Positions 1 to 64,000 of a DNA stretch of 64,000 nucleotides are shown here, in pieces; position 1 is the first letter of the stretch; every line of letters begins with the position of its first letter. The position numbers and the translations under genes were made by a program. This DNA is from Chloranthus sessilifolius. Lineage: Eukaryota > Streptophyta > Magnoliopsida > Chloranthales > Chloranthaceae. The DNA lies in contig CM037590.1 of the NCBI GenBank assembly GCA_021018995.1, forward strand, positions 67,985,597 to 68,049,596, written 5' to 3'. The notes under the pieces were generated by a model. That model saw only the letters and a program-made list of their open reading frames with translations. It was not told the origin of the DNA and searched no databases.

Positions 1-757
1 AATCTGATTTCAATCTGAAATCTAGGAGCTAATCATGCCCTATGATTTCAGATCTGCAATAATTATTTTATCTTAATTATTACCCATCTCGAGGTAAAGT
101 TTTACTGTCATCTGAGGTGTAAGTGTTAATCACACACTCATGGGGTGTTAATCATACATCTCCTTGATCTCGAATTGATAGTGTGACTTTATTCCAGTGG
201 TAAGTTTCAATCACTATCTGAGGTGTGGGTGTTAATCACACACTCATGGGGTGTTAATCATACATCTCCCTGATCTTAGATCGTACTTTAAAAATCACCT
301 AGAGATTGGGTTCTGAGTATTGTCCGAGGTGTGAGTATTAATCATACACTCATGAGATGTTAATCATACATCTCCGTGATCTCAGATCTATATTTTAGAA
401 CTCACGTGTGTTTGGGGCGGTGCTTCTTTTTAGATAACTATTAAAGATCTCATATCTAAATCTACAGATTTGTATTACACAAATGATAAACCTAAGATGG
501 GAGGATTTAGTATCACAATCCTTACCTTTCATAATCTGTTTAAATTTCAATTAGTGGTTAGTGTCTATCTCATTTTCCAAGTTCTTAAGTTTTTAATTTA
601 GAAAATACTGTGATAGATCTGTGGAAATTCTTTTAGTTAATTGTTATTTTTTATTTTAAATTTTCTAACCAATCCTCGTGGGAACGATCTCGTACTCTAC
701 ACCCACTGACTACATCACGATTCGTGCACTTGCGAGTACAACTTAATTTACACAATA
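1..757 (+). repeat. LTR-like repeat, 3' portion
   Basis: Non-coding sequence truncated by the window edge. It holds three tandem copies of a ~106-bp unit starting near 112, 218 and 325, each with the phrase GTTAATCATACATCTCC. Its end (665-745) carries a skeleton, CC-GTGGGAACGA, CTACA, GTGCAC, TGCGAGTAC, that recurs near 55110-55172 (same orientation) and 47130-47180 (reverse). The 55.1-kb copy ends a 1.4-kb insertion flanked by a 5-bp target duplication, so I infer this is the 3' end of an LTR of that general type. Its LTR differs from the LTRs of elements A and B, so it probably marks another element inserted in the 5' leader of A. The exact end (about 757) is uncertain. Confidence 0.5.
112..425. 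repeat. Three tandem ~106-bp repeats
   Basis: Each copy begins with GAGGTGTgAGTGTTAATCA, continues to CATGGGGTGTTAATCATACA and ends near GATCT(C/T)(A/G)GAT. Copies 1 and 2 are nearly identical and copy 3 more diverged. They lie inside the LTR-like repeat and may be promoter subrepeats; that role is inference. Confidence 0.75.
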
Positions 758-772
758 ACCTGCTCCCGTAGA

Positions 773-2483
773 ATGTCGTGGGTAGTGGACCCAGCTTACG
801 TCGATCCCGACTCATCCCCGCCACATTCTCCAACCCACTCTCATTCGGGAGAAGTTTTTTTCACCATCCCCCTCACCCAACCCCCCTTTACCGTTACCGC
901 CCCATTCGGTGCCCCCATTTTCGTAACCACCACTTCCCAAAATATCCAAAATCAACCCCCCCCCCATTCCCCATCTTTTGCCCAAACCATGCCCATTCTC
1001 CCTCCCATATCCATGCCCAATCCAACACATTTCCCATCCACATCCATACAAAACCCAACCCAATTTTTTCCATCCACATCCATGCCCCACTTGTCATCTT
1101 CCCCATATAGGCCCAACCCACCCTCATTCACCTATGTCACCTCCACCTCATCCAACCCCCGGTAAATCCCCCCATCTACTCGGGTCATGCCCATTTTTAC
1201 CGGGGCCATGCCCTGTTTTTTCCAACCATCCACCCCTAACATCCCTAATCCTTCTACATCCTTTGCCCCACCTCAACTCTCCAATCCACCCCATATCCAA
1301 CCTCTTACCATGGACATGCACGATCATATCGGGGCTATGCCCAATTTCCCCTCTCCACCACCCACATCCAATCCTCCTTCCATGACCATGATGGAGGAGA
1401 TGTTCCAAGCCTACTCCATGTGGAAGGCTTCTCAAAACACCCCCCCTCCTCCACACCCCACGTCCCTAAACCCATCTCACACCCTAGCCAATCTCCATGC
1501 CTCACTCCCCAATGACCCCCATCAACCCCCCATAATCCACACCATCCAAACCCCCATTACCCACATACCCCAAGGCCCCATGGCCCAACCTCCCACTACC
1601 CAGACACCCCAAGGCCAAATGGCCCAATCTCCAACCTCCCACATACCCCAAGGCCCATTGGCCCAAACCCCCTTTTCCCACATATCCCAGGGCCCCATGA
1701 CCCAATACCCCACCACCCAAACCTACCCAGGGCCCATTGGGCCAAACCCATCAAAGGCCCACTACCCAGACCCACTAAGGGCCTATGGCCCAGACCCATC
1801 TAGGGCCCATAGCCCAAACCCACCAAGGGCCCATGATCCAAACCTACCCAGGGCCCATAGCCCAAACCCATCAAGGACCCTTGGCCCAAACCCATCAAGG
1901 GCCCATGGGCCACACCAACTCAGGACCCATGGCCCAAACCTACCAAGGGCCCTTGGCCCAAACCCATCAGTGGCCCATAGCCCAAAATGACCAAGGCTTC
2001 ATGGCCCAAACCTAAACCCCACACTCATACCTTCCATAATACCCCCAACATTTCACCCAATCTTCACAGGCAGGTCAAACCCATGCCATACCCCAAACCC
2101 AATTTTCCCATGGCCCCACACCCCAAGGCCATCTCCAAACCTTCCCCCATACCCAATGGCCCCATCAGGCCCCACCCCAAATCCAAATTCCCATCACCCA
2201 ACAAACCCTCCCTCACCCCCAATAGGCTCACCCAACCCCCACTCATGTCATTTCTGTCCAACCCGTGCAACAACAACAAGAGCATCCCGCCCTCACTGCA
2301 CATTATGCCGACCAGCAGTATGAGGAGGAAGAGATTAGGAATAGTGGGGCCTACGTTGGGGCATTGACCAGCCTTAACCCTCCTCCCATAATTGCCCACC
2401 CCCTGGTGGCCCAGAGTGAAGTCCAACTAACGGCCGAGAAAGCGGCCCCTGTATCAAAAGAGTCAAAGCAGCTAAAAGAATAG
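773..2483 (+). pseudogene. Element A gag N-terminal proline-rich extension
   Basis: A strongly C-rich stretch with overlapping open frames (773-1165, 1187-1990, 1987-2367, 2265-2483), read as one Pro/His/Gln-rich region broken by frameshifts. Positions 1560-1985 are an imperfect tandem repeat of ~27 bp coding variants of G-P-x-A-Q-T-x-x. The region joins the capsid reading at 2484 through a TAG (likely from CAG). It is absent from element B, where homology resumes at about 20440. It resembles the low-complexity N-terminal gag extensions of large Tat elements; no enzymatic domain is visible. Base composition (poly-C, low T) is unlike the rest of the element. Confidence 0.6.
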
Positions 2484-3615
2484 TTGGAAAAAATACAGAA
2501 GCAGCTGATGAAAATGGGTGGTGCCGAAATCCACGCCACGGACTTCACAGATTTGTGCTTGTTTGTTGAGGTCTCCCTGCCCCCCAAATTTAAAATTCCA
2601 GCCTTCGACAAATATAATGGCACGAGCAATCCTATTGCACACTTGAAGTCCTACTGTGGGGACATGTGCCAATATGGAGGGGACGAAAGACTACTAATAA
2701 AAGTCTTTCAGAAGAGACTGACCAGGCCGGCTTTGAGATGATTCACATCTTTTGAACCATCCATGATGAAGACATGGAAGGATTTGACGCATTTATTCCA
2801 GGAACAGTATGTCTACAATACTGATATTGAACCGCGCAAGTCTAACTTGGACCATTTGAAACAGAACCAGAACGAGACCTTCAGCAACTACTTGGGACGC
2901 TGGAGAGCACTGGCAGCTCAGGTCAGAAATAGAATACCTGATGATGAGCAGATAGAGATGATCTCAAAGAATACTCTGCCAGTGATCACAAACTTTTTGG
3001 TGTACCAGTAGCAGTCTAGCTTTGCTAATCTAGTGAGAAATGCTAACCGATGTGAGGATGCCATCAGGGAGGGCGTCCGAGTAAGAACATGCCAAGTGGA
3101 ACCAGTGGGGTTAGGAGGTTTTCAGAGTAAATGAACGATAAGAGAACAGGGGGCGATGTCCAGAATATTGCCAATTCCAGGACCAATAACAAACAACCCC
3201 ATTTCAATTTCAGGCTGCCCCGCTAGCACCAGTCAGGCCTGAGCAGATGCAGAGAATAGGGAATGGGCAAGGAAAGCAAATGACTCCGGAGCAGAGGAGA
3301 GCCTACTACGATCGAGTTTTCACGCCCCTAGGGCATTCATTGAGTGTACTTCTGCCTTTGTTAGTGGAAAAGGGATTAGTCACTATCCGTCAACCGCAAC
3401 CTCCTCCTCACCCAATCCCAAAGAATTATGACCCGAATACCCACTGCAATTTTCATCAGGGCCCGAGTCACCCAACTGATCGCTGCTTCCCATTGAAACA
3501 TGCAATCCAGGATTTGATTAACGCCAGAAAAATCATTCCCCCTGCACCTTCTCAGCGTGCTAATATTCCCCACATCCTATCGGGAGAGCAGGTCCCAGAC
3601 CCACCATCGAAATGA
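2484..3615 (+). pseudogene. Element A gag capsid and zinc finger
   Basis: Retrotransposon gag: the reading shows FDKYNGTSNPIAHLKSY, KVFQKRLTRPALR, then KTWKDLTHLFQEQYV and LGRWRALAAQV, the usual capsid order. A TGA at 2739 replaces the conserved Trp after ALR, and a TAG at 3009 follows VYQ. The segment 3247-3615 has a retroviral-type zinc finger variant, CNFHQGPSHPTDRC, followed by LKHAIQDLI. Capsid packages the element RNA. The breaks are single-base transitions, so the frame was otherwise conserved. The matching part of B is 20440-21513. Confidence 0.85.
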
Positions 3616-4469
3616 TAGAAGATGAGGAGTTTGAATTTGACCCATCCAATTGTATCAGTGATCGGGAGAGTTATGTGGCACCATTATCGAAAAACATAGA
3701 AGAAAGGAACATAGGGGTAATTGAACCCCTAAATTTATTAGAATATTTCCCCAACTCGACCTCCCAAATTGAACCCTTAGATCTCAAGGCATACTTTCCA
3801 TCCACCACAACCGTCAATTATGTACATATCAATGCATACCAACCATGCACCACCACCCCCAGCAATTACTCGATAAACCATCAAGCCCCCAATCCCACAC
3901 CCGCACCCGTCAATTATCAATGGCTTGCACCCATCCCATCACCCCAAGTTCCGCTTGCAAACTCCACCACCCCGGTCAATTACCTAATGGCCCATCAGAA
4001 CCACCATCTCCCGCCAGCGCCCACTTGTTATCAATGGCCTGCTTTTACCTCCTTCCCTCCAATGCAACCACCCTCAAGCTTCACCACCCCTATCTGGACC
4101 AATTTTTTCACCCAACCCACTACCACCGAAATAAATCAGGTGTTGCCCACACCTCCTGAGCCGACAGTACAAGTGCCTCAAGTACCGGCAGCCATACCTT
4201 TCCAACTCTCGAGACTAACCTATGATCCTTATCAGGTCCTGCTGAGCTACGAGCAAACAGATATCAATGTTGGTGGCAACAGTAGAGAAGGGGCAGTGGA
4301 CTTTGTCACACGGTCTAGGAGAATATCAAAGCAGTCAGAAGCATCAGTAGCAGCACAAGCCCAACCAGAGGAGAAGAAAGATAGCACGGTGAACCCCTTC
4401 AAAAAAATGAGTCGGGAACATATACTAGAGACTCAGCTAAGGAGAATGCCCGCCCATATCCCTGTGTAG
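3612..4469 (+). pseudogene. Element A gag-protease linker, proline-rich
   Basis: An open frame of 285 codons rich in Pro, Thr, Tyr and Asn with repeated VNY and P-x-P phrases, ending KKMSREHILETQLRRMPAH. No enzymatic domain is recognised. The last part aligns with B (22303-22380) and leads into the protease domain after a TAG at 4467. It is probably the spacer between nucleocapsid and protease of the polyprotein. Confidence 0.6.
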
Positions 4470-4478
4470 GATCTGTTA

Positions 4479-5174
4479 ATGACGTCCCCACTTCATTTCC
4501 AAGCATTAATGGGGGCATTGAAAAATGTGCATGTATCGCTCCAAGTTAGCCCAGACGAAGTCGGGCAAATAATTGGTCAAGTGATGGCTCCTAATGCCAT
4601 TTCATTTTCTGACGCTGACCTACCAGAGGAAGGAGGTAGCCACTCGAAATCCTTGAATATAACCGTTGAGTCAGGAAATATGATTATCCCCTTGGTTCTA
4701 ATTGATAATGGATCTGCATTAAATATATGCCCATTAAGAACTGCCACCAAGATTGGGGTGGATCGATACATGTTGAGACCCACGAGAACCAGCGCCCGAG
4801 GTTTTGACAACACCAGAAGAGAGATCATGGGAGAAGTTGATCTTGAGCTATTGATTGGGCCAACGACCTGCTCCTTATTATTTCAGGTAATGGACATCAA
4901 ATTTTTGTTTAATCTATTACTAGGGCGCCCATGGTTGCACGAGGTTGGAGCAATCCCCTCCACACTATACCAGAAACTCAAATTTGTATCTAGGCACAAG
5001 ATCATTACGATCATTGGTGAGGGGCACAGTGAGAAAGAAAAAGTTGCTAATAGCGTTGAGAAACCCAATATGTTGGATATACCGCACACCGCTGAGGATG
5101 TCGACCTCTACAGCTTTGAATATGAGATATCAGCGATACTCTCGAGCCTGTTGAGGGTATCATGCCTAAAATAG
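4479..5174 (+). pseudogene. Element A aspartic protease domain
   Basis: Retropepsin-like domain that would cut the gag-pol polyprotein. The active-site motif LIDNGSALN is at residues 75-83 (catalytic Asp about residue 76), in the D-N-G-S form common in Tat/Athila elements. The second conserved block, NLLLGRPWLHEVGAIPSTLY, lies about 70 residues later. The frame is open for 231 codons and shifts near 5160 into the G-patch segment. The catalytic motif is intact here but is hit by a one-base deletion in element B. Confidence 0.85.
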
Positions 5175-5620
5175 GAGGCGGTATGGTAGCAGTGGTGGCT
5201 ATGCTCCAAAAATGGGGCTATCAGAGAGGCAGAGGTCTTGGGCCTAGATTACAGGGCAGAAGAGAGCCAGTTATTATCAAGGGACAAAAAATAAGATTTG
5301 GGCTAGGTTACAAGCCCACAGAGGAAGAGGTCCGAGAGGCTAAAGAGAAAGTCAACATCGCTGTAGCTGCAAGAGCTCGAGGAATCAACATAGAAGACAA
5401 ACCTTGCCCTAGGTCGCACATCAGGGAATCCTTCGTCAGCGTAGGGGTCGTAAAGATGAATCAAAATGGGGTAACCCATTTGACCTCATACAAACCCATA
5501 GCCCCAATCCATCCCACCATTCCCCAGATCTCCCTTTCCAGCCTGGAAATAGATTTGGCTACGTTGTCCCTCTTCGAGGAACGACGGCCAGTACCTGAAC
5601 AAACACCCCCTGTGGTGTAA
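5162..5620 (+). pseudogene. Element A G-patch-like segment
   Basis: The frame reads MLQKWGYQRGRGLGPRLQGR followed by GLGYKPTEEE, a glycine-rich G-patch pattern. G-patch domains bind nucleic acid or helicases, and such segments are known between protease and reverse transcriptase in some plant and retroviral elements. The same block is in element B at 23119-23544. It follows the protease with a short overlap and a frame change, so it was part of the polyprotein. Confidence 0.7.
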
Positions 5621-5637
5621 ATCACCACAAAATGGTA

Positions 5638-7604
5638 TTGACGTTTGAGGATATCATCTCAGACGAAATGGGGGTCAACATGATGGAGGCTGACTCTAAT
5701 GAGCCATATCAATCAACACTCTCCATCCAAACAGGAAAAAGAGCGGCCCCTTAGGTACGCAACTGGGCATCTTTGCCCCAAACTCTGGAAGCAGAGAGTG
5801 GCCTAAAGTTTGGCACTTATTTCCCAAAAAAAAAATAACCGATAAAAAGTGAGATAAGCCCTTGGCAGGGAATACCTTTTATATATAGCAACCCGGTTTG
5901 CCAAGGGTCTGTCTCCGAAGAAAACAAAAATCTCAAAAATATGAAATCCCAAAACAATTGAAAAAATACAAAACCTAAAAATATTGTCTTTTAAAATCCC
6001 AGATAAAGTCCTACAAAATGATGCCTTAACCGAAATACTCGTCCCACGTAAAATTGACCCCTTCCGTATAGAAATACAAGAAGAGGTAAATGTTACGAGT
6101 CTGGACAAGGATAGTCCTTTGGAGGAGCTCCCCAATGCGCTCCTTGATCTGTTCGCCGACTTTGAGCATGGCCCTACCCCCAATGTTGAGGAAACTGAAG
6201 ACATAAATTTAGGAACTTAGGAGATTCCCAGAATAACCAAAATCGGAACGGCGTTGTCTCCTGAAGAAAGGAAAAGCATGATCGACTTCCTTCTGTCATA
6301 CCAAGACATTTTTGCCAGGCCCTACGAGGACATGTCTGGTCTGGACACTGATTTGGTTGAGCATAGTTGCCTCTCTACCCTGATATGAAGCCGGTTAAGC
6401 AGAAGCTGAGACATCTCCGACCCGAGTGGATGTTAAAAGTCAAAGATGAGGTCGTCAAGCAGTATGATGTGGGGTTTCTCATGGTATCCAAATACCCACA
6501 ATGGCTAGCCAATAGTGCCTGTGCCAAAGAAGGGCGGAAAGGTATGCATGTATATCGATTTTCGAAATTTAAACAGGGCAAGCCCGAAGGATGATTTCCC
6601 ATTGCCACACATCAACATCTTGGTTGATAACACTGCTAAGCACGGGATGCTTTCATTTATGGATGGATTCTTAGGATACAATCAGATATAGATGGCAGAG
6701 GCCGATTGGGAGAAGATAGCGTTCATTACTCCTTGGGGAACCTTCTGCTACAAAGTCATTCCATTTTGGCTAAAGAATGTCGGTGCAACATACCAAAGAG
6801 CTATGACTGCGCTGTTTCACGACATAATGCACCGAGAAATTAAAGTATATGTTGATGATATGATAGCCAAGTCACCGGAGCGAAGCGATCACTTGGTAAA
6901 CCTTCAGAAACTATTTGACAGGCTGAGAAAGTACAGGTTACGTCTGAATCCACAAAAGTATGCTTTTGGTACTATGTCCGAAAAATTGTTAGGATTCATC
7001 GTCAGCAAGAGAGGGATTGAGGTCGACCCAGTCAAGGTCAAAGCTATCACATAAATGCCATCGTCATCTACTGAGAAAGAGGTCAAAGGGGTTCTTAGGC
7101 AGAATACAATATATCAGTCGGTTCATTGCGCAACTAACTCCGATCTACACGCCGATCTTCAAGCTACTAAGGAAGAACTCATCCGTTGAATGGAACGATG
7201 ATTGTCAGGCAGCATTCGATAAAATCAAAAGCTACCTCCTTCACCCACCTGTGTTGGTACCACTCAAGCCAGGGAGACCACTCTTGTTGTATCTCTCCAT
7301 GACGAAAATCTCGATGGGATGTGTCTTAGGGCAGCATGATGAGACAGGAAGAAGAGAACATGCCATTTACTATCTAAGCAAGAAGTTTACTGATTATGAA
7401 ACGCGCTATTCTCATCTGGAGAAAGCATGCCTGACTCTTATATGGGCTACTCAGAGGCTTCGCCATTACTTGCTATCTCAGGTCGTTCTACTTTTAGCCC
7501 GAATAGACCCATTGAAATACCTGTTTGAGAAGCCCGCTCTCACTGGGCGGACTGCATGCTGGCAGCTCTTATTATCTGAGTTCGACATCATGTACATCAC
7601 TTAG
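5638..7604 (+). pseudogene. Element A reverse transcriptase and RNase H
   Basis: After a variable linker (5638-6220, one TAG at 6218) the RT follows: KPVKQKLRHLRPEW, GFLMVSKYPQWLAN, then ITPWGTFCYKVIPFWLKN, and the polymerase active site YVDDM near 6847-6862. The FR-LN block near 6545-6580 is disturbed by frameshifts. The thumb/connection and the first RNase H follow (7080-7604: HAIYYLSKKFTDYETRYSHL, then LRHYLL). Stops include TAG at 6687, TAA at 7052 and TAG at 7602; at 7052 and 7602 element B keeps a sense codon. The product would copy element RNA into DNA; this copy is dead. Confidence 0.85.
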
Positions 7605-8303
7605 AAGTCGATTAAGGGGCAGGCACTCACCGATCATCTTGCCAACAATCCTTTGCCAAATTATGAGCCTTTGAGAACTGAGTTCCTAGATGAAGATATC
7701 TTGTTTATGATAGAAGACGATACAGAAGAAGCAGAAAAAGCATGGGTAATGCACTTTGACGAGGCAGCAAATGCCGAGGGTCAAGGAGTTGGCGCCATTC
7801 TGATTTCACCGAAAGGGTCCCACGTACCCGTCTCTATCAAGCTCAACTTCCCTTGCACACACAACATGGCTCAGTACGAGGCTTGTGTCGCTGGCCTACA
7901 GGCGGTTCTTGATCTAAATATAACTCACCTTCGAGTGTTTGGCGATTCACAGTTTATCATATGCCAAACAAATGGAGATTGGAAGACAAAAGATGAGAAA
8001 CTGATCCCTTATCATGAACACCTCGAGGATCTGATAGCTTGCTTCCAAGACATGGCATTCTCATATGTCCCCCGGATAAGGAACCGTTTTGTCGATGCAC
8101 TAGCAACTTTGGCGTCAATAATAGAAATCTCGTATGGTGTTGAGATGAAGCTGATCATGATCGAGCAGAGAAGTGAGTCGGCCTTCTGCCTACAGATTGA
8201 GGAACCTACAAAGCCTGATGATGAGCCACCTTGGTTCTCAAATATCAAGAATTTCCTCGAGACACTAACCGTTCCTGAGGGTACATCCAAGATAGACCGG
8301 TGA
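7605..8303 (+). pseudogene. Element A second (archaeal-type) RNase H
   Basis: An open segment with WVMHFDEAANAEGQGVGAIL, CTHNMAQYEACVAGL, LRVFGDSQFIICQTNGDW and FVDALATLAS. The four expected catalytic acids (FDEA, QYEAC, GDS, VDAL) are all present. A second, archaeal-like RNase H after the first RNase H is an established hallmark of Tat-lineage elements. It ends at a TGA at 8300 where element B keeps CGA (Arg). The ORF between 7653 and 8303 is unbroken, the best-kept enzyme domain in A. Confidence 0.85.
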
Positions 8304-9485
8304 ACCATTCAATGTCTAGCGACAGGCTACGTCATTTGCGGGAAATGCCTTTACAAGCGGTCGTACAATAACATCTTGCTCAAGTGTCTTACTGAAAGTG
8401 AAACGATCAATATCATGAGAGAGATCCACAAAGGAGTATGCGGAGCCCACGTAGCGGTCACATGCTTGCTAAGAAAATTCTGTTGCAGGGATACTTTTGG
8501 ACCACTATGGAATCAGATTGCTGCCAACATGTTCAGAAATACTATAAGTGTCAGGAAAACTCCAGTCTAATACACGCTCCTGCCATCGATCTTCACTGCA
8601 TGACCACTCCTTGGCTATTTGCTACTTTGGGCCTTGAAGTCGTCGAAATGATTAGTCCAAAAGCATCAAACGGGCATCAGTTCATCCTCATCGCCATTGA
8701 ATACTTTACCAAGTGGGTAGAAGCATCATCATTCACCAACATCACAGCTGGTCACGTTGAGAAGTTCCTCAAGAATAATATTATGTGCCGATTTAGAGTA
8801 ACCAAAGATATCATCACGGACAATGGCACCAATTTTGCGAATAAGTGCATCCGAGCTTTCTGTGAGCAATATAAGATCAAGAACCATCTCTCGTCCCTTT
8901 ATCAGCCTCAAACTAATGGAGCCGTGGAAGCTGCTAATAAGATGGTAGTTCACATCCTAAAGAAGATGGTCGTCACTTATCGAGATTGGAGTAAAATGCT
9001 GCCATTTGCTTTGTGGGCCTACAGAATATCGATCCGTACCACTACAGGGGCAACACCATTCTCCCTTATGTATGGAACTGAGGTCGTCCTCCCAGTTGAG
9101 GTTGAACTAACCTCACTCCGAATCCTCATGGAATCAGGCTTACTCGAAGCAGAGAGAGAGAGAAAGATCCCGCTTCGAACAATTAAACTTATTGGACAAG
9201 AAGAGACTCCTAGCCTTGTGTCACACTCAAGTATACCAGGAGCGAATTGCACGCGCTTACAACAAACGTGTCCGTGGTCGAGATCTAAAGGTAGGAGACA
9301 CTGTATTGAAAAATATCTTCCCATCCCCCCATGCCGATCTGAGAGGAAAGTTCAAGTCAAATTGGGAAAGACCTTACGTCATTCGAGAAGTACTGCCGGG
9401 ATACGCCATCCTCCTCGCCACCATGGACAGAGATCATCTTCTTGAGCCCATCAATGTTGGATACATCCGACGATTCTATTCTTAG
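8304..9485 (+). pseudogene. Element A integrase
   Basis: Integrase with an N-terminal HHCC zinc-binding region (8400-8570, frameshifted near 8455), a catalytic core with DNGTNFANK near 8819 and QTNGAVEAANKM near 8910-8945 (the Asp and Glu of the DDE triad), and a C-terminal region ending EPINVGYIRRFYS at 9485. The first triad position reads GLEVVEM, with Glu where Asp is usual. Core and C-terminus lie in different frames (8438-9445 and 9192-9485). It would insert element DNA into the host. No chromodomain is seen, as expected for Tat. Confidence 0.85.
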
Positions 9486-10589
9486 TCTATTGTGATAAGT
9501 TAAGTATTAATGAAACAGATGCGTGACTGCTTAAGAACCACCCAAAAGAGACCGTCATTTCAAGCACAGTAGTTAAAAAAACATCCCTAAAAAAGATGAT
9601 ATCCTTTGCTACCATATTTTGAGCCTAGGCCTTTCTTTCAATGAACCACTTCACTGGAAAAGAAAAAATGTGTACATATAAAAAAAAAAGAGAAAAAAAA
9701 GGAGATGAAGTAAAGTAACTATCAAAATCCAAAAAAGCAAACCCTCAAAAAGAGATTGCCTAAAATGGAGCAAAAAGAACAAAAAAATATAGAAAGAATC
9801 ACGAGGCATGTACAGTAAAAACCTCCAAGGAAGAAAGTATGTTGAGAAAACTGAGCCATATCAAGGAAACCCTTTTAGCCCAGCATACCTTCAAATCCTA
9901 ACCTAACCCATGGCCAAGCTACACCCTAAAGAAAGCCCTCTTTTAGGTTCACAAATAGTCATAATATATGTTAAGTCAATACGAGCAGAGTTGTGAGACG
10001 ACACCAAAACCCCATCTAGTCGGCTATGACGGAATCGACGTCTATGTCGCGGCTTTTAAAAAAAATGAAAAAACTAAAAAATAATAATAAAATAAAATAA
10101 AAATACAAGCTCAAAGCAAGATAGACGTGGTGAAAATCCGAAAGGGCGCTACGGGTAAAAATAGCGAGTTTGTGCAGACCACGTGAAAATCCAAAAGGGC
10201 GCTTGGGGTAAGAGAGCTAAACCCATGGACATAGTGAAAACCTGAAAGGGCGCCACGGGTAAAAAAGGAGATAAATAAAAAGAAAAAAAAAAGGGTTTGA
10301 AGTGATTGGTTAATGTTTAAGGTGCCCTCTTGGTTACTCTCTTTGATACCCTTTTTCGACTGGGCCGCTCATGCTAGTTCGAATCGGGTCTCAACCAGAA
10401 TTGTCTTTGTAAACCTGCTTTGTCAAATATATGAAACAAGGTAAGGAGAAAGGTTTGACTCAATCCGAAGGGATTGACATTTCAGTCTTGGTAAAGTTGT
10501 TGAAACTCACCCAAGATCCGACTACTTAAGAGGGGTTTGACCATGCTCAAAAGAGGACCCAGGGTTTCACAAGGTGATTAAGGCACCGC

Positions 10590-10649
<60 letters not shown>

Positions 10650-10896
10650 TAAAACAAAAAGACCAAAAAGTCTATGTAGATGTATGTAATAAACTACCTT
10701 TCATTTACAAAATGCACCACTTACACCACATCCCAAAAAATAGCCGGTGTGATGACTAACGTGTTTTCCTTTTTTACAAATAAAAATATAAAGAAAATAT
10801 GTATACCAAAATGTGTGTATCCGTAAAGGGGTTGTTTATGCCCCTTTTCTATGTATCTGATCTGTGCAAAAAAGTTTTGTGTGCAGGAAGGAGTTA
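9486..10896. other. Element A non-coding spacer after integrase
   Basis: No coding potential seen. It contains A-rich tracts (9660-9800) and three copies of a ~50-bp phrase, GTGAAAA-CCGAAAGGGCGC followed by GGGTAA, at about 10125, 10184 and 10230. The same spacer with the same repeats is present in B at 27388-28895, so it is an inherited part of the element, probably holding the sense gag-pol 3' end and the end of antisense gene aORF1. Confidence 0.6.
10593..10646. repeat. (AT)n microsatellite
   Basis: Uninterrupted AT dinucleotides over about 54 bp. The short open frame across it is an artefact of the repeat. Confidence 0.95.
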
Positions 10897-12395
10897 GCGG
10901 CCCAGCTCACGCTTCAATGCGCTAATCTCAGCATGAAAGTCATCTTCCCAAATATTCCGCTCAGTCAGCCATCGACCATGCAGGCTTTTATACCTCTTCC
11001 GAGAAGAGTCGGCGGCTCCAAAAGCGACGCTCAGTGATTATCCCTTCAAACGGAAGACCTCACTCTATGTTGTTTCTACTCTAACCTTTTCATGTACCAA
11101 AAGTTCTTCCAGGACCCTCTTCTCATCCACCAGTAGCTCGATGCGGGCTCGGAGTGCCGTCTCTTTCCTTGGCCAGGGGCCTCCAGTGTCAATGATCTCT
11201 GATGAATTTGGACCATCAGCAGCAGGCCGCTCAGTCAACAGTCAGGCCTCGTACTCAGGAGAAGCCTGAACCGAATCTCCCTGCTCGATATCACACATCA
11301 GCATCGACCGATGCGTCTCCCAAAGAGCAGCAATCTGATCTATGTCTCCAGAGGACCCCCTAGAAAAGATCAAATCATATAAAGGGGGTCTGGCCTCACA
11401 AGGCACCTGCTGAGGGCAGCCGAACTGACACAACACTCGGAATGGGAAGTAAAAAGTGCTGCCAGTCAATCCTAGGAGGGTGATGCCCTCATGGTCTCTA
11501 GAGCGAACTACTGGGAAGGTCTGGTCCAACCAAGGAAGCCTCCATGTCAGCTCGGCATCGGTCAACCAAAGTTTCAGAGCTGGCACATCGCCCTGTGGAA
11601 GCAAATGGCACCTACCTAGAAAGCACTGAGCCGCCTCACCTTGAGCAATATAAAAGTAGGGCACAGGCCCCAAGATAGTGACGTGCTCACCCAACCAGAC
11701 CTGAAGCAACAAGGGGCACCCCCGAAGGCCCTCCTCCTTGCCCAAAGAAAATGAATTAAGGCCTCGATATAGCTCGGTGAGCACCAAATGCATCATGGAT
11801 CGGCCCGCCTCCAGCTCCGTCAAAATGTCACAAATTGCCAACGAGAAGCTCTCCCCCCAGTAAAGAAGAGGATTTCAGAGATGAGACCGAGTGCTAGAGC
11901 TTTCATGTTAAAAATATTCCTAATCGGCAATCTTTGGAGACTTTCGTCACCAAAAAGTTCTTTACGGAATTTTAGTGAACACCTTGTGGGCCCCCCAATG
12001 AGACTTTTCTCATACTCGAGTTTCTTCAAACCGAGAGTAAGGTGAACAGATTTGGAGTAGCCCGGCCGAAGCGTGACTCTTGAAAGGCCCCTGTGAAGTT
12101 TCGGGCCAGACAGATTTGATGGCTCCTCAAGGGTTTGGGTTAGCTCCCGCTTCCCAAAACGAAATACATGGGAATTTACATCCCAAAATGAAGCGGCAGC
12201 AAAAAGGATTTCCAACCGTGGAGGAACCTCTAGAAAGGAAGGAAGGCAAGATAGCCCAAGGCTCTCCAAGTCGGCGAGCTCACTCTCATTCAAGCTCCCA
12301 AACCAGGCTGTTAGAAATTTGGGCCCCAAACCCAAGGAAGGGGGTAAATTGGCTCAAGGCCCTCCACGTAAGGGAGGGTTAAAAAGCGGGTCCAT
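10897..12395 (-). pseudogene. Element A antisense accessory gene aORF1 (DUF7745-like)
   Basis: Antisense to gag-pol. Read on the minus strand from an ATG at 12395 it shows FLTAWFGSLNESELADLE, LEVPPRLEILFAAASFWD, HVFRFGKRELTQTLEE and later WLGEHVTILGPVPYFYIA and a charged C-terminal part likely to form a coiled coil. The W-D...F-G-..EL-.T-EE pattern is typical of the plant DUF7745 family found in retroelements and transposons; function unknown. It is broken by a frameshift near 11830 and other changes. The copy in B (28896-30455) is collinear. It starts about 170 bp downstream of a palindrome cluster. Confidence 0.65.
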
Positions 12396-12564
12396 AAACG
12401 TACAAAGATCTTCTGAGAAGACAAAAATCGATGTATGGTGATGAACCCGCCTTGGAAAAGCAAGAGCAAAAAGAACCGATCAAAAGGGCCAAGATAAATA
12501 AAAAATAAGTGATTTTTGGACTAACTCGGGTATGTAAGGACCCACTGCTCCCCAGGTTAAACAG

Positions 12565-12729
12565 GGCGCAACTATTAGTTGCGCCTGTGTTCTTCTCCCC
12601 CAGGTTGAGCCGGGTGCAACTAATAGTTGCGCCAACACATTTTGGTCCCCATTTATGCCTAGCGCAACTAATAGTTGCGCCAGTACATATTTCCTAGGAT
12701 TTCAACCTAGCGCAAGTAATAGTTGTGCC
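12565..12729. promoter_or_regulatory. Palindrome cluster upstream of aORF1 (element A)
   Basis: Four palindromes at 12565-12585, 12613-12633, 12661-12681 and 12709-12729, each with arms like GGCGCAACTA and TAGTTGCGCC around one central A or T, spaced 48 bp start to start. The first three have 0-1 mismatch between arms; the last has more. Their place 170-330 bp before the aORF1 ATG suggests a promoter role (inference). Confidence 0.75.
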
Positions 12730-13104
12730 ACACTACAATTCCCCCTCTTCAACCATCCTGGGACCCAGCTATGGGGACTTACACCCCTTTTGTTCTTTTT
12801 TATTTTACGCACCTCCTTTTACTAATAGTTTGGAAATTACTTTGTTTATTCATATGCAGGACTGGTCCTACATCAAAGAATGCGACCCAAAAAGTCGCTT
12901 TCTGAGAGCATTTTGGCCAAACGCATCCTATAGAGAAACAGATCCGATACAAAGAAATCCTGGCATAAAATCAAAACAGAAACACTAAAAATATTTTCTA
13001 AAAAATAATGACCCAAGGTATCACATCAACCATCCTCAAAATGTTTAAACAAATCCAAATCGAATTCCAAAGAGTACTGAGTTTTCAAAACAAAAACTAA
13101 AAGC
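12730..13104. other. Spacer between the two antisense genes (element A)
   Basis: No gene or clear signal seen. It separates the promoter side of aORF1 from the 3' end of aORF2 and has a counterpart in B (30660-31080). Confidence 0.4.
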
Positions 13105-15564
13105 CTATTCCTTGCTCGCGCCCTTTGATATCTTGTGACGGCGAGAGGAGCTGTGGAAGGTCCGAATGTCCCCCACCTTGTACCACGCCTGCGAGATCCT
13201 ACTGAGTAAAGAACGCAACTCCTTAGCACGAGCACGTTGCAAGGTACAGTCAAAGTCAAGAGTCACGATCAGTTAAGGGACAAATGATAATGAAATGAAT
13301 GAGAGGAGTAGGGTAGCAAGGTACTCACCCTCTCCACCTCCCTAAGCTCTGCAAGATGACGATGGTACTCCGCATATTCCATGACCGAGTTGAAATCCTG
13401 CATTCAGAACAATATAACATCAATTGCTAGGGCAATCTTAAAGCATGTACAATAGGAGGCTGAAACGGAAAGAGATTGGGCCGTCAGTAGACTTACCCCT
13501 GAAACCACCTCAAGAGGAGGGACATGGGCCGCCTCAGCAGAAAGTTGCGCTTGTCGATCCACGTCCGCGCAGAGGCCCGAAAGGAAGCTGTCATCCAGGC
13601 GTCGGAAGGTCCCATAGACCACGGGCGGATCGCCACCAGGGATACCAACATGAGAGGTACCTGACGGACCAGCACCCAAGGAGCCCTCCCCCGAGGGACC
13701 CACACCAAAAGGGCCTGCACCAGAGGGATCTTCCCCTGGCATATCAGCTGCACCCGTCCTACCTTCACCATCCGAATCATCCCCTGGAGAAAACTGTGAA
13801 CAAAATAAAGATCCGCTTAGAAGGAATGAAGGATTGAACTAAAGCATAAAGGGAACTAATCCAAGCCAAGAAGAATTACCTGGCCGAGAGGGCCGCCGAA
13901 CACAAGAAAATTGGCGCTAGGTATAAAGCGCCGCAAGATAAACTAGTACGGCAAGCACTCGTACTAAAGATGATAGTCCCCGAGCACATGGAGAGCATGG
14001 ATGGGAATCCCATTGTTGAACAAGGCCGCGATAAGCTCCTCAATACTGCCAACGGGATACCAAACATTCGTCGGAGGGTCCACAGGTATGGCATAATAAC
14101 CCTAGAATTGGTGCACGACTCACTCCCCCAGATAATAGAATTTGGCCCATGCTCCATAGAAGAAAATGATGCGACGATTGTTAAATAGGCGGGAGGCGCC
14201 TACAGTTGCTCGGTCCCAGAAGGGGGATGCAAGGTAAGGGTCAGGGAGGATCTGCCCAAGTCAAAAGAAAAAAAAAAAGAGAGAGAATCCAACCAGTTAG
14301 CACATTAGTAAAGGGAGATTCCCGAGCTAAAAACAAACAAAGTTGAAAGAGAGTTTTACCTAGTGAAGAACCATCAAGTCGAGTTGGGACCTAAGACCCG
14401 TCTCCAAGTGCTTTAAACCTACATCACAGCGTCGGGCCTGATTCCAGTTGCTGAGGAGGGGATAGGTAAGCACCTCCAAGAAAAGAAGCAGGCGACCAAG
14501 GTGAAAGTGATGGTATCCCCATACCTGAAAAAGGGGGGGGGCATTGCACAAGAGCAGGTCATTAGCGTATATGGATCATTCAAAAAAAGTAAAGGAATGA
14601 GGAATTACCTCCAGGGTGGCCCAAAATCTAACAGCAGACTTTGAATCCCTGGTCGTGATCCGAGACAAATTGCACATCAGCCATGCATACCCTGCCCCTC
14701 CCCAGTCATACCTGTGGACGTCACCCCAGTTGTCCATCACACTCAGCAGGGCTAGGTTGACTCAGCCACCGCTCGCATTGGTGAAAAGGGTCTTACCAAG
14801 CAGGACGAAGAGAGTAATGCGGGCTAGGACGATCGCCCGTTCGGGCGTGATGTAGAGCACCCTGTCTGGCTGACCCAGATCCACTAACTCATCAGGTGTA
14901 TAAAGTGAGGTCAGCCAAGACATCTTGACCTCGGAACCATGTGTTTGCCCACGAGGAGGATAGGCCTCAATCAATCGAATAATGTCCTCTCGACTCGGCA
15001 CCGCCAAATCGGATATCGGTATCCCCCTATCCTGATGCCGATAATCATGGCCCAGTCGACGGGTGTCAAAGTCATCTCTGCATACGGAATGTGAAAGGTC
15101 ATCGTCTCGGGGTGAAACCGTTCAATCAGGGCTTCCAGATAGGCAGCGTTGGCCCTCATGGCAGGGCAAGATTGAAATTCTCTGAAGCCCACCTGTGCCA
15201 GAAGGACCTTTACCACGGGAGGGACGTAGAGGTAGAACTCGTGAAAGTCGAGCCACCCCCCGTGGAACACAATGTTGGGCAGGTCCTGCACCCAAGAAAA
15301 TGCGCATCAGACCACAAAGGCAAAGCAAAAACTGCATAATATATATAAATTGAACCTCTCTTTTACCTTGCCCGTTATCCCGAAATTTGAATTGTGGGTA
15401 TACTGTTGGTGAAGGAGGCCGGCCCGGTCGGCCTCGCCCTGCATCTTGAGCCATGGGCCCGCTCTCCAATCTACCCAGATGAACTGCTCCCCCCGCGGGC
15501 CGTACACTATCTCAGGCCTCTCGTCGTGGCCCTCCTCAGGAATATGCTCACCCTCGCCTGACAT
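13105..15564 (-). pseudogene. Element A antisense spliced gene aORF2 (plant mobile domain)
   Basis: Minus-strand gene with seven coding exons inferred from GT/AG borders and protein continuity: 15564-15367, 15285-14609, 14524-14360, 14251-13880, 13793-13497, 13397-13329, 13236-13105. Exon 2 reads HPETMTFHIPYAEMTLTP, the core pattern of the plant mobile domain (PMD), followed by RAIVLARITLFVLLGKTLF. Exon 5 is rich in GPSGxGP repeats, exon 7 is basic. Donors GTAAGT and GTGAGT are visible at exons 5 and 6. Exon 2 has a one-base deletion relative to B, exon 3 ends in a TAG from CAG, and the last acceptor is AA instead of AG. Introns are 81-112 nt. PMD proteins act in transposon-related silencing in plants; the role here is unknown. 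Confidence 0.75.
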
Positions 15565-16144
15565 GCTGGGGCGACAAAAGGCAACCACATTAGAATAGAT
15601 CAGTGGTAAAGGATGGTTTTTGTGCTACATACCAAGGGAAGGTAAGTATGCTCACCCTCTCGATGTTCATGGTCAGGAAGTAAAGACGCACACATACATA
15701 GGCAATAAAAAAAAACAACAAAATCCCTTTTAGGTTGAAAATGCAAAAAAATCCCCTCCTTTCTATCTTAGAATGTAAAGAAAAAATAATAATAAAATAA
15801 ACCCCCCTTTCTTTTATGTTTAAAAATAAAAGCCATTTAAAAAAAAAAAATCGTCATCAAAACCAAAGGGTCCTTCCTTTATGCCAAAAAAGGGGGGGTT
15901 TAGAAAAAAAATAAACCAAAAAATCCTTTTCTTCATGGTCCATAAAATCAAAAACAAAAAACAAACAAAAAAAACCTTCTTTCAAAAAATCACTCCCCTT
16001 ATGTCCATAAAATTGAAAATTCCCTCTTTTACAAAAAAAAAAAAAAAACACTAAAACCAAAAATATATGCCTTAGTTTGCAAACAATAAAAAAAATTTTG
16101 TAGAGGCAAAATCCTTTTCCTTAATTGATGATAAAAAAAAAAAA

Positions 16145-16178
<34 letters not shown>

Positions 16179-16419
16179 TAAAAATAAACACGTTCCCCTT
16201 GATTAGTTTTCAATATATATAGGAACCAAAAATCGTCTTTTTAATTAATTAACCTTTCAAAAAAAAAACAAACAAAAAAAAAAAAAACAACAAAATCTTT
16301 TCTTTTTCCTAACTAGTTTTCAAAATAGTATCTTTGCTTAGTATTCAAGATAAAAACAAAAAATAAAAATAACACCCGTTCTCTAAGCACAAATAAAAAT
16401 AAAAACAAAAATTATTATT

Positions 16420-16500
<81 letters not shown>

Positions 16501-16690
16501 GCATTAATAAAACCCATAAAACCACATAAATAAGGCATTATTCATATATAAAAAAATCCTTCACACATCATCAATCAACATGCTTACAATGGAAATAAAC
16601 TATTTTTCATCTAGGAATGCAAAATCATGATCATATTTGCAAGAAAGAGCAAGAAAAATCAAAGAAAATAGATGTGAAATGATTACCTCT
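15565..16690 (-). other. Inferred 5' UTR intron of aORF2 (element A), T-rich
   Basis: On the minus strand an exon-like segment ends AAG-AG/GTAATC at about 16685, and the sequence before the aORF2 ATG reads TTGTCGCCCCAG just upstream of it, so an intron of ~1.1 kb is likely. The interior is very A-rich on plus (T-rich on minus) with poly-A runs, (AAT)n near 16147-16175 and an (AT)n tract. No other gene seen. B has a similar layout at 33580-34607. Confidence 0.5.
16423..16498. repeat. (AT)n microsatellite
   Basis: About 76 bp of uninterrupted TA dinucleotides inside the A-rich spacer. Confidence 0.95.
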
Positions 16691-16890
16691 TAGAAGAAAG
16701 GGGGTCTTTGATCTAGCGTGAGCCGACGATCGATCCACACAAGCAAAGCAATGGCAATGAGGCACACGTAGAGGTAATGTAAAGGAACCCTAGGAGGGAG
16801 GCGGTTTTCGGTTTCAAAGAGGAAAGAGGGGGAGAAAAAATTCGAAATAAAGCCCCAACCCGAACTCTGGCTGTTTAAATTCCCCCCGGC
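16686..16890 (-). other. Inferred 5' UTR exon of aORF2 (element A)
   Basis: Read on minus: pyrimidine-rich leader (TTTTTTCTCCCCCTCTTTCC), CCTAGGGTTCCTTTACATTACC and a donor GTAATC. The same leader is conserved in B (34608-34800) although neither encodes a conserved protein. Palindromes lie immediately upstream. It is called from conservation and position only. Confidence 0.45.
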
Positions 16891-16897
16891 CAAGCCT

Positions 16898-17014
16898 GGC
16901 GCAACTAATAGTTGCGCCAGGCAAAATGTTTCCCACCTTTTGCTTGGCGCAACTATTAGTTGTGCCAGGCTATTTTGAGGCCCCTAGTGGCCTGGCGTAA
17001 CTAATAGTTGCGCC
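16898..17014. promoter_or_regulatory. Palindrome cluster at the aORF2 promoter (element A)
   Basis: Three palindromes at 16898-16918 (perfect), 16946-16966 and 16994-17014 (one mismatch each), again spaced 48 bp. On the minus strand they sit just before the inferred 5' UTR exon of aORF2. Flanks extend the symmetry with CTG and CAG. Confidence 0.75.
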
Positions 17015-17276
17015 AGGCACTTAGGCCGGGCCTTGGGTCTGGTACGGGCCAGATGGGAAGACCGGTCCTCCCACTCTTTTTGTTTGTTCTGTCACTCCCG
17101 GCAGATGCACGCGCTCCCAAGGCGGCATTTCGATTATCCTTCGACTTGCCAAGAGAGCCGGGATAGAATAAAAGCAGATCGAGATCAATGAGCACCCCAA
17201 TCCTACACAGAAAAATATAAAATAAAAATCCAAAAAAAATCCCCACAGAGAAGCCGGAAGTATTCACAAGAAAAAT

Positions 17277-17432
17277 CCACATAAAATAATAGCTTCAAAA
17301 TTCTAAAAAACCACATAAAATAATAGCTTCAAAATTCCAAAAAATCACATAAAATAATAACTTCCAAACTCCAAAAAAATCACATAAAATAACAGTTGAA
17401 AATTTCAAAAAAATTGCATAAAATGTTAGAAA
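17277..17432. repeat. Tandem ~36-bp A-rich repeat
   Basis: Four to five copies of CACATAAAATAATAGCTTC followed by AAAATTCCAAAAA. Element B has the same family more diverged at 35150-35490. Confidence 0.75.
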
Positions 17433-17439
17433 AATCAAA

Positions 17440-18677
17440 AACAGATTTGTATTCCCCACGGAGACGCACAAGCATAAGGCGGTAAAACGTCAATATTTTA
17501 TCCGTAATGTAGTTGTGCCATACTAAAGTCCTGAGTCGGAGGTTCGCCATGGATTTTTGGATCCTACTTTAAGGAGTAACAGTGTCGGTCCCGGTCACAC
17601 GGTCAATGTTTCGATCGAGTCAACTCCATGGCTAAATCTTTGCGACGAACATTCTGTTTTGAATTCATGAGAACTTAAGTGTCTTAAGCTTCAGATTCTC
17701 TATTGGAAAAGGTCAATCGTTGGTTGAGACCAACCTATTGAGAATGAGATTACGTGTCAATCAAACTATGTGCAACCATGTATTCAAAAGGGTTCATTTC
17801 CCTTTTTATTTTCTGCAGGCTTAAAACTTGTATGGGCAGCGGTATCCCTGTAAAGTGTACGCCATGCATCTGGATATCCGTATAATGGTCGTTTGTCCCC
17901 GTAAATTATACCCGGGCGGGTCCTGGTCGGGGCTTCCATCGCCTTTGTTGTTACTTATTGCCCCTGATGGATGCATGATTATGCATAGTTCATTGATATT
18001 TATGATCATTGTTAGCAGAGACTAAGATTGGATGTCTCTTCATGGATATACCCCAATATTTGGTTGGATCTGTTCAAGATAATCAAAGTTGGAGGCTCTG
18101 GGCCATGCTAATCTAAGGCATGCTTTCAAAAAATGGCATGCACTCCCAAAAAGCATTGTGACATCTATTCACTTCGCTCGGGCAATCATGCTAAATAAAC
18201 TTCAGGGTCGATGGGTTCGCCCCAAAGACCTCAAACCCTGTTTTTCAGCAAGGGAAACTGTGAATAGTCAGATGGGGCCATCAAATGCCTCGTAGGATTG
18301 AACGCAAACTATGGAGCCTTGCGTACACTTACTCCATGCCTGTCTTTGAATGTGAGTCGATTACCCCCCCCCCTTTTACTCACGAAACGGTTGCATTCAA
18401 AATAAATTTTAAACATCAGATACCTTCAAAATCATCCCGAGGAGCGAATATCTTTCCCGGCTATAGGGAGTTCACAACTCATTCCACCTCGGTTATACCT
18501 AGTAATATCGCTAAGCGCTTGAGAACCATTACCTCGAGAAACGAATGTTTAGCCCGACATCCAAGGCTTTCGTTTCCTCGTCGTGTTACTCATCTGATGT
18601 TTAAAGTTTGTTTTGAATACAGCGGACCCGTCAGTAATACCTTGGGCCTCTTCAGATGTCTCTTTTCTTTAACATTC
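17440..18677. other. Element A untranslated region before the 3' LTR
   Basis: No convincing ORF. It contains a ~170-bp block (about 18130-18300: GCATTGTGACATCTATTCAC onward) that is present once here and twice in B. Similar order to B 35500-36940. Confidence 0.5.
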
Positions 18678-18690
18678 GATCAGGGGCATC
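18678..18690 (+). promoter_or_regulatory. Polypurine tract of element A (degenerate)
   Basis: The sequence ATCAGGGGCATC directly precedes the LTR start TGTAGACAC. In B the same position reads GCAAAGAGGGGCATC, a clearer plus-strand primer. Confidence 0.55.
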
Positions 18691-19116
18691 TGTAGACACT
18701 CAAATTTGGCCTAAGGCCCGATCGAAAGACCTTTCGAGAGAGGTATAATTTTGAGCTTTTGATGACATGTATGGAACCTTTAGGAACCCCCCTAGAATCC
18801 TTAGGAACCTTTCCAAACCCTTAGGAATCACCCTAGATCCCTTAGGAACTTGACCCGAACCTTTTAAAATCAATCCCAACCCTTAGAATCCGTTCTGAAC
18901 CTAAACCTAACCTTATTAAGCAAATGGTTGAGGAGGGGTGCACCGAAACTATCTAGGGACCTCTACTATGATCAAATCTTATACCGTTGAAAAGTAGAGG
19001 TCGTCAGCTTTCCAACGGTCTAAGAATTGCCCCAATCAGAGGAATATATCAAAAGATACAATAAACTGAGCTTGGAGGGCATAAGAGTAAAATCAAGTGG
19101 GTCCCCCTAGGGATTT

Positions 19117-19366
19117 GGCGCAACTAATAGTTGCGCCAGGCTATTTCTCCCTAAAAATGGCCTGGCACAACTAATAGTTGTGCCAGTGATAATTTTACTT
19201 GGTGCAACTATTAGTTGCGCCAGGCCACTTCTCCCAGGATTTAAGTCTGGCGCAACTAATAGTTGCGCCAGTATTAATTGTGGACTCCACCCTCACGAGC
19301 TAACTTTCAGGCACTGTTTAAAACTGCTTTACTATACATTTGCTTGGCATAATTATTAGTTGCGCC
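19117..19366. promoter_or_regulatory. Palindrome cluster in LTR U3 (shared LTR)
   Basis: Five palindromes at 19117-19137, 19164-19184, 19201-19221, 19249-19269 and 19346-19366. The first and fourth are perfect, the second is perfect with a compensating change in both arms (GGCACAACTA and TAGTTGTGCC). They lie 285-535 bp upstream of the LTR TATA box. The 3' LTR of B has only two at the equivalent places. Confidence 0.8.
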
Positions 19367-19650
19367 AGGCATATGAACAGTAACCTCTAGATTTTACCCC
19401 AAATATCGTGATTGGGATTTGACTTGTTGACCACCTTGATCTTTGGGGTGTGTTTTGCTAGTTTTGTTGCACCCATTCCCTACCTATTTGCATCCCTTCA
19501 AGTGGCTTAAGGCCTCATCCCATCATCCACCATTGGAGGACCTTCTCACATATCTCAAGGCTCCAAAAACCCTAGGAATCCTTAGATATGAGATTACCTA
19601 ATTGCTAAACCCATTTAGCTCTTAAGTGGTCTCCTAATCCACCCATTTCT

Positions 19651-19658
19651 TATAAATA
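19651..19658 (+). promoter_or_regulatory. TATA box of the shared LTR
   Basis: TATAAATA preceded by a C/T-rich stretch and followed by GAGCCCCC; the equivalent TATAAATA is at 37793 in the other LTR. It should set the sense transcript start about 30 bp downstream. Confidence 0.7.
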
Positions 19659-20439
19659 GAGCCCCCACCCCTTGGTTTAAGGGTTGAGAAATTTGCTTAA
19701 GGGAGAAAGAGCTCAAAGTGAGAAGTTCTTTCTCCCTTTTGTGCACCATTTTCACTCAAATTCCAGAATCTCCCAACCTCATTTCAAGCTTATTCTTGCA
19801 TCCAAAACCCTTAGTCTAGGTGTGTGTGATCCCCTAGCCTCCCTTCCCTGCCTCTTAGCTTCAAGCCTTAGGAGTTAGAACCCCATTTTCTATCATACAA
19901 GGCCTTCAAAATCTCATCAAAGCAAGCCACGCAAGGCTCTCCTACGATGCTATAAGGGCCCGAGGGCTCCGGCTCTCCCCTTTCTTCTCCTATCTCTTTC
20001 TAGCTCCCTCCATCCTCCCATTTGTGTCGTTACGCTGCCGAATTTTCAGTAGGAACCGAGAGGCACAAATAGAATTCTAACCCCTTTTGGGCAAGAGGAA
20101 ACTATTTTCCTTTCTTTTACTTCATTTTATTTTTGGCCATAAGTAGAGACCGTCTTAAGCAGGTTGATCGGGTGCCTAACACCTTTCCAATCGATAATCG
20201 AAGCCCCTACCCAAGAGCCTTTGGTGTAGATCGGATTTAGAGTCATATTTTTAGCACTTCGGTGCTCATAAAAATGAACTAGGTTTCTCGGGGCATCGAA
20301 AGCTCCGGGTGGTGACTTTATATTTTTTGCTAGCAAGCACATCGCCATGACGAGATCATCACAAATCCCATGGCTGGAGACAAGGGTCCACCAAAGGTCA
20401 AGTTAGGAGGTGAAAAATGGTATTTTTCACTGCTTAATA

Positions 20440-21513
20440 AGTGGCCCCCATATACAAGGAGTCAAAGCAGTTGAAAGAATAGTTGGACAAAATTCAGAAG
20501 CAGTTGTTGAAAATATGTGGTGCTGAAATCCATGCCACAGACTTCAAAGATTTATGTTTATTCGTTGAGGTCCCCTTGCCTTCAAAATTTAAAATGTCAG
20601 CTTTTGACAAGTACAACGACACCGGCAATCCTATTGCACACCTCAAGTCCTACTATGGGGACATGTGCTAGTATGGAGGGGATGAAAGACTACTAATAAA
20701 GGTCTTTCAAAAGCGCTTGACTGGTCCAGCCTTGAGATGGTTTACTTCTTTGGAACCATCTATGACGAAAACTTGGAAGGACTTGATACACCTATTTCAG
20801 GAACAATATGTCTACAACATAGACATTGAACCGTGTAAGTCGGACTTGGCCCGTTTAAAGCAAAACCCGAATGAGACTTTAGCAATTATTTGGGGCGTTG
20901 GAGACCACTGACAGCTCAGGTTAGAAATAGGATACCTGATGATGAACAAATAAAGATGATTTCCAAAAATACTCCGCCAGTGATCTCAGACTTTTTAGTG
21001 TACCAGTAGTAGTCCAGCTTTACTGATCTGGTAAGGAATGCCAATCATTGTGAAGATGCTATCAGGGAAGGTCGCCTAAATAAGAATGTACCAAGTAGAG
21101 CCAGCAGGATTAAACGGTTTTCAGAACGGAGGAACGAAAAGAAAATAGGGGCCGATGTCCAGAACATTGCCAATACCAGGCCCAATAATAGTATCACCCC
21201 GTTCTAATTTCAAGTAGCCCAGCCAGCACCAGTCAGAACTGAGCAGATGCAGAGAGCAAAGAATGGACAAGGAATGTAGATGACTCCAGAGCAGAGGAGA
21301 GCCCGCTATGATTCAATGTTTACACCACTAGGGCAATCTCTGAGTGTACTTTTACCTTTACTAATAGAAAAGGGATTAGTTACTGTTCGTCAACCGCAAC
21401 CTCCACCTCACCCAATCCCAAAGAATTATGACCCTAAGATCCACTACAATTTTTATCAGGGTCCAAGACACCCGACTGATCGTTGCTTCCCATTGAAGCA
21501 TGCGATCTAAGAT
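20440..21513 (+). pseudogene. Element B gag capsid and zinc finger
   Basis: Collinear with A 2440-3510. Reads FDKYNDTGNPIAHLKSYYGD, TGPALRWFTSLEPSMTKTW (the Trp lost in A is kept), then frame changes near 20880. TAG at 20668 replaces Gln in MCQYGG; two TAGs follow VYQ near 21004. The zinc finger reads YNFYQGPRHPTDRC, where the first Cys of the A version is replaced by Tyr. Confidence 0.8.
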
Positions 21514-22302
21514 TTAATTGATATCGAGAAAATCATCCCACCTGCACCTTCTCAAGCAAACCAACACGCAAATATTCATCAAGTGCCATTACCCCCACAT
21601 CCTACTGGAGGAGCAGGTCCCAGACCCACCATTAGGATGGCAGAGGAATGTGAGAAGGAATTTAAATTTGATTCGACCGATTACAACAGTGATCGGGATA
21701 GCTATGTGGCACCGTTGCCAATAAATTATGAAGAAAGGAACATTGGAGTGATTGAACCCCTGAATTTATCAGATTATTTTCCCAACCCGACACCACGAAT
21801 TGAACCCTTAGATCTTAGGGCTTATTTTCCATCACCTACACCCGTCAATTATGTGCATATAAATGCATATCAACCATACACCATCACCCTCGTCAATTAC
21901 CCGATAGCCTATCATTCCCCTAATCCCCCGCCAGCACCTATCAGCTACCAATGGCCTACTCGTACCCCTTTTCCCCCAGTGCCACCACCCTCAAGCTTCA
22001 CCACTCCCGTCTGGCTCAATTTTGCCACCCAACCAGCTATCACCGAAGTAAACCAAGTGATACCCACACCTCCGGAGCCCGCAATGCAAGTCCATCCGAT
22101 ACCGGTAGCTATATCATTTCAGATTTCGGGACCAACCTATGATCCTCATCAGGTCCCGCTGAGTTATGAACAAACTGATATCAACGCTGGCAATAACAGA
22201 GAAGGGGTAGTGGACTTTGTGACCCAATCTGGGAAGAATTTGAAGTAGCTGAAAGCACCAGCAGCAGCACAAGCCCAACCAGAGGGAAAGAAAGATAGTG
22301 TT
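21514..22302 (+). pseudogene. Element B gag-protease linker
   Basis: Open for 221 codons (21583-22248), Pro/Thr/Tyr-rich with VNY phrases, closely matching A 3540-4330. It ends in a TAG at 22246 where Gln is expected. No enzymatic domain. Confidence 0.6.
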
Positions 22303-23118
22303 GTGAATCCTTTCGAGAAAATGAGTCATGAGCATATACTAGAGACTCAGCTGAGAAGAATGTCTATCCATATTATTGTATGGGATCTATTGATGACGTC
22401 CCCACTCCATTTTCAAGCATTAATGAGGGCATTAAAGAATATGAATGTGTCACTTCAGGTCAACCCAGATGAAATCGAGCAGATAATTGGTCAGGTGATG
22501 GCTCCAAATGCTATTTTATTTTCAGATGCTGACTTACTAGATGAATGGATCAGTCACTCCAAATCCCTTAACATTACTATTGAGTCCGAAAACATGATAA
22601 TTCCCTTAGTTTTGATCGATATGGGTCTGCATTAAACATATCCCCACTGAGAACTGCCACCAAGATTGGGGTAGATCCGTGCATGCTAAGACTCACGAGG
22701 ACTAGTGCCAGAGGTTTCGAAAACACGCGAAGAGAGATAATGAGAGAAGTTGACCTTGAGCTGTTAATTAGGCCAATGACCATCTCCATATTGTTTCAAG
22801 TGATGGACATCAAATCCTCGTTCAATTTGCTGTTGGGGCGCCCGTGGTTGTACAAAGTTGGAGCGATCCCCTCCACACTGCACCAAAAGCTCAAATTTGC
22901 ATTTGGGCATAAGAACATCACAATCACTGATGAAGGGTACAGTGAGAAAGAAAAATCTACCAACAGCATCGAAAAACCCAAACTGTTGCATGTGCCACAC
23001 ACCACTGAGGGCGTCAACCTCCACAGTTTCGAATATGAGGTGTCGACGATACTCCCAAAGCCCATCGAGGGCATCATTCTAAGAACCGAAGGTGGACTGG
23101 TAGCAACAGTGGCCAACA
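22303..23118 (+). pseudogene. Element B aspartic protease domain
   Basis: Matches A 4390-5170. A one-base deletion near 22620 falls in the active-site motif (Asp-Asn-Gly region), so the frame breaks exactly at the catalytic site; the downstream part resumes as LRTSARGF-like sequence in the 22683-23183 frame with NLLLGRPWLYKVGAIPSTLH. Catalysis is therefore lost even without the other stops. Confidence 0.8.
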
Positions 23119-23544
23119 GTGGCCATGCTCCAAAAGTGGGGCTATCAAAAAAGAAGAGGACTCGGGCTGAGACTCCAAGGTAGGAAGGAACCCGTCACAG
23201 TTAAGGGAGGCCAAAAAGTCATATTCGGGCTAGGTTACAAGCCCACGGAGGACGAAGTGCGAGAGGCTAAAGAAAAGGTCTGTGCTACAACAGCTACAAA
23301 AGCTAGGGGGATCTACATAGAGAAGAAACCCCGTCCCATGCCTCATTTCAAAAATTCATTTGTGAGCATCGGGGTTGTGAAGATTGATCGAAATGGGATA
23401 AATCCATTAACCCCACATAAGCCCACAACACCGGTTCACCCCACCAATCCTCACATCACCCTTCCCAACCTGGAGATAGACTTGGCTGCGTTATCCCTCT
23501 TTGAGGAGCAACGGCCCGTACCTGAACAAACTCCCCTGTGGTGA
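23119..23544 (+). pseudogene. Element B G-patch-like segment
   Basis: Reads MLQKWGYQKRRGLGLRLQGR and FGLGYKPTEDE. Two glycines of the A version are changed (to Arg and Leu). A duplication of AACAGTGGCCA just upstream shifts the frame from the protease. Confidence 0.7.
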
Positions 23545-25499
23545 ACCACCATAAAATTGTTTTAACGTCTGAGGATATCATCTTAGACAAAATGGGGATC
23601 AACATGATGGAGGCTGACTCCGAAGAGCCATATCAGTCAGCACCCTCCATCCAAATAGGTAAAGGAGCGACCTCTCAGGTACGGAACTGGGCATCTTTAT
23701 CCCAAACCCTAGAAGCGAGGAGTGGTCTAATATTTGGTACTCGTTTCCCAAAAAAAATAACCTATAAAAAGTGAGATAAGCCCTTGGCAGGTAATACCTT
23801 ATATATACACAAACTCATGCTGCCAAGGGTCTGTCTCCGAAGAAGATAAAAATTTCAAAACTATTAAAAAAATACAAAGTCCAAAAATATTGTCATTTAA
23901 AATTCTAAATAAAATCCCACAAAAAGATGACTTAATTGAAATACCCATCCCACATAAAATTGGCCTCTTTCCTGTAGAAATACAAGAAGAGGTAGGTGTT
24001 ACGAGTCTCGACGAGGATATCCCTTTGGACGAGCTCCCCAATGACCTCCTTGACCAGTTTGCCAAATTTGATAATGGCCCTACCCCCATTATCGAGGAAA
24101 CCAAGTACGTTAATCTAGGGATTGAGGAAATTCCCTGAATTACCAAAATTGGAATGCAGCTATCTCTCGAAGAGAGAAAAAGCATGATCGACTTTCTTCG
24201 GTCATACCAAGACATTTTTTCCTGGTCGTACGAGGACATGCCTGGCCTGGACACTGATTTGGTCGAGCATGAGTTGCCCTCTACCCTGATATGAAGCCGA
24301 TTAAGCAGAAGCTGAGACGTCTCCGACCCAAGTGGATGTTGAAAGTCAAAGACGAGGTCATCAAGCAATATGGCGCAGGGTTTTCATGATATCTAAGTAC
24401 CCGCAGTGGCTAGCCAAGATTGTACCTGTACCAAAGAAGGATGGAAAAGTAAGCATGTGCATTGATTTTAGAAACTTGAATAAGGCAAGCCCGAAAGATG
24501 ATTTCCCATTGTCGCACATCGACATCCTGGTCGATAACACTGCTAAGCATGGGATGCTTTCTTTCATGAATAAATTCTCATAATACAATCAGATTAAGAT
24601 GGAAGAGGCAGATCGAGAAAAAATTGCGGTCATCACTCCTTGGGGAACCTTTTGCTATAGAGTCATGTCGTTTGGGCTGAAGAATGGCGATGTAATGTAC
24701 CAGAGAGCTATGACTGTGTTATTTCATGACATGATGCAACGAGATATTGAAGTGTACGTTGATGATATGATAGCCAAGTCATCAGAGTGAAGCGATCACT
24801 TAATGAACCTCTAGAAGCTATTCGAAAGGTTGAGAAAGTACAGATTATGTTTGAATCCACAGAAGTGCACATTTAGTGCCATGTCAGGAAAACTATTAGA
24901 ATTCATCATCAGCAAGAGAGGGATCGAGGTCGACCCAGTCAAAGTCAAAGCTATTACAGAAATGCCGCCACCATCTATCGAGAAAGAAGTTAGAGAGTTC
25001 TTGGGCATAATATAATATATCAGTCAGTTCATTATACAACTAACTCCAATCTGCACACCGATCTTCAAGCTACTAAGGAAAAAATAACCCGTTGAATGGA
25101 ACAATGATTGTCAGGAAGCGTTCGATAAAATCAAAAGCTACCTCCTTCACCCCACCTATGTTGGTTCCACCCGAGCTAGGGAGACCACTCTTGATGTATC
25201 TCTTCACAACGAAAGTCTCGATGGGATGTGTCATAGGGCAGCATGATGAGACGGGAAGAAGAGAGCAGACCATTTACTATTTGAGCAAGAAGTTTACTGA
25301 TTATGAGACATGCTATTCTCATCTGGAAAAAGCATGACTGGCTCTTGTATGGGCGACTCAGAGGCTCCGCCATTACTTGCTATCTCAAGCCGTTCTACTT
25401 TTGGCTCGAATGGACCCATTGAAATACCTGTTCAAGAAGCCGGCTCTTATTGGACGAATCACACGATTTCAGCTTTTATTGTCTGAGTTTGACATCACG
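23545..25499 (+). pseudogene. Element B reverse transcriptase and RNase H
   Basis: Linker then RT: YPQWLAKIVPVPKKDGKVSM, CIDFRNLNKASPKDDFPLSH (the block damaged in A is kept here), ITPWGTFCYRVMSFGLKN and active site YVDDM near 24755-24772. Stops include TAA at 24582, TGA at 24788 (Arg in A), TAG in the LQKL block near 24812 and TGA at 25336. RNase H block YYLSKKFTDYETCYSHLEKA is present. Confidence 0.85.
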
Positions 25500-26220
25500 T
25501 ACGTCACTCAAAAGTCGATTAAGGGGCAGGCACTCGCCTATCATCTTGCCGACAATCCTTTTCCAAATTATGAGCCTTTGAGAACTGAGTTCCCCGATGA
25601 GGATATTATGTTCATGACGAAAGATGATACTGAGGAAGTAGAAGAATCATGGGTAATGCACTTTGACGAGACAGCCAATGCCGTGGGTCAAGGAGTTTGC
25701 GCCATTCTGATTTTGTCGAGAGGATCCCACGTACCTGTCTTGATTAAGCTCAACTTCCCTTGCACTAACAACATGGCCGAGTATGAAGCTTGTGCCGTTG
25801 GTTTGCAGGCGGCTCTCAATCTGAACATAACCCACCTTCGAGTGTTTAGCAATTCGCAATTGATCATATGTCAGACGAATGGTGACTGGAAGACAAAGGA
25901 CCAAAAACTAATCCCTTACCATGAGCACCTTGAGGATCTGATAGTTTATTTCGAAGACGTGATATTCTCATATGTCTCCCGAATAAGGAATCGCTTTGTC
26001 GACGCACTAGCCACTTTGGCATCAATGATAGAAATCTCGTATGATGCGGAGATGAAGCCGATCATGATCAAGCAAAGGAATGAGTCAACCTTCTGCCTCC
26101 AGATTGAGGAATCTACAAAGCCTGATGATGAGCCACCTTGGTTCTTAGACATCAAGAATTTTCTCGAGACACTAACTTTTCCTGAGGGCACGTCTAAGAC
26201 GGACCGACGAACCATTCAAC
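25500..26220 (+). pseudogene. Element B second (archaeal-type) RNase H
   Basis: The frame is unbroken within a 338-codon ORF (25377-26393). Blocks WVMHFDETANAVGQGVCAIL, CTNNMAEYEACAVGLQAALN and FVDALATLAS are kept, but the third catalytic position reads FSNSQ instead of FGDSQ, a GAT to AAT change that removes the catalytic Asp. Confidence 0.85.
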
Positions 26221-27387
26221 GTTTAGCAGCGGGTTACATCATTTGTGGGAAATGCCTTTACAAACGATCCTACAATAACATTTTGCTCAGGTGCCTTACT
26301 AAGAGTGAAGCGATCAGCATCATGAAGGAGATCCATGAGGGAGTATGCAGTGCCCATGTCCGCGGTCACATACTCGCCAAGAAAATTCTATGACAGGGAT
26401 ACTTTTGGACCACTATGGAATCAGATTACTGCAAATATATTCAGAAATGCTACAAGTGTCAGAAACACTCCAGTCTGATACACGCTCCTGTCATCGATCT
26501 TCACTACATAACCACTCCTTGGCCATTTGCTACCTGAGGCCTTGAGGTCGTCAGAATAAATAATCCGAAAGCATCGAATGGACATCGATTCATCCTCGTC
26601 GCCATTGAATACTTCACCAAGTGGGTAGAAGTAGTATCATATGCCAAAATCATAGCCAGTCATGTTGAGAAGTTTCTCAAGAGTAATATTGTGTGCCTAT
26701 TTGGAGTACCCAAGGATATCATCACGGACAATGGCCCAAACTTTACGAATAAGTGCATCTGAACCTTCTGTGAACAATACCAGATCAAGCACCATCGTTC
26801 GTCACCTTATCAGTCTCAAACTAATGGAGCCGTGGAAGCTGTGAATAAGACAGTCGTCCGCATCCTCGAAAAAATAGTCGTCACTTACCGAGATTGGAGC
26901 GAGATGCTGCCATTTGCTTTGTGGGCCTATAGAACATCAATCAATACCGCTACAGGGGCAACACTATTCTCCCTTGTGTATGGAACCGAGGCCATCCTAC
27001 TGGTAGAGGTTGAAGTACCCTCACTCCAAATCTTCATGGAATTAGGCTTACCCGAGGCAGAGAGAGAGGTCCCACTTTGAACAATTGAACTTATTAGACA
27101 AAAAGAGAATCCTAGCCTTGTGTCATACTCAAGTTTACCAAGGGCGAATCGCACGCGCTTACAATAAACATGTCCGCAGTCGAGATCTAAAGATAGGAGA
27201 CACTGTGTTGAAGAATATCTTCCTATCCCTCCACGCTGATCCAAGAGGGAAGTTCAAGCCGAACTGGGAAGGACCTTACGTCATCCAAGAAGTGTTATCG
27301 GGTTACGCCATCCGCCTCACCGCCATGAACGAAAATCATCTTTTTGAGCCCATCAATACTAGATACGTCTGACGGTTCTACTCTTAG
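26221..27387 (+). pseudogene. Element B integrase
   Basis: Zinc-binding region HEGVCSAHVRGHILAKKIL then a TGA at 26391 (Trp expected). The core has IITDNGPNFTNKC and QTNGAVEAVNK. The first triad position reads GLEVV, Glu in place of Asp as in A. A TGA in the FCEQYQ block (26759) and a TGA near the end (27370) are CGA to TGA type. C-terminus ends RFYS at 27387. Confidence 0.85.
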
Positions 27388-28895
27388 TCTATCGCGGTAA
27401 GATAAGTATTGATGAAACAGATATGTGACTTCTTAAGAACCACTCAAAAGAGGCCATCATTCCAAGCACAATAGCCAAAAAGCATCCCTAAAAATGATGA
27501 TATCTTTTACTACCCCATTTGAGCCTGGGCCTTTCTTCAATGAACCCCTTCCCCGAAAAAGAAAAAATGTGTGTATACATATCCCGAAAAAGAGGGAGAG
27601 GTAAAATCACTATCAAAAATCAAAAAATTAGAAAAGCAAAACCTTAAAAAAAAAAGATTGTCTGAAATAGAACAAAGAAAAAAAAAGAAAAGAATAGAAG
27701 AATCGTAGGGGCTTGTACAGTAAAAATCTCCCAAGGAAGAAGTGTGTTGTAAAAAACTAAAGCCGTATCAAGGAAACCTTCTTAGCCCAGCATACCTTTA
27801 AATCCTAACCTAACCCATGGCCAAGCTACACCTTGAAGAAAGCTCTTTTTGTAGGTTCACAAGCAGTCATAGTATCTGTTAAGTCAACACAAGCCAAGTA
27901 GTAAGATGACACCAGAACCCCTTCCGGCCGGCCATGACAGAATCGACGTCTATGTTGTGGCTTTAAAAAAAAAAAAGAGTAAAAGAAATAAAAAGAAAAA
28001 AATAAAATATAAATATAAACTCAAAGCAAGATGGACGTAGTGAAAACCCGAAAGGGCACTACGGATAAAAACAGCGAGCTTGCACGTACTAGGTGAAAAC
28101 TCGAAAGGGCGCTTGGGGTAAGAGAGCTAAACCCATGGACGTGGTGAAAACTCGAAAGGGCGCCATGGATAAAAAGAGGACAAAAACGGACACTACGAAC
28201 CCACCTTGGGCATTGTGAGCAAAAATAATAATAATAATAATAAACTTAAAAGAAGAAAGGTTTGAATTGATTGATAATTTTAATGTTTGAGAGGCCCTTT
28301 TGGTTGCTCTCCCTGATCCCCTTCTTTCGATTGGGCTGCTAATGTTAGTTCAAATCGGGGCCTCACCAGAATTGTCTTTGTGAAACTGCTTCGTCGAACG
28401 TCTAACTCAAGGTAAGGAGAAAGGTTTGCCTTAATCCAAAGGGATTGACGCTCTAGTCTTGGTAAAACTTTTGAAACTCACCCAGATCCGACCACTAAAA
28501 ACAAAGGGTTTGACCATGTTCAAAAGGGGACCCGAGATCTCACCCTGTGATTGAGGCATCAAACTAAACAAAAAGAGAATAAAGAGCAAGGTGGAAAGCC
28601 CTCTTTGTTAAAGGGACCCATTAATCAAAAAAAAAAAAAAAAAGAGAAGTCTTTGTAAATATAATAGATTTTCCTTTTCCATTTACAAAATGCACTGCTT
28701 ACACCACATTCCAAAAATAGTCGGTGTGATGTCTAGCTTTCTTTCTTTCTTTCTTTCTTTCTTTTTTATAAAAGCAGAAAAAATAAAAATATAAAGAAAA
28801 TATGTATACCAAAAAGTGTGTATCTGTAAAGGGGTTTCTTACACCCCTTTTCTGTGTATCTGATCTGTGCAAAAAAATGTATGTGCAAGAAGGAA
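27388..28895. other. Element B non-coding spacer after integrase
   Basis: Counterpart of the A spacer, with the same CCGAAAGGGCGC-type repeats at about 28032-28175, A-rich runs and a short (TTTC)n tract at 28736-28764. No gene seen. Confidence 0.6.
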
Positions 28896-30455
28896 TCAAC
28901 GGCCTAGCTCGTGCTTCAAGGCACTAATCTCAGTGAGAAAACCATCCTCCTAGACATTTCGCTCAATCAACCAACGACCATGCAAGCTCTTGTACCTCTT
29001 CCGAGAAGCATCAAAAGCCCCATGAGCAACATTCAAGGATCCTTCCAGACGAAGGACCTCGCTCTCAGCCACGCCAGCTCTGGTCTCTGCTATCTCTGCT
29101 CTAACTTTTTCTTGTGCTAAAGGCTCTTGCAAGACCCTCTTCATGTCAACCAACAGCTTAATGCAAGCTCGAAGTGTTTTCTCCTTCTTCGGCCAAGGGC
29201 CTCCCATGTCAACACTCTCTGTCTGATTCAGATGATCAGTAGCAGGCTGCTCAGCCAATAGCCAAACCTCGTACTCAAGGGAAGACTGAACTGAATCTCC
29301 CTGCTCCATATCACACATCAGCATCGAGTGACACATCTCCCAAAGAGCAGCAATCCGATCCACATCCCCAAAGGGCCCCCTAGAAAAGATCAAGTCACAT
29401 AGAGGGGGTTTTGCCTCGCAAGGCACCTGCTGAGAGCAGCCAAACTGACACAACACTCAAAATGGGAAATAGAAGGTGCTACCAGTCAATCCTAGGAGGG
29501 TGATGCCCGCATGGTCTCTGGAACGAACTACTGGGAAGGTCCGATCCAACCAAGGAAGTCTCCATATCAGCTCTGTATTGGTCAACCAAAGCTTCAAAGC
29601 TGACAAATCACCCTATGGAAGCAAGTGACACCTACCCAAAAAGCATCGAGCCGCCTTACCTCGAGCGATATAAAAGCGTGGCACAAGTCCCAAGATAGTG
29701 AGATGCTCACCTAACCAGACCTGAAGTAGCAAAGGATATCCCCTGAGGCTCTCCACCTTGCCCAGAGCAAATGCATCAACGTATTGGTATAATTCAACAA
29801 GGACTAGGTGCATCACCGATCGGCCCTCTAACAACTCGGTCAAAACTTCCCAGAGAGCCAAATAGAAGCTCTCTCCCCCGATAAAGAAAAGGACTTTCGA
29901 AATGAGACTAAGAGCAAAGGCTTTCACATTGAAGATGTTCCTAACTGACAATTTTTGAAGACTTTCGTCACCGAAAAGTTCTTTGAGGAATTTGATCGAA
30001 CACCTTGTGGGCCCCCCAATGAGACTTTTCTCATAGTTAAATTTCTTCAAACCAAGAGGAAGGTGAACAGATTTTGAGTAGCTCGACTTCGACGTGACTC
30101 TTACGAGGCCTCTGTAGAGCTTCAAGCTAGACAAAATGGATAATTCCTCAAAAGTGGGAGTTAGCTCCCGCTTCTCGAAACATAACACATGGGCGTTTGC
30201 ATCCCAAAACGAAGAGGTCGCATGAAGTAGGTCATCCCACCGTGGAGGAACCTCGAGAAAGAAGGGAAGGCATGATAATCCAAGCCGCTCCAGTTTAATG
30301 AGCTTGCTCTCATTCAAGCTTCCAAGCCAACTTTTTAGAAAATTGGGCCCCAAGCCTAAAGAAATGAGTAAATTTGTTCTAAGCCCTCCATGTAAGGGAG
30401 GATTGGACAGCGGGTCCATAGACATACAAAGATCTTTCAAAGATATAAAATTCAA
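28896..30455 (-). pseudogene. Element B antisense accessory gene aORF1 (DUF7745-like)
   Basis: A nearly intact intronless minus-strand ORF of about 520 codons from the ATG at 30455 to a TGA at 28896. N-terminal half: FLKSWLGSLNESKLIKLE, FFLEVPPRWDDLLHATSSFW, HVLCFEKRELTPTFEEL (DUF7745-like pattern). Middle: VWLGEHLTILGLVPRFYIAR. C-terminal 130 residues are charged and Ala/Glu-rich (EKVRAEIAETRAGVAESEVL), likely coiled coil. It is interrupted only by TAG at 29613 (Gln in A), TGA near 29457 (Arg in A) and TAG near 28949 (Trp in A). The intact remainder suggests selection before decay. Palindromes lie 135 bp upstream. Function unknown. Confidence 0.7.
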
Positions 30456-30589
30456 TGTATGTCAATGAACCCACCCTTAGGGAAGCAAAAGAAAAAAAAT
30501 TAGCTGAAAAGGCCAAGTCAAAAAGAAAAGAAGGAGAACTTAGACTGACCCGGGCATATAAAGGCCCCACAACACCCCAGGCTAAAACT

Positions 30590-30657
30590 GGAGCAACTAT
30601 TAGTTGCGCCAGTGCAAGTTTCCCCAGAACAAGCCTAGCGCAACTAATAGTTGCGCC
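30590..30657. promoter_or_regulatory. Palindrome pair upstream of aORF1 (element B)
   Basis: Palindromes at 30590-30610 and 30637-30657 with arms GGAGCAACTA/TAGTTGCGCC and AGCGCAACTA/TAGTTGCGCC, one mismatch each, spaced 47 bp. A has four at this place. Confidence 0.75.
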
Positions 30658-31082
30658 AGTACAGATCCCCCCTTCCATGCCATTTTTAGGGGCTGTTTTG
30701 GGGATTTTTTGTGGGCCTTTACTGGCCCCCTTAGCCAGTTAACCTATTCACCTATTTTATGCCTTAAAAATGTTCACAAATGCATAAATCAAAGGGCACC
30801 TAACATTGAAATCATTTGACTTTTTGTGCAGGAGAAACCCGCAACAAGGCATGCGACCTTGAGGGCCGCTTTCATAGGCAATCGTCAAAACCATCCTGCA
30901 AGCAGTTGGATATATGCAAGGAAGAGATAACATGCAATCAAAGGAATAGCACTAAATATTTCCAAGCAGTAGAAATTATCCAAAAAAATGCCACAATCAT
31001 CCATCACAAACTGTTTAAACATCCCAAAAACATCATCCCCAATGTGCTAAATGTCTGGAAAAAAAAAAGAAACTAAGGCCTA

Positions 31083-33573
31083 ATCCTTGTTAGCGCCTTT
31101 CGACTTCTATCGCCGACACGAGGAGCTCTAGAAGGTCCGAATGTCTCCTACCCACGACCACGCCTGCGAAAGTCGGCTGAGCAAAGAGTGCGACTCCTTG
31201 GCGCATGCACGCTGCAAGTCATAATCAAAATCAGAAATCAGGGTCAATTGAGGAACAAGAGAGAGTAAACCAATGAGAAAAGCAGGTCGGAAGATACCCA
31301 CCGCCTCCACATCCTGGAGCTCTGCGAGGTTACGGTAATACGCCACATGCTCCATAGCTGAGTCAAAGTTCTACATTTAGAGGGAAAGGGTGCCAGTTGC
31401 AGGGACTAGTAACAAACACATGCATTTATCAAAGGAGCCAAGACAACGGAAGAATGAGCGTGAGAAGGCTTACCCCCTGAGCCACCTCAGGAGGAGGGAC
31501 CCGAGCCACTTCAGCTGAAATGCGAGCCTGCCTATCGACGTCTGCACATAAACTTGAGAGGAAGCTATCGTCGAGGCATCAGAAGGTCCCATAGACTATG
31601 GGCGGAGCACCACCAAGGGCACTCACCTGAGAAGTACCCGACGGGCCAGTACCTAAAGCACCCTCACCTGAGGGACCCGAACCTGAAGAATCCTCACCCG
31701 AGGGACCTGCACCAGAAGGGCCAGCACCAGAGGGACCCGCCTCTGAAGCACCCACGGTACCCATCGCCGCCCCGCCTTCATCATCTGAGCCATCTCCCTG
31801 CATAAACTATGAACAAAAAAGAGATTCGCTCAGTAAGAACCAAAGCTAAATTGAAACCAAAATGGGACTAAACTGAAAGAAAAGGGAGAATTACCTGGGA
31901 GCGCAGGCCACCAAAAGCAAGAAAGTTGGCGCTAGGGACAAAGTGCGGCAAGATGAACCGATACGGCGGGGACTCGTACCATAGCTGATAGTCCCCAGGC
32001 ATGAGAAGGGCATTAATGGGAATCCCATTGCGGAGGAAGGCCGCAGTGAGCTCCTCAATGCTACCAACAGGATCCAAAACATCTGTAGGAGGGTCTATGG
32101 GTATGGTGTGATAACCCTAATACTTGTGAACCACCCACTCTCCCAGACAGTAGGCCCTGGCCCATGCCCCATAGAAGAAGACAACGCAGCGGTTGTTGAA
32201 TAGGCATGATAGACCTACGGCTGCCCGGTCCCAGAAAATGGAGGTGAGGTACGGGTCGTAAAGGATATGTCCAAGTCAAGAGGTGGTCAATCAGTCAAAA
32301 CATGCAGCATAATAACAATGAAGAATTTCTGAACTGAAATAAACAGAGTTGAAAAGGCCTTACCTGCTCGGGGACCATCAGATCGAGCTGGGATCTTAGA
32401 CCCATCTCTAGGTGCTTCATGCCCACATCGCAACGTCGAGATTGGTTCCAATTGCTAAGGAGAGGGTAGGTATATGCCTCTGAGTGGAGAAGCGGGCGTC
32501 CAGGCTGAAAGTGATGGTACCCCCATTCCTTATAGGAGCAGTGCACAAAGAACAAGTGAGTAGCATACAAAGATCATCCAAGTAAAACTGATGAAAGCAA
32601 AAGAGTTAGGGAGTACCTCCAATGCCGCCCAAAAACCAACAACGGACTTGGCCTCCCTGATAGATACTCGGGCTACGCCATACATCAACCACGTATATCT
32701 AGGCCTGCCCCAGTCATACCTATGGACATCGAGCCAGTTATCCATAATGCTTAGCAATGCCAAGCTGACTCGACCGCCACTAGCATTCGTAAAGAGGGTC
32801 TTACCCAGCAAGAGCAAGAGAGTGATGCGGGCCAGGACGATCGCCCGTGCGGGCTTAATGTAAAGCTCCCTATTTAGCTGGCCCAGATCTACCAGCTCAC
32901 CAGCCCCAAAGAGCCTAGATAACCAGGTCATTTTGACCTCGGTACCGTGCATCTGCCCATGAGGGGCATAGTCCCCTATCAATCTCACAATGTCCTCTCT
33001 GCTCTGCACCGTAAGAGTGGCTATCGGTATGCCCCCTACCCTAACGCCAGTAATCATCGCCCAATCCATGGGCGTCAGTGTCATCTCGACATAGGGCATA
33101 TGGAAAGACATGGTCTCAGGAAGGAACCGCTCTATCAGGGCCTTCAGGTACGCAATATCGGGCCTCATGGGGGGGCAAGACAGGAACTCTCCAAAGCCCA
33201 CCTGCCCCAGTAAAAACTTTACCACAGGGGGAACGTAGCGGTCGAAATCGTGAAAGTCTAACCAGCCCCTGCAGAACATGATAAGGGGCAGGTCCTGCGT
33301 CAAGAGAGAGAAATGCATCAAATCATGGAAATAAAGCAAAGTTGCACAAAAAAAAGAACTGAACCTATCTTTTACCTTGCCCGCTATGCCGAAATTAGAG
33401 ATATGAACGTATTGTTGATGAAGAAGGCCAGCATGGGCGGCCTCGCCCTGCATCTACAGCTAGGGGCCCACCTTGCGCTCTATCACAAAAAATTGCTCCT
33501 CGCAGGGACCATAGACTACCTCAAGCCCCTCCTCATGGCCCTCCTCGGGTACGTACTCTTCGTCGCTGGACAT
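31083..33573 (-). pseudogene. Element B antisense spliced gene aORF2 (plant mobile domain)
   Basis: Seven exons collinear with A: 33573-33376, 33294-32617, 32528-32364, 32266-31895, 31806-31474, 31370-31302, 31211-31083. Exons 1, 3, 4 and 6 have the same length as in A (198, 165, 372, 69) and exon 2 differs by one base (678 and 677). Exon 2 reads LPETMSFHMPYVEMTLTP (PMD pattern), GRVSLALLSIMDNWLDVHRY and is fully open. Exon 5 is GPSG-repeat rich. The acceptor of exon 4 reads AT rather than AG, exon 1 has two TAGs, and exon 7 has an early TAG. Same likely role as the A copy. Confidence 0.75.
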
Positions 33574-33579
33574 TTTAGG

Positions 33580-34607
33580 GCAAAAGCAAACAATTACATC
33601 AAAGCAGATCAGTGATAAAGAATTATTTTTTGCAACAGGCCAAGGGAAGGTAAGTATGCACATCCTTTTTCTATTATTTTCATAAACAAAGGTACACACA
33701 TACAAACAAACAAAAAGAAAATCCCTTTTAATAGAATGAAAATGCAAAAATTCCCTCCCCTTTTTATCTTCAAAAGTAAATAAAAATAAAACAAGTTTCC
33801 CTTTTCTGTGTTTAAAAATAAAGCAAGTTAAAAATAAAAAACAAAATCCTTTTATGCTCCTAAAATCAAAAACCAAAAAAAAAAAAAAAAAAGTCCTTTT
33901 ATGTTAAGAAAAATTAAAAACAAAATCTTTTTATGCTCCTAAAATCAAAAAATCAAAAAAAAGAAGTTTTTTTTATTAAAATCAAAAAAGGGAAATCTTT
34001 AAAATAAAAAAAAAACAAACAAAAAAAAGAGAAGTCTTTTTATTTAAAATCCAAAACTCAAAAAAGAGAGTCTTTTTCTTTATGCCCATAAAATCAAAAA
34101 AACCAATGCAAAAATAAAAAAAATCGAGTCCTTAGAACAAAAAAACCAAAAAAAAATAAACCCCTTTTCCTTAGTTTGTTTTCAAAAAATATACAAAGAC
34201 CAAAAATCATTTTCCTTAATTAACTTTCAAAAGAAATAGAAATCAAAAATCTTTTTTTCTTAATTAAAATTTTTGAAAAAGAAAACAAAAATCCCTTTTT
34301 CCCTAAATTAGTGTTCAAAAAATAAAAAACCAAAAATCCATTGCTCTATATGCAAAATAAAAACAAAAAAAACAAACAAAAAAAAAATCCCTTCTATATA
34401 CACAAATAAGAATAACAAAAAAAATACATATATTAGGCACCAATAAATCCATAAAATAATAAAAATAGGGCATTATTCATAAGAAATCATCCACACATCA
34501 TTAATAAACATACATACAATAAAAATAAACCATTATTCATCAAAGAATGCAAGATCATGATCATATTTGCAAGAAAAATCAAGAAAAATGGGTTTTTAAT
34601 GATTACC
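33580..34607 (-). other. Inferred 5' UTR intron of aORF2 (element B), T-rich on minus
   Basis: A-rich on the plus strand with many AAAAATC repeats. On minus a donor GTAATCATT follows CTCCAAAAG at about 34607. No other content seen. The acceptor before the ATG is not clear in this copy. Confidence 0.45.
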
Positions 34608-34813
34608 TTTTGGAGAAAATAGGGTCTTTAGCGCAAGGCGGCAACCAATCATCGCAAGCGAATGCCGACAATAAGGCACGTGTAGAGGCGATGTAAAGGA
34701 ACCCTAGAGGAGGCCGGTTTTCGATTTGAAGAGAGGGGGAGAAAAAAAAAATTCAAAAATTTGCCCTTGCTGCCCGAACTCGGGCTGTTTAAATTCGAAA
34801 CCCAGCCAGGCTT

Positions 34814-34882
34814 GGCGCAACTATTAGTTGCACCAGGCTATTTTGAGCCTTCTTTTGGCTTGGCGCAACTAATAGTTGCGCC
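34814..34882. promoter_or_regulatory. Palindrome pair at the aORF2 promoter (element B)
   Basis: Palindromes at 34814-34834 (one mismatch) and 34862-34882 (perfect), 48 bp apart, just upstream on minus of the conserved leader (34608-34800). Element A has three. Confidence 0.75.
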
Positions 34883-35099
34883 AGTCACTCGCGGGTCGGG
34901 TTTTGGGCCTGGTACGGGTCAGATGCATAAACCGGTACCCCCCTCTCTTCATTTTGTATACTCCCGGTAGATGCACGCGCTCCCAAATGATATGTCGATC
35001 CTCATTCGACTTGCTCGGGAAGCCGTGCTAGAATAAAATGGACCGAGATCAATGGGCATCCCGATCCTATACAGAAAAGCGTGAAAAAGTTTAAAAATA

Positions 35100-35500
35100 A
35101 TGAAAAAAAAACTCTCGCATAAAAAGCCAAAAATAATTTACATAAAATGATAGAATAATTCACATAAAATAATAGTTCTGAAAAACCAAAAAAAAATCTC
35201 ATAAAATGATAGCTTTAAAAAACTAAAAAATCGCATAAAATGATAACTTAAGAATCTAAAAATCTCCAAAAAAGATAAAGAAAATCTCAAAAATAATTCA
35301 CATAAAATAATAGAAGTAATAAAGTGATAAAGTCACATAAAATAATAACTTAAAATCTAAAAAAAATCACATGAAATAATAACTTAAAATCCAAAAAAAT
35401 CACATGAAATGATAAAACCCAAAAAATCACATAACATGATAATCACATAAAATGATAAACATAAAATGTCAAAAATTCTCATATAAAATAATTAAAAAAA
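35100..35500. repeat. A-rich tandem repeats (CACATAAAATGATA type)
   Basis: Irregular copies of a 25-40-bp phrase, CACATAAAATRATARCTTAA plus AAATCCAAAAA. Same family as 17277-17432. Confidence 0.65.
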
Positions 35501-35519
35501 TGTGTGTTTTATAAAAACA

Positions 35520-36560
35520 GAATGTACTCCCAAAAAGCGTTGTGACATCTATTCGCTCCGCTCGGGTAGTCGTGCTAAATAAACTTCAGGATCAATGGGT
35601 TCTCCCAAAGACCTCGAACCACGTTTCAAGTAGGGACCCGCGACCGGTCAAATGAGGCAGTCTATGCCTCATATGATTGGACGCACAGCGACGCACATGC
35701 GTGCTCCTAAGTCTAAGGTTCGCCTTAAATTTTTGGATCCTACTTTAAAGTAGGAGCAATGGTGTCAATCTTGATCAAACAATCAATGTTTCAATCAAGT
35801 CGACTCCACTGCTAAATCGGTGCAATGAGCACTCTGTTGGCGGATTCATAAGAGAGTGAGTGTCAAACTTGAGATTTATCACGAGCTATTTCAGAGGTAT
35901 GGACTCTTGGTCTGCGCTACCCGGGCGCGTGCCCTACGGGGTTTGAGGTCCGGATAACTCCGTTATGCAAAAGGTCAATCATTGGTGGAAACCAATCTAT
36001 TGAAAATAAAACTACATGTCAATCAAACTATGTGCATACATGCATCCAGAAAGGTTCATTTCCCTTAACTTCGCAGGCTTAAAACCTGTATTGGCACGGT
36101 ATCCATGTAAAGTGTATGTCATGCGTCTAGGTATCCGTAGGATGATCGTTTATTCTCGTAAATTGTATCCGAACGGGATCTGGGTCGAGACTTCCATCAC
36201 CTTTATTGCTCATCGCCCCTAATGGGTGTATATTTATGCATAGTAAAATGATTTGTAAGATCATTGTCGGTAAAGGCCAGGATTAGATGTCCCCTTCGAT
36301 GGGCACCTGATTTTGGTCAAATCTATTTTGTGTCATTTGAGGTTGGATATTCTGGGTCTCAAGGATCCGGGGTACGTTAGAAAAGCAACACGTACTCTCA
36401 AAAAGCATTGCGATATCTATTCACTCCGCTCAGGTAGTCGTGCTAAACAAATTTCAAGATCAATGGGTTCGCCCCAAAGACCTCGAGCTCTGCTCTAAGC
36501 AGGGGCATCTGTGACCAGTCAGATGAGGCGATCAATACCTCATATGATTGGACACAAACT
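35520..36560. repeat. Direct duplication of ~170 bp within element B
   Basis: The block 35520-35690 (CTCCCAAAAAGCGTTGTGAC, then ATTCGCTCCGCTCGGGTAGT, CTTCAGGATCAATGGGTTC) recurs at about 36390-36560 with ~85% similarity by eye. A has one copy (18130-18300). The sequence between the copies has no clear gene. Confidence 0.7.
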
Positions 36561-36939
36561 GTGGAGCCATGCGTACTTGCATTGCGCCTTCTTAGAATGT
36601 GGGTCGGTCAACCTCCTTACTTACGAAGTTGTTGTATTCAGAATAAACCTTGAACATCAAACTCCTTTAAAACATCTCGAGAAGTATCTATTTTTCCTAG
36701 CTATTGAGCTTTCACAACTTATTTTCCACCTCGATTATACCCAGTAATGTCGCTAAGCGCTTGGGGACCGATTACATTGAGAAATAAACATTTTTTCTAA
36801 CATACAGGGCTTTCATTTTCTCACCATATTACTCATTTGATGTTTGAAGTTCGTTTCGAATGCAGTGGACCCGTCAGTAATGCCTTGGGCCTCTTTAGAT
36901 GTCCCTTTTCTTTGGCATTCGATCATTAGTGATCGGATA

Positions 36940-36954
36940 GCAAAGAGGGGCATC
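36940..36954 (+). promoter_or_regulatory. Polypurine tract of element B
   Basis: GCAAAGAGGGGCATC directly before the LTR start TGTAGACACC, the plus-strand primer site for reverse transcription. Confidence 0.75.
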
Positions 36955-37379
36955 TGTAGACACCCAAATTTGGCCCAAGGCCCGATCGAGACACATTTCG
37001 AGAGAGACGCATCTTTGAGCTTTTGATGGCATGTATGGAACTCTTATGAACCTCTTTGAAACCTTGAGAGTCATTTCAAACCCTTAGAATTCATCCTAGA
37101 TCCCTTAGGAACCTTCTCGAACCCTTAGAAACCCCCATCCTGACCCTTAGAACCCATTCCAGACCTAAACCTGGCTTTCCCGAGCAATGAATGAAGAGTG
37201 GTGCACCGATACTAGCTATGACCTTCTATTGTGATCGATTCTCATTCCATTAAAAAGTAGAAGTCCTCAGCTTTCTAACGAGCCAAGAATCACCCATATC
37301 GAAGTTGTACATAAGAAGATATCGCGTTCTGAAGAGCAGGGGCAAAATGGTAAATAGTGTGGAGCCCCCCTAGGGATTT

Positions 37380-37498
37380 TGCGCAACTAATAGTTACGCC
37401 AGCATTAAGGTGGGTACCCCACAGGCAGTCAACTTCTCAAAGCCACTATGCACTATTATTTTACTGTACATATGCTTGGCGCAACTAATAGTTGCACT
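37380..37498. promoter_or_regulatory. Palindromes in LTR U3 (element B 3' LTR)
   Basis: 37380-37400 (two mismatches) and 37478-37498 (arms GGCGCAACTA and TAGTTGCACT). They match the first/fourth and fifth sites of the shared LTR, so the intervening copies in that LTR were gained or these lost. Confidence 0.7.
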
Positions 37499-37792
37499 AG
37501 GCATATAAAAAGTAACCCTGAGTTTTTACCTCGAATTTTGAGATTAGGGTTTGACTTGTTAACCATCTTGACCTTTGGGGTGTGTTATGCTAGTTCTGTT
37601 GCACCCATTTACTATCTATATGCAACCTCTTAAGTGGTTTAAAGCCTCACCCTATCATCCACTATTGGAGCAACTCTTCACATTTTTTTAGGCTCCAAAA
37701 ATCGTAGGAAACCTTAGATTGACCATTACCTAATTGTTAATCCCAATTAGCCTCTAAGCACCCTCCTAACCTCTCTTTTTCCTATAAATAGA

Positions 37793-37800
37793 GAGGCACC
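37793..37800 (+). promoter_or_regulatory. TATA box of the 3' LTR
   Basis: TATAAATA followed by GAGAGGC, aligned with 19651. Confidence 0.7.
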
Positions 37801-38495
37801 CCTCCCTTTACAATTAAGAGATTAAGGAATCCCTTCTCTCTCTCTCCTCTAGTGCACCATTCCCATACAAATTCCAGAACTTAAAACTTCCCTTTAGATC
37901 TTAGCATTTTACCTAAAAGCTCTAAGTTAGGTGTGCGATACCCCTTAGCCTTCCCTCTCTATCTCTTAGCCATTAAGCCCTAGGAGTTAGAACCCCATTT
38001 CTTATCATACAAGCCTTTAAAAGCTCACCGAAGCAAGCCAACGCAAGGCTCCACAGCGGTACAATAAGGGCCCTAGAGCTCCAGCTCTCCCCTCTATTCT
38101 TCTACCTTCTCGGTTATTCCTCTATCCTCCTATTTGTGCCGTTACATCATCGAATTTTCTGTAGGAACGGAGGGGCACAAATAGGATTTTAAGACCCCTT
38201 TGGTCAAGAGGAAGTATTTTTCTTTTCTTTTATAGTATTTTTATTTTGGCCATTAGTAGAGACCGCATTAAGCGGGTTGATTGGGTGTCTAACACCTTCC
38301 CACTCGATAAACGAAGCCCCTACCCAAGAGCCTTTGGCATAAACCGGATTTTGAGTCATATTTGTGATATTTTGGTACTTATAAAAATGATCTAGGTTTT
38401 TTGGGACACCAAAAGCTCCTAGTGGCAACTCTAAATATTTCATTAGGGAGCGCATCATCGGGACGGGATCATCAAAAATCCCACAATTGCACACA

Positions 38496-39480
38496 GTCCT
38501 CTAATGTGCTCACATCAGTACTTTATATTATTTTGTAATTGCTCAGAATGTAGTTTAATGCTGACAATAAGTCTGATATTAGTCATATATTGTCTGACAT
38601 CAGTACATTATTGTTTGATATCAGTTCTCTAATGTGCTCATATCAGTACTTTATAGTATTTTGTAATTGCTCAGAATGTAGGTCAATGCTGATAATAAGT
38701 CTGATATCAGTCATATACTATCTGACATCAGTACATTATTGTCTAATATCAGTCGTCTAATATACTCACATCAGTAATTTATAGTATTTTATAATTACTC
38801 AGAATATAGTTTAATACTGACAATGAGTCTGATATCAGTCATGTACTGTCTGAGATCAGTACATTATTGTCTGATATCAATCCTCTAATGTACTCACATC
38901 AATACTTTATAATATTTTATAACTACTCAGTATTTTGTAATTGTTCAAAATATAGTTCAATGCTGACAATAAGTCTGATATCAGGCATGTATTGTCTGAC
39001 ATCAGTACATTATTGTCTGATATCAGTCCTCTAATGTGCTCATATCAACACTTTATAGTATTTTGTAACTACTCAAAATATAGTTTAATGCTGACCATGA
39101 ATATAATATCAGTCATGTACAGTCTGACATCAGTACATTATTGTCTGATATCATTCCTCTAATGTACTCACATCAATACTTTATAGTATTTTATAAATAC
39201 TCAGAATGTAGTTTAATGCTGACAATGAATCTAATATCAGTCATGTACTATCTCACATCAGTACATTATTGTCTGATATCAGTCCTTTAATGTTCTCACA
39301 TCAGTCCTTTATTGTATTTTGTAACTCATGCAGGTCAGAATGTAGTTTAATATCGAATATGAGTCTAATATCAGGCCTGCACTTTCTCACATCAGTATAT
39401 TATTATTTTATATCAGTCATTTAATATTCTCACATAAGTCCTTTAATGTATTATTATGTCTTATATCGGTCTTGTATTAG
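38496..39480 (+). repeat. Tandem array, left inverted arm of a Ulp1 element
   Basis: About eight diverged copies of a 117-146-bp unit beginning near 38503, 38621, 38751, 38878, 39024, 39141, 39278 and 39403, each with TCTAATGTGCTCACATCAGT and a TGATATCA palindrome. The reverse complement of the same array lies at 49810-50790. The array begins directly at the end of the element B LTR, so B probably inserted into it. Confidence 0.85.
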
Positions 39481-39529
39481 TCATCTAACATCTAACAATC
39501 TTCTTATTTCTATTTTTCAGTTCGAATTT

Positions 39530-42417
39530 AAAGCTAAAAAGAAAATAGCAAAAAGATTGAGGAAAGAGAAATGGAAAGCCAATGAGGATGACAAGCAAGC
39601 CATCAAAGGTGCAATGAACTGTCAGAAACTGAGCTGATAGTACTGTCAATTAAGCGGTGCCAGGAAAGAGCTCCTCCTCTCATCAAGTAATTTCTGATAT
39701 TTGTGGTTGATTAGAGAATCCGTCACGCAATCCGAGCAACTTGTACACGCTATTGTCCGTGGATTCGATTCGGAGAATAAGACTTTCACGATAGGAGAGT
39801 ATGTTCTTCCGTTCATCCGAAACGACGTGAGCAAGATTTTAGGATTGAAAGTTGGGTCCTCTTTCGCATCGACAATACCTTCAGTGCCGACAGATCCTGA
39901 AGGTGCACCCACTTTTAAAGAGCGCTTATTTGGCGGAGTGGCAACGGGGCAGTTAGTCACGAGGGCTCTGATTGAGTCAACCCTTGATTCACCTCTCCTA
40001 TCCGATGACGACTTCATCGGGTTCGGGAACTGTATATGTTGGCGAACTTCCTTCTCCCCGGCATTCACCATATGATCGATTAGGAGTACATCAATCTCGT
40101 GAATGATCTTTATAGTTTCGATGGCCATAATTGAGGGGATGTGGTTTATGCCTACTTGCTCGATTCCATATATATAGCCACGCGTTCTCTTGGCGGGGCA
40201 AGGTATTGTGTGCTAGGCTACACAATTCTCTTACATGTATGGGCATTTGAACATGTTCCTCAAATTTTATTGGGATTCGTGAAGAATGTCAATAATGAGT
40301 GATCGTTACTATTAAAATATATGCCACTGAAGATTTCGCGCTCAGACACGAACTTTTATTGACGGAAGTTTCAGAAGTTTGAGGTATTATTCTACCTTTC
40401 TTAATCAATTAATAGATACGAAATATGTGATTTTATAATAGACATACTATGTATGTTATATGCCTTATTTGACTGATATAGACATGTCTATTATTATAGG
40501 TTGTGATCGAAAATCTGGAGCCACCTAAGGGACCTAGACTTCTTACAGCGAGCAACCCAAAAGAGATAGGAAAAAAAAGCAAGTAGAAGAAGGAGATGAT
40601 GTATCTAGAGAGGAAGAAGATAATGAGGAAGATGAAGAAGATGACAATGATGTGGATGAGTATATACAGTGAGGATGAGATTGGCAGTGGCCGGCACCGG
40701 TATTGGAGAATTTGAGGTTATTACTAACCTTCTTGCTAGAGTTGATACATTAGAAGCTGAGGCAAGGTCGATTCGGCCCCTTCTCACGATTGTTGAGAAG
40801 CAAGGTCACTCGATCAAAATTTTGAAACAATAGAATTTGTTATTATTGGAACATGTGAAGACACTTGAGGCCACATTAGAATCAGAGGGAGAGGGCCAAG
40901 AAGAGAGAGTGGGAGAGGGAGTTGAAATTATGACAACCGAAGTAGAAGAGAGAGGAGAAATAACTATGATAAAGGTTGAAAGAGAACAGGTATTTATTTT
41001 GAATTAAATATAGTTGCCCATGCAGTCCTCTATCTAGTTTTACGCGACATTCTTAAATATTCATTACGCCTATTGTCCTTTCAGTAACTTAGAGTTTGTA
41101 TAAGTATAGGTTGCAACGAAAAGGGCACGTCTAGTTGAGGTCAACCTTGCTCAGCAGCGTCCAGTACGGGAGAAAAAGCGTAAGAGAAAGGTTGACACAT
41201 TCTGATCAGTCAGCTGAAGGCTAAGGACTAAAAAGCTGAAAAAGTAAGAGTAAAAACAATAGGCAAAGTGCAGCAATTCTTGAGCAAAATGAGAAAAATT
41301 ATCATTATCGAAAGACTATGCCTCGTTAGATGAGGCCCATCGGGCTGCCAATATTTGGTGTAAAATTGATGACACAAAGAAAATGGGAGTTATGATGGTA
41401 GAGGGTAGAAATGAGTTTGCCTCTTTTTTTTTAGGCTTGCCGGACTCATGTAATACGTAATATAGCTTACTCAATCAAGTTAAAATTTAATTTGGCAATT
41501 GTATATTGATGAACCACTCACAAATCTTATACTTTGTACCATGTATAGATTGATGGTGTCTAAGATTGAAGAGCTCTAGATAATTGTTAAGCTCATTAAG
41601 AGTCTTACGCCGAAAACCCAGGTGGAGGACGACGTGCTAAACGCAATGATGATGCCCACATACCGCAAATACGGTTCGCATATCATGTATATTATGTCAA
41701 TTGTGTTTGCGATAAGTACTCCTCGCGCACACTCATTTCCTAGAATCCTACAAGTTGTGACTGGTAATCGTTAATTGAGTGCATCTTCATGTAGGAATTA
41801 CTGAAGGAGGAGCTGTTGAAGTTTGAGGAGGCACAAAATAATGACTCGGTATACCATGCAATCAAGGATGAGGAACAAAAATTAGTCGTTTGGGAGAGCA
41901 ATGAAAGCTCTCATCATTCTTCCCTTTCTTTCCTTAGCAAGCCCTACTTCAAATATGTGGCTACCTGTTGTACAACGGTAACTGTAATTTGTTCTTTTGA
42001 AAAAACTTATTATTCACTACTCATATAACTAGTATTATATAATATGATTGACCCTTCACTAATTACGGCTTAGACATTACATCCATAGGTTTTAATCTCA
42101 TTACACAGTAATTCTAGATCCCACTATGCCCTAGCCAGCATCGACCTCAAAGAGAAGGCAATTTTTCTATTAGACCCATTGGCCAAGCCAGAATTTGACA
42201 TATGGAAATATCATACGCATGCCTTGGTAAGCAAATAAGTGGGTCATTTAATTTATTAATTTATTTCTCATCTATAGGTCATGTACTTAGTATTTATGTA
42301 CTCGATTTATTTCAGGTTACCCATCTCTCGCGGCTTGTATACCTAAATGGACAGGACAACGTGCTCGAGAAACCTTTTTCACGGCCACTATTCTTCACTG
42401 AGAGCCCCTCAAAATAG
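39530..42417 (+). pseudogene. Ulp1-family transposon protein, His-Asp half
   Basis: A decayed multi-exon gene. Exon-like start after TTTTTCAG at 39520 (KAKKKIAKRLRKEKW). Then an N-terminal domain, ENKTFTIGEYVLPFIRNDVS (39774 on) and LGYTILLHVWAFEHVPQ (40210 on), typical of plant proteins linked to Ulp1 in transposons. An acidic stretch (40590-40670) and a coiled-coil-like region (40720-40990) follow. Near 42090-42225 it reads SHYALASIDLKEKAIFLLDP, matching the His and Asp blocks of C48 cysteine proteases, then a donor GTAAGC and a last exon from 42316. The part with the catalytic Cys (Q...DCG) is missing. Stops and frameshifts are frequent. Confidence 0.6.
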
Positions 42418-42899
42418 CCTCGAGGGTGAGCACATTGTATAATATTTGTCTTAAAATACGTCGAAAATATAATGGTCGGGAGAGAAGGTAAGTTTCAAAT
42501 TTGAGCGGAAGAGATAGTTGCTTTTCGAAAGTAATGCGTGTCAGATATTCTGACGTATCAGCCTCAATCATGTCAGTAATGATATGCTATGTTCAAAAAA
42601 TTGATATGCTGAAGTTGTGAATTTATGGATGTCAGTGGTTTGTGAAATTGTGAATTTGTGAATATGTGAAATTATATGTTGAAGTTGTGAGTTTGTAAAT
42701 TTGTGATATTGTTATGAGTAGTTTTGTCAGAAATAGATATATTTATTTCATTAATGTAGGTATTTGAGAATAGATATTAAATGTCTTAGATATTTCACTG
42801 CCTATATATTGCAGGTACTTATGATATTGATACTGCAGATATTTTAATCGAATTGATATATCATTTCAGTTGGCTCATTGTTAATTATCGAATTTGATC
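42418..42899. other. AT-rich spacer
   Basis: Repeats of TGAAGTTGTGAATTTGTG near 42605-42710; no gene seen. Confidence 0.4.
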
Positions 42900-45640
42900 A
42901 TGCAGGTAAGTCTCATGTTAGACACGTAAGCTCCAAATGTGATAGACAATCACATTAATCAAGTTAAACACTGATAACGGTGACTTGGACAGTGGTTTTT
43001 GCATGAGTGAGTCTCATATGAGTCATTTACTGTCTCTTTCATGTCCAAGTATGACTCATGTGAGACCTGTACTCTCTAAATGTGATAGACAATCACATCA
43101 TTCATGTATAAACACTAATAACAGTGACTTGGATAATTGTTTTTGCATGACTGGGCCTCATACGAGTCATTTACTGTCTCTTGTGAGTCTAAGTATAACT
43201 CATGTGAGACTTGTACGCTCCAAATGTGATAGACAATCACATCATTCATGTATAAGCACTGATTGTAGGCTTCAAATCATTCAAGTAAGTCTCATATTAG
43301 ACCTATAAGCTTCAAATCTGATTATCAATGACCTCAATCATGTTAAACACTGCAAGCTTTGATGTACCAACTTATGATTTTGCGTGACTTGGTCACATAT
43401 GAGTCATTTACTGACTCATATAAGTCTAAGTAAGTCTCATGTTAGACATATAGACTCCAAATCTGATAGTCAATGTCATCAGTCAAGTTATCGTATGATA
43501 ATGGTAATATACTAATGGGAATTTGACATGATTGAGTCTGATATGAGTCATTTACTGACTCTTATAAGTTCAGGTTAGGCTAATGTGAGACATGTAGGAT
43601 CCAAATATGATAGACAATGATAATAGTCATGTTGAACACTGCGAGCTTTGATGTACCAATAGGGATATTGCATGACTTGATCGCATATGAGTCATTTACT
43701 AATTCATATAAATCTAAGTAAGCCTCATATTAGACCTATAAGCTTCAAATCTGATTGTCAATGATATTAGTCATGTTAAATACTGCGAGCTTTGATGTAC
43801 CAGCTTATGATTTTGCATGACTTGGTCACATATGAGTCATTTACTGACTCATATAAGTCCAAGTAAGTCTCATGTTAGACACATAGGCTCCAAATCTGAT
43901 AGTCAATGACATTAGTCAAGTTATAGTATGATAATGGTGGTGTACTAATAGGGATTTGGAATGACTGGATCTAATATGAGTCATTTACTGACTTTTATAA
44001 GTCTAAGTTAGACTAACGTGAGACATATAGGATCCAAATATGATAGACAATGATAATATTATGTTGAACGCTGCGAGCTTTGATGTACCAGCTTATGATT
44101 TTGCATGACTTGGTCACATATGAGTCATTTACTGACTCATATAAGTCCAAGTATTATGTTAGACACATAGGCTCCAAATCTGATAGTCAATGACATCAGC
44201 CAAGTTATAATATGATAACGGTGATGTATCAATGGAGATTTGGTATTATTAGATCTTATATGAGTCATTTATTGACTCTTATAAGTTCAGGTTAGACTAA
44301 CGTGAGACATGTAGGATTCAAATATGATAGACAATGATAATAGTCATATTGAACACTGCGAGCATTGAAGTACCAATAGGGATATTACATGACTTGGTCG
44401 CATATGAGTCATTTACTGACTCATATAAGTCCAAGTAAGCCTCATGTTAGACCTGTAGGCTTCAAATCTGATTGTCAATGACATCAGTCAAGTTAGAATA
44501 TGATAACGGTGATATACCAATGGAGATTTTGCATTATTGGATCTGATATGAGTCATTTACTAAGTCCAAGTTAGACTAATGTGAGACATGTAAGATCCAA
44601 ATATGATAGACAATGATAATAATCATATTGAACACTGCGAGCATTGAAGTATCAATAGGGATATTGCATAACTTGATCGCATATGAGTCATTTGCTGACT
44701 CATATAAGTCCAAGTAAGTCTCATGTTAAACCTGTAGGCTTCAAATCTAATAGTCAACTTTGACGTACCAGCTTATGATTTTGCATGACTTGGTCACATA
44801 TGAGTCATTTACTCACTCATATAAGTAGTAAAGAGACTCATGTGAGACTTGTAGGCTCCCAATCTGATAGTCAATGACATCGATAGTTATAATCTGATAA
44901 CAGTAATATACCAATAACCATTTTTCATGAGTGGGTCTGACATGAGTCATTTACTGACTCTTATAAGTCCAAGTTAGACAAATGTGAGACATGTAATCTA
45001 AATATGATAGACAATGAGATCAGACAAGTTAGTCATCTATCAGTGATGTACAAATGAGAATTTGGTATTGCTGGGTCACATATGAGTAATTAATTGATTC
45101 TTATAAGTCTAAGAGAGACTCGTGTGAGACATATAGGCTCTCAATCTGATAGTCAATGACATTAATAATTATAGCCTGGAAGCAGTAATGTACCAATAAC
45201 CATTTTTCATGAGTGGGTCTTGTATGAGTCATTTACTGACTCTTATAAGTCCAAGTTAGACTAATGTGAGACCTGTAATTCAAATATGATAGACAATGAG
45301 ATCAATCATGATATAATTCGATAGCAGTAACGTACCAATAATCACTTTCCATGACTGGGTAAGCAAATGAGTCATCTACTGACTCATATAAGTAGTGGAT
45401 TCATGTGAGACCTGTAGACTCTGAATCTGATAGTTAATGACATCAATCATGATATAGTCTGATGACAGTGGCGTACCAATAATTATATTATAGTCTGATA
45501 ACAGTGGCGTACCAATAATTATATTATAGTCTGATAACAGTGACGTACCAATAAGCAATTTACCTATGATGGGTCTCATATGAGTCTTTAACGGACTCTT
45601 ATAAGTCCCACAGAGACTCATGTAAGTCCAGTAGGCCTTT
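42900..45640. repeat. Tandem array of ~144-bp units, alternating subtypes
   Basis: About 18-19 units recognised by TATGAGTCATTTACTGACTC, at roughly 43019, 43152, 43390, 43545, 43688, 43832, 43977, 44120, 44265, 44405 and so on. Two subtypes alternate over much of the array: one with GGTCACATATGAGTC and GGCTCCAAATCTGATAGTCA, one with GATCTGATATGAGTC and GGATCCAAATATGATAGACA, giving a ~288-bp higher-order repeat. Each unit carries the near-palindrome TGACTCATATAAGTC. No coding potential. Confidence 0.85.
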
Positions 45641-46169
45641 GAGGAATGGATTGAATATCACCAAATTGGAAGAAACCACCCTAGTTCACACACAGACATA
45701 TATACATATGCATGATAATATACCTCGGCTTCTATTAGAAAACCTGAAATCTGCTTCACTTTTTTCTTAAAACTATTAAGACCCACCAATAATTTTAGAT
45801 AATTTTAGTCATCTCATATATTACATTAGTTGCATGTATATCCGAAACAGTCAAACAGAAACTGAAAAAGTTTGTAGTAGTACGCACCTTTACAACAATA
45901 TGGTAGTAGACTATATTTACTTCTACAAATGACTTTCAAGAAATTAAAAATACTCCGGTGCTTTGATTGTAACATCGCAAAATTATTAAATAATCACAAA
46001 TAAAGCTAACCAAAATATGTAGATAACCCTAAATCAAGAAAGGCTTCCTTTTCCTTTATTGCTTATTGACATAATCACCTCAAATTTTTTAGCAAGCTCT
46101 TCAATTTCTACCGTCACTTTTACTTTTAAATCATCCCTTTCAATGTTCTCTAACTTCGACGCCGGAGTC
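45641..46169. other. AT-rich spacer
   Basis: Nothing recognisable; AT-rich, no long ORF. Confidence 0.3.
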
Positions 46170-46570
46170 GGGGTTCGAGAACTTTCGTCCAACTAGCTAA
46201 AGTACCGACATTGATAGCATGTAAAGTACTTACATTCGAGATTCTTTAGAGTTTGAAACTCGCACTGTTGTTTGCTTCTGACAGTAGCAAAGAGGACGAG
46301 CATCATCCAAGTGAACCATTTTATCATTATCGACGGTCCGATTTACTATTCCCGAACATTCGTCCTCCCATCTGAAGAACGCGCAATGGTAACACTTATA
46401 ATATTTACGGTCGAAACTCCTATCAAAGTTTGAAACCCGAAGCACTGCTGGTTTTTTACAGTAACATAAGAGTGCACCCTTTTCATCAATGATCTTCTTT
46501 TACGGATAATCTTTAATCCAATGTCCACGCATTCCACAACCAAACACACGTCCATTTCAGCTCTCTGTAT
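46170..46570 (-). pseudogene. CCHC knuckle and tandem GRF zinc fingers
   Basis: Minus-strand reading (several frames) gives a knuckle-like FGCGMRGHWIKDYP, then CYCKKPAVLRVS, RKYYKCYHCAFFRWEDE (a clear GRF zinc finger: C-x-C, then R-x-Y-x-C, C-FF-W-D), then a second, decayed GRF: PLCYCQKQTTVRVS and KYFTCYQCRYFS. GRF fingers bind single-stranded nucleic acid. A CCHC plus GRF combination is known in the C-terminus of plant topoisomerase 3-alpha and in various transposon proteins, so this may be a captured fragment (inference). It lies ~300 bp downstream, in the same direction, of the Ulp1 Cys fragment. Confidence 0.55.
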
Positions 46571-46860
46571 AAAGATTTGAGATACAATTGCAACTAAATT
46601 GACCATACAATAGAGAATAAATGCGATAATGGTAAATGATAGTATAAGTGTCATTTAATTAAAGAACACTTTACATAAAAGAATAAACTTAGAATTGCTA
46701 CATGACAGTGCAAGTCAAATAAAGTCTTAAGAACTCATAGTTCAGTTCTAAAAAATATATTTCATTATTAATGAACATATTGAGAAACTACTGTGTTTGA
46801 TATGGTAAGAGAAAAGTAGCATGCGATACAAAAGGCTGGATCATTTTATATCAAAATTTG

Positions 46861-47077
46861 TCAAGGTTTAGCTTCTCCTCTAAGTAACTCTAGCATAATC
46901 TTATCTCTAAAGTAAGGTATGTGACAATGATTAAAATCGAAATTAAGCCCACGGGATGCGTAGTCAATGTACTTTATCATAAACACTCTGCAATCAAAAT
47001 AATTTGATTGATGTGGGATAGCAAGCGGTCTAGTAAATTGCCAACCTATGATATCGATATTGTCATCGCCTTGTGAC
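46861..47077 (-). pseudogene. Ulp1-family protease, catalytic Cys half
   Basis: Minus-strand reading: GWQFTRPLAIPHQSNYFDCR followed by VFMIKYIDYASRGLNFDFNH and ending LRGEAKP-stop at 46861. The Q-x(4)-D-C block is the Gln/Cys signature of C48 (Ulp1) peptidases; Gly after Cys is Arg here. The His-Asp half is absent upstream, where an LTR-like sequence interrupts the gene at about 47078. The separate plus-strand pseudogene at 39530-42417 keeps the complementary half. Confidence 0.7.
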
Positions 47078-48250
47078 TTGTCGATTATGATATATATTTT
47101 TTATGTTAAATTTAAGTCTTAACCTATTGCAAGCGCACAATGAAAATTATAGTACCAGCATAGGATCGTTCTCACGAGGAAGTTTATTATCTAATTATTT
47201 TATTTTTTCTATCTTCTATTGAAATCCTTATTTTAAAACCTTCTATTTATCTTTAAGATCTAATCTACTAGAGAAATATGAATGAAAGAATGGCTTTTAA
47301 TCTAAAGTGCATAAAATAAATCCTAATCCTCCTTCAGATTAAAGTCGTCAATCTTAATCTTCAGCTTTCGGATATTTATAAATTTAAACAGTACCGTTAC
47401 ACCATATTTCTAGTCTCCTAGCATTGGTCATCAATCAAGTCTAAAATCCTATCAATACAGATTTAATCTAATCAACAACTTCCTAAAATCAAGGCGTTAA
47501 TCAAACCTTAGAAAATTGAAGATAGAAAAGTAAGACCGTTACACTAATCTGTAAATTCTAACCTGAGTCGTCAATTTAAATCAAAACTTGGAGATGTTTA
47601 TAAAACAAATAAATCTAAACTAAAAAGCAAAGTAAAATATGTCCTTCACCCCTCAACCACAATCATCAATTACTCCTGAGAAATTACAGATATCTACACT
47701 AATCTTCAGCACTCAATCGCAGTCATCAATTGCTCGTGATCATCCTTATTGCCTTCGAATGATTCACGAGGCAATTCACACTAATCTTCTACAAATATTT
47801 CTTTACAATTCCTCTTTCCATCATCTATTATCTTAGAAGTACGACTCGTTCTATCAATACGAGGGTCAATAATGATCAACTCTAATTTCATGGGCATACA
47901 TATATTTTGACTAGCCTTATTTCAGTTTTAAGTATCCCGAGGGATTTACACTTTTTCCTTGCCCTTCACGTCACTATCCCGAAGGACTTGCACTTTCTTC
48001 TTGCCCTTGACGTCACTATCTCGAGGGACTTGTACTTTTTCCTTGCCCTTCACGTCGCTATCCCGAGAGACTTACACTTTTTCTTTGCCTTTCACTTCCC
48101 CATCCCTCGATGGGTTAGTTAGAGGACTTATATTTTGGGAGTCATTCTTTTCAGTAAAACTATTCCTTTCCACATCTTTATTACAATTGGGAGAGGATTT
48201 GAAATCGTACTCTTTAAGTTGGCCCTGTTTTACAATAGTAACCTATCAGT
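47078..48250 (-). repeat. LTR-like insertion with 42-bp tandem repeats
   Basis: Its plus-left end (47125-47180: TTGCAAGCGCAC ... GGATCGTTCTCACGAGG) is the reverse of the terminal skeleton at 665-745 and 55110-55172, so it is likely an LTR in minus orientation ending in CA at about 47078. At 47935-48110 it has four 42-bp repeats containing CACGTCACTATCC. Right end is uncertain and no target duplication was found. The short ORF with 14-residue repeats there (47907-48122) is a repeat artefact. Confidence 0.5.
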
Positions 48251-49490
48251 TAGATTTTAAAGACATTGTAACAAATAATAATAATTTCTACTAAGTAATT
48301 TACCTTTAAAATTGTAATCTCCAACTCTAACAATTTTAGGCCCTTTCTTAGATCACTGTTTAACTTCTGTCTTCGAACTTGTTGAACATTTTTATTGTTG
48401 GACTTCTCCAATGTTGTGATGCGACTACCTTGTTCTTTGGAAGATATTTCTAGGAGTTGAAAATGATTGAATTCGCAGCCAACACAATCATTAATCTCAT
48501 ACTGTATCACATCTTCTAATAATTTACGATCAATGAATTCAAATTTTGGAATTATCTGTGGATATGTTACCAGGAGGGTGAGACCAAGTTATCAAAAGAA
48601 GTGACTTCTTCATTTATTCAAAGCTATAAAATAGAATTGGTTAAGGTTGACACCAATAATACCTTAGGATTATTAAGCTCTATAACGTAATACTTTCGAT
48701 GATGACTTTTTACTGAGGTATACTTCGTATATCGTAGAAAATCATCGATAATTGAAGTCGGTGCTATGGCCGGAAAGTGCTCGTATGCCCAAATCTAAAA
48801 CAAATCACAAACTAAAGATTTGTTAGAAAATATGTGTATTATGCGGTAAATGGTGTGAAAATGAATAGCATTCACAAAGACAACGGCTAACCTGCAATGC
48901 AAAAGTACATCCAACAAGATTGGTATGCACGCCGCTCCTCTTAAAATTTAAAGCGACAGATCGAAGGGAGTTTAACACACATGTATGAGTAATTCGTCCT
49001 CATGTAATTTTGTTGAAGTACTCAATATTATAGATTAATCTCACATACGTCTCTTCAATTGTCTTAAAACTATTTGGTATCATGAATTTCGCAAGAATAT
49101 ATAATAAGGTGAGACAAGTAAAATTGACTCTCTCTTTCTCTATACCAGCAACAACCACTGCCTTTTCTATTTCACCGACACTAATACTCCCTACTCGACC
49201 AAAATATTTCATACAAAAGAAATTAATGTCTTCATTTTTGACATTCGGACCTTCCCCAGAGTTTTCAGGGGTAATTTCAATATGCTTAAGAACAAGTAAA
49301 GCAGATATTTCTAACAAGGGAAAACCAGCAGTACGCCCGCCAGTGGAGAACCTCTCAGACTCGTAATTAAAATTTTCTATTAATATGTATATCATCTCGT
49401 TGATTGTAAGAATATCCATTAGACGAAGAAGAGACTTCACTGTAGTTGAACTAAGAGTTTCAAGCTCCACAGGCGATAAAGCAGCTTTAA
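48251..49490 (-). pseudogene. Ulp1-associated transposon protein, N-terminal part (minus copy)
   Basis: Minus-strand ORF 49470-49000 reads SLLRLMDILTINEMIYILIE, FSTGGRTAGFPLLEI and IYNIEYFNKIT, continuing past a frame change to TNLVGCTFALQIWAYEHFPA (about 48905-48760). This matches LGYTILLHVWAFEHVPQ of the plus-strand pseudogene, so both are the same family in opposite orientation. A coiled-coil-like segment follows (48510-48290: SKEQGSRITTLEKSNNKNVQ). The Ulp1 part should follow but is cut by the LTR-like insertion. Confidence 0.55.
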
Positions 49491-49809
49491 GAGTAGAGAC
49501 CCTAAGGGTAGAATATGAAATTTTATCCTCCTGTGTATAATTTATAATATTACATTATAATTCATTTATGAATATGTGCCAGAAAGTTTTCAAAAAAATA
49601 AATGCATTTATAGCTCACCATGAGCGAATTCAGCTACAAGACCGATCTTAGACAAATATGTCCTCTTTGAATACTACGACAGTCTCATAACAAACCTAAC
49701 ATAATTCATACAAAAAATCAATAAATATACTTACAATAATAAACAGAGTTTCCTAATATTAACTGTCATTTTCCCAAAAATTAATAATATTAGCAGTTTG
49801 TCGTGAGTG

Positions 49810-50790
49810 ACTCATATGAGACCAAGTCAGTCAATACTGTCAAGTCCTAATGTGAAAACATTAAGGGACTGACATCAGAAAATAATGAATTGATGCGAGA
49901 CAATGCAAGACTGATATTATACTCATTGTCAGCATTAAACAATATTCTAACCTGCATGAGTTACAAAATATTGTCAAGTAATGATGTGAGGATATTAACA
50001 GACTGATATCAGACAATAATGTACTGATGTGAGAAAGTGTAGGACTGATATCAGACTCATTCTCAGAATTAAACTACATTCTTACTTGCATGAGTTACAA
50101 AATATTGTCAAGAACTGATGTGAGAACATCAAAGGACTGATATCAGATAATAATGTAGTGCAAGAGTGATATCATACTCATTTTCAGCATTAAACTATAT
50201 TCTGACCGGCATAAGTCATAAAATACTGTCAAGTACTGATGTGAGATCATCAAAGGACTAATATCAAACAATAATGTACTAATGTGAGGAGATTAACGGA
50301 CTGATATCGGACAATAATGTACTGATGTGAGAAAGTGCAGGACTGATATCAAGCTCATTCTTAGAATTAAACTACATTCTGACCTGCATGAGTTATAAAA
50401 TACTGTCAAGAACTAATGTGAGAATATCAAAAGACTGATATCAGACAATAATATACTGATGTGAGACAATGCAAGAGTGATATCAAACTTATTTTCAGCA
50501 TTAAACTATACTGGCCGGCATGAGTTATAAAATATTGTGAAGTACTGATGTGAGAACATCAAAGGACTAATATCAAACAATAATATACTGATGTGAGGAT
50601 ATTAACGGACTAATATCAGACAATAATGTATTGATGTGAGACATTACAGGACTGATATCAGACTCATTCTCAGAATTAAACTATATTCTGACCTATATGA
50701 GTTTAGGCAGCATTACAAAATACTGTCAAATACTGATGTGAGAATATCAAAGGACTGATATCAGACAATAATATACTAATGTGAGATAAT
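49810..50790 (-). repeat. Tandem array, right inverted arm of a Ulp1 element
   Basis: Eight or so copies of the reverse complement of the 38496-39480 unit: CTGATGTGAGAACATCAAAG, GGACTGATATCAGACAATAA. Together the two arrays bracket ~12.3 kb with convergent Ulp1-type pseudogenes, like the long terminal inverted repeats of MULEs carrying Ulp1 genes. Confidence 0.85.
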
Positions 50791-50814
50791 TACCCTAATT
50801 GCTAATTATCTCTA

Positions 50815-51050
50815 AAAACGAGCATTTATGAGTTTAGGCAGCATTACTACATTTCTATCTATCTCAAATAAGCATTTAATATAAAAGTTAAACATTTAGG
50901 ACAGTATTACTATATTTCTATCTACATCAAACAAGTCATTCATTAAAACAAAGATTCAGCATTTAGGGCAACATTACTATATTTATATATAGCTCAAACA
51001 AGTCATTCATTAAAAGAAAGGTTGGACATTTAGGACAGCATTGCTACAAC
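50815..51050. repeat. ~65-bp tandem repeats
   Basis: Three to four copies of CATTTAGG(A/G)CAGCATTACTA, then TATTTCTATCTA and CAAACAAGTCATTCATTAAAA. Confidence 0.75.
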
Positions 51051-51582
51051 AATATTTTATGAGTTGCTCTTATAAGTTTACTGGACGGCTAGAGATGTGC
51101 ATGCAGAAAAATTTAGATGTACGTGATCGAAAGAAGATGAAATATCGGCCAATGTTGAAGATTTGCAGAGATGGCAGCAGCACACTTCTCCCTGTTGCTT
51201 CGTCAACAGAGAAGAAGATGAAGGGAAGAGAGGGTTGGGGCTATATGGGATCCTAATGCTTTCAATATTCATAAAAATCAGCGGCAATAGAGGAGGGTTT
51301 GCAGATCTCTATTCATTGCTTTAAAGAAGATTCATATCTTTAAAATAAGAGCTATCCAGGCATACCTGGTTCAAATAATGGAGCAGCAAGCAGCGTCGTC
51401 GAGCTTTTTCGTACTGCAAAATAAAGAGAATATTTTATCTTTACAAGAAGAAGATGAACAGAAGAGGAAACCCAATCGCCAGCAGGAAGAAGATGAATAG
51501 CAGAGAAAATACCAACCTTTTTTATAGTTATGGAAGGATGGGTGTTTTAGTAAATTCATGTTAGGGTATTTTGGTCCTCTAT
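51051..51582. other. Unassigned sequence right of the Ulp1 element
   Basis: GA-rich, possibly untranslated leader of the minus-strand gene (inference). No conserved ORF seen. Confidence 0.3.
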
Positions 51583-53790
51583 AGTTTAACTTAGGGTTTT
51601 TTGCAAATACCCCCCTATGTTATGTTGAAATTGCATAAAATCCCCCGAGTTATGTCTATTTCCATTGCACCCCCTACTTTTATGTTTCATTTATAAATGC
51701 CCCCTGCCGCTAAATGACAGTTAACTAGGCGTCATGTCTTCAATTAAATGACGTGTTTGCCCTTACTTTACATTATATACAAAATGGCTATTGTATTTTT
51801 TCCAACTTTGACCGCATTTTAAACGGTGGATAAGTATTGGAGCCGACCCAAATTTTTTAGGTGAAACATGATTGATCTCCTATAAGTTGTCGTGTTATCC
51901 GATTTTTTATTTGGGTGTCCATGACACTCGCTTGACTAGTGGGAAGCGATAAAATGCTACCCCCGTTAGTACCATCCCACCCTACCATCGTTACGAACCA
52001 ACTGAACATTATGGACACCCAAATTGAAAATCGGGTAACACAGCATCTTAGAGCAGATCAATCATGTTCCACCCCAAAAATTTGGGCAGGATTCAATGCT
52101 TATCCACCGTTTAAAATGTGGTCAAAGTTGGAAAAAATACAATGGTCATTTGTATATGATATTTTTTTTTTTGAGAAAAGTAAAAGATTCATTGAAGTTT
52201 TTCAGCAAGTACAATATGCGTAAGAGAGGGATGGACCATCCCTTCCCAGATACAATCAACATTAAAGTTTAGACCAATTTTAGCAAGTGCATCCGCAGCC
52301 ACATTCGCGTCTCTTTTCACATGTTGGCAAGTAATAGAAGCAAAGGATTGCATTTCTAATTTGATTTTTTGGGTAAGGTAGCCCATAGCATATCCATTCT
52401 TTAAAGAATCATTGAGGTTTGAAATAACATCAGCAGCATCTCCTTCAAGGATAATATGGTCAAAACCTTTATTTTTTGCCAATATGACCCCTTCAAGAGT
52501 AGCTATAAGTTCGCCATGTTTAGTTGTGATAATATCATGTTTTTTCCCGCTAAGGATGATAATACATTTCCATTTGAGTTAGGAATAATGACCCCGTATC
52601 CAAGCTCTTTAGTGCGAGTGCACTAAGCACCATCAACATTAATCTTCATCATACCATTCCTAGGTGATTGCCATTTAGTCGTCGTTGGTTCTAGAATATT
52701 ATTTTCATTGGCTTTTTCATTTACTTCCAAAAATTCATGCACATAATTCTCTGCATACCGGGCTATCTTCATTGCATCAGGCTTTTGAACATTACCATGT
52801 ATGGCACTGTTTCTGTTGTTCCAAATGGCCCAAGCTGTTGTAAGGAATAAATTGAGGTATTCCTGTCCATGTGTTTTAAGAAAATCCACCATCCATTGGA
52901 TAAACGTGCAACTTTGATGTATATGGATCCTTCCTCCCAATGGGCTCAAGAACCAAACCCTAGCAACAATATCACAATCCTGGATTGCGTGATCGATATC
53001 TTCATATTCAGCCCCGCATGTTTCACACCTCTGATTAGTTAGTATATTCTTGTTGAATAGGTTCACAAGAACTGGTAGAATATTTTTGCATAACCTCCAC
53101 GCAAAATTTTTAATTTTATTTGGGATACGACATCTCCAGATGGCCTTCCAAACATCCTGTTCAGTTGAATTACTTTATGAAGCTTGGTTGTTTGATGCAT
53201 GGATTATTGCATGATAGGCGCTTCAGACTGAAAATCTGTCATTGGAAGTGTAAACCCATGCCTTAATATCAGGTTGATCCCCACCACAGATAGGGATTTT
53301 ATAGATCTCGATTGCATCGTCCACAAGAAAAGTATTTTGAAGGAAATCCTCCTTCTATGTGCAATTCTGATGGTCTATTAGTTGATCAACGGTGGATAGA
53401 TTAGTTTGTGGCTTCGGTGAAATAATTTTGAAAGCATTAGCTCGTGGTACCCATCTGTCCTCCCAGATTTTGATGTTTGCTCCACTGCCTACACGCCAAA
53501 TGAGGCCTCGATCAAGGGTATTCCATGCAATCAAAAGACTTCTCCATGTGAATGAAGGCTTTTTTCCAATAGGGGCCTGCATAAATGAACATTGAGGAAA
53601 ATATTTAGCTTTTAGAAACTTGGAGACAAAAGAGTCTGGGTTTGTCTCAATTCTCCAACATTGTTTTGTGAGCATCACCTCATTAAAAGCATCAAGGTTA
53701 CGGAATCCAATTCCGCCTTCCTTTATAGATCGGCATAATTTCTCCCATGAGAGCCAATAGATCTCAGTGTCTTTTTTATTGCCGCCCCAC

Positions 53791-55185
53791 TAATTGGACT
53801 AAAACATGATTATATTTCGTACCCTAATTCCTACATTTAGCTATCCGATGAAAGCTATCTGACGACTGTTGTCTAGTTTTAGTGATTTCAGATGTTTCTG
53901 ATCATTGGATCTTCAAAGAGAATTAAAAAAGATAATTAAGAGTTATACAAGAACATTGGACCAAAAAGTCAACAGAAGTACCAAAATCCGTGAATTTGAT
54001 TGATGAGCCCAGAACATCCACCAGGAGATTGATGATGTCACCTTTATGTGTCAATCGATTGAGAACCAAATCTCAATCGATTGACAAGAAAGAGAGTTTT
54101 TTCCCCTTTATTTCAAATTTGAATTAATTCAATCGATTGAGATTTGAACTCAATCGATTGAAATTCAAATTTGAATAATTCGCCAAAAAGGAAATTTGAA
54201 TTCAATCGATTAAGCTTATTATGGAAATTGTCTTAGTTTCTCCTATAAAAACAAAGCTACGGCTTAGGGTTTAATCTCTCTTTTTCTGTTTCTTTTTTCT
54301 TTAAGGTTCTTCTCCTCTTGGTATATTATACCTAGGTTTTCATAGCTTTTCTTACAGTTCGTTTGGAATGATAGTTTGTATTAGGAATAAAGCATTGTAA
54401 AGAGAGATCTTTTGATAAATAAAAGTGCATGATTAAGATGATGGCTTCTGGTTTATAACTGGCTTTTACACCGAGGATGAGCGGCTAAAACCACCTGTTC
54501 AAGGAGGAAGCGACCCCTAGATAAGTAACTGCGTAACTATTAATTCTACAATTTCTTAGCATTGCCATGAAATCATTTTGCTAAAAGTGTGTGCTTAATT
54601 GAATATAATCGAATACTCATTTATAGTCGTTGATCTCGGTAATCAACGACCATAAATGGGTCATTCCATCTAGATCTGTTCCCGCAGGCCGATCTACGCT
54701 GCAGAATGATTGTTTCTTCACTGTCGTGATTTAGAATTTTGAGATACGCTATGCCTTTTACATGATTCATACCGCGGTGATAGGCTGAGTCATAGTTTTT
54801 GGATAGGGTATACCGGATCAAAAGTCACGTTCTTTACGATTCATTTTTCTTCTTGATAAATGATGGTATTTTGATATGGTATGAAATTGTGAATTTAATT
54901 GTAGAGAAGTAACGAATTTAGGGTTAGCAAACTCCTTGACCATTTCTTAAATTGTTATTTTCTTTATCATAATTTGTTCTTGCTTAGATTAATTTATATT
55001 TATTGCTCTAGCATAGTGTGACAACAGTTTAGCGAATCGACTCTCTCCCTTGGTACTTTCTTGGGCATCTTTTTCTCTTTAAGAATTAATTTAATTACGC
55101 GTTTTCCTGTGGGTACGACACCCTTGATTTCACCGTACTACAACTGACCTTGTGCACCTGCAAGAGTACAATTAAAAATCAACCA
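53791..55185 (+). mobile_element. LTR-like insertion (solo LTR?) in the LINE, TSD CCCAC
   Basis: A 1395-bp insert flanked by CCCAC at 53786-53790 and 55186-55190. Removing it plus one repeat restores the LINE reading FWWGGN. It starts TAATTGGACT and ends AAAATCAACCA. It has a TATA box (CTATAAAAAC, 54244-54253), upstream palindromes, a T/C-rich leader and the terminal skeleton GTGGGTACGACAC...GTGCACCTGCAAGAGTAC, all LTR-like. No coding region, PBS or second LTR is present, so a solo LTR is the best reading; the start is not the usual TG. Confidence 0.7.
54053..54214. promoter_or_regulatory. Cluster of TCAATCGATTGA palindromes
   Basis: Five copies of (T)CAATCGATT(G)A at about 54053, 54083, 54129, 54152 and 54202, all 40-200 bp upstream of the TATA box of the inserted LTR. 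The last is degenerate (TCAATCGATTAA). Promoter element by position; inference. Confidence 0.7.
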
Positions 55186-55458
55186 CCCACCAGAACTTAG
55201 CAGTAAGGGAAGATACTTCATCAATGAATTTTTTTGGAACTTTGAAGACGCTCATGGTATATGTTGGGATAGCTTGGGCAAATGCGTTATTTAATTGAAG
55301 AAATGACGCCTAGTTAACTGTCATTTAACGGCAGGGGGGTATTTGTAAAGGAAACATAAAAGTAAGGGGTGCAGTGTAAATAGGCATAACTTAGGGGGTT
55401 TTATGCAATTTTAGCATAACATAGGAGGGTATTTACAAAAAATCCTTTAACTTAAACT

Positions 55459-56196
55459 AAAAAAAAGACATGTGCAGATCTTTCAGACCCTTACAGGTAA
55501 ATAATAAAAGAAAGTTTAGGGTCAAGACACTGTTGGGTCATTTCATGAAGTTGGGACACCGATAGGTAGATTACAAAGAGTTGGGACCCGGCTGAGTAAT
55601 CCACCCTTCATAAATTATCTGGTCTGGCACGCTCCAATTTGTGTGTGGAGTCGAGTATGGGCTAGCTCCAAGAATCTTGATTATAATTGGCGTCTTTAAA
55701 GTCCAACCCGGCCCGACTCTTTGAGGCTCAATAGAGTCAGCTTGTCCCATTTTAAAATTGATGAAATAGGTGCAAAATTAGGACTATCATCAGATCGGAT
55801 TGGGTTGGGTCAAACATTTTGCTGCCGAAGGAGAAATTTGCAAATTCCTAACCCGACCCTACACTAAAGTCGACTGGAAAATTTAACTCAACCCAGTAAA
55901 AACCAATAAATATTTTTCGGTACTTTTTACACATAAAATATCGGGCCTAGTCGACCACCAACAAATTCTCAACCCGACCCGACCCGACCCAACGTCTTGG
56001 CTGCTCCTGTCTGTCATGCCCGACCGACCCAGCGGGTCAATTTTATATACCCGACCCGGTAAAATATCAGATTAGGTCGGGTATCAGGTGGACCCGACCC
56101 GTTGACAGCCCTATAAGCGTAATTGCATTTAAAATCTCTCTCCTCCTTATCTCATGCACTACATTTCTCCTAGAGAGAGAGAGGAGAGAGAAGGAA
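55459..56196. promoter_or_regulatory. Upstream region of the BTB gene with ACCCG-rich repeat
   Basis: 55600-56115 holds many degenerate ACCCGACCC/GGGTCGGGT phrases and ends GTTGACAGCCCT, the reverse of AGGGCTGTCAAC, a common end of plant hAT-type MITEs, so a MITE end is likely. A (GA)n tract at 56171-56192 directly before the ATG is a typical plant 5' UTR/GAGA motif. TATATA occurs at 56044. Confidence 0.45.
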
Positions 56197-57366
56197 ATGA
56201 TAGCATTAGGAGGTTCCAAGAAAAGACACCGCGTAGGCACCACCCCGACCACCCGCATACTTTTCCCTTCATCTTCCCCATCTTACAACGACATCGATTT
56301 CTCCGACCCCTCTAACGGAACCCTAACGGACCTCCACACACCGTTAGGGCTTCTCCCTTCCACTCCCGGCGGCTTCAATGACCCCTTAACCGCCGACCTC
56401 ATCCTCCGCCTCCACAACGAATCCTCACCGTTCGATCCTCTTCCCGATGACACCGATCTCTCCTCCGCCGTCAATCTCCATCTCCATTCCAATATCCTCC
56501 GCCGCTCCAACTACTTTGCCGCTCTCTTGTCCGATCGGTGGCACGCCTCCGCCGCTACCGAATCATCCGACGGCGTTCTCCGCCTGAACCTCCGGTTTCC
56601 AGTCTCTGCTGGCTCGATGGAAACGCATCTGTCGGTCCTCCAGCTTCTCTACACGAGCGATTTCGCCGGCGAGATCACGAGCCCGTCCGTCGCAGTTTCG
56701 ATGATCCCGGTCGCCGTCGAACTCCTCTTCGACGATTGCGTTAGGGCTTGCGTGAGGTTCCTCGAAGCGGTGCCGTGGAGCGAAGACGAAGAGAAGGGGG
56801 TTTTGAGTGTGATCCATCTTCTGCGGCAAGACGAATCGCAGGAGCTCCTCGCTAGGGTTTCACCTTTGAATAGTAATTCGTCCGAGGAAATGCTGCATAG
56901 TTTGATCACGTGTGCGATCCACGGGTACCCTTCGGTGGCGTCCGTTAAGGCTTTCGTCGCCAAAGTGCTGCGCGATTTTACGTCGAGGGATTCGGTGGGG
57001 CGTGCGTTGGATCAGGCCTTCGATTTGTGTTTGAAGACCGTGAAGGAGTCGTTGGAGGAGTATTCGAGTCCTGCGTTGAGAGGAGATCATGATGAGACCG
57101 AGGCGATCCAACGGTTGAATCTTCATACGGCGATGGTGAATGGGAGGCATTTGCTGTGGCTGATTGAGAGGATGATCGAGTTGAGGGTTGCGGATACCGC
57201 GGTGAAGGAGTGGAGTGAGCAATCGTCCTTTACAGGGGATTTGCAGCGGGCATTTCGGGATGATGCGTGGCGGAATTTTGCACCGGGGCTTCCGACTGTG
57301 CTGTTACGGTGTACGTTTCGGCTAGCTAATGCTGTTGCTGCTGGGTCCATTCTGGCAGCTAGGCAG
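56197..57366 (+). CDS. BTB/POZ domain protein, first exon
   Basis: An intact frame of 390 codons up to a splice donor (CAG/GTATTG at 57366/57367, codon boundary). BTB/POZ domain at residues ~62-190: DPLTADLILRLH, LHSNILRRSNYFAALLSDRW, VLQLLYTSDFAG. A helical C-terminal region follows, with LHTAMVNGRHLLWLIERMIE and LLRCTFRLANAVAAGSILAA. This resembles the Arabidopsis At1g63850/At3g05675-type BTB proteins, thought to be substrate adaptors for CUL3 ubiquitin ligase (family knowledge). If read through the donor the frame stops at 57459 after 30 non-conserved residues. The expected last exon (after AARQ) was not found downstream in the window. High GC and no stops contrast with the surrounding decayed DNA, so this is a real host gene or a recent fragment. 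Confidence 0.8.
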
Positions 57367-57798
57367 GTATTGCATTTAGTTGAATGTTATATTCAGTTTG
57401 ATCCTGCTTTTCGATATGATAATGTGATAATTTGTTTGATAAACTCGGTGATTGAATAATTCTTATTCAAATTATGAATCAGAATTTGATAATTTACTGA
57501 ATAAATAGAATATAAATGGACTATAATTGATTGGAGAGGGTATTGAATATCCCATATGCGGAGGTATTTTGATTTGGCTCATGGTTCAAAGCATCCCTGT
57601 GATTTTTTTTGTTGAGATTTAGCTGTTTGTGTTTTGGATTGCGAAGAGTTCATTTCGAAACGAGTTCATTTTGAAACTTGTGCTTAACTTACAGTTATCC
57701 TGGGAAGATGTGGAAATTAGGTGGGTTCATCAATGTAATTTAGCTAATGGTTGATTGCAATCATATTGGATTTATTTAAACTAGGAACTATGAAGATT
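57367..57798 (+). other. Inferred intron of the BTB gene
   Basis: AT-rich, T-rich sequence after the GT donor; no exon or acceptor with conserved protein continuation seen here. Confidence 0.4.
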
Positions 57799-57810
57799 TG
57801 AAATTTAGGA

Positions 57811-58022
57811 AACCTCAAGGGGTTTGGCGTGATGGCCAGGTACCTGCCTTAGGAAGCAGGAGACCTGAGTTCAAATCCCCCCATTGAGGCCACCCTAGGG
57901 ATTTGTATCCCATGCTAACCCGGCATGCGCTAACTTGGGGCACACACGTCCCCCTGGGATTAATTTGGCGCCCAGATTATCAAAAAAGAAAAAGAAAAAG
58001 AACAAAAAAAAAACGAAAAAGA
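57811..58022 (+). mobile_element. tRNA-derived SINE with 12-bp TSD
   Basis: A 212-bp insert flanked by TGAAATTTAGGA at 57799-57810 and 58023-58034. It has a box A-like TGGCGTGATGG and a box B AGTTCAAATCCCC about 45 bp apart (RNA polymerase III promoter), a non-tRNA body and an A-rich 3' tail (AAAAAGAAAAAGAACAAAAA). It is mobilised by LINE machinery. It lies in the inferred intron of the BTB gene, same strand. Confidence 0.9.
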
Positions 58023-58034
58023 TGAAATTTAGGA

Positions 58035-58973
58035 GATGTCATCTATGCACTTTAGTTGACCATTTATAATTTCTAGGGAGTAAATGGTGCTAATTGTGAT
58101 TTAATTGTTTGTGTTTACTAAGCAGTCTTGTCCTGTTGATCCATGCTTTCAATTTTTTTCCACCATGTCTTTGAAAAATGGTAAGAATTGAATGGAGAAA
58201 TAAGACTCATATCCATTCGATGGAGTCCAATCCGTCTATTCCAATAGAGTTTAGGACTTTAGGATTTCATTAAAAAAATGAACAGTCAACTGCACAAAAC
58301 CAAATTTACATAAGTGTTTTTACCCAACGAATAGGATTTCATTACAAAATGTGATATACAAATGGGAATCAAAAGAGAATTCAAAATTGAAGCTTTGGGG
58401 TTAAGAGTTCTAAAGAGATTCAAATGAACAAAGAGAGGATTCAAGAAAAAAAAATACAAATACAAATCATAAGCAAATGGAGAAGAAATTAATAATATTT
58501 AAGAAAAAATATATTTAAGCAATAAAAAATGGCAGCACACTTAATCATGCCTCAGACAAAATCAAGAAAGCCTTTGTTTCTTGGATGACTCCAGGGAGAA
58601 ATGGAGAGCTAAGTCGGAGAATGGTGGTATTTTTTTACGAAAGTGATACTTATGACTCCTTACTTTTTCATTTTCTCCTTTTTTTCTTTCTTCCTCCCCC
58701 TAAAAATGTTACAAAAGAGAGACGATCAAGGGGAATGAGAAGAGTTGCTAAGAGATTTTTCTTTCCATAAATGTCATTTAATAATTTTAGTGATGAGAAG
58801 TGTTGTTAAATTCATTGCTAAGAGAAGCTTGTTCTCATGGAGTGGGTGGAAGGGAATGAGGCATTGGAAGAAGCGTTATAAGAGAGAAATAAGAGGAATT
58901 AAAAGCAAGGGCTACCTCTATTCCCACCTACTATATTGCTGGTGGGCACTACACCAATACTGTTGAGGTTTGA
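58035..58973. other. Unassigned AT-rich sequence
   Basis: No supported gene. Short ORFs only. No BTB continuation seen. Confidence 0.3.
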
Positions 58974-59206
58974 CCATGGATCAAAATATCGTCCGATACC
59001 GATACGTATCGGACGATACGTATCGGTATCGGAGGTGGACGATACGGTACATTAAAAGTACCGTATCGCCCTTTTATATGTGTAAATACCGGACGATACA
59101 TTCAATGTATCGTCCGGTTTTTTACTGTTCCGGTACGTATCGTCCGGTACGTACCGGTTTTTTGACCGGACGATACGTACCAGTTTTCCGGCATTTTAAT
59201 CCATGG
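58974..59206. mobile_element. MITE with CGATACGTATCG palindromes
   Basis: A 233-bp element with ends CCATGGATCAAAAT and ATTTTAATCCATGG (inverted) and GTTTGA on both sides (58968-58973 and 59207-59212). The interior is densely palindromic: ACGTATCGGACGATACGT, GGTACGTATCGTCCGGTACG. No coding potential. Superfamily uncertain; the duplication could be 6-8 bp, which would suit a hAT-type MITE. Confidence 0.75.
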
Positions 59207-59390
59207 GTTTGACTGCATTGAACAAACGGTGGTGATTGTTTTTCATTCAAATCTTCTACCAAATTATTTCGAGATCATGTTCCATGCGATTTAGGGTTAC
59301 TTTTAGGGATCTGTGCCACATGGACAGTACGATGACACGCCCATGGTCTCAAGATCCATTTGGATGAAAGATTGGAATGAAAAACTATCT

Positions 59391-60222
59391 AATGCGTAAT
59401 TGAAGCCTACACGCCGCGATCGTGACCGGATAAAGAGGAAACGTCAAAAGAGAAAGTGAACCCACAAATGAGTTTTTTTTTAAAAGGTCCGTTAAAGACT
59501 TGTATGCACATTATTTTAGGCAACAATTTTATCTAGGTTTAGTTTCCTTTTTTTATTGCAATTCTTTTAATAAATGGTTTATTTTATGATCAGTTTCCTT
59601 ATTTGAATTATTTAGGGGTTAAGCACATCATATATGTGATATGTGACTATTAATTTTGTCACTTTCTGCACAACCATCAGAAAAATGGTCATAAGTCTAT
59701 CAATATGTGTCGAAATTGTGTGATGCTTATCTTATTGGAAAGCTACTTCGGTAAGCTTTCAAATATGACCAATTTCACGTTAATCGGGCATCGTTTGACC
59801 CTTCAAAAGTGGTCGCGTAATAGAAAGACATGATTAATTGTGAGATTACTTATGATCGTTAGATTAGAAAGTTTTAATGATTGATTAGGAGTTTTATTTT
59901 AAGTAATATTCCTAAGGTTTCTTTTCTTTATAAATACACATTGTAATTTCTTATGAGAATTAATATTAATGATGAATAAAAAAATTTATGAGTTTTGCTT
60001 TGTGCGAATTCTAGAGAACTTGAGTTGAGTTTTCGTTAGAAGAGTGATTCTTCTCCCGCGTGCGGTTTGGTGTGGGGCCAACTTTTCTTCCTTGGAGCGA
60101 TTCCTTAGATCTTCTTCTACTCCTATTTGCCTTTTTATTTTTGTTTTAATTGAAGAGCGAGAACCCTAACCCCTATCGTACAGGATTTATGCTATTTTAG
60201 GATTAACGTGCGAGATTTATGC
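59391..60222 (+). repeat. Inverted LTR arm
   Basis: Reverse-complement copy of the 5' LTR: starts TAATGCGTAATTGAAGCC, includes GTGCGAATTCTAGAGAACTT and GAGAGCGAGAACCC-type sequence (60155), and loses homology after about 60210. Confidence 0.8.
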
Positions 60223-60256
60223 TATTTACACTATTTTAAACTTCAATTCTGCATTA

Positions 60257-60268
60257 TTCCCCCTACTT
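60257..60268 (-). promoter_or_regulatory. Polypurine tract of the inverted-LTR element
   Basis: On minus AAGTAGGGGGAA immediately precedes TAATGCAGAATTGAAG, i.e. the same first 16 nt as the 5' LTR. This marks where a normal 3' LTR should begin. Confidence 0.65.
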
Positions 60269-61235
60269 TGAAGAAGTTCAACCTCGAACTTTGGCTGACT
60301 TTGATTTTCACGACCATGTTCACGGACAATATATAGGGAACCTCGATCGGAAGCAGCTTGAACAAGTAAACCGAATTCAATTCGGGCAAGATCCGATTTC
60401 TTTGATACGCCGATGGGAATCGACGTCAACACACAACCAACACGATCCTAGGACCTGTGGATCATGGGATCGATAGACTTCATTGCAATCTCGGACTTGG
60501 TAGGACTTGTTGCGAACACATGCTCTTCAACGATCTCTAGCTTTTCAACGGTGTTGGGATTAGTACTGATATTGATAGTAAGAGGGTTTTCATCAACTAA
60601 TACAGAATCTTCAACCGATTTTGGTGCTATTACTAGTTCAGGTAAATAATCGATGACAATTTTGGGTGGGATGAGGTCGGCTAGGGTAACTACGGTTACG
60701 GGCTTGGTTTCTTCAACGGGCTTTGGGTTGTAAGTTGTTACAGGAGCTGCAACCGGCATAGATTTTATACCGATAATGTAATCCGTAACGGGTGTAGGGT
60801 ATCACAATGGTTATGGGATTGAAACGGACGGTTGGTGATGGGGTTGGGTTAACAGACACGAGATTTGAAAGTTTAAATCTCAATGCTTCAAAACTTGCCG
60901 ATATGATTTCCTCTTGTAGTGTGAGAAGAAAATCCTTAAGAAATTCTTGAACAAAACCCCTGCTTAATGCCTCTCTGCTATCCGACGTAAAATTTCTTAC
61001 TCACATAGAATCTCAAAAGTGAACGCTTGATTATGCAAAACTTTCCAACATTGAGTTGTTAACTTTAAATACTTTGAATTCCGTGATTTAGCTTTCACTA
61101 CCTCCCATACCCGTCCAATCGTAGAAATCATTTGAAGCAAATCAAGTCTCTTATGTCAATCTATAAACGATCCCATGCTAGTCATCTGATCATTCAACTC
61201 GTAAAACGCTTCGATAAATTGTGCTTTACTCATGA
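60269..61235 (-). pseudogene. Gag-like remnant of the inverted-LTR element
   Basis: Minus-strand pieces: MSKAQFIEAFYELNDQM (from about 61233), then EFLKDFLLTLQEEIISASFE, a gag-like phrase, then a Pro/Val/Thr/Glu-rich ORF at 60759-60448 (PVAAPVTTYNPKPVEETKPV) and EFGLLVQAASDRGSLYIV (60432-60226). Frames change and stops occur; no pol domain is seen. It is a non-autonomous internal region. Confidence 0.45.
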
Positions 61236-61263
61236 TGAACTCCACGTGCCAAGTGTTGAACTT

Positions 61264-61275
61264 GCTTTGATACCA
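61264..61275 (-). promoter_or_regulatory. Primer-binding site (tRNA-Met type)
   Basis: On minus: TGGTATCAAAGC, 3 nt after the LTR end. TGGTATCAGAGC is the standard initiator-Met primer site in many plant LTR elements; one mismatch. Confidence 0.7.
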
Positions 61276-61278
61276 ATT

Positions 61279-62107
61279 TGATACGGAAAAATCACACGCA
61301 ACCCTAAAATAGCGTAAATCCTGCACAATAGGGGTTAGGGTTCTCGCTCTTCAATTAAAATAAAAATAAAAAGGAAAATAGGGGTAGAAGAAGATCTAAG
61401 GAATCGTTCAAAGGAAAAAAGTTGGCCTCACACCAAACCGCACGCAGGAGAAGAATCACTTTCTAACGAAAACTCATTTCAAGTTCTCTAGAATTCGCAC
61501 AAAGCAAAACTTATAAATTTTTTTATTCATTATCAATACTAATTCTCATAAAAGATTACAATGTGTATTTATAAAGAAAAGAAACGGTAGGAATACTACT
61601 TAAAATAAAACTTTTAATCAACCATTAAAATTTTCTAATCTAATAGTAATAATTAATCTCACCATTAATCCCGTATTTTTATTACGCGATCACTTTTGAA
61701 GGGTCAAACGATGTCCGATTAACGTGAAATTGGTCTTATTTGAAAGTTTATCGAAGTAGCTTTCCAACAAGACAAAAGTCACACAATTCTGGCACATATT
61801 GATAGACTTATGATCACTTTTCTGATGGTTACGCCGAAAGTGACGAAATTAACAGTCACTTTTCACATATATGTATCTGACCCCTAAATAATTTAAATAA
61901 GGAAACTAATCCTAAATTAATCATTTATTAAAAGAATCCTTATAAAAAAGGAAATTAAACCTAAATAAAATTATTGCCTAAAATAACATGCACACAGGTC
62001 TTTAACAGACCTTTTTTTTTAAAACCCATTCGTGGGTTCAATTTCTCTTTTGACGTTTCCTCTTTATCCGGCCACGATCGCGGCGTGCAGGCTTCAATTC
62101 TGCATTA
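61279..62107 (-). repeat. 5' LTR (minus strand) of the inverted-LTR element
   Basis: 829 bp; on minus starts TAATGCAGAATTGAAGCC and ends CCGTATCA. Includes ACGCCGCGATCGTGGCCGG near its start and GAGAGCGAGAACCC near the end. Matches 59391-60222 in reverse with roughly 90% identity by eye. Confidence 0.75.
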
Positions 62108-62112
62108 CTATC

Positions 62113-62490
62113 ACCACCATCTGATTCAATGCGGTCAACGGTTTTTTTTTGTAGGCGCGCCTACCAGTAATGTAGATTAACGCGTACAACTCCCATCTTT
62201 CACTATTTTGATTGAGGTAGATTAACTTGTATCATACTTTTCGTGCATGAGCTAAGCACGTAATACTATTTTTTATGTTTCTCTAATTGATCAATTTTAT
62301 AGGTTGCCACGTCACCACAAGCTAATAACTCCAGCAACTTAAACATTGTAAAATTTTTTAGGTATCGGTATTTGTAACCGTAGATTCTATCTCTGTAGCC
62401 AATGGTTTCCCCCATTAAAATTGTTGACTCTCTTAAATTAGAAGATGGAAATCATTTTTCGTCCCAATATTCTACACGATAAATCATAAA
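62113..62490. other. Unassigned AT-rich sequence
   Basis: No gene or repeat recognised. Confidence 0.3.
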
Positions 62491-62648
62491 ATCATAGTCC
62501 ACCTATCAGACGATTAGGTGTTGAGTCCACATGGCACAATCCCCAAAAGTGGCTCTGATCAAACATACATGGGAAGGGTTCTCAAGTCACTTTTGGGATG
62601 TTTTCCATGTGGAATCAATATCTGGCCGTCTGATAGGTGCGTCATGAT
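62491..62648. mobile_element. Foldback MITE
   Basis: Two ~65-bp inverted arms: CCACCTATCAGACG, GTCCACATGG, CCCCAAAAGTGGC on the left, GTCACTTTTGGGATG, CCATGTGGAATCAA and CGTCTGATAGGTGCGTCATGAT on the right, with a short loop. Target duplication not clear. Confidence 0.7.
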
Positions 62649-62659
62649 CTCAAGATATA

Positions 62660-62678
62660 TGTGTGTGTGTGTGTGTGA
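62660..62678. repeat. (GT)n microsatellite
   Basis: About nine GT units. Confidence 0.9.
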
Positions 62679-62881
62679 CTTTTATGTATATATACTGATT
62701 TATTTATGAATACATTATGATGTAACTGTTAGCTCCAACAATTACATTATAAGGGGAATTTTAGTGAATTTAAAAGGTTTCTAACCCTACTAATATAAAA
62801 GATCATTGTAACCCTATATCCCTCTACTTCATCTCTCGCTAAAAATTCACTTGCAAGCCAAGAACAAAAGAACAAGCTCCC

Positions 62882-62886
<5 letters not shown>

Positions 62887-62920
<34 letters not shown>
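62887..62920. repeat. (CT)n microsatellite
   Basis: About 17 CT units, in a context that resembles a plant 5' leader (CTCCCTGCCACTC before, TTGGAAGTGAG after), but no coding frame follows. Confidence 0.9.
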
Positions 62921-62924
<4 letters not shown>

Positions 62925-64000
62925 AGTGAGAAATCTTGTCTGCATCGGCAGCTGCTCCTCCACCGCCACTGCTTCATAACCTGCAATCGCACGTAACCAT
63001 CTTTCACCACCCCCTGTAACAACTTTGCAATCTCAACGTCCACCACCACCACCATTGCAATCTCGACTAACCATCATCAATACATCACCATCTCATCTGC
63101 AATCACTCAAGGCTTCAGCACCAGTCAAGGCTGAACAATGTCACTAACCATATTCAGTATCCGGCTGCTAGAACTTTCTAGCCAAAGCACGTTTATATCT
63201 TTTGACCCCAAGCGAGATATCATCGTAGCTAACAATATTTCTGGTTCCATCAATCGTTTTTAACTGTTCTTTGAGACAAAATGTCCAACTCCGATATGAC
63301 ATCAACTATATATATATATATATATAGTGTTCGGAAAAATAAGGCCATGCAGCTGGCACCTCTGGTGCATCTTGCGCCTTCTTCAACTACACTAACTGTA
63401 ACTATTTTACAAAGGAAAGTTTTATTTTACAGGTAAGATTAGGTTTATTTAAGGATCTATATTCACCCCTAGGAATTTTATTACTCCTTAATTTCCATAA
63501 ATTACCAAGATAGAGTGATGCAGTAAAAACTCTAAAACCCTATTTATGCAATTTCAAAATCAATTTGAAATTTAATTGAGCAACGGAGATATAGAAATTA
63601 ATCCCAAAGCACATAAAATATTTAATAACTTTATTAGGGCAATTTAATTGATTCGATTTAGCGATCGTTACCATATTAACTCTAATATATATGGCTTGAT
63701 GTGCTATCCCTCTAGTATTTGACGACGCTTATATCCATTGCGAACTGAGGTTTTTTTTTGGGTGCATGTGAGATTTTTTTTTGTTTCCCTGGGTTTTTTT
63801 AATGAATTTCTTTTGTCACTGATGAAAATAAAAATAAAAAACATGAAGTGCTAATTGGATGAAGTCGGCTATCAGCAAAAAATCATTCCGTTCATATTTT
63901 GGAAGCAAAAGTAATAGCAAACCAGTTGGTTTGCTTATGTTCTGGTGGTCAGCTAAACACGCTGACTCACTTCAATTTCCGAAAGTGATTATTTGATTTC
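62921..64000. other. Unassigned sequence at window end
   Basis: Contains a CACCACCAC-rich stretch (63010-63060), a TA microsatellite (63308-63327) and AT-rich DNA. No supported gene. Confidence 0.3.

Follow-up and report, generated by a model that had tools for sequence, protein, structure and literature searches.

The window, by which we mean the whole 64-kb stretch of DNA analyzed, contains two elements that appear from their domains and genes to be Tat/Ogre-like Ty3/gypsy elements, a family of large, old plant LTR retrotransposons. Element 1 is ~24 kb long, extending from position 42 of the locus just before the window (L025) to position 20370 of the window, and the 5' end of element 2 is missing. 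The middle LTR is, by sequence, part of element 1, sharing 89% identity with the 5' LTR of this element (in L025) and ~75% with the last LTR. Genes and LTRs are located as follows.

1187..1990, plus strand: sense open frame of element 1, 267 aa long, lying after the 5' LTR and before gag and matching no Pfam family
11242..12395, minus strand: aORF1 of element 1, a plant mobile domain (PMD) gene with shifted frames (PF10536 E 3.1e-9 on 11242-11874, above cut-off)
14762..15564, minus strand: aORF2 of element 1, PMD gene spread over more than one frame (PF10536 E 6.6e-7 on 14971-15306, below cut-off)
18691..20370, plus strand: 3' LTR of element 1, starting with TGTAGACAC, with TATAAATA at 19651
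25338..26393, plus strand: pol fragment of element 2, RT_RNaseH followed by RVT_3 (second RNase H-like), with integrase from 26763
29613..30419, minus strand: aORF1 of element 2, PMD (PF10536 E 8e-6, below curated cut-off)
32530..33573, minus strand: aORF2 of element 2, PMD (PF10536 E 3.8e-15 on 32530-33453, above cut-off)
36955..38483, plus strand: 3' LTR of element 2, with TATAAATA at 37783

A sense ORF between the 5' LTR and gag of a long element, which we take to be the Ogre ORF1 type, was present in element 1. The PMD ORFs of Ogre elements were also found, PF10536 matching above the Pfam cut-off in two of the four antisense pieces and more weakly in the other two. Ogre/Tat elements were described as carrying extra PMD ORFs and, ahead of integrase, an RNase H followed by a second one (PMC6317226, PMC5418596); an aRH domain between RH and integrase defines the Tat clade (PMC6317226), and the domain order in pol of element 2 is that of this clade (Ogre/Retand) and not of Ty1/copia. 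Of Ogre elements, 57% reportedly carry PMD ORFs (PMC6317226); the PMD-A1 and A2 clades were described from Gypsy elements only (PMC6317226, PMC5418596). TRP28 (PF04195), the mark of Retand antisense ORFs, was not found in the 12 distinct antisense pieces scanned.

Both PMD genes are under coding constraint, with a third-position excess in aORF1 (p 1.7e-4) and aORF2 (p 5.4e-7) of element 2. The similarity of aORF1 to aORF2 was not significant by BLASTP. At E<=0.001, no protein relatives were detected for aORF2 among 3422 candidates or for aORF1 among 1635, and no solved structure matched aORF2. An AlphaFold model of aORF2 (6 aligned pieces) had a mean pLDDT of 41.6, which is too poor for judging DNA binding.

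A motif scan of the window with the palindrome GGCGCAACTA-N-TAGTTGCGCC gave 18 matches with 0-3 mismatches, in six clusters within the two elements, whereas the mean number of matches in 100 dinucleotide shuffles was 0.00. The earlier note was therefore correct as to the motif, its coordinates, its clustering and its absence from gag-pol, which was free of palindromes in both elements. When 4-6 mismatches were allowed the window yielded no further matches, and at 7 mismatches isolated ones only. All 18 palindromes lay inside the named kinds of place (~8.8 kb) and none in the other 55 kb. Half-sites were not enriched outside the palindromes (2 found vs ~1.5 expected). The arrays and neighboring boxes are listed below.

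12565..12729: array a1-E1, four palindromes in 48-bp steps upstream of antisense aORF1 (element 1)
16874..16879, minus strand: TTTAAA box, located 18 bp below the proximal a2-E1 palindrome and kept in element 2 (34788-34793)
16898..17014: array a2-E1, three palindromes in 48-bp steps at the putative aORF2 promoter (element 1)
19117..19366: U3 array in the 3' LTR of element 1, five palindromes, end 285 bp before TATAAATA
30555..30562, minus strand: TTTATATG, a TATA-like box with a putative role, located 27 bp below the proximal a1-E2 palindrome
30590..30657: array a1-E2, two palindromes upstream of aORF1 (element 2)
34814..34882: array a2-E2, two palindromes at the putative aORF2 promoter (element 2)
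37380..37498: U3 array in the 3' LTR of element 2, two palindromes, end 285 bp before TATAAATA

The majority motif of the palindromes is CTGGCGCAACTANTAGTTGCGCCAG, which is without CGG/CCG. An outward extension by CTG...CAG had also been claimed; T at -1, A at +1 and G at +2 (16, 17 and 16 of the 18 copies, respectively) agree with it, but C at -2 occurs in only 9. Palindromes were spaced by 47-48 bp in 9/12 intervals, the remaining intervals being 37, 97 and 98 bp, and a missing palindrome was sought midway in the 97/98-bp LTR intervals, where the best match had 11 mismatches. The ratio of observed to expected CpG was 0.58, 0.60 and 0.50 at three arrays vs 0.66 in the whole window.

The distances from palindrome to landmark are equal in both elements for the LTR TATA box (285 bp) and nearly so for the aORF1 ATG (170 bp in element 1, 171 bp in element 2), and the distance to TTTAAA at the aORF2 arrays (18-20 bp) is likewise kept. 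This TTTAAA box might act as a TATA box; element 1 does not retain the TTTATATG box of a1-E2 in that form. The aORF2 array, which the earlier note placed at the inferred start of the gene, lies 1.2-1.3 kb upstream of the ATG (15564 vs 16898 in element 1, 33573 vs 34814 in element 2), beside the conserved TTTAAA box. Units are gained or lost, as a2-E1 has one 48-bp unit more than a2-E2, visible as a clean 48-bp gap. It is likely, but not certain, that the array units share a common + orientation, because the inner spacers of different arrays fit forward more often (10/26 pairs alike at p<0.05, 3/26 reversed), but the spacers of the pair 16946/19117 score better reversed; 16894-17015 also aligned to the reverse of the LTR array.

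Counting of the motif across the 2.17 Gb genome supported the observation, with 9405 exact copies vs 0 for a reversed control pattern. At 23 sampled loci (up to 5 mismatches), all 117 copies detected were within arrays of such elements: 69 in LTR U3, 25 in the leader, 12 at aORF2, 11 at aORF1 and 0 elsewhere, gag-pol included, so that density outside the promoter positions is far from equal. The three positions named in the earlier note thus recur genome-wide, but the set was incomplete: a fourth array, which had been overlooked, is located ~0.8 kb after the 5' LTR, in the 5' leader upstream of a sense ORF. Because arrays of different positions align with each other, leader copies were told apart by their distance from the LTR end. 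Beside the leader array there was neither a clear conserved TATA box nor a known promoter. The region homologous to 757-2440 follows this array in other copies, and sense frames of 254-381 aa were present after it in 4/7 leaders.

We also sampled 20 PMD relatives, taken down the protein-similarity match list and not chosen by motif. An array was found upstream in 16/20 (36 palindrome copies); in the other four, its place was replaced or outside the covered stretch. A second array upstream of these relatives was not seen, only scattered single palindromes. The PMD proteins accompanied by the same palindrome are only 64-84% identical, and thus motif and protein gave no sign of changing together. 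The exact motif was absent from viral contigs and from bacterial/archaeal contigs, which agrees with a plant origin of the element. A literature search with the motif letters gave no 19-base form among the matches listed, whose titles were unrelated.

Palindromes are conserved above their flanks. When 16 PMD loci were compared with element 2, differing columns numbered 65/647 in palindromes, 66/404 in spacers and 1302/5169 in flanks, i.e., 10% divergence in palindromes vs 25% in flanks, and the palindrome was below the flank in 15/16 loci; the exception, L041, had 6/21 palindrome differences and was no better than its flank. Window orthologues gave 14/126 palindrome differences vs 404/1410, which remained low after allowing for similarity-based copy selection (p 7e-5 to 9e-4), although 1/6 pairs was no better than the flank (6/21). 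As a control, the 5' and 3' LTRs of element 1 differed at 11/84 palindrome positions and at 174/1631 of the whole LTR. Palindromes within element 1 thus decay like the whole LTR, as dead copies do at one rate, and low divergence between elements but not between LTRs indicates that selection acted in active copies, i.e., in the active lineage.

These data bear on the idea that a functionless 48-bp palindrome unit simply spread within the element via slippage and gene conversion. Variable unit number and the likeness of inner spacers between arrays (more pairs forward than reversed) would fit such a neutral repeat, but the arrays are constant at four places, and in comparisons between elements the palindromes are better conserved than flanks and spacers, which is not the case when the two LTRs of a single element are compared. 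This reading is thus largely refuted, and we give it very little credence. We regard as improbable, too, that the palindromes work as hairpins in transcripts (dimer linkage, export, small RNAs). In RNA folding each copy folds (-18.1 kcal/mol for 25 nt) and neighbors form long duplexes, and the leader array would be within the sense RNA; however, folding is expected of any palindrome and the U3 of the 5' LTR precedes the TATA box. Symmetry-keeping paired changes were said to occur in some copies, but just 1/18 in the window (19164) has one, both changes being CpG transitions, and arm covariation was not found there (118/500 shuffles reach the score). Genome-wide it is weak: among 84 distinct sequences both arms were changed in 12 cells vs 13.5 in shuffles. 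A few paired transversions keep symmetry among 171 copies, GGCGTATATAATATATGCGCC and AGCGCATGTAATACATGCGCC (two loci), making 4 cells in the 84 sequences vs 0.99 in shuffles (34/2000 shuffles reach it), yet such changes would fit the DNA site of a dimer equally well. Of the proposal of a shared site or hairpin, what stands is the former: place, conservation and recurrence give good support to a predicted cis-element that the LTR promoter (sense) has in common with the promoters of the two antisense genes. The hairpin covariation does not appear in the window and is weak genome-wide.

The palindrome might be the DNA binding site of a two-fold symmetric (dimeric) regulator. Its ~48-bp tandem units precede each transcription unit (LTR U3, the leader ahead of a sense ORF, and each antisense PMD gene), so that a single factor could steer sense and antisense genes jointly, and a symmetric site would suit promoters of either direction; the arrangement looks like one common switch for the main gene set and the extra genes. 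The most likely binder would be either of the PMD proteins that the element encodes, or the two together, which would make a self-contained circuit for autoregulation or anti-silencing, as VANC is for VANDAL transposons. Promoter function, protein binding, identity of the binder and sign of the effect are what we infer here, and that a dimeric regulator, most likely the PMD protein(s), occupies the site at every transcription unit is a tentative reading with somewhat less than an even chance. PMD proteins are plausible binders: each antisense gene belongs to this family, which was tied in Arabidopsis to transcription and a promoter motif (PMC7156037), and VANDAL transposons code for a protein that binds the motif arrays of the element itself (PMC5735166). 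More speculatively, the antisense PMD proteins could bind the arrays at the LTR, the leader and their own two promoters in a sequence-specific manner, either activating the element or shielding it from silencing; we consider this possible, but less likely than not.

A host transcription factor might act instead, the array being an enhancer for a plant regulator that the element recruited to all its promoters; a MYB-type dimer on CAACTA/TAGTTG would be an example of such a regulator. The cis evidence is identical to that for the dimeric regulator encoded by the element, and the motif is constant while PMD proteins diverge to 64% identity. Sireviruses have similar palindromes but are not known to have a PMD gene, which counts against PMD proteins as binders. 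However, a near-invariant 21-bp palindrome is long compared with the usual plant factor site. For Sireviruses, the authors found that the palindromes agreed for the most part with host sites linked to stress (PMC2829016). A host factor seems to us a serious but rather doubtful candidate.

The Arabidopsis PMD proteins MAIN/MAIL1, linked to transcription and the DOWN promoter motif, are host proteins, and the authors leave direct binding of this motif open (PMC7156037). PMD genes are related to host silencing genes (PMC5418596), and the function of the domain was called unknown (PMC9289625). If PMD proteins do bind the arrays, the PMD circuit would be a retrotransposon counterpart of VANC and the first function for Gypsy PMD proteins, none having been found in the literature passages available. 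The conserved palindrome, which precedes every transcription unit of such an element and is present in thousands of copies in a single genome, offers a defined DNA target for a direct binding test, and the arrays provide a concrete handle on the role of these unexplained extra genes.

Close precedents are the VANDAL/VANC arrays and the Sirevirus palindromes. VANDAL21 motif arrays are tandem repeats in non-coding regions with unit gain and loss; VANDAL21 is a DNA transposon whose motif is asymmetric (9 bases) and is bound by VANC21, as demonstrated experimentally (PMC5735166; PMC10398659). Our elements are alike in having non-coding tandem motif arrays that vary between copies and a candidate binder encoded by the element. 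VANC has DUF1985 and DUF287, whereas here the domain is PMD; in the antisense pieces scanned DUF287 was absent and a DUF1985 match (E 0.21) was below cut-off and overlapped the PMD match. Palindrome arrays are not mentioned in the available Ogre/Tat passages (PMC6317226, PMC5418596). Maize Grande gene23 has its own promoter, and TRP28 proteins were proposed to act as regulators that bind DNA (PMC11963269; PMC7264820); gene23 and the Retand antisense ORFs are TRP28, not PMD as here, and the passages available describe no motif common with the LTR promoter.

In Sireviruses, repeated motifs (RM) are element-specific palindromes present in many copies in the upper LTR half, before the TATA box. 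In 9/13 elements more copies precede the extra (ENV-like) gene, the core is CGG-CCG in 12/13, and the RM cluster forms a CpG island (PMC2829016). The palindromes described here likewise form clusters in U3 ahead of the TATA box of the LTR, and others close to an extra gene, but have no CGG-CCG core and no CpG island. They differ also in the leader array and in a 21-bp site within 48-bp units. Whereas Sireviruses are Ty1/copia elements with a sense extra gene, our elements are Ty3/gypsy with two antisense PMD genes; palindromic arrays linking LTR and extra genes therefore occur in gypsy as well as copia elements.

Two decayed Tat/Ogre-like LTR retrotransposons, E1 and E2, lie in the window in the same orientation. 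E1 begins in L025, the stretch adjoining the window on its 5' side. The LTRs are as follows:

L025:42 to ~1680, 5' LTR of E1, before the window start
window 18691 to ~20370, 3' LTR of E1, whose total length is ~24 kb
window 36955 to ~38483, 3' LTR of E2, at the end of this element

The two E1 LTRs are 89% identical (1631 aligned bases). E2 adjoins E1 directly and is devoid of its own 5' LTR, leader and 5' ORF; its gag begins straight after the E1 3' LTR (20371-20439). Identity between E1 and E2 is about 78-79% over the stretch from gag to aORF1 and 74-75% where the LTRs were aligned. The pol domains run RNase H, second RNase H-like domain, integrase, which passages of PMC6317226 give as the order in the Tat clade's Ogre and Retand groups. 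Between pol and the 3' LTR are two antisense genes, aORF1 and aORF2, for plant mobile domain (PMD) proteins. PF10536 was detected above the cut-off in aORF2 of E2 (E 3.8e-15) and aORF1 of E1 (E 3.1e-9), and below it in aORF2 of E1 (E 6.6e-7) and aORF1 of E2 (E 8e-6). Changes between E1 and E2 at codon positions 1, 2 and 3 numbered 63, 41 and 90 in aORF1 (third-position excess, p 1.7e-4) and 73, 55 and 122 in aORF2 (p 5.4e-7), an excess also seen in pol (43, 28, 100) and absent in the non-coding (68, 79, 73) and LTR (65, 57, 76; p 0.13) controls. A non-significant match of aORF2 to DUF1985 (E 0.21), a domain named in VANC proteins in passages of PMC5735166, may be a hint, and only that, of a link to VANC.

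The 21-bp palindrome GGCGCAACTANTAGTTGCGCC occurs 18 times in the window at ≤3 mismatches (five copies perfect; none in 100 shuffles), and the next-best matches have 7 mismatches. As the earlier note had claimed, these copies form six clusters. E1 has 4, 3 and 5 copies and E2 has 2, 2 and 2; in each element one array precedes aORF1, one lies well ahead of aORF2 and one is in U3. With compartment boundaries as set here, gag-pol (also as claimed), the antisense coding parts and the remaining ~28 kb of the window are free of it. In both LTRs the final U3 palindrome ends 285 bp ahead of TATAAATA (19651, 37783). The aORF1 ATG is 170-171 bp from the nearest palindrome start in E1 and E2; a TTTATATG box lies 27 bp below this palindrome in E2, whereas E1 is without it at the corresponding place. 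At aORF2 of both elements, a TTTAAA box lies 18-20 bp below the proximal palindrome; beyond it come pyrimidine-rich sequence and a conserved AGGTAATCAT, which looks like a splice donor. The aORF2 array stands 1.2-1.3 kb upstream of the ATG, and we infer a non-coding first exon and an intron in between.

The window's own genome (2.17 Gb, 32 contigs) contains 9405 exact copies of the palindrome and no copy of the reversed control. Fifty listed positions, all on one contig, supplied 20 stretches of 10 kb (containing 39 of the 50), which with three further stretches made 23 loci; the motif-selected loci thus represent a single contig of one genome, except L025. All 117 palindrome copies in these loci (≤5 mismatches) lay within this element's own copies. 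LTR U3 accounted for 69 of them, the 5' leader for 25, aORF2 for 12 and aORF1 for 11, with none elsewhere. Clustering at the three proposed promoter positions therefore holds outside the window; their exclusiveness does not, since the leader carries a fourth array. One ~25-kb element (L020, L026, L021; LTRs 94% identical) has arrays at all four places, and 10 kb of it running from aORF1 into gag-pol (L026) contains no palindrome. The leader array was located in seven loci (L005, L009, L010, L017, L019, L021 and L025, e.g. L025:2501-2663), 810-842 bp past the LTR end and with no long open frame ahead of it. A sense frame of 254-381 aa follows within 1.5 kb in four of the seven, and in several the downstream sense ORF region is homologous to window 757-2440. 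Because no known promoter adjoins it, the leader site is at most a putative promoter.

Relatives were also sampled independently of the motif. A search of the same genome with the aORF2 protein reduced 15626 first-look candidates to 130 matches, and 1.2 kb upstream was inspected in 20 picked across the list (64-84% identical). An array was present in 16 (36 copies, mainly pairs or triples ~48 bp apart); L041 has one variant copy only. In the other four the array place is replaced or not covered (two lack promoter-region homology, in one the homology ends before the array, and one stretch starts within its place), and thus the array is present wherever its place is covered.

Compared with E2 in these 16 array-bearing loci, differing columns made up 65/647 (10%) of palindromes, 66/404 (16%) of spacers and 1302/5169 (25%) of flanks, palindromes diverging less than flanks in 15 loci; the Fisher p of 3e-20 is an overstatement because the loci are related. 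Six pairable window palindromes differ at 14/126 positions versus 404/1410 in flanks, one being no better than its flank, and seven palindromes in the window arrays have a mean identity of 91% (spacers, 48%). Similarity-based finding favors conserved copies; with this bias allowed for, 20 deviations in 18 window copies are still few (p 7e-5 to 9e-4). The reverse control agrees: between the E1 LTRs, palindromes differ at 11/84 and the entire LTR at 174/1631, so that once inserted they decay at the pace of other sequence. CpG transitions account for 9 of the 20 deviations (changed cells: CpG positions 10/72, others 10/288), and the bias over 171 copies (95/684 and 127/2736) fits methylated copies.

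The earlier note also described arm symmetry kept by paired changes in some copies, which is true of just one window copy in 18. Among 84 distinct sequences, both-changed cells numbered 12 (13.5 in shuffles) and paired transversions 4 (0.99; 34 of 2000 shuffles reach 4). The four stem from two sequences with both arms altered alike, and weakly favor kept symmetry, equally for a dimer-bound DNA site and for a hairpin. Such variants (L041:930, L046:1057 and L027:9764; AC/GT to TG/CA or TA/TA) are possibly a second site type.

We give nearly an even chance to the palindrome being the symmetric DNA site of a dimeric regulator, which would occupy it ahead of every transcription unit, with the element's own PMD proteins as putative first-choice binder. 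They are ranked first because VANC21 offers a precedent for an element protein binding its own motif arrays (passages of PMC5735166), and because the Arabidopsis PMD proteins MAIN and MAIL1 have been linked to transcription and to the DOWN motif, whose direct recognition the relevant part of PMC7156037 leaves open. By this analogy, antisense PMD proteins binding at the LTR, the leader and their own promoters might form a self-contained control circuit, a suggestion we make tentatively. Binding by a host factor is a serious, if somewhat less likely, alternative; some weight is lent to it by the motif staying constant though PMD proteins diverge to 64% identity. That the arrays are a neutral tandem repeat without function is very unlikely given the genome-wide counts, the sample of PMD relatives and the conservation results.

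Sirevirus LTRs contain palindromes specific to each element, and 9 of 13 elements also have them ahead of the ENV-like gene (passages of PMC2829016); the architecture is the same as here, but the superfamily is another. No gypsy, Tat or PMD counterpart was found among the open-access papers listed, and the relevant passages of two VANC/PMD papers (PMC12844716, PMC6419827) mention no such arrays.

Other repeats were also observed in the window. A different 21-bp palindrome with one broken pair, ATGAGTCATTTACTGACTCAT, has four copies (centers 43409, 43842, 44130 and 44414) within a 144-bp satellite-like array. Two mutually inverted tandem arrays of ~128-134 bp units (38494-39457 and 49833-50790), ~10 kb apart, are 70-79% identical. 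An inverted repeat of ~800 bp (59390-60204 / 61300-62107; 88% identity) possibly represents the ends of another mobile element.
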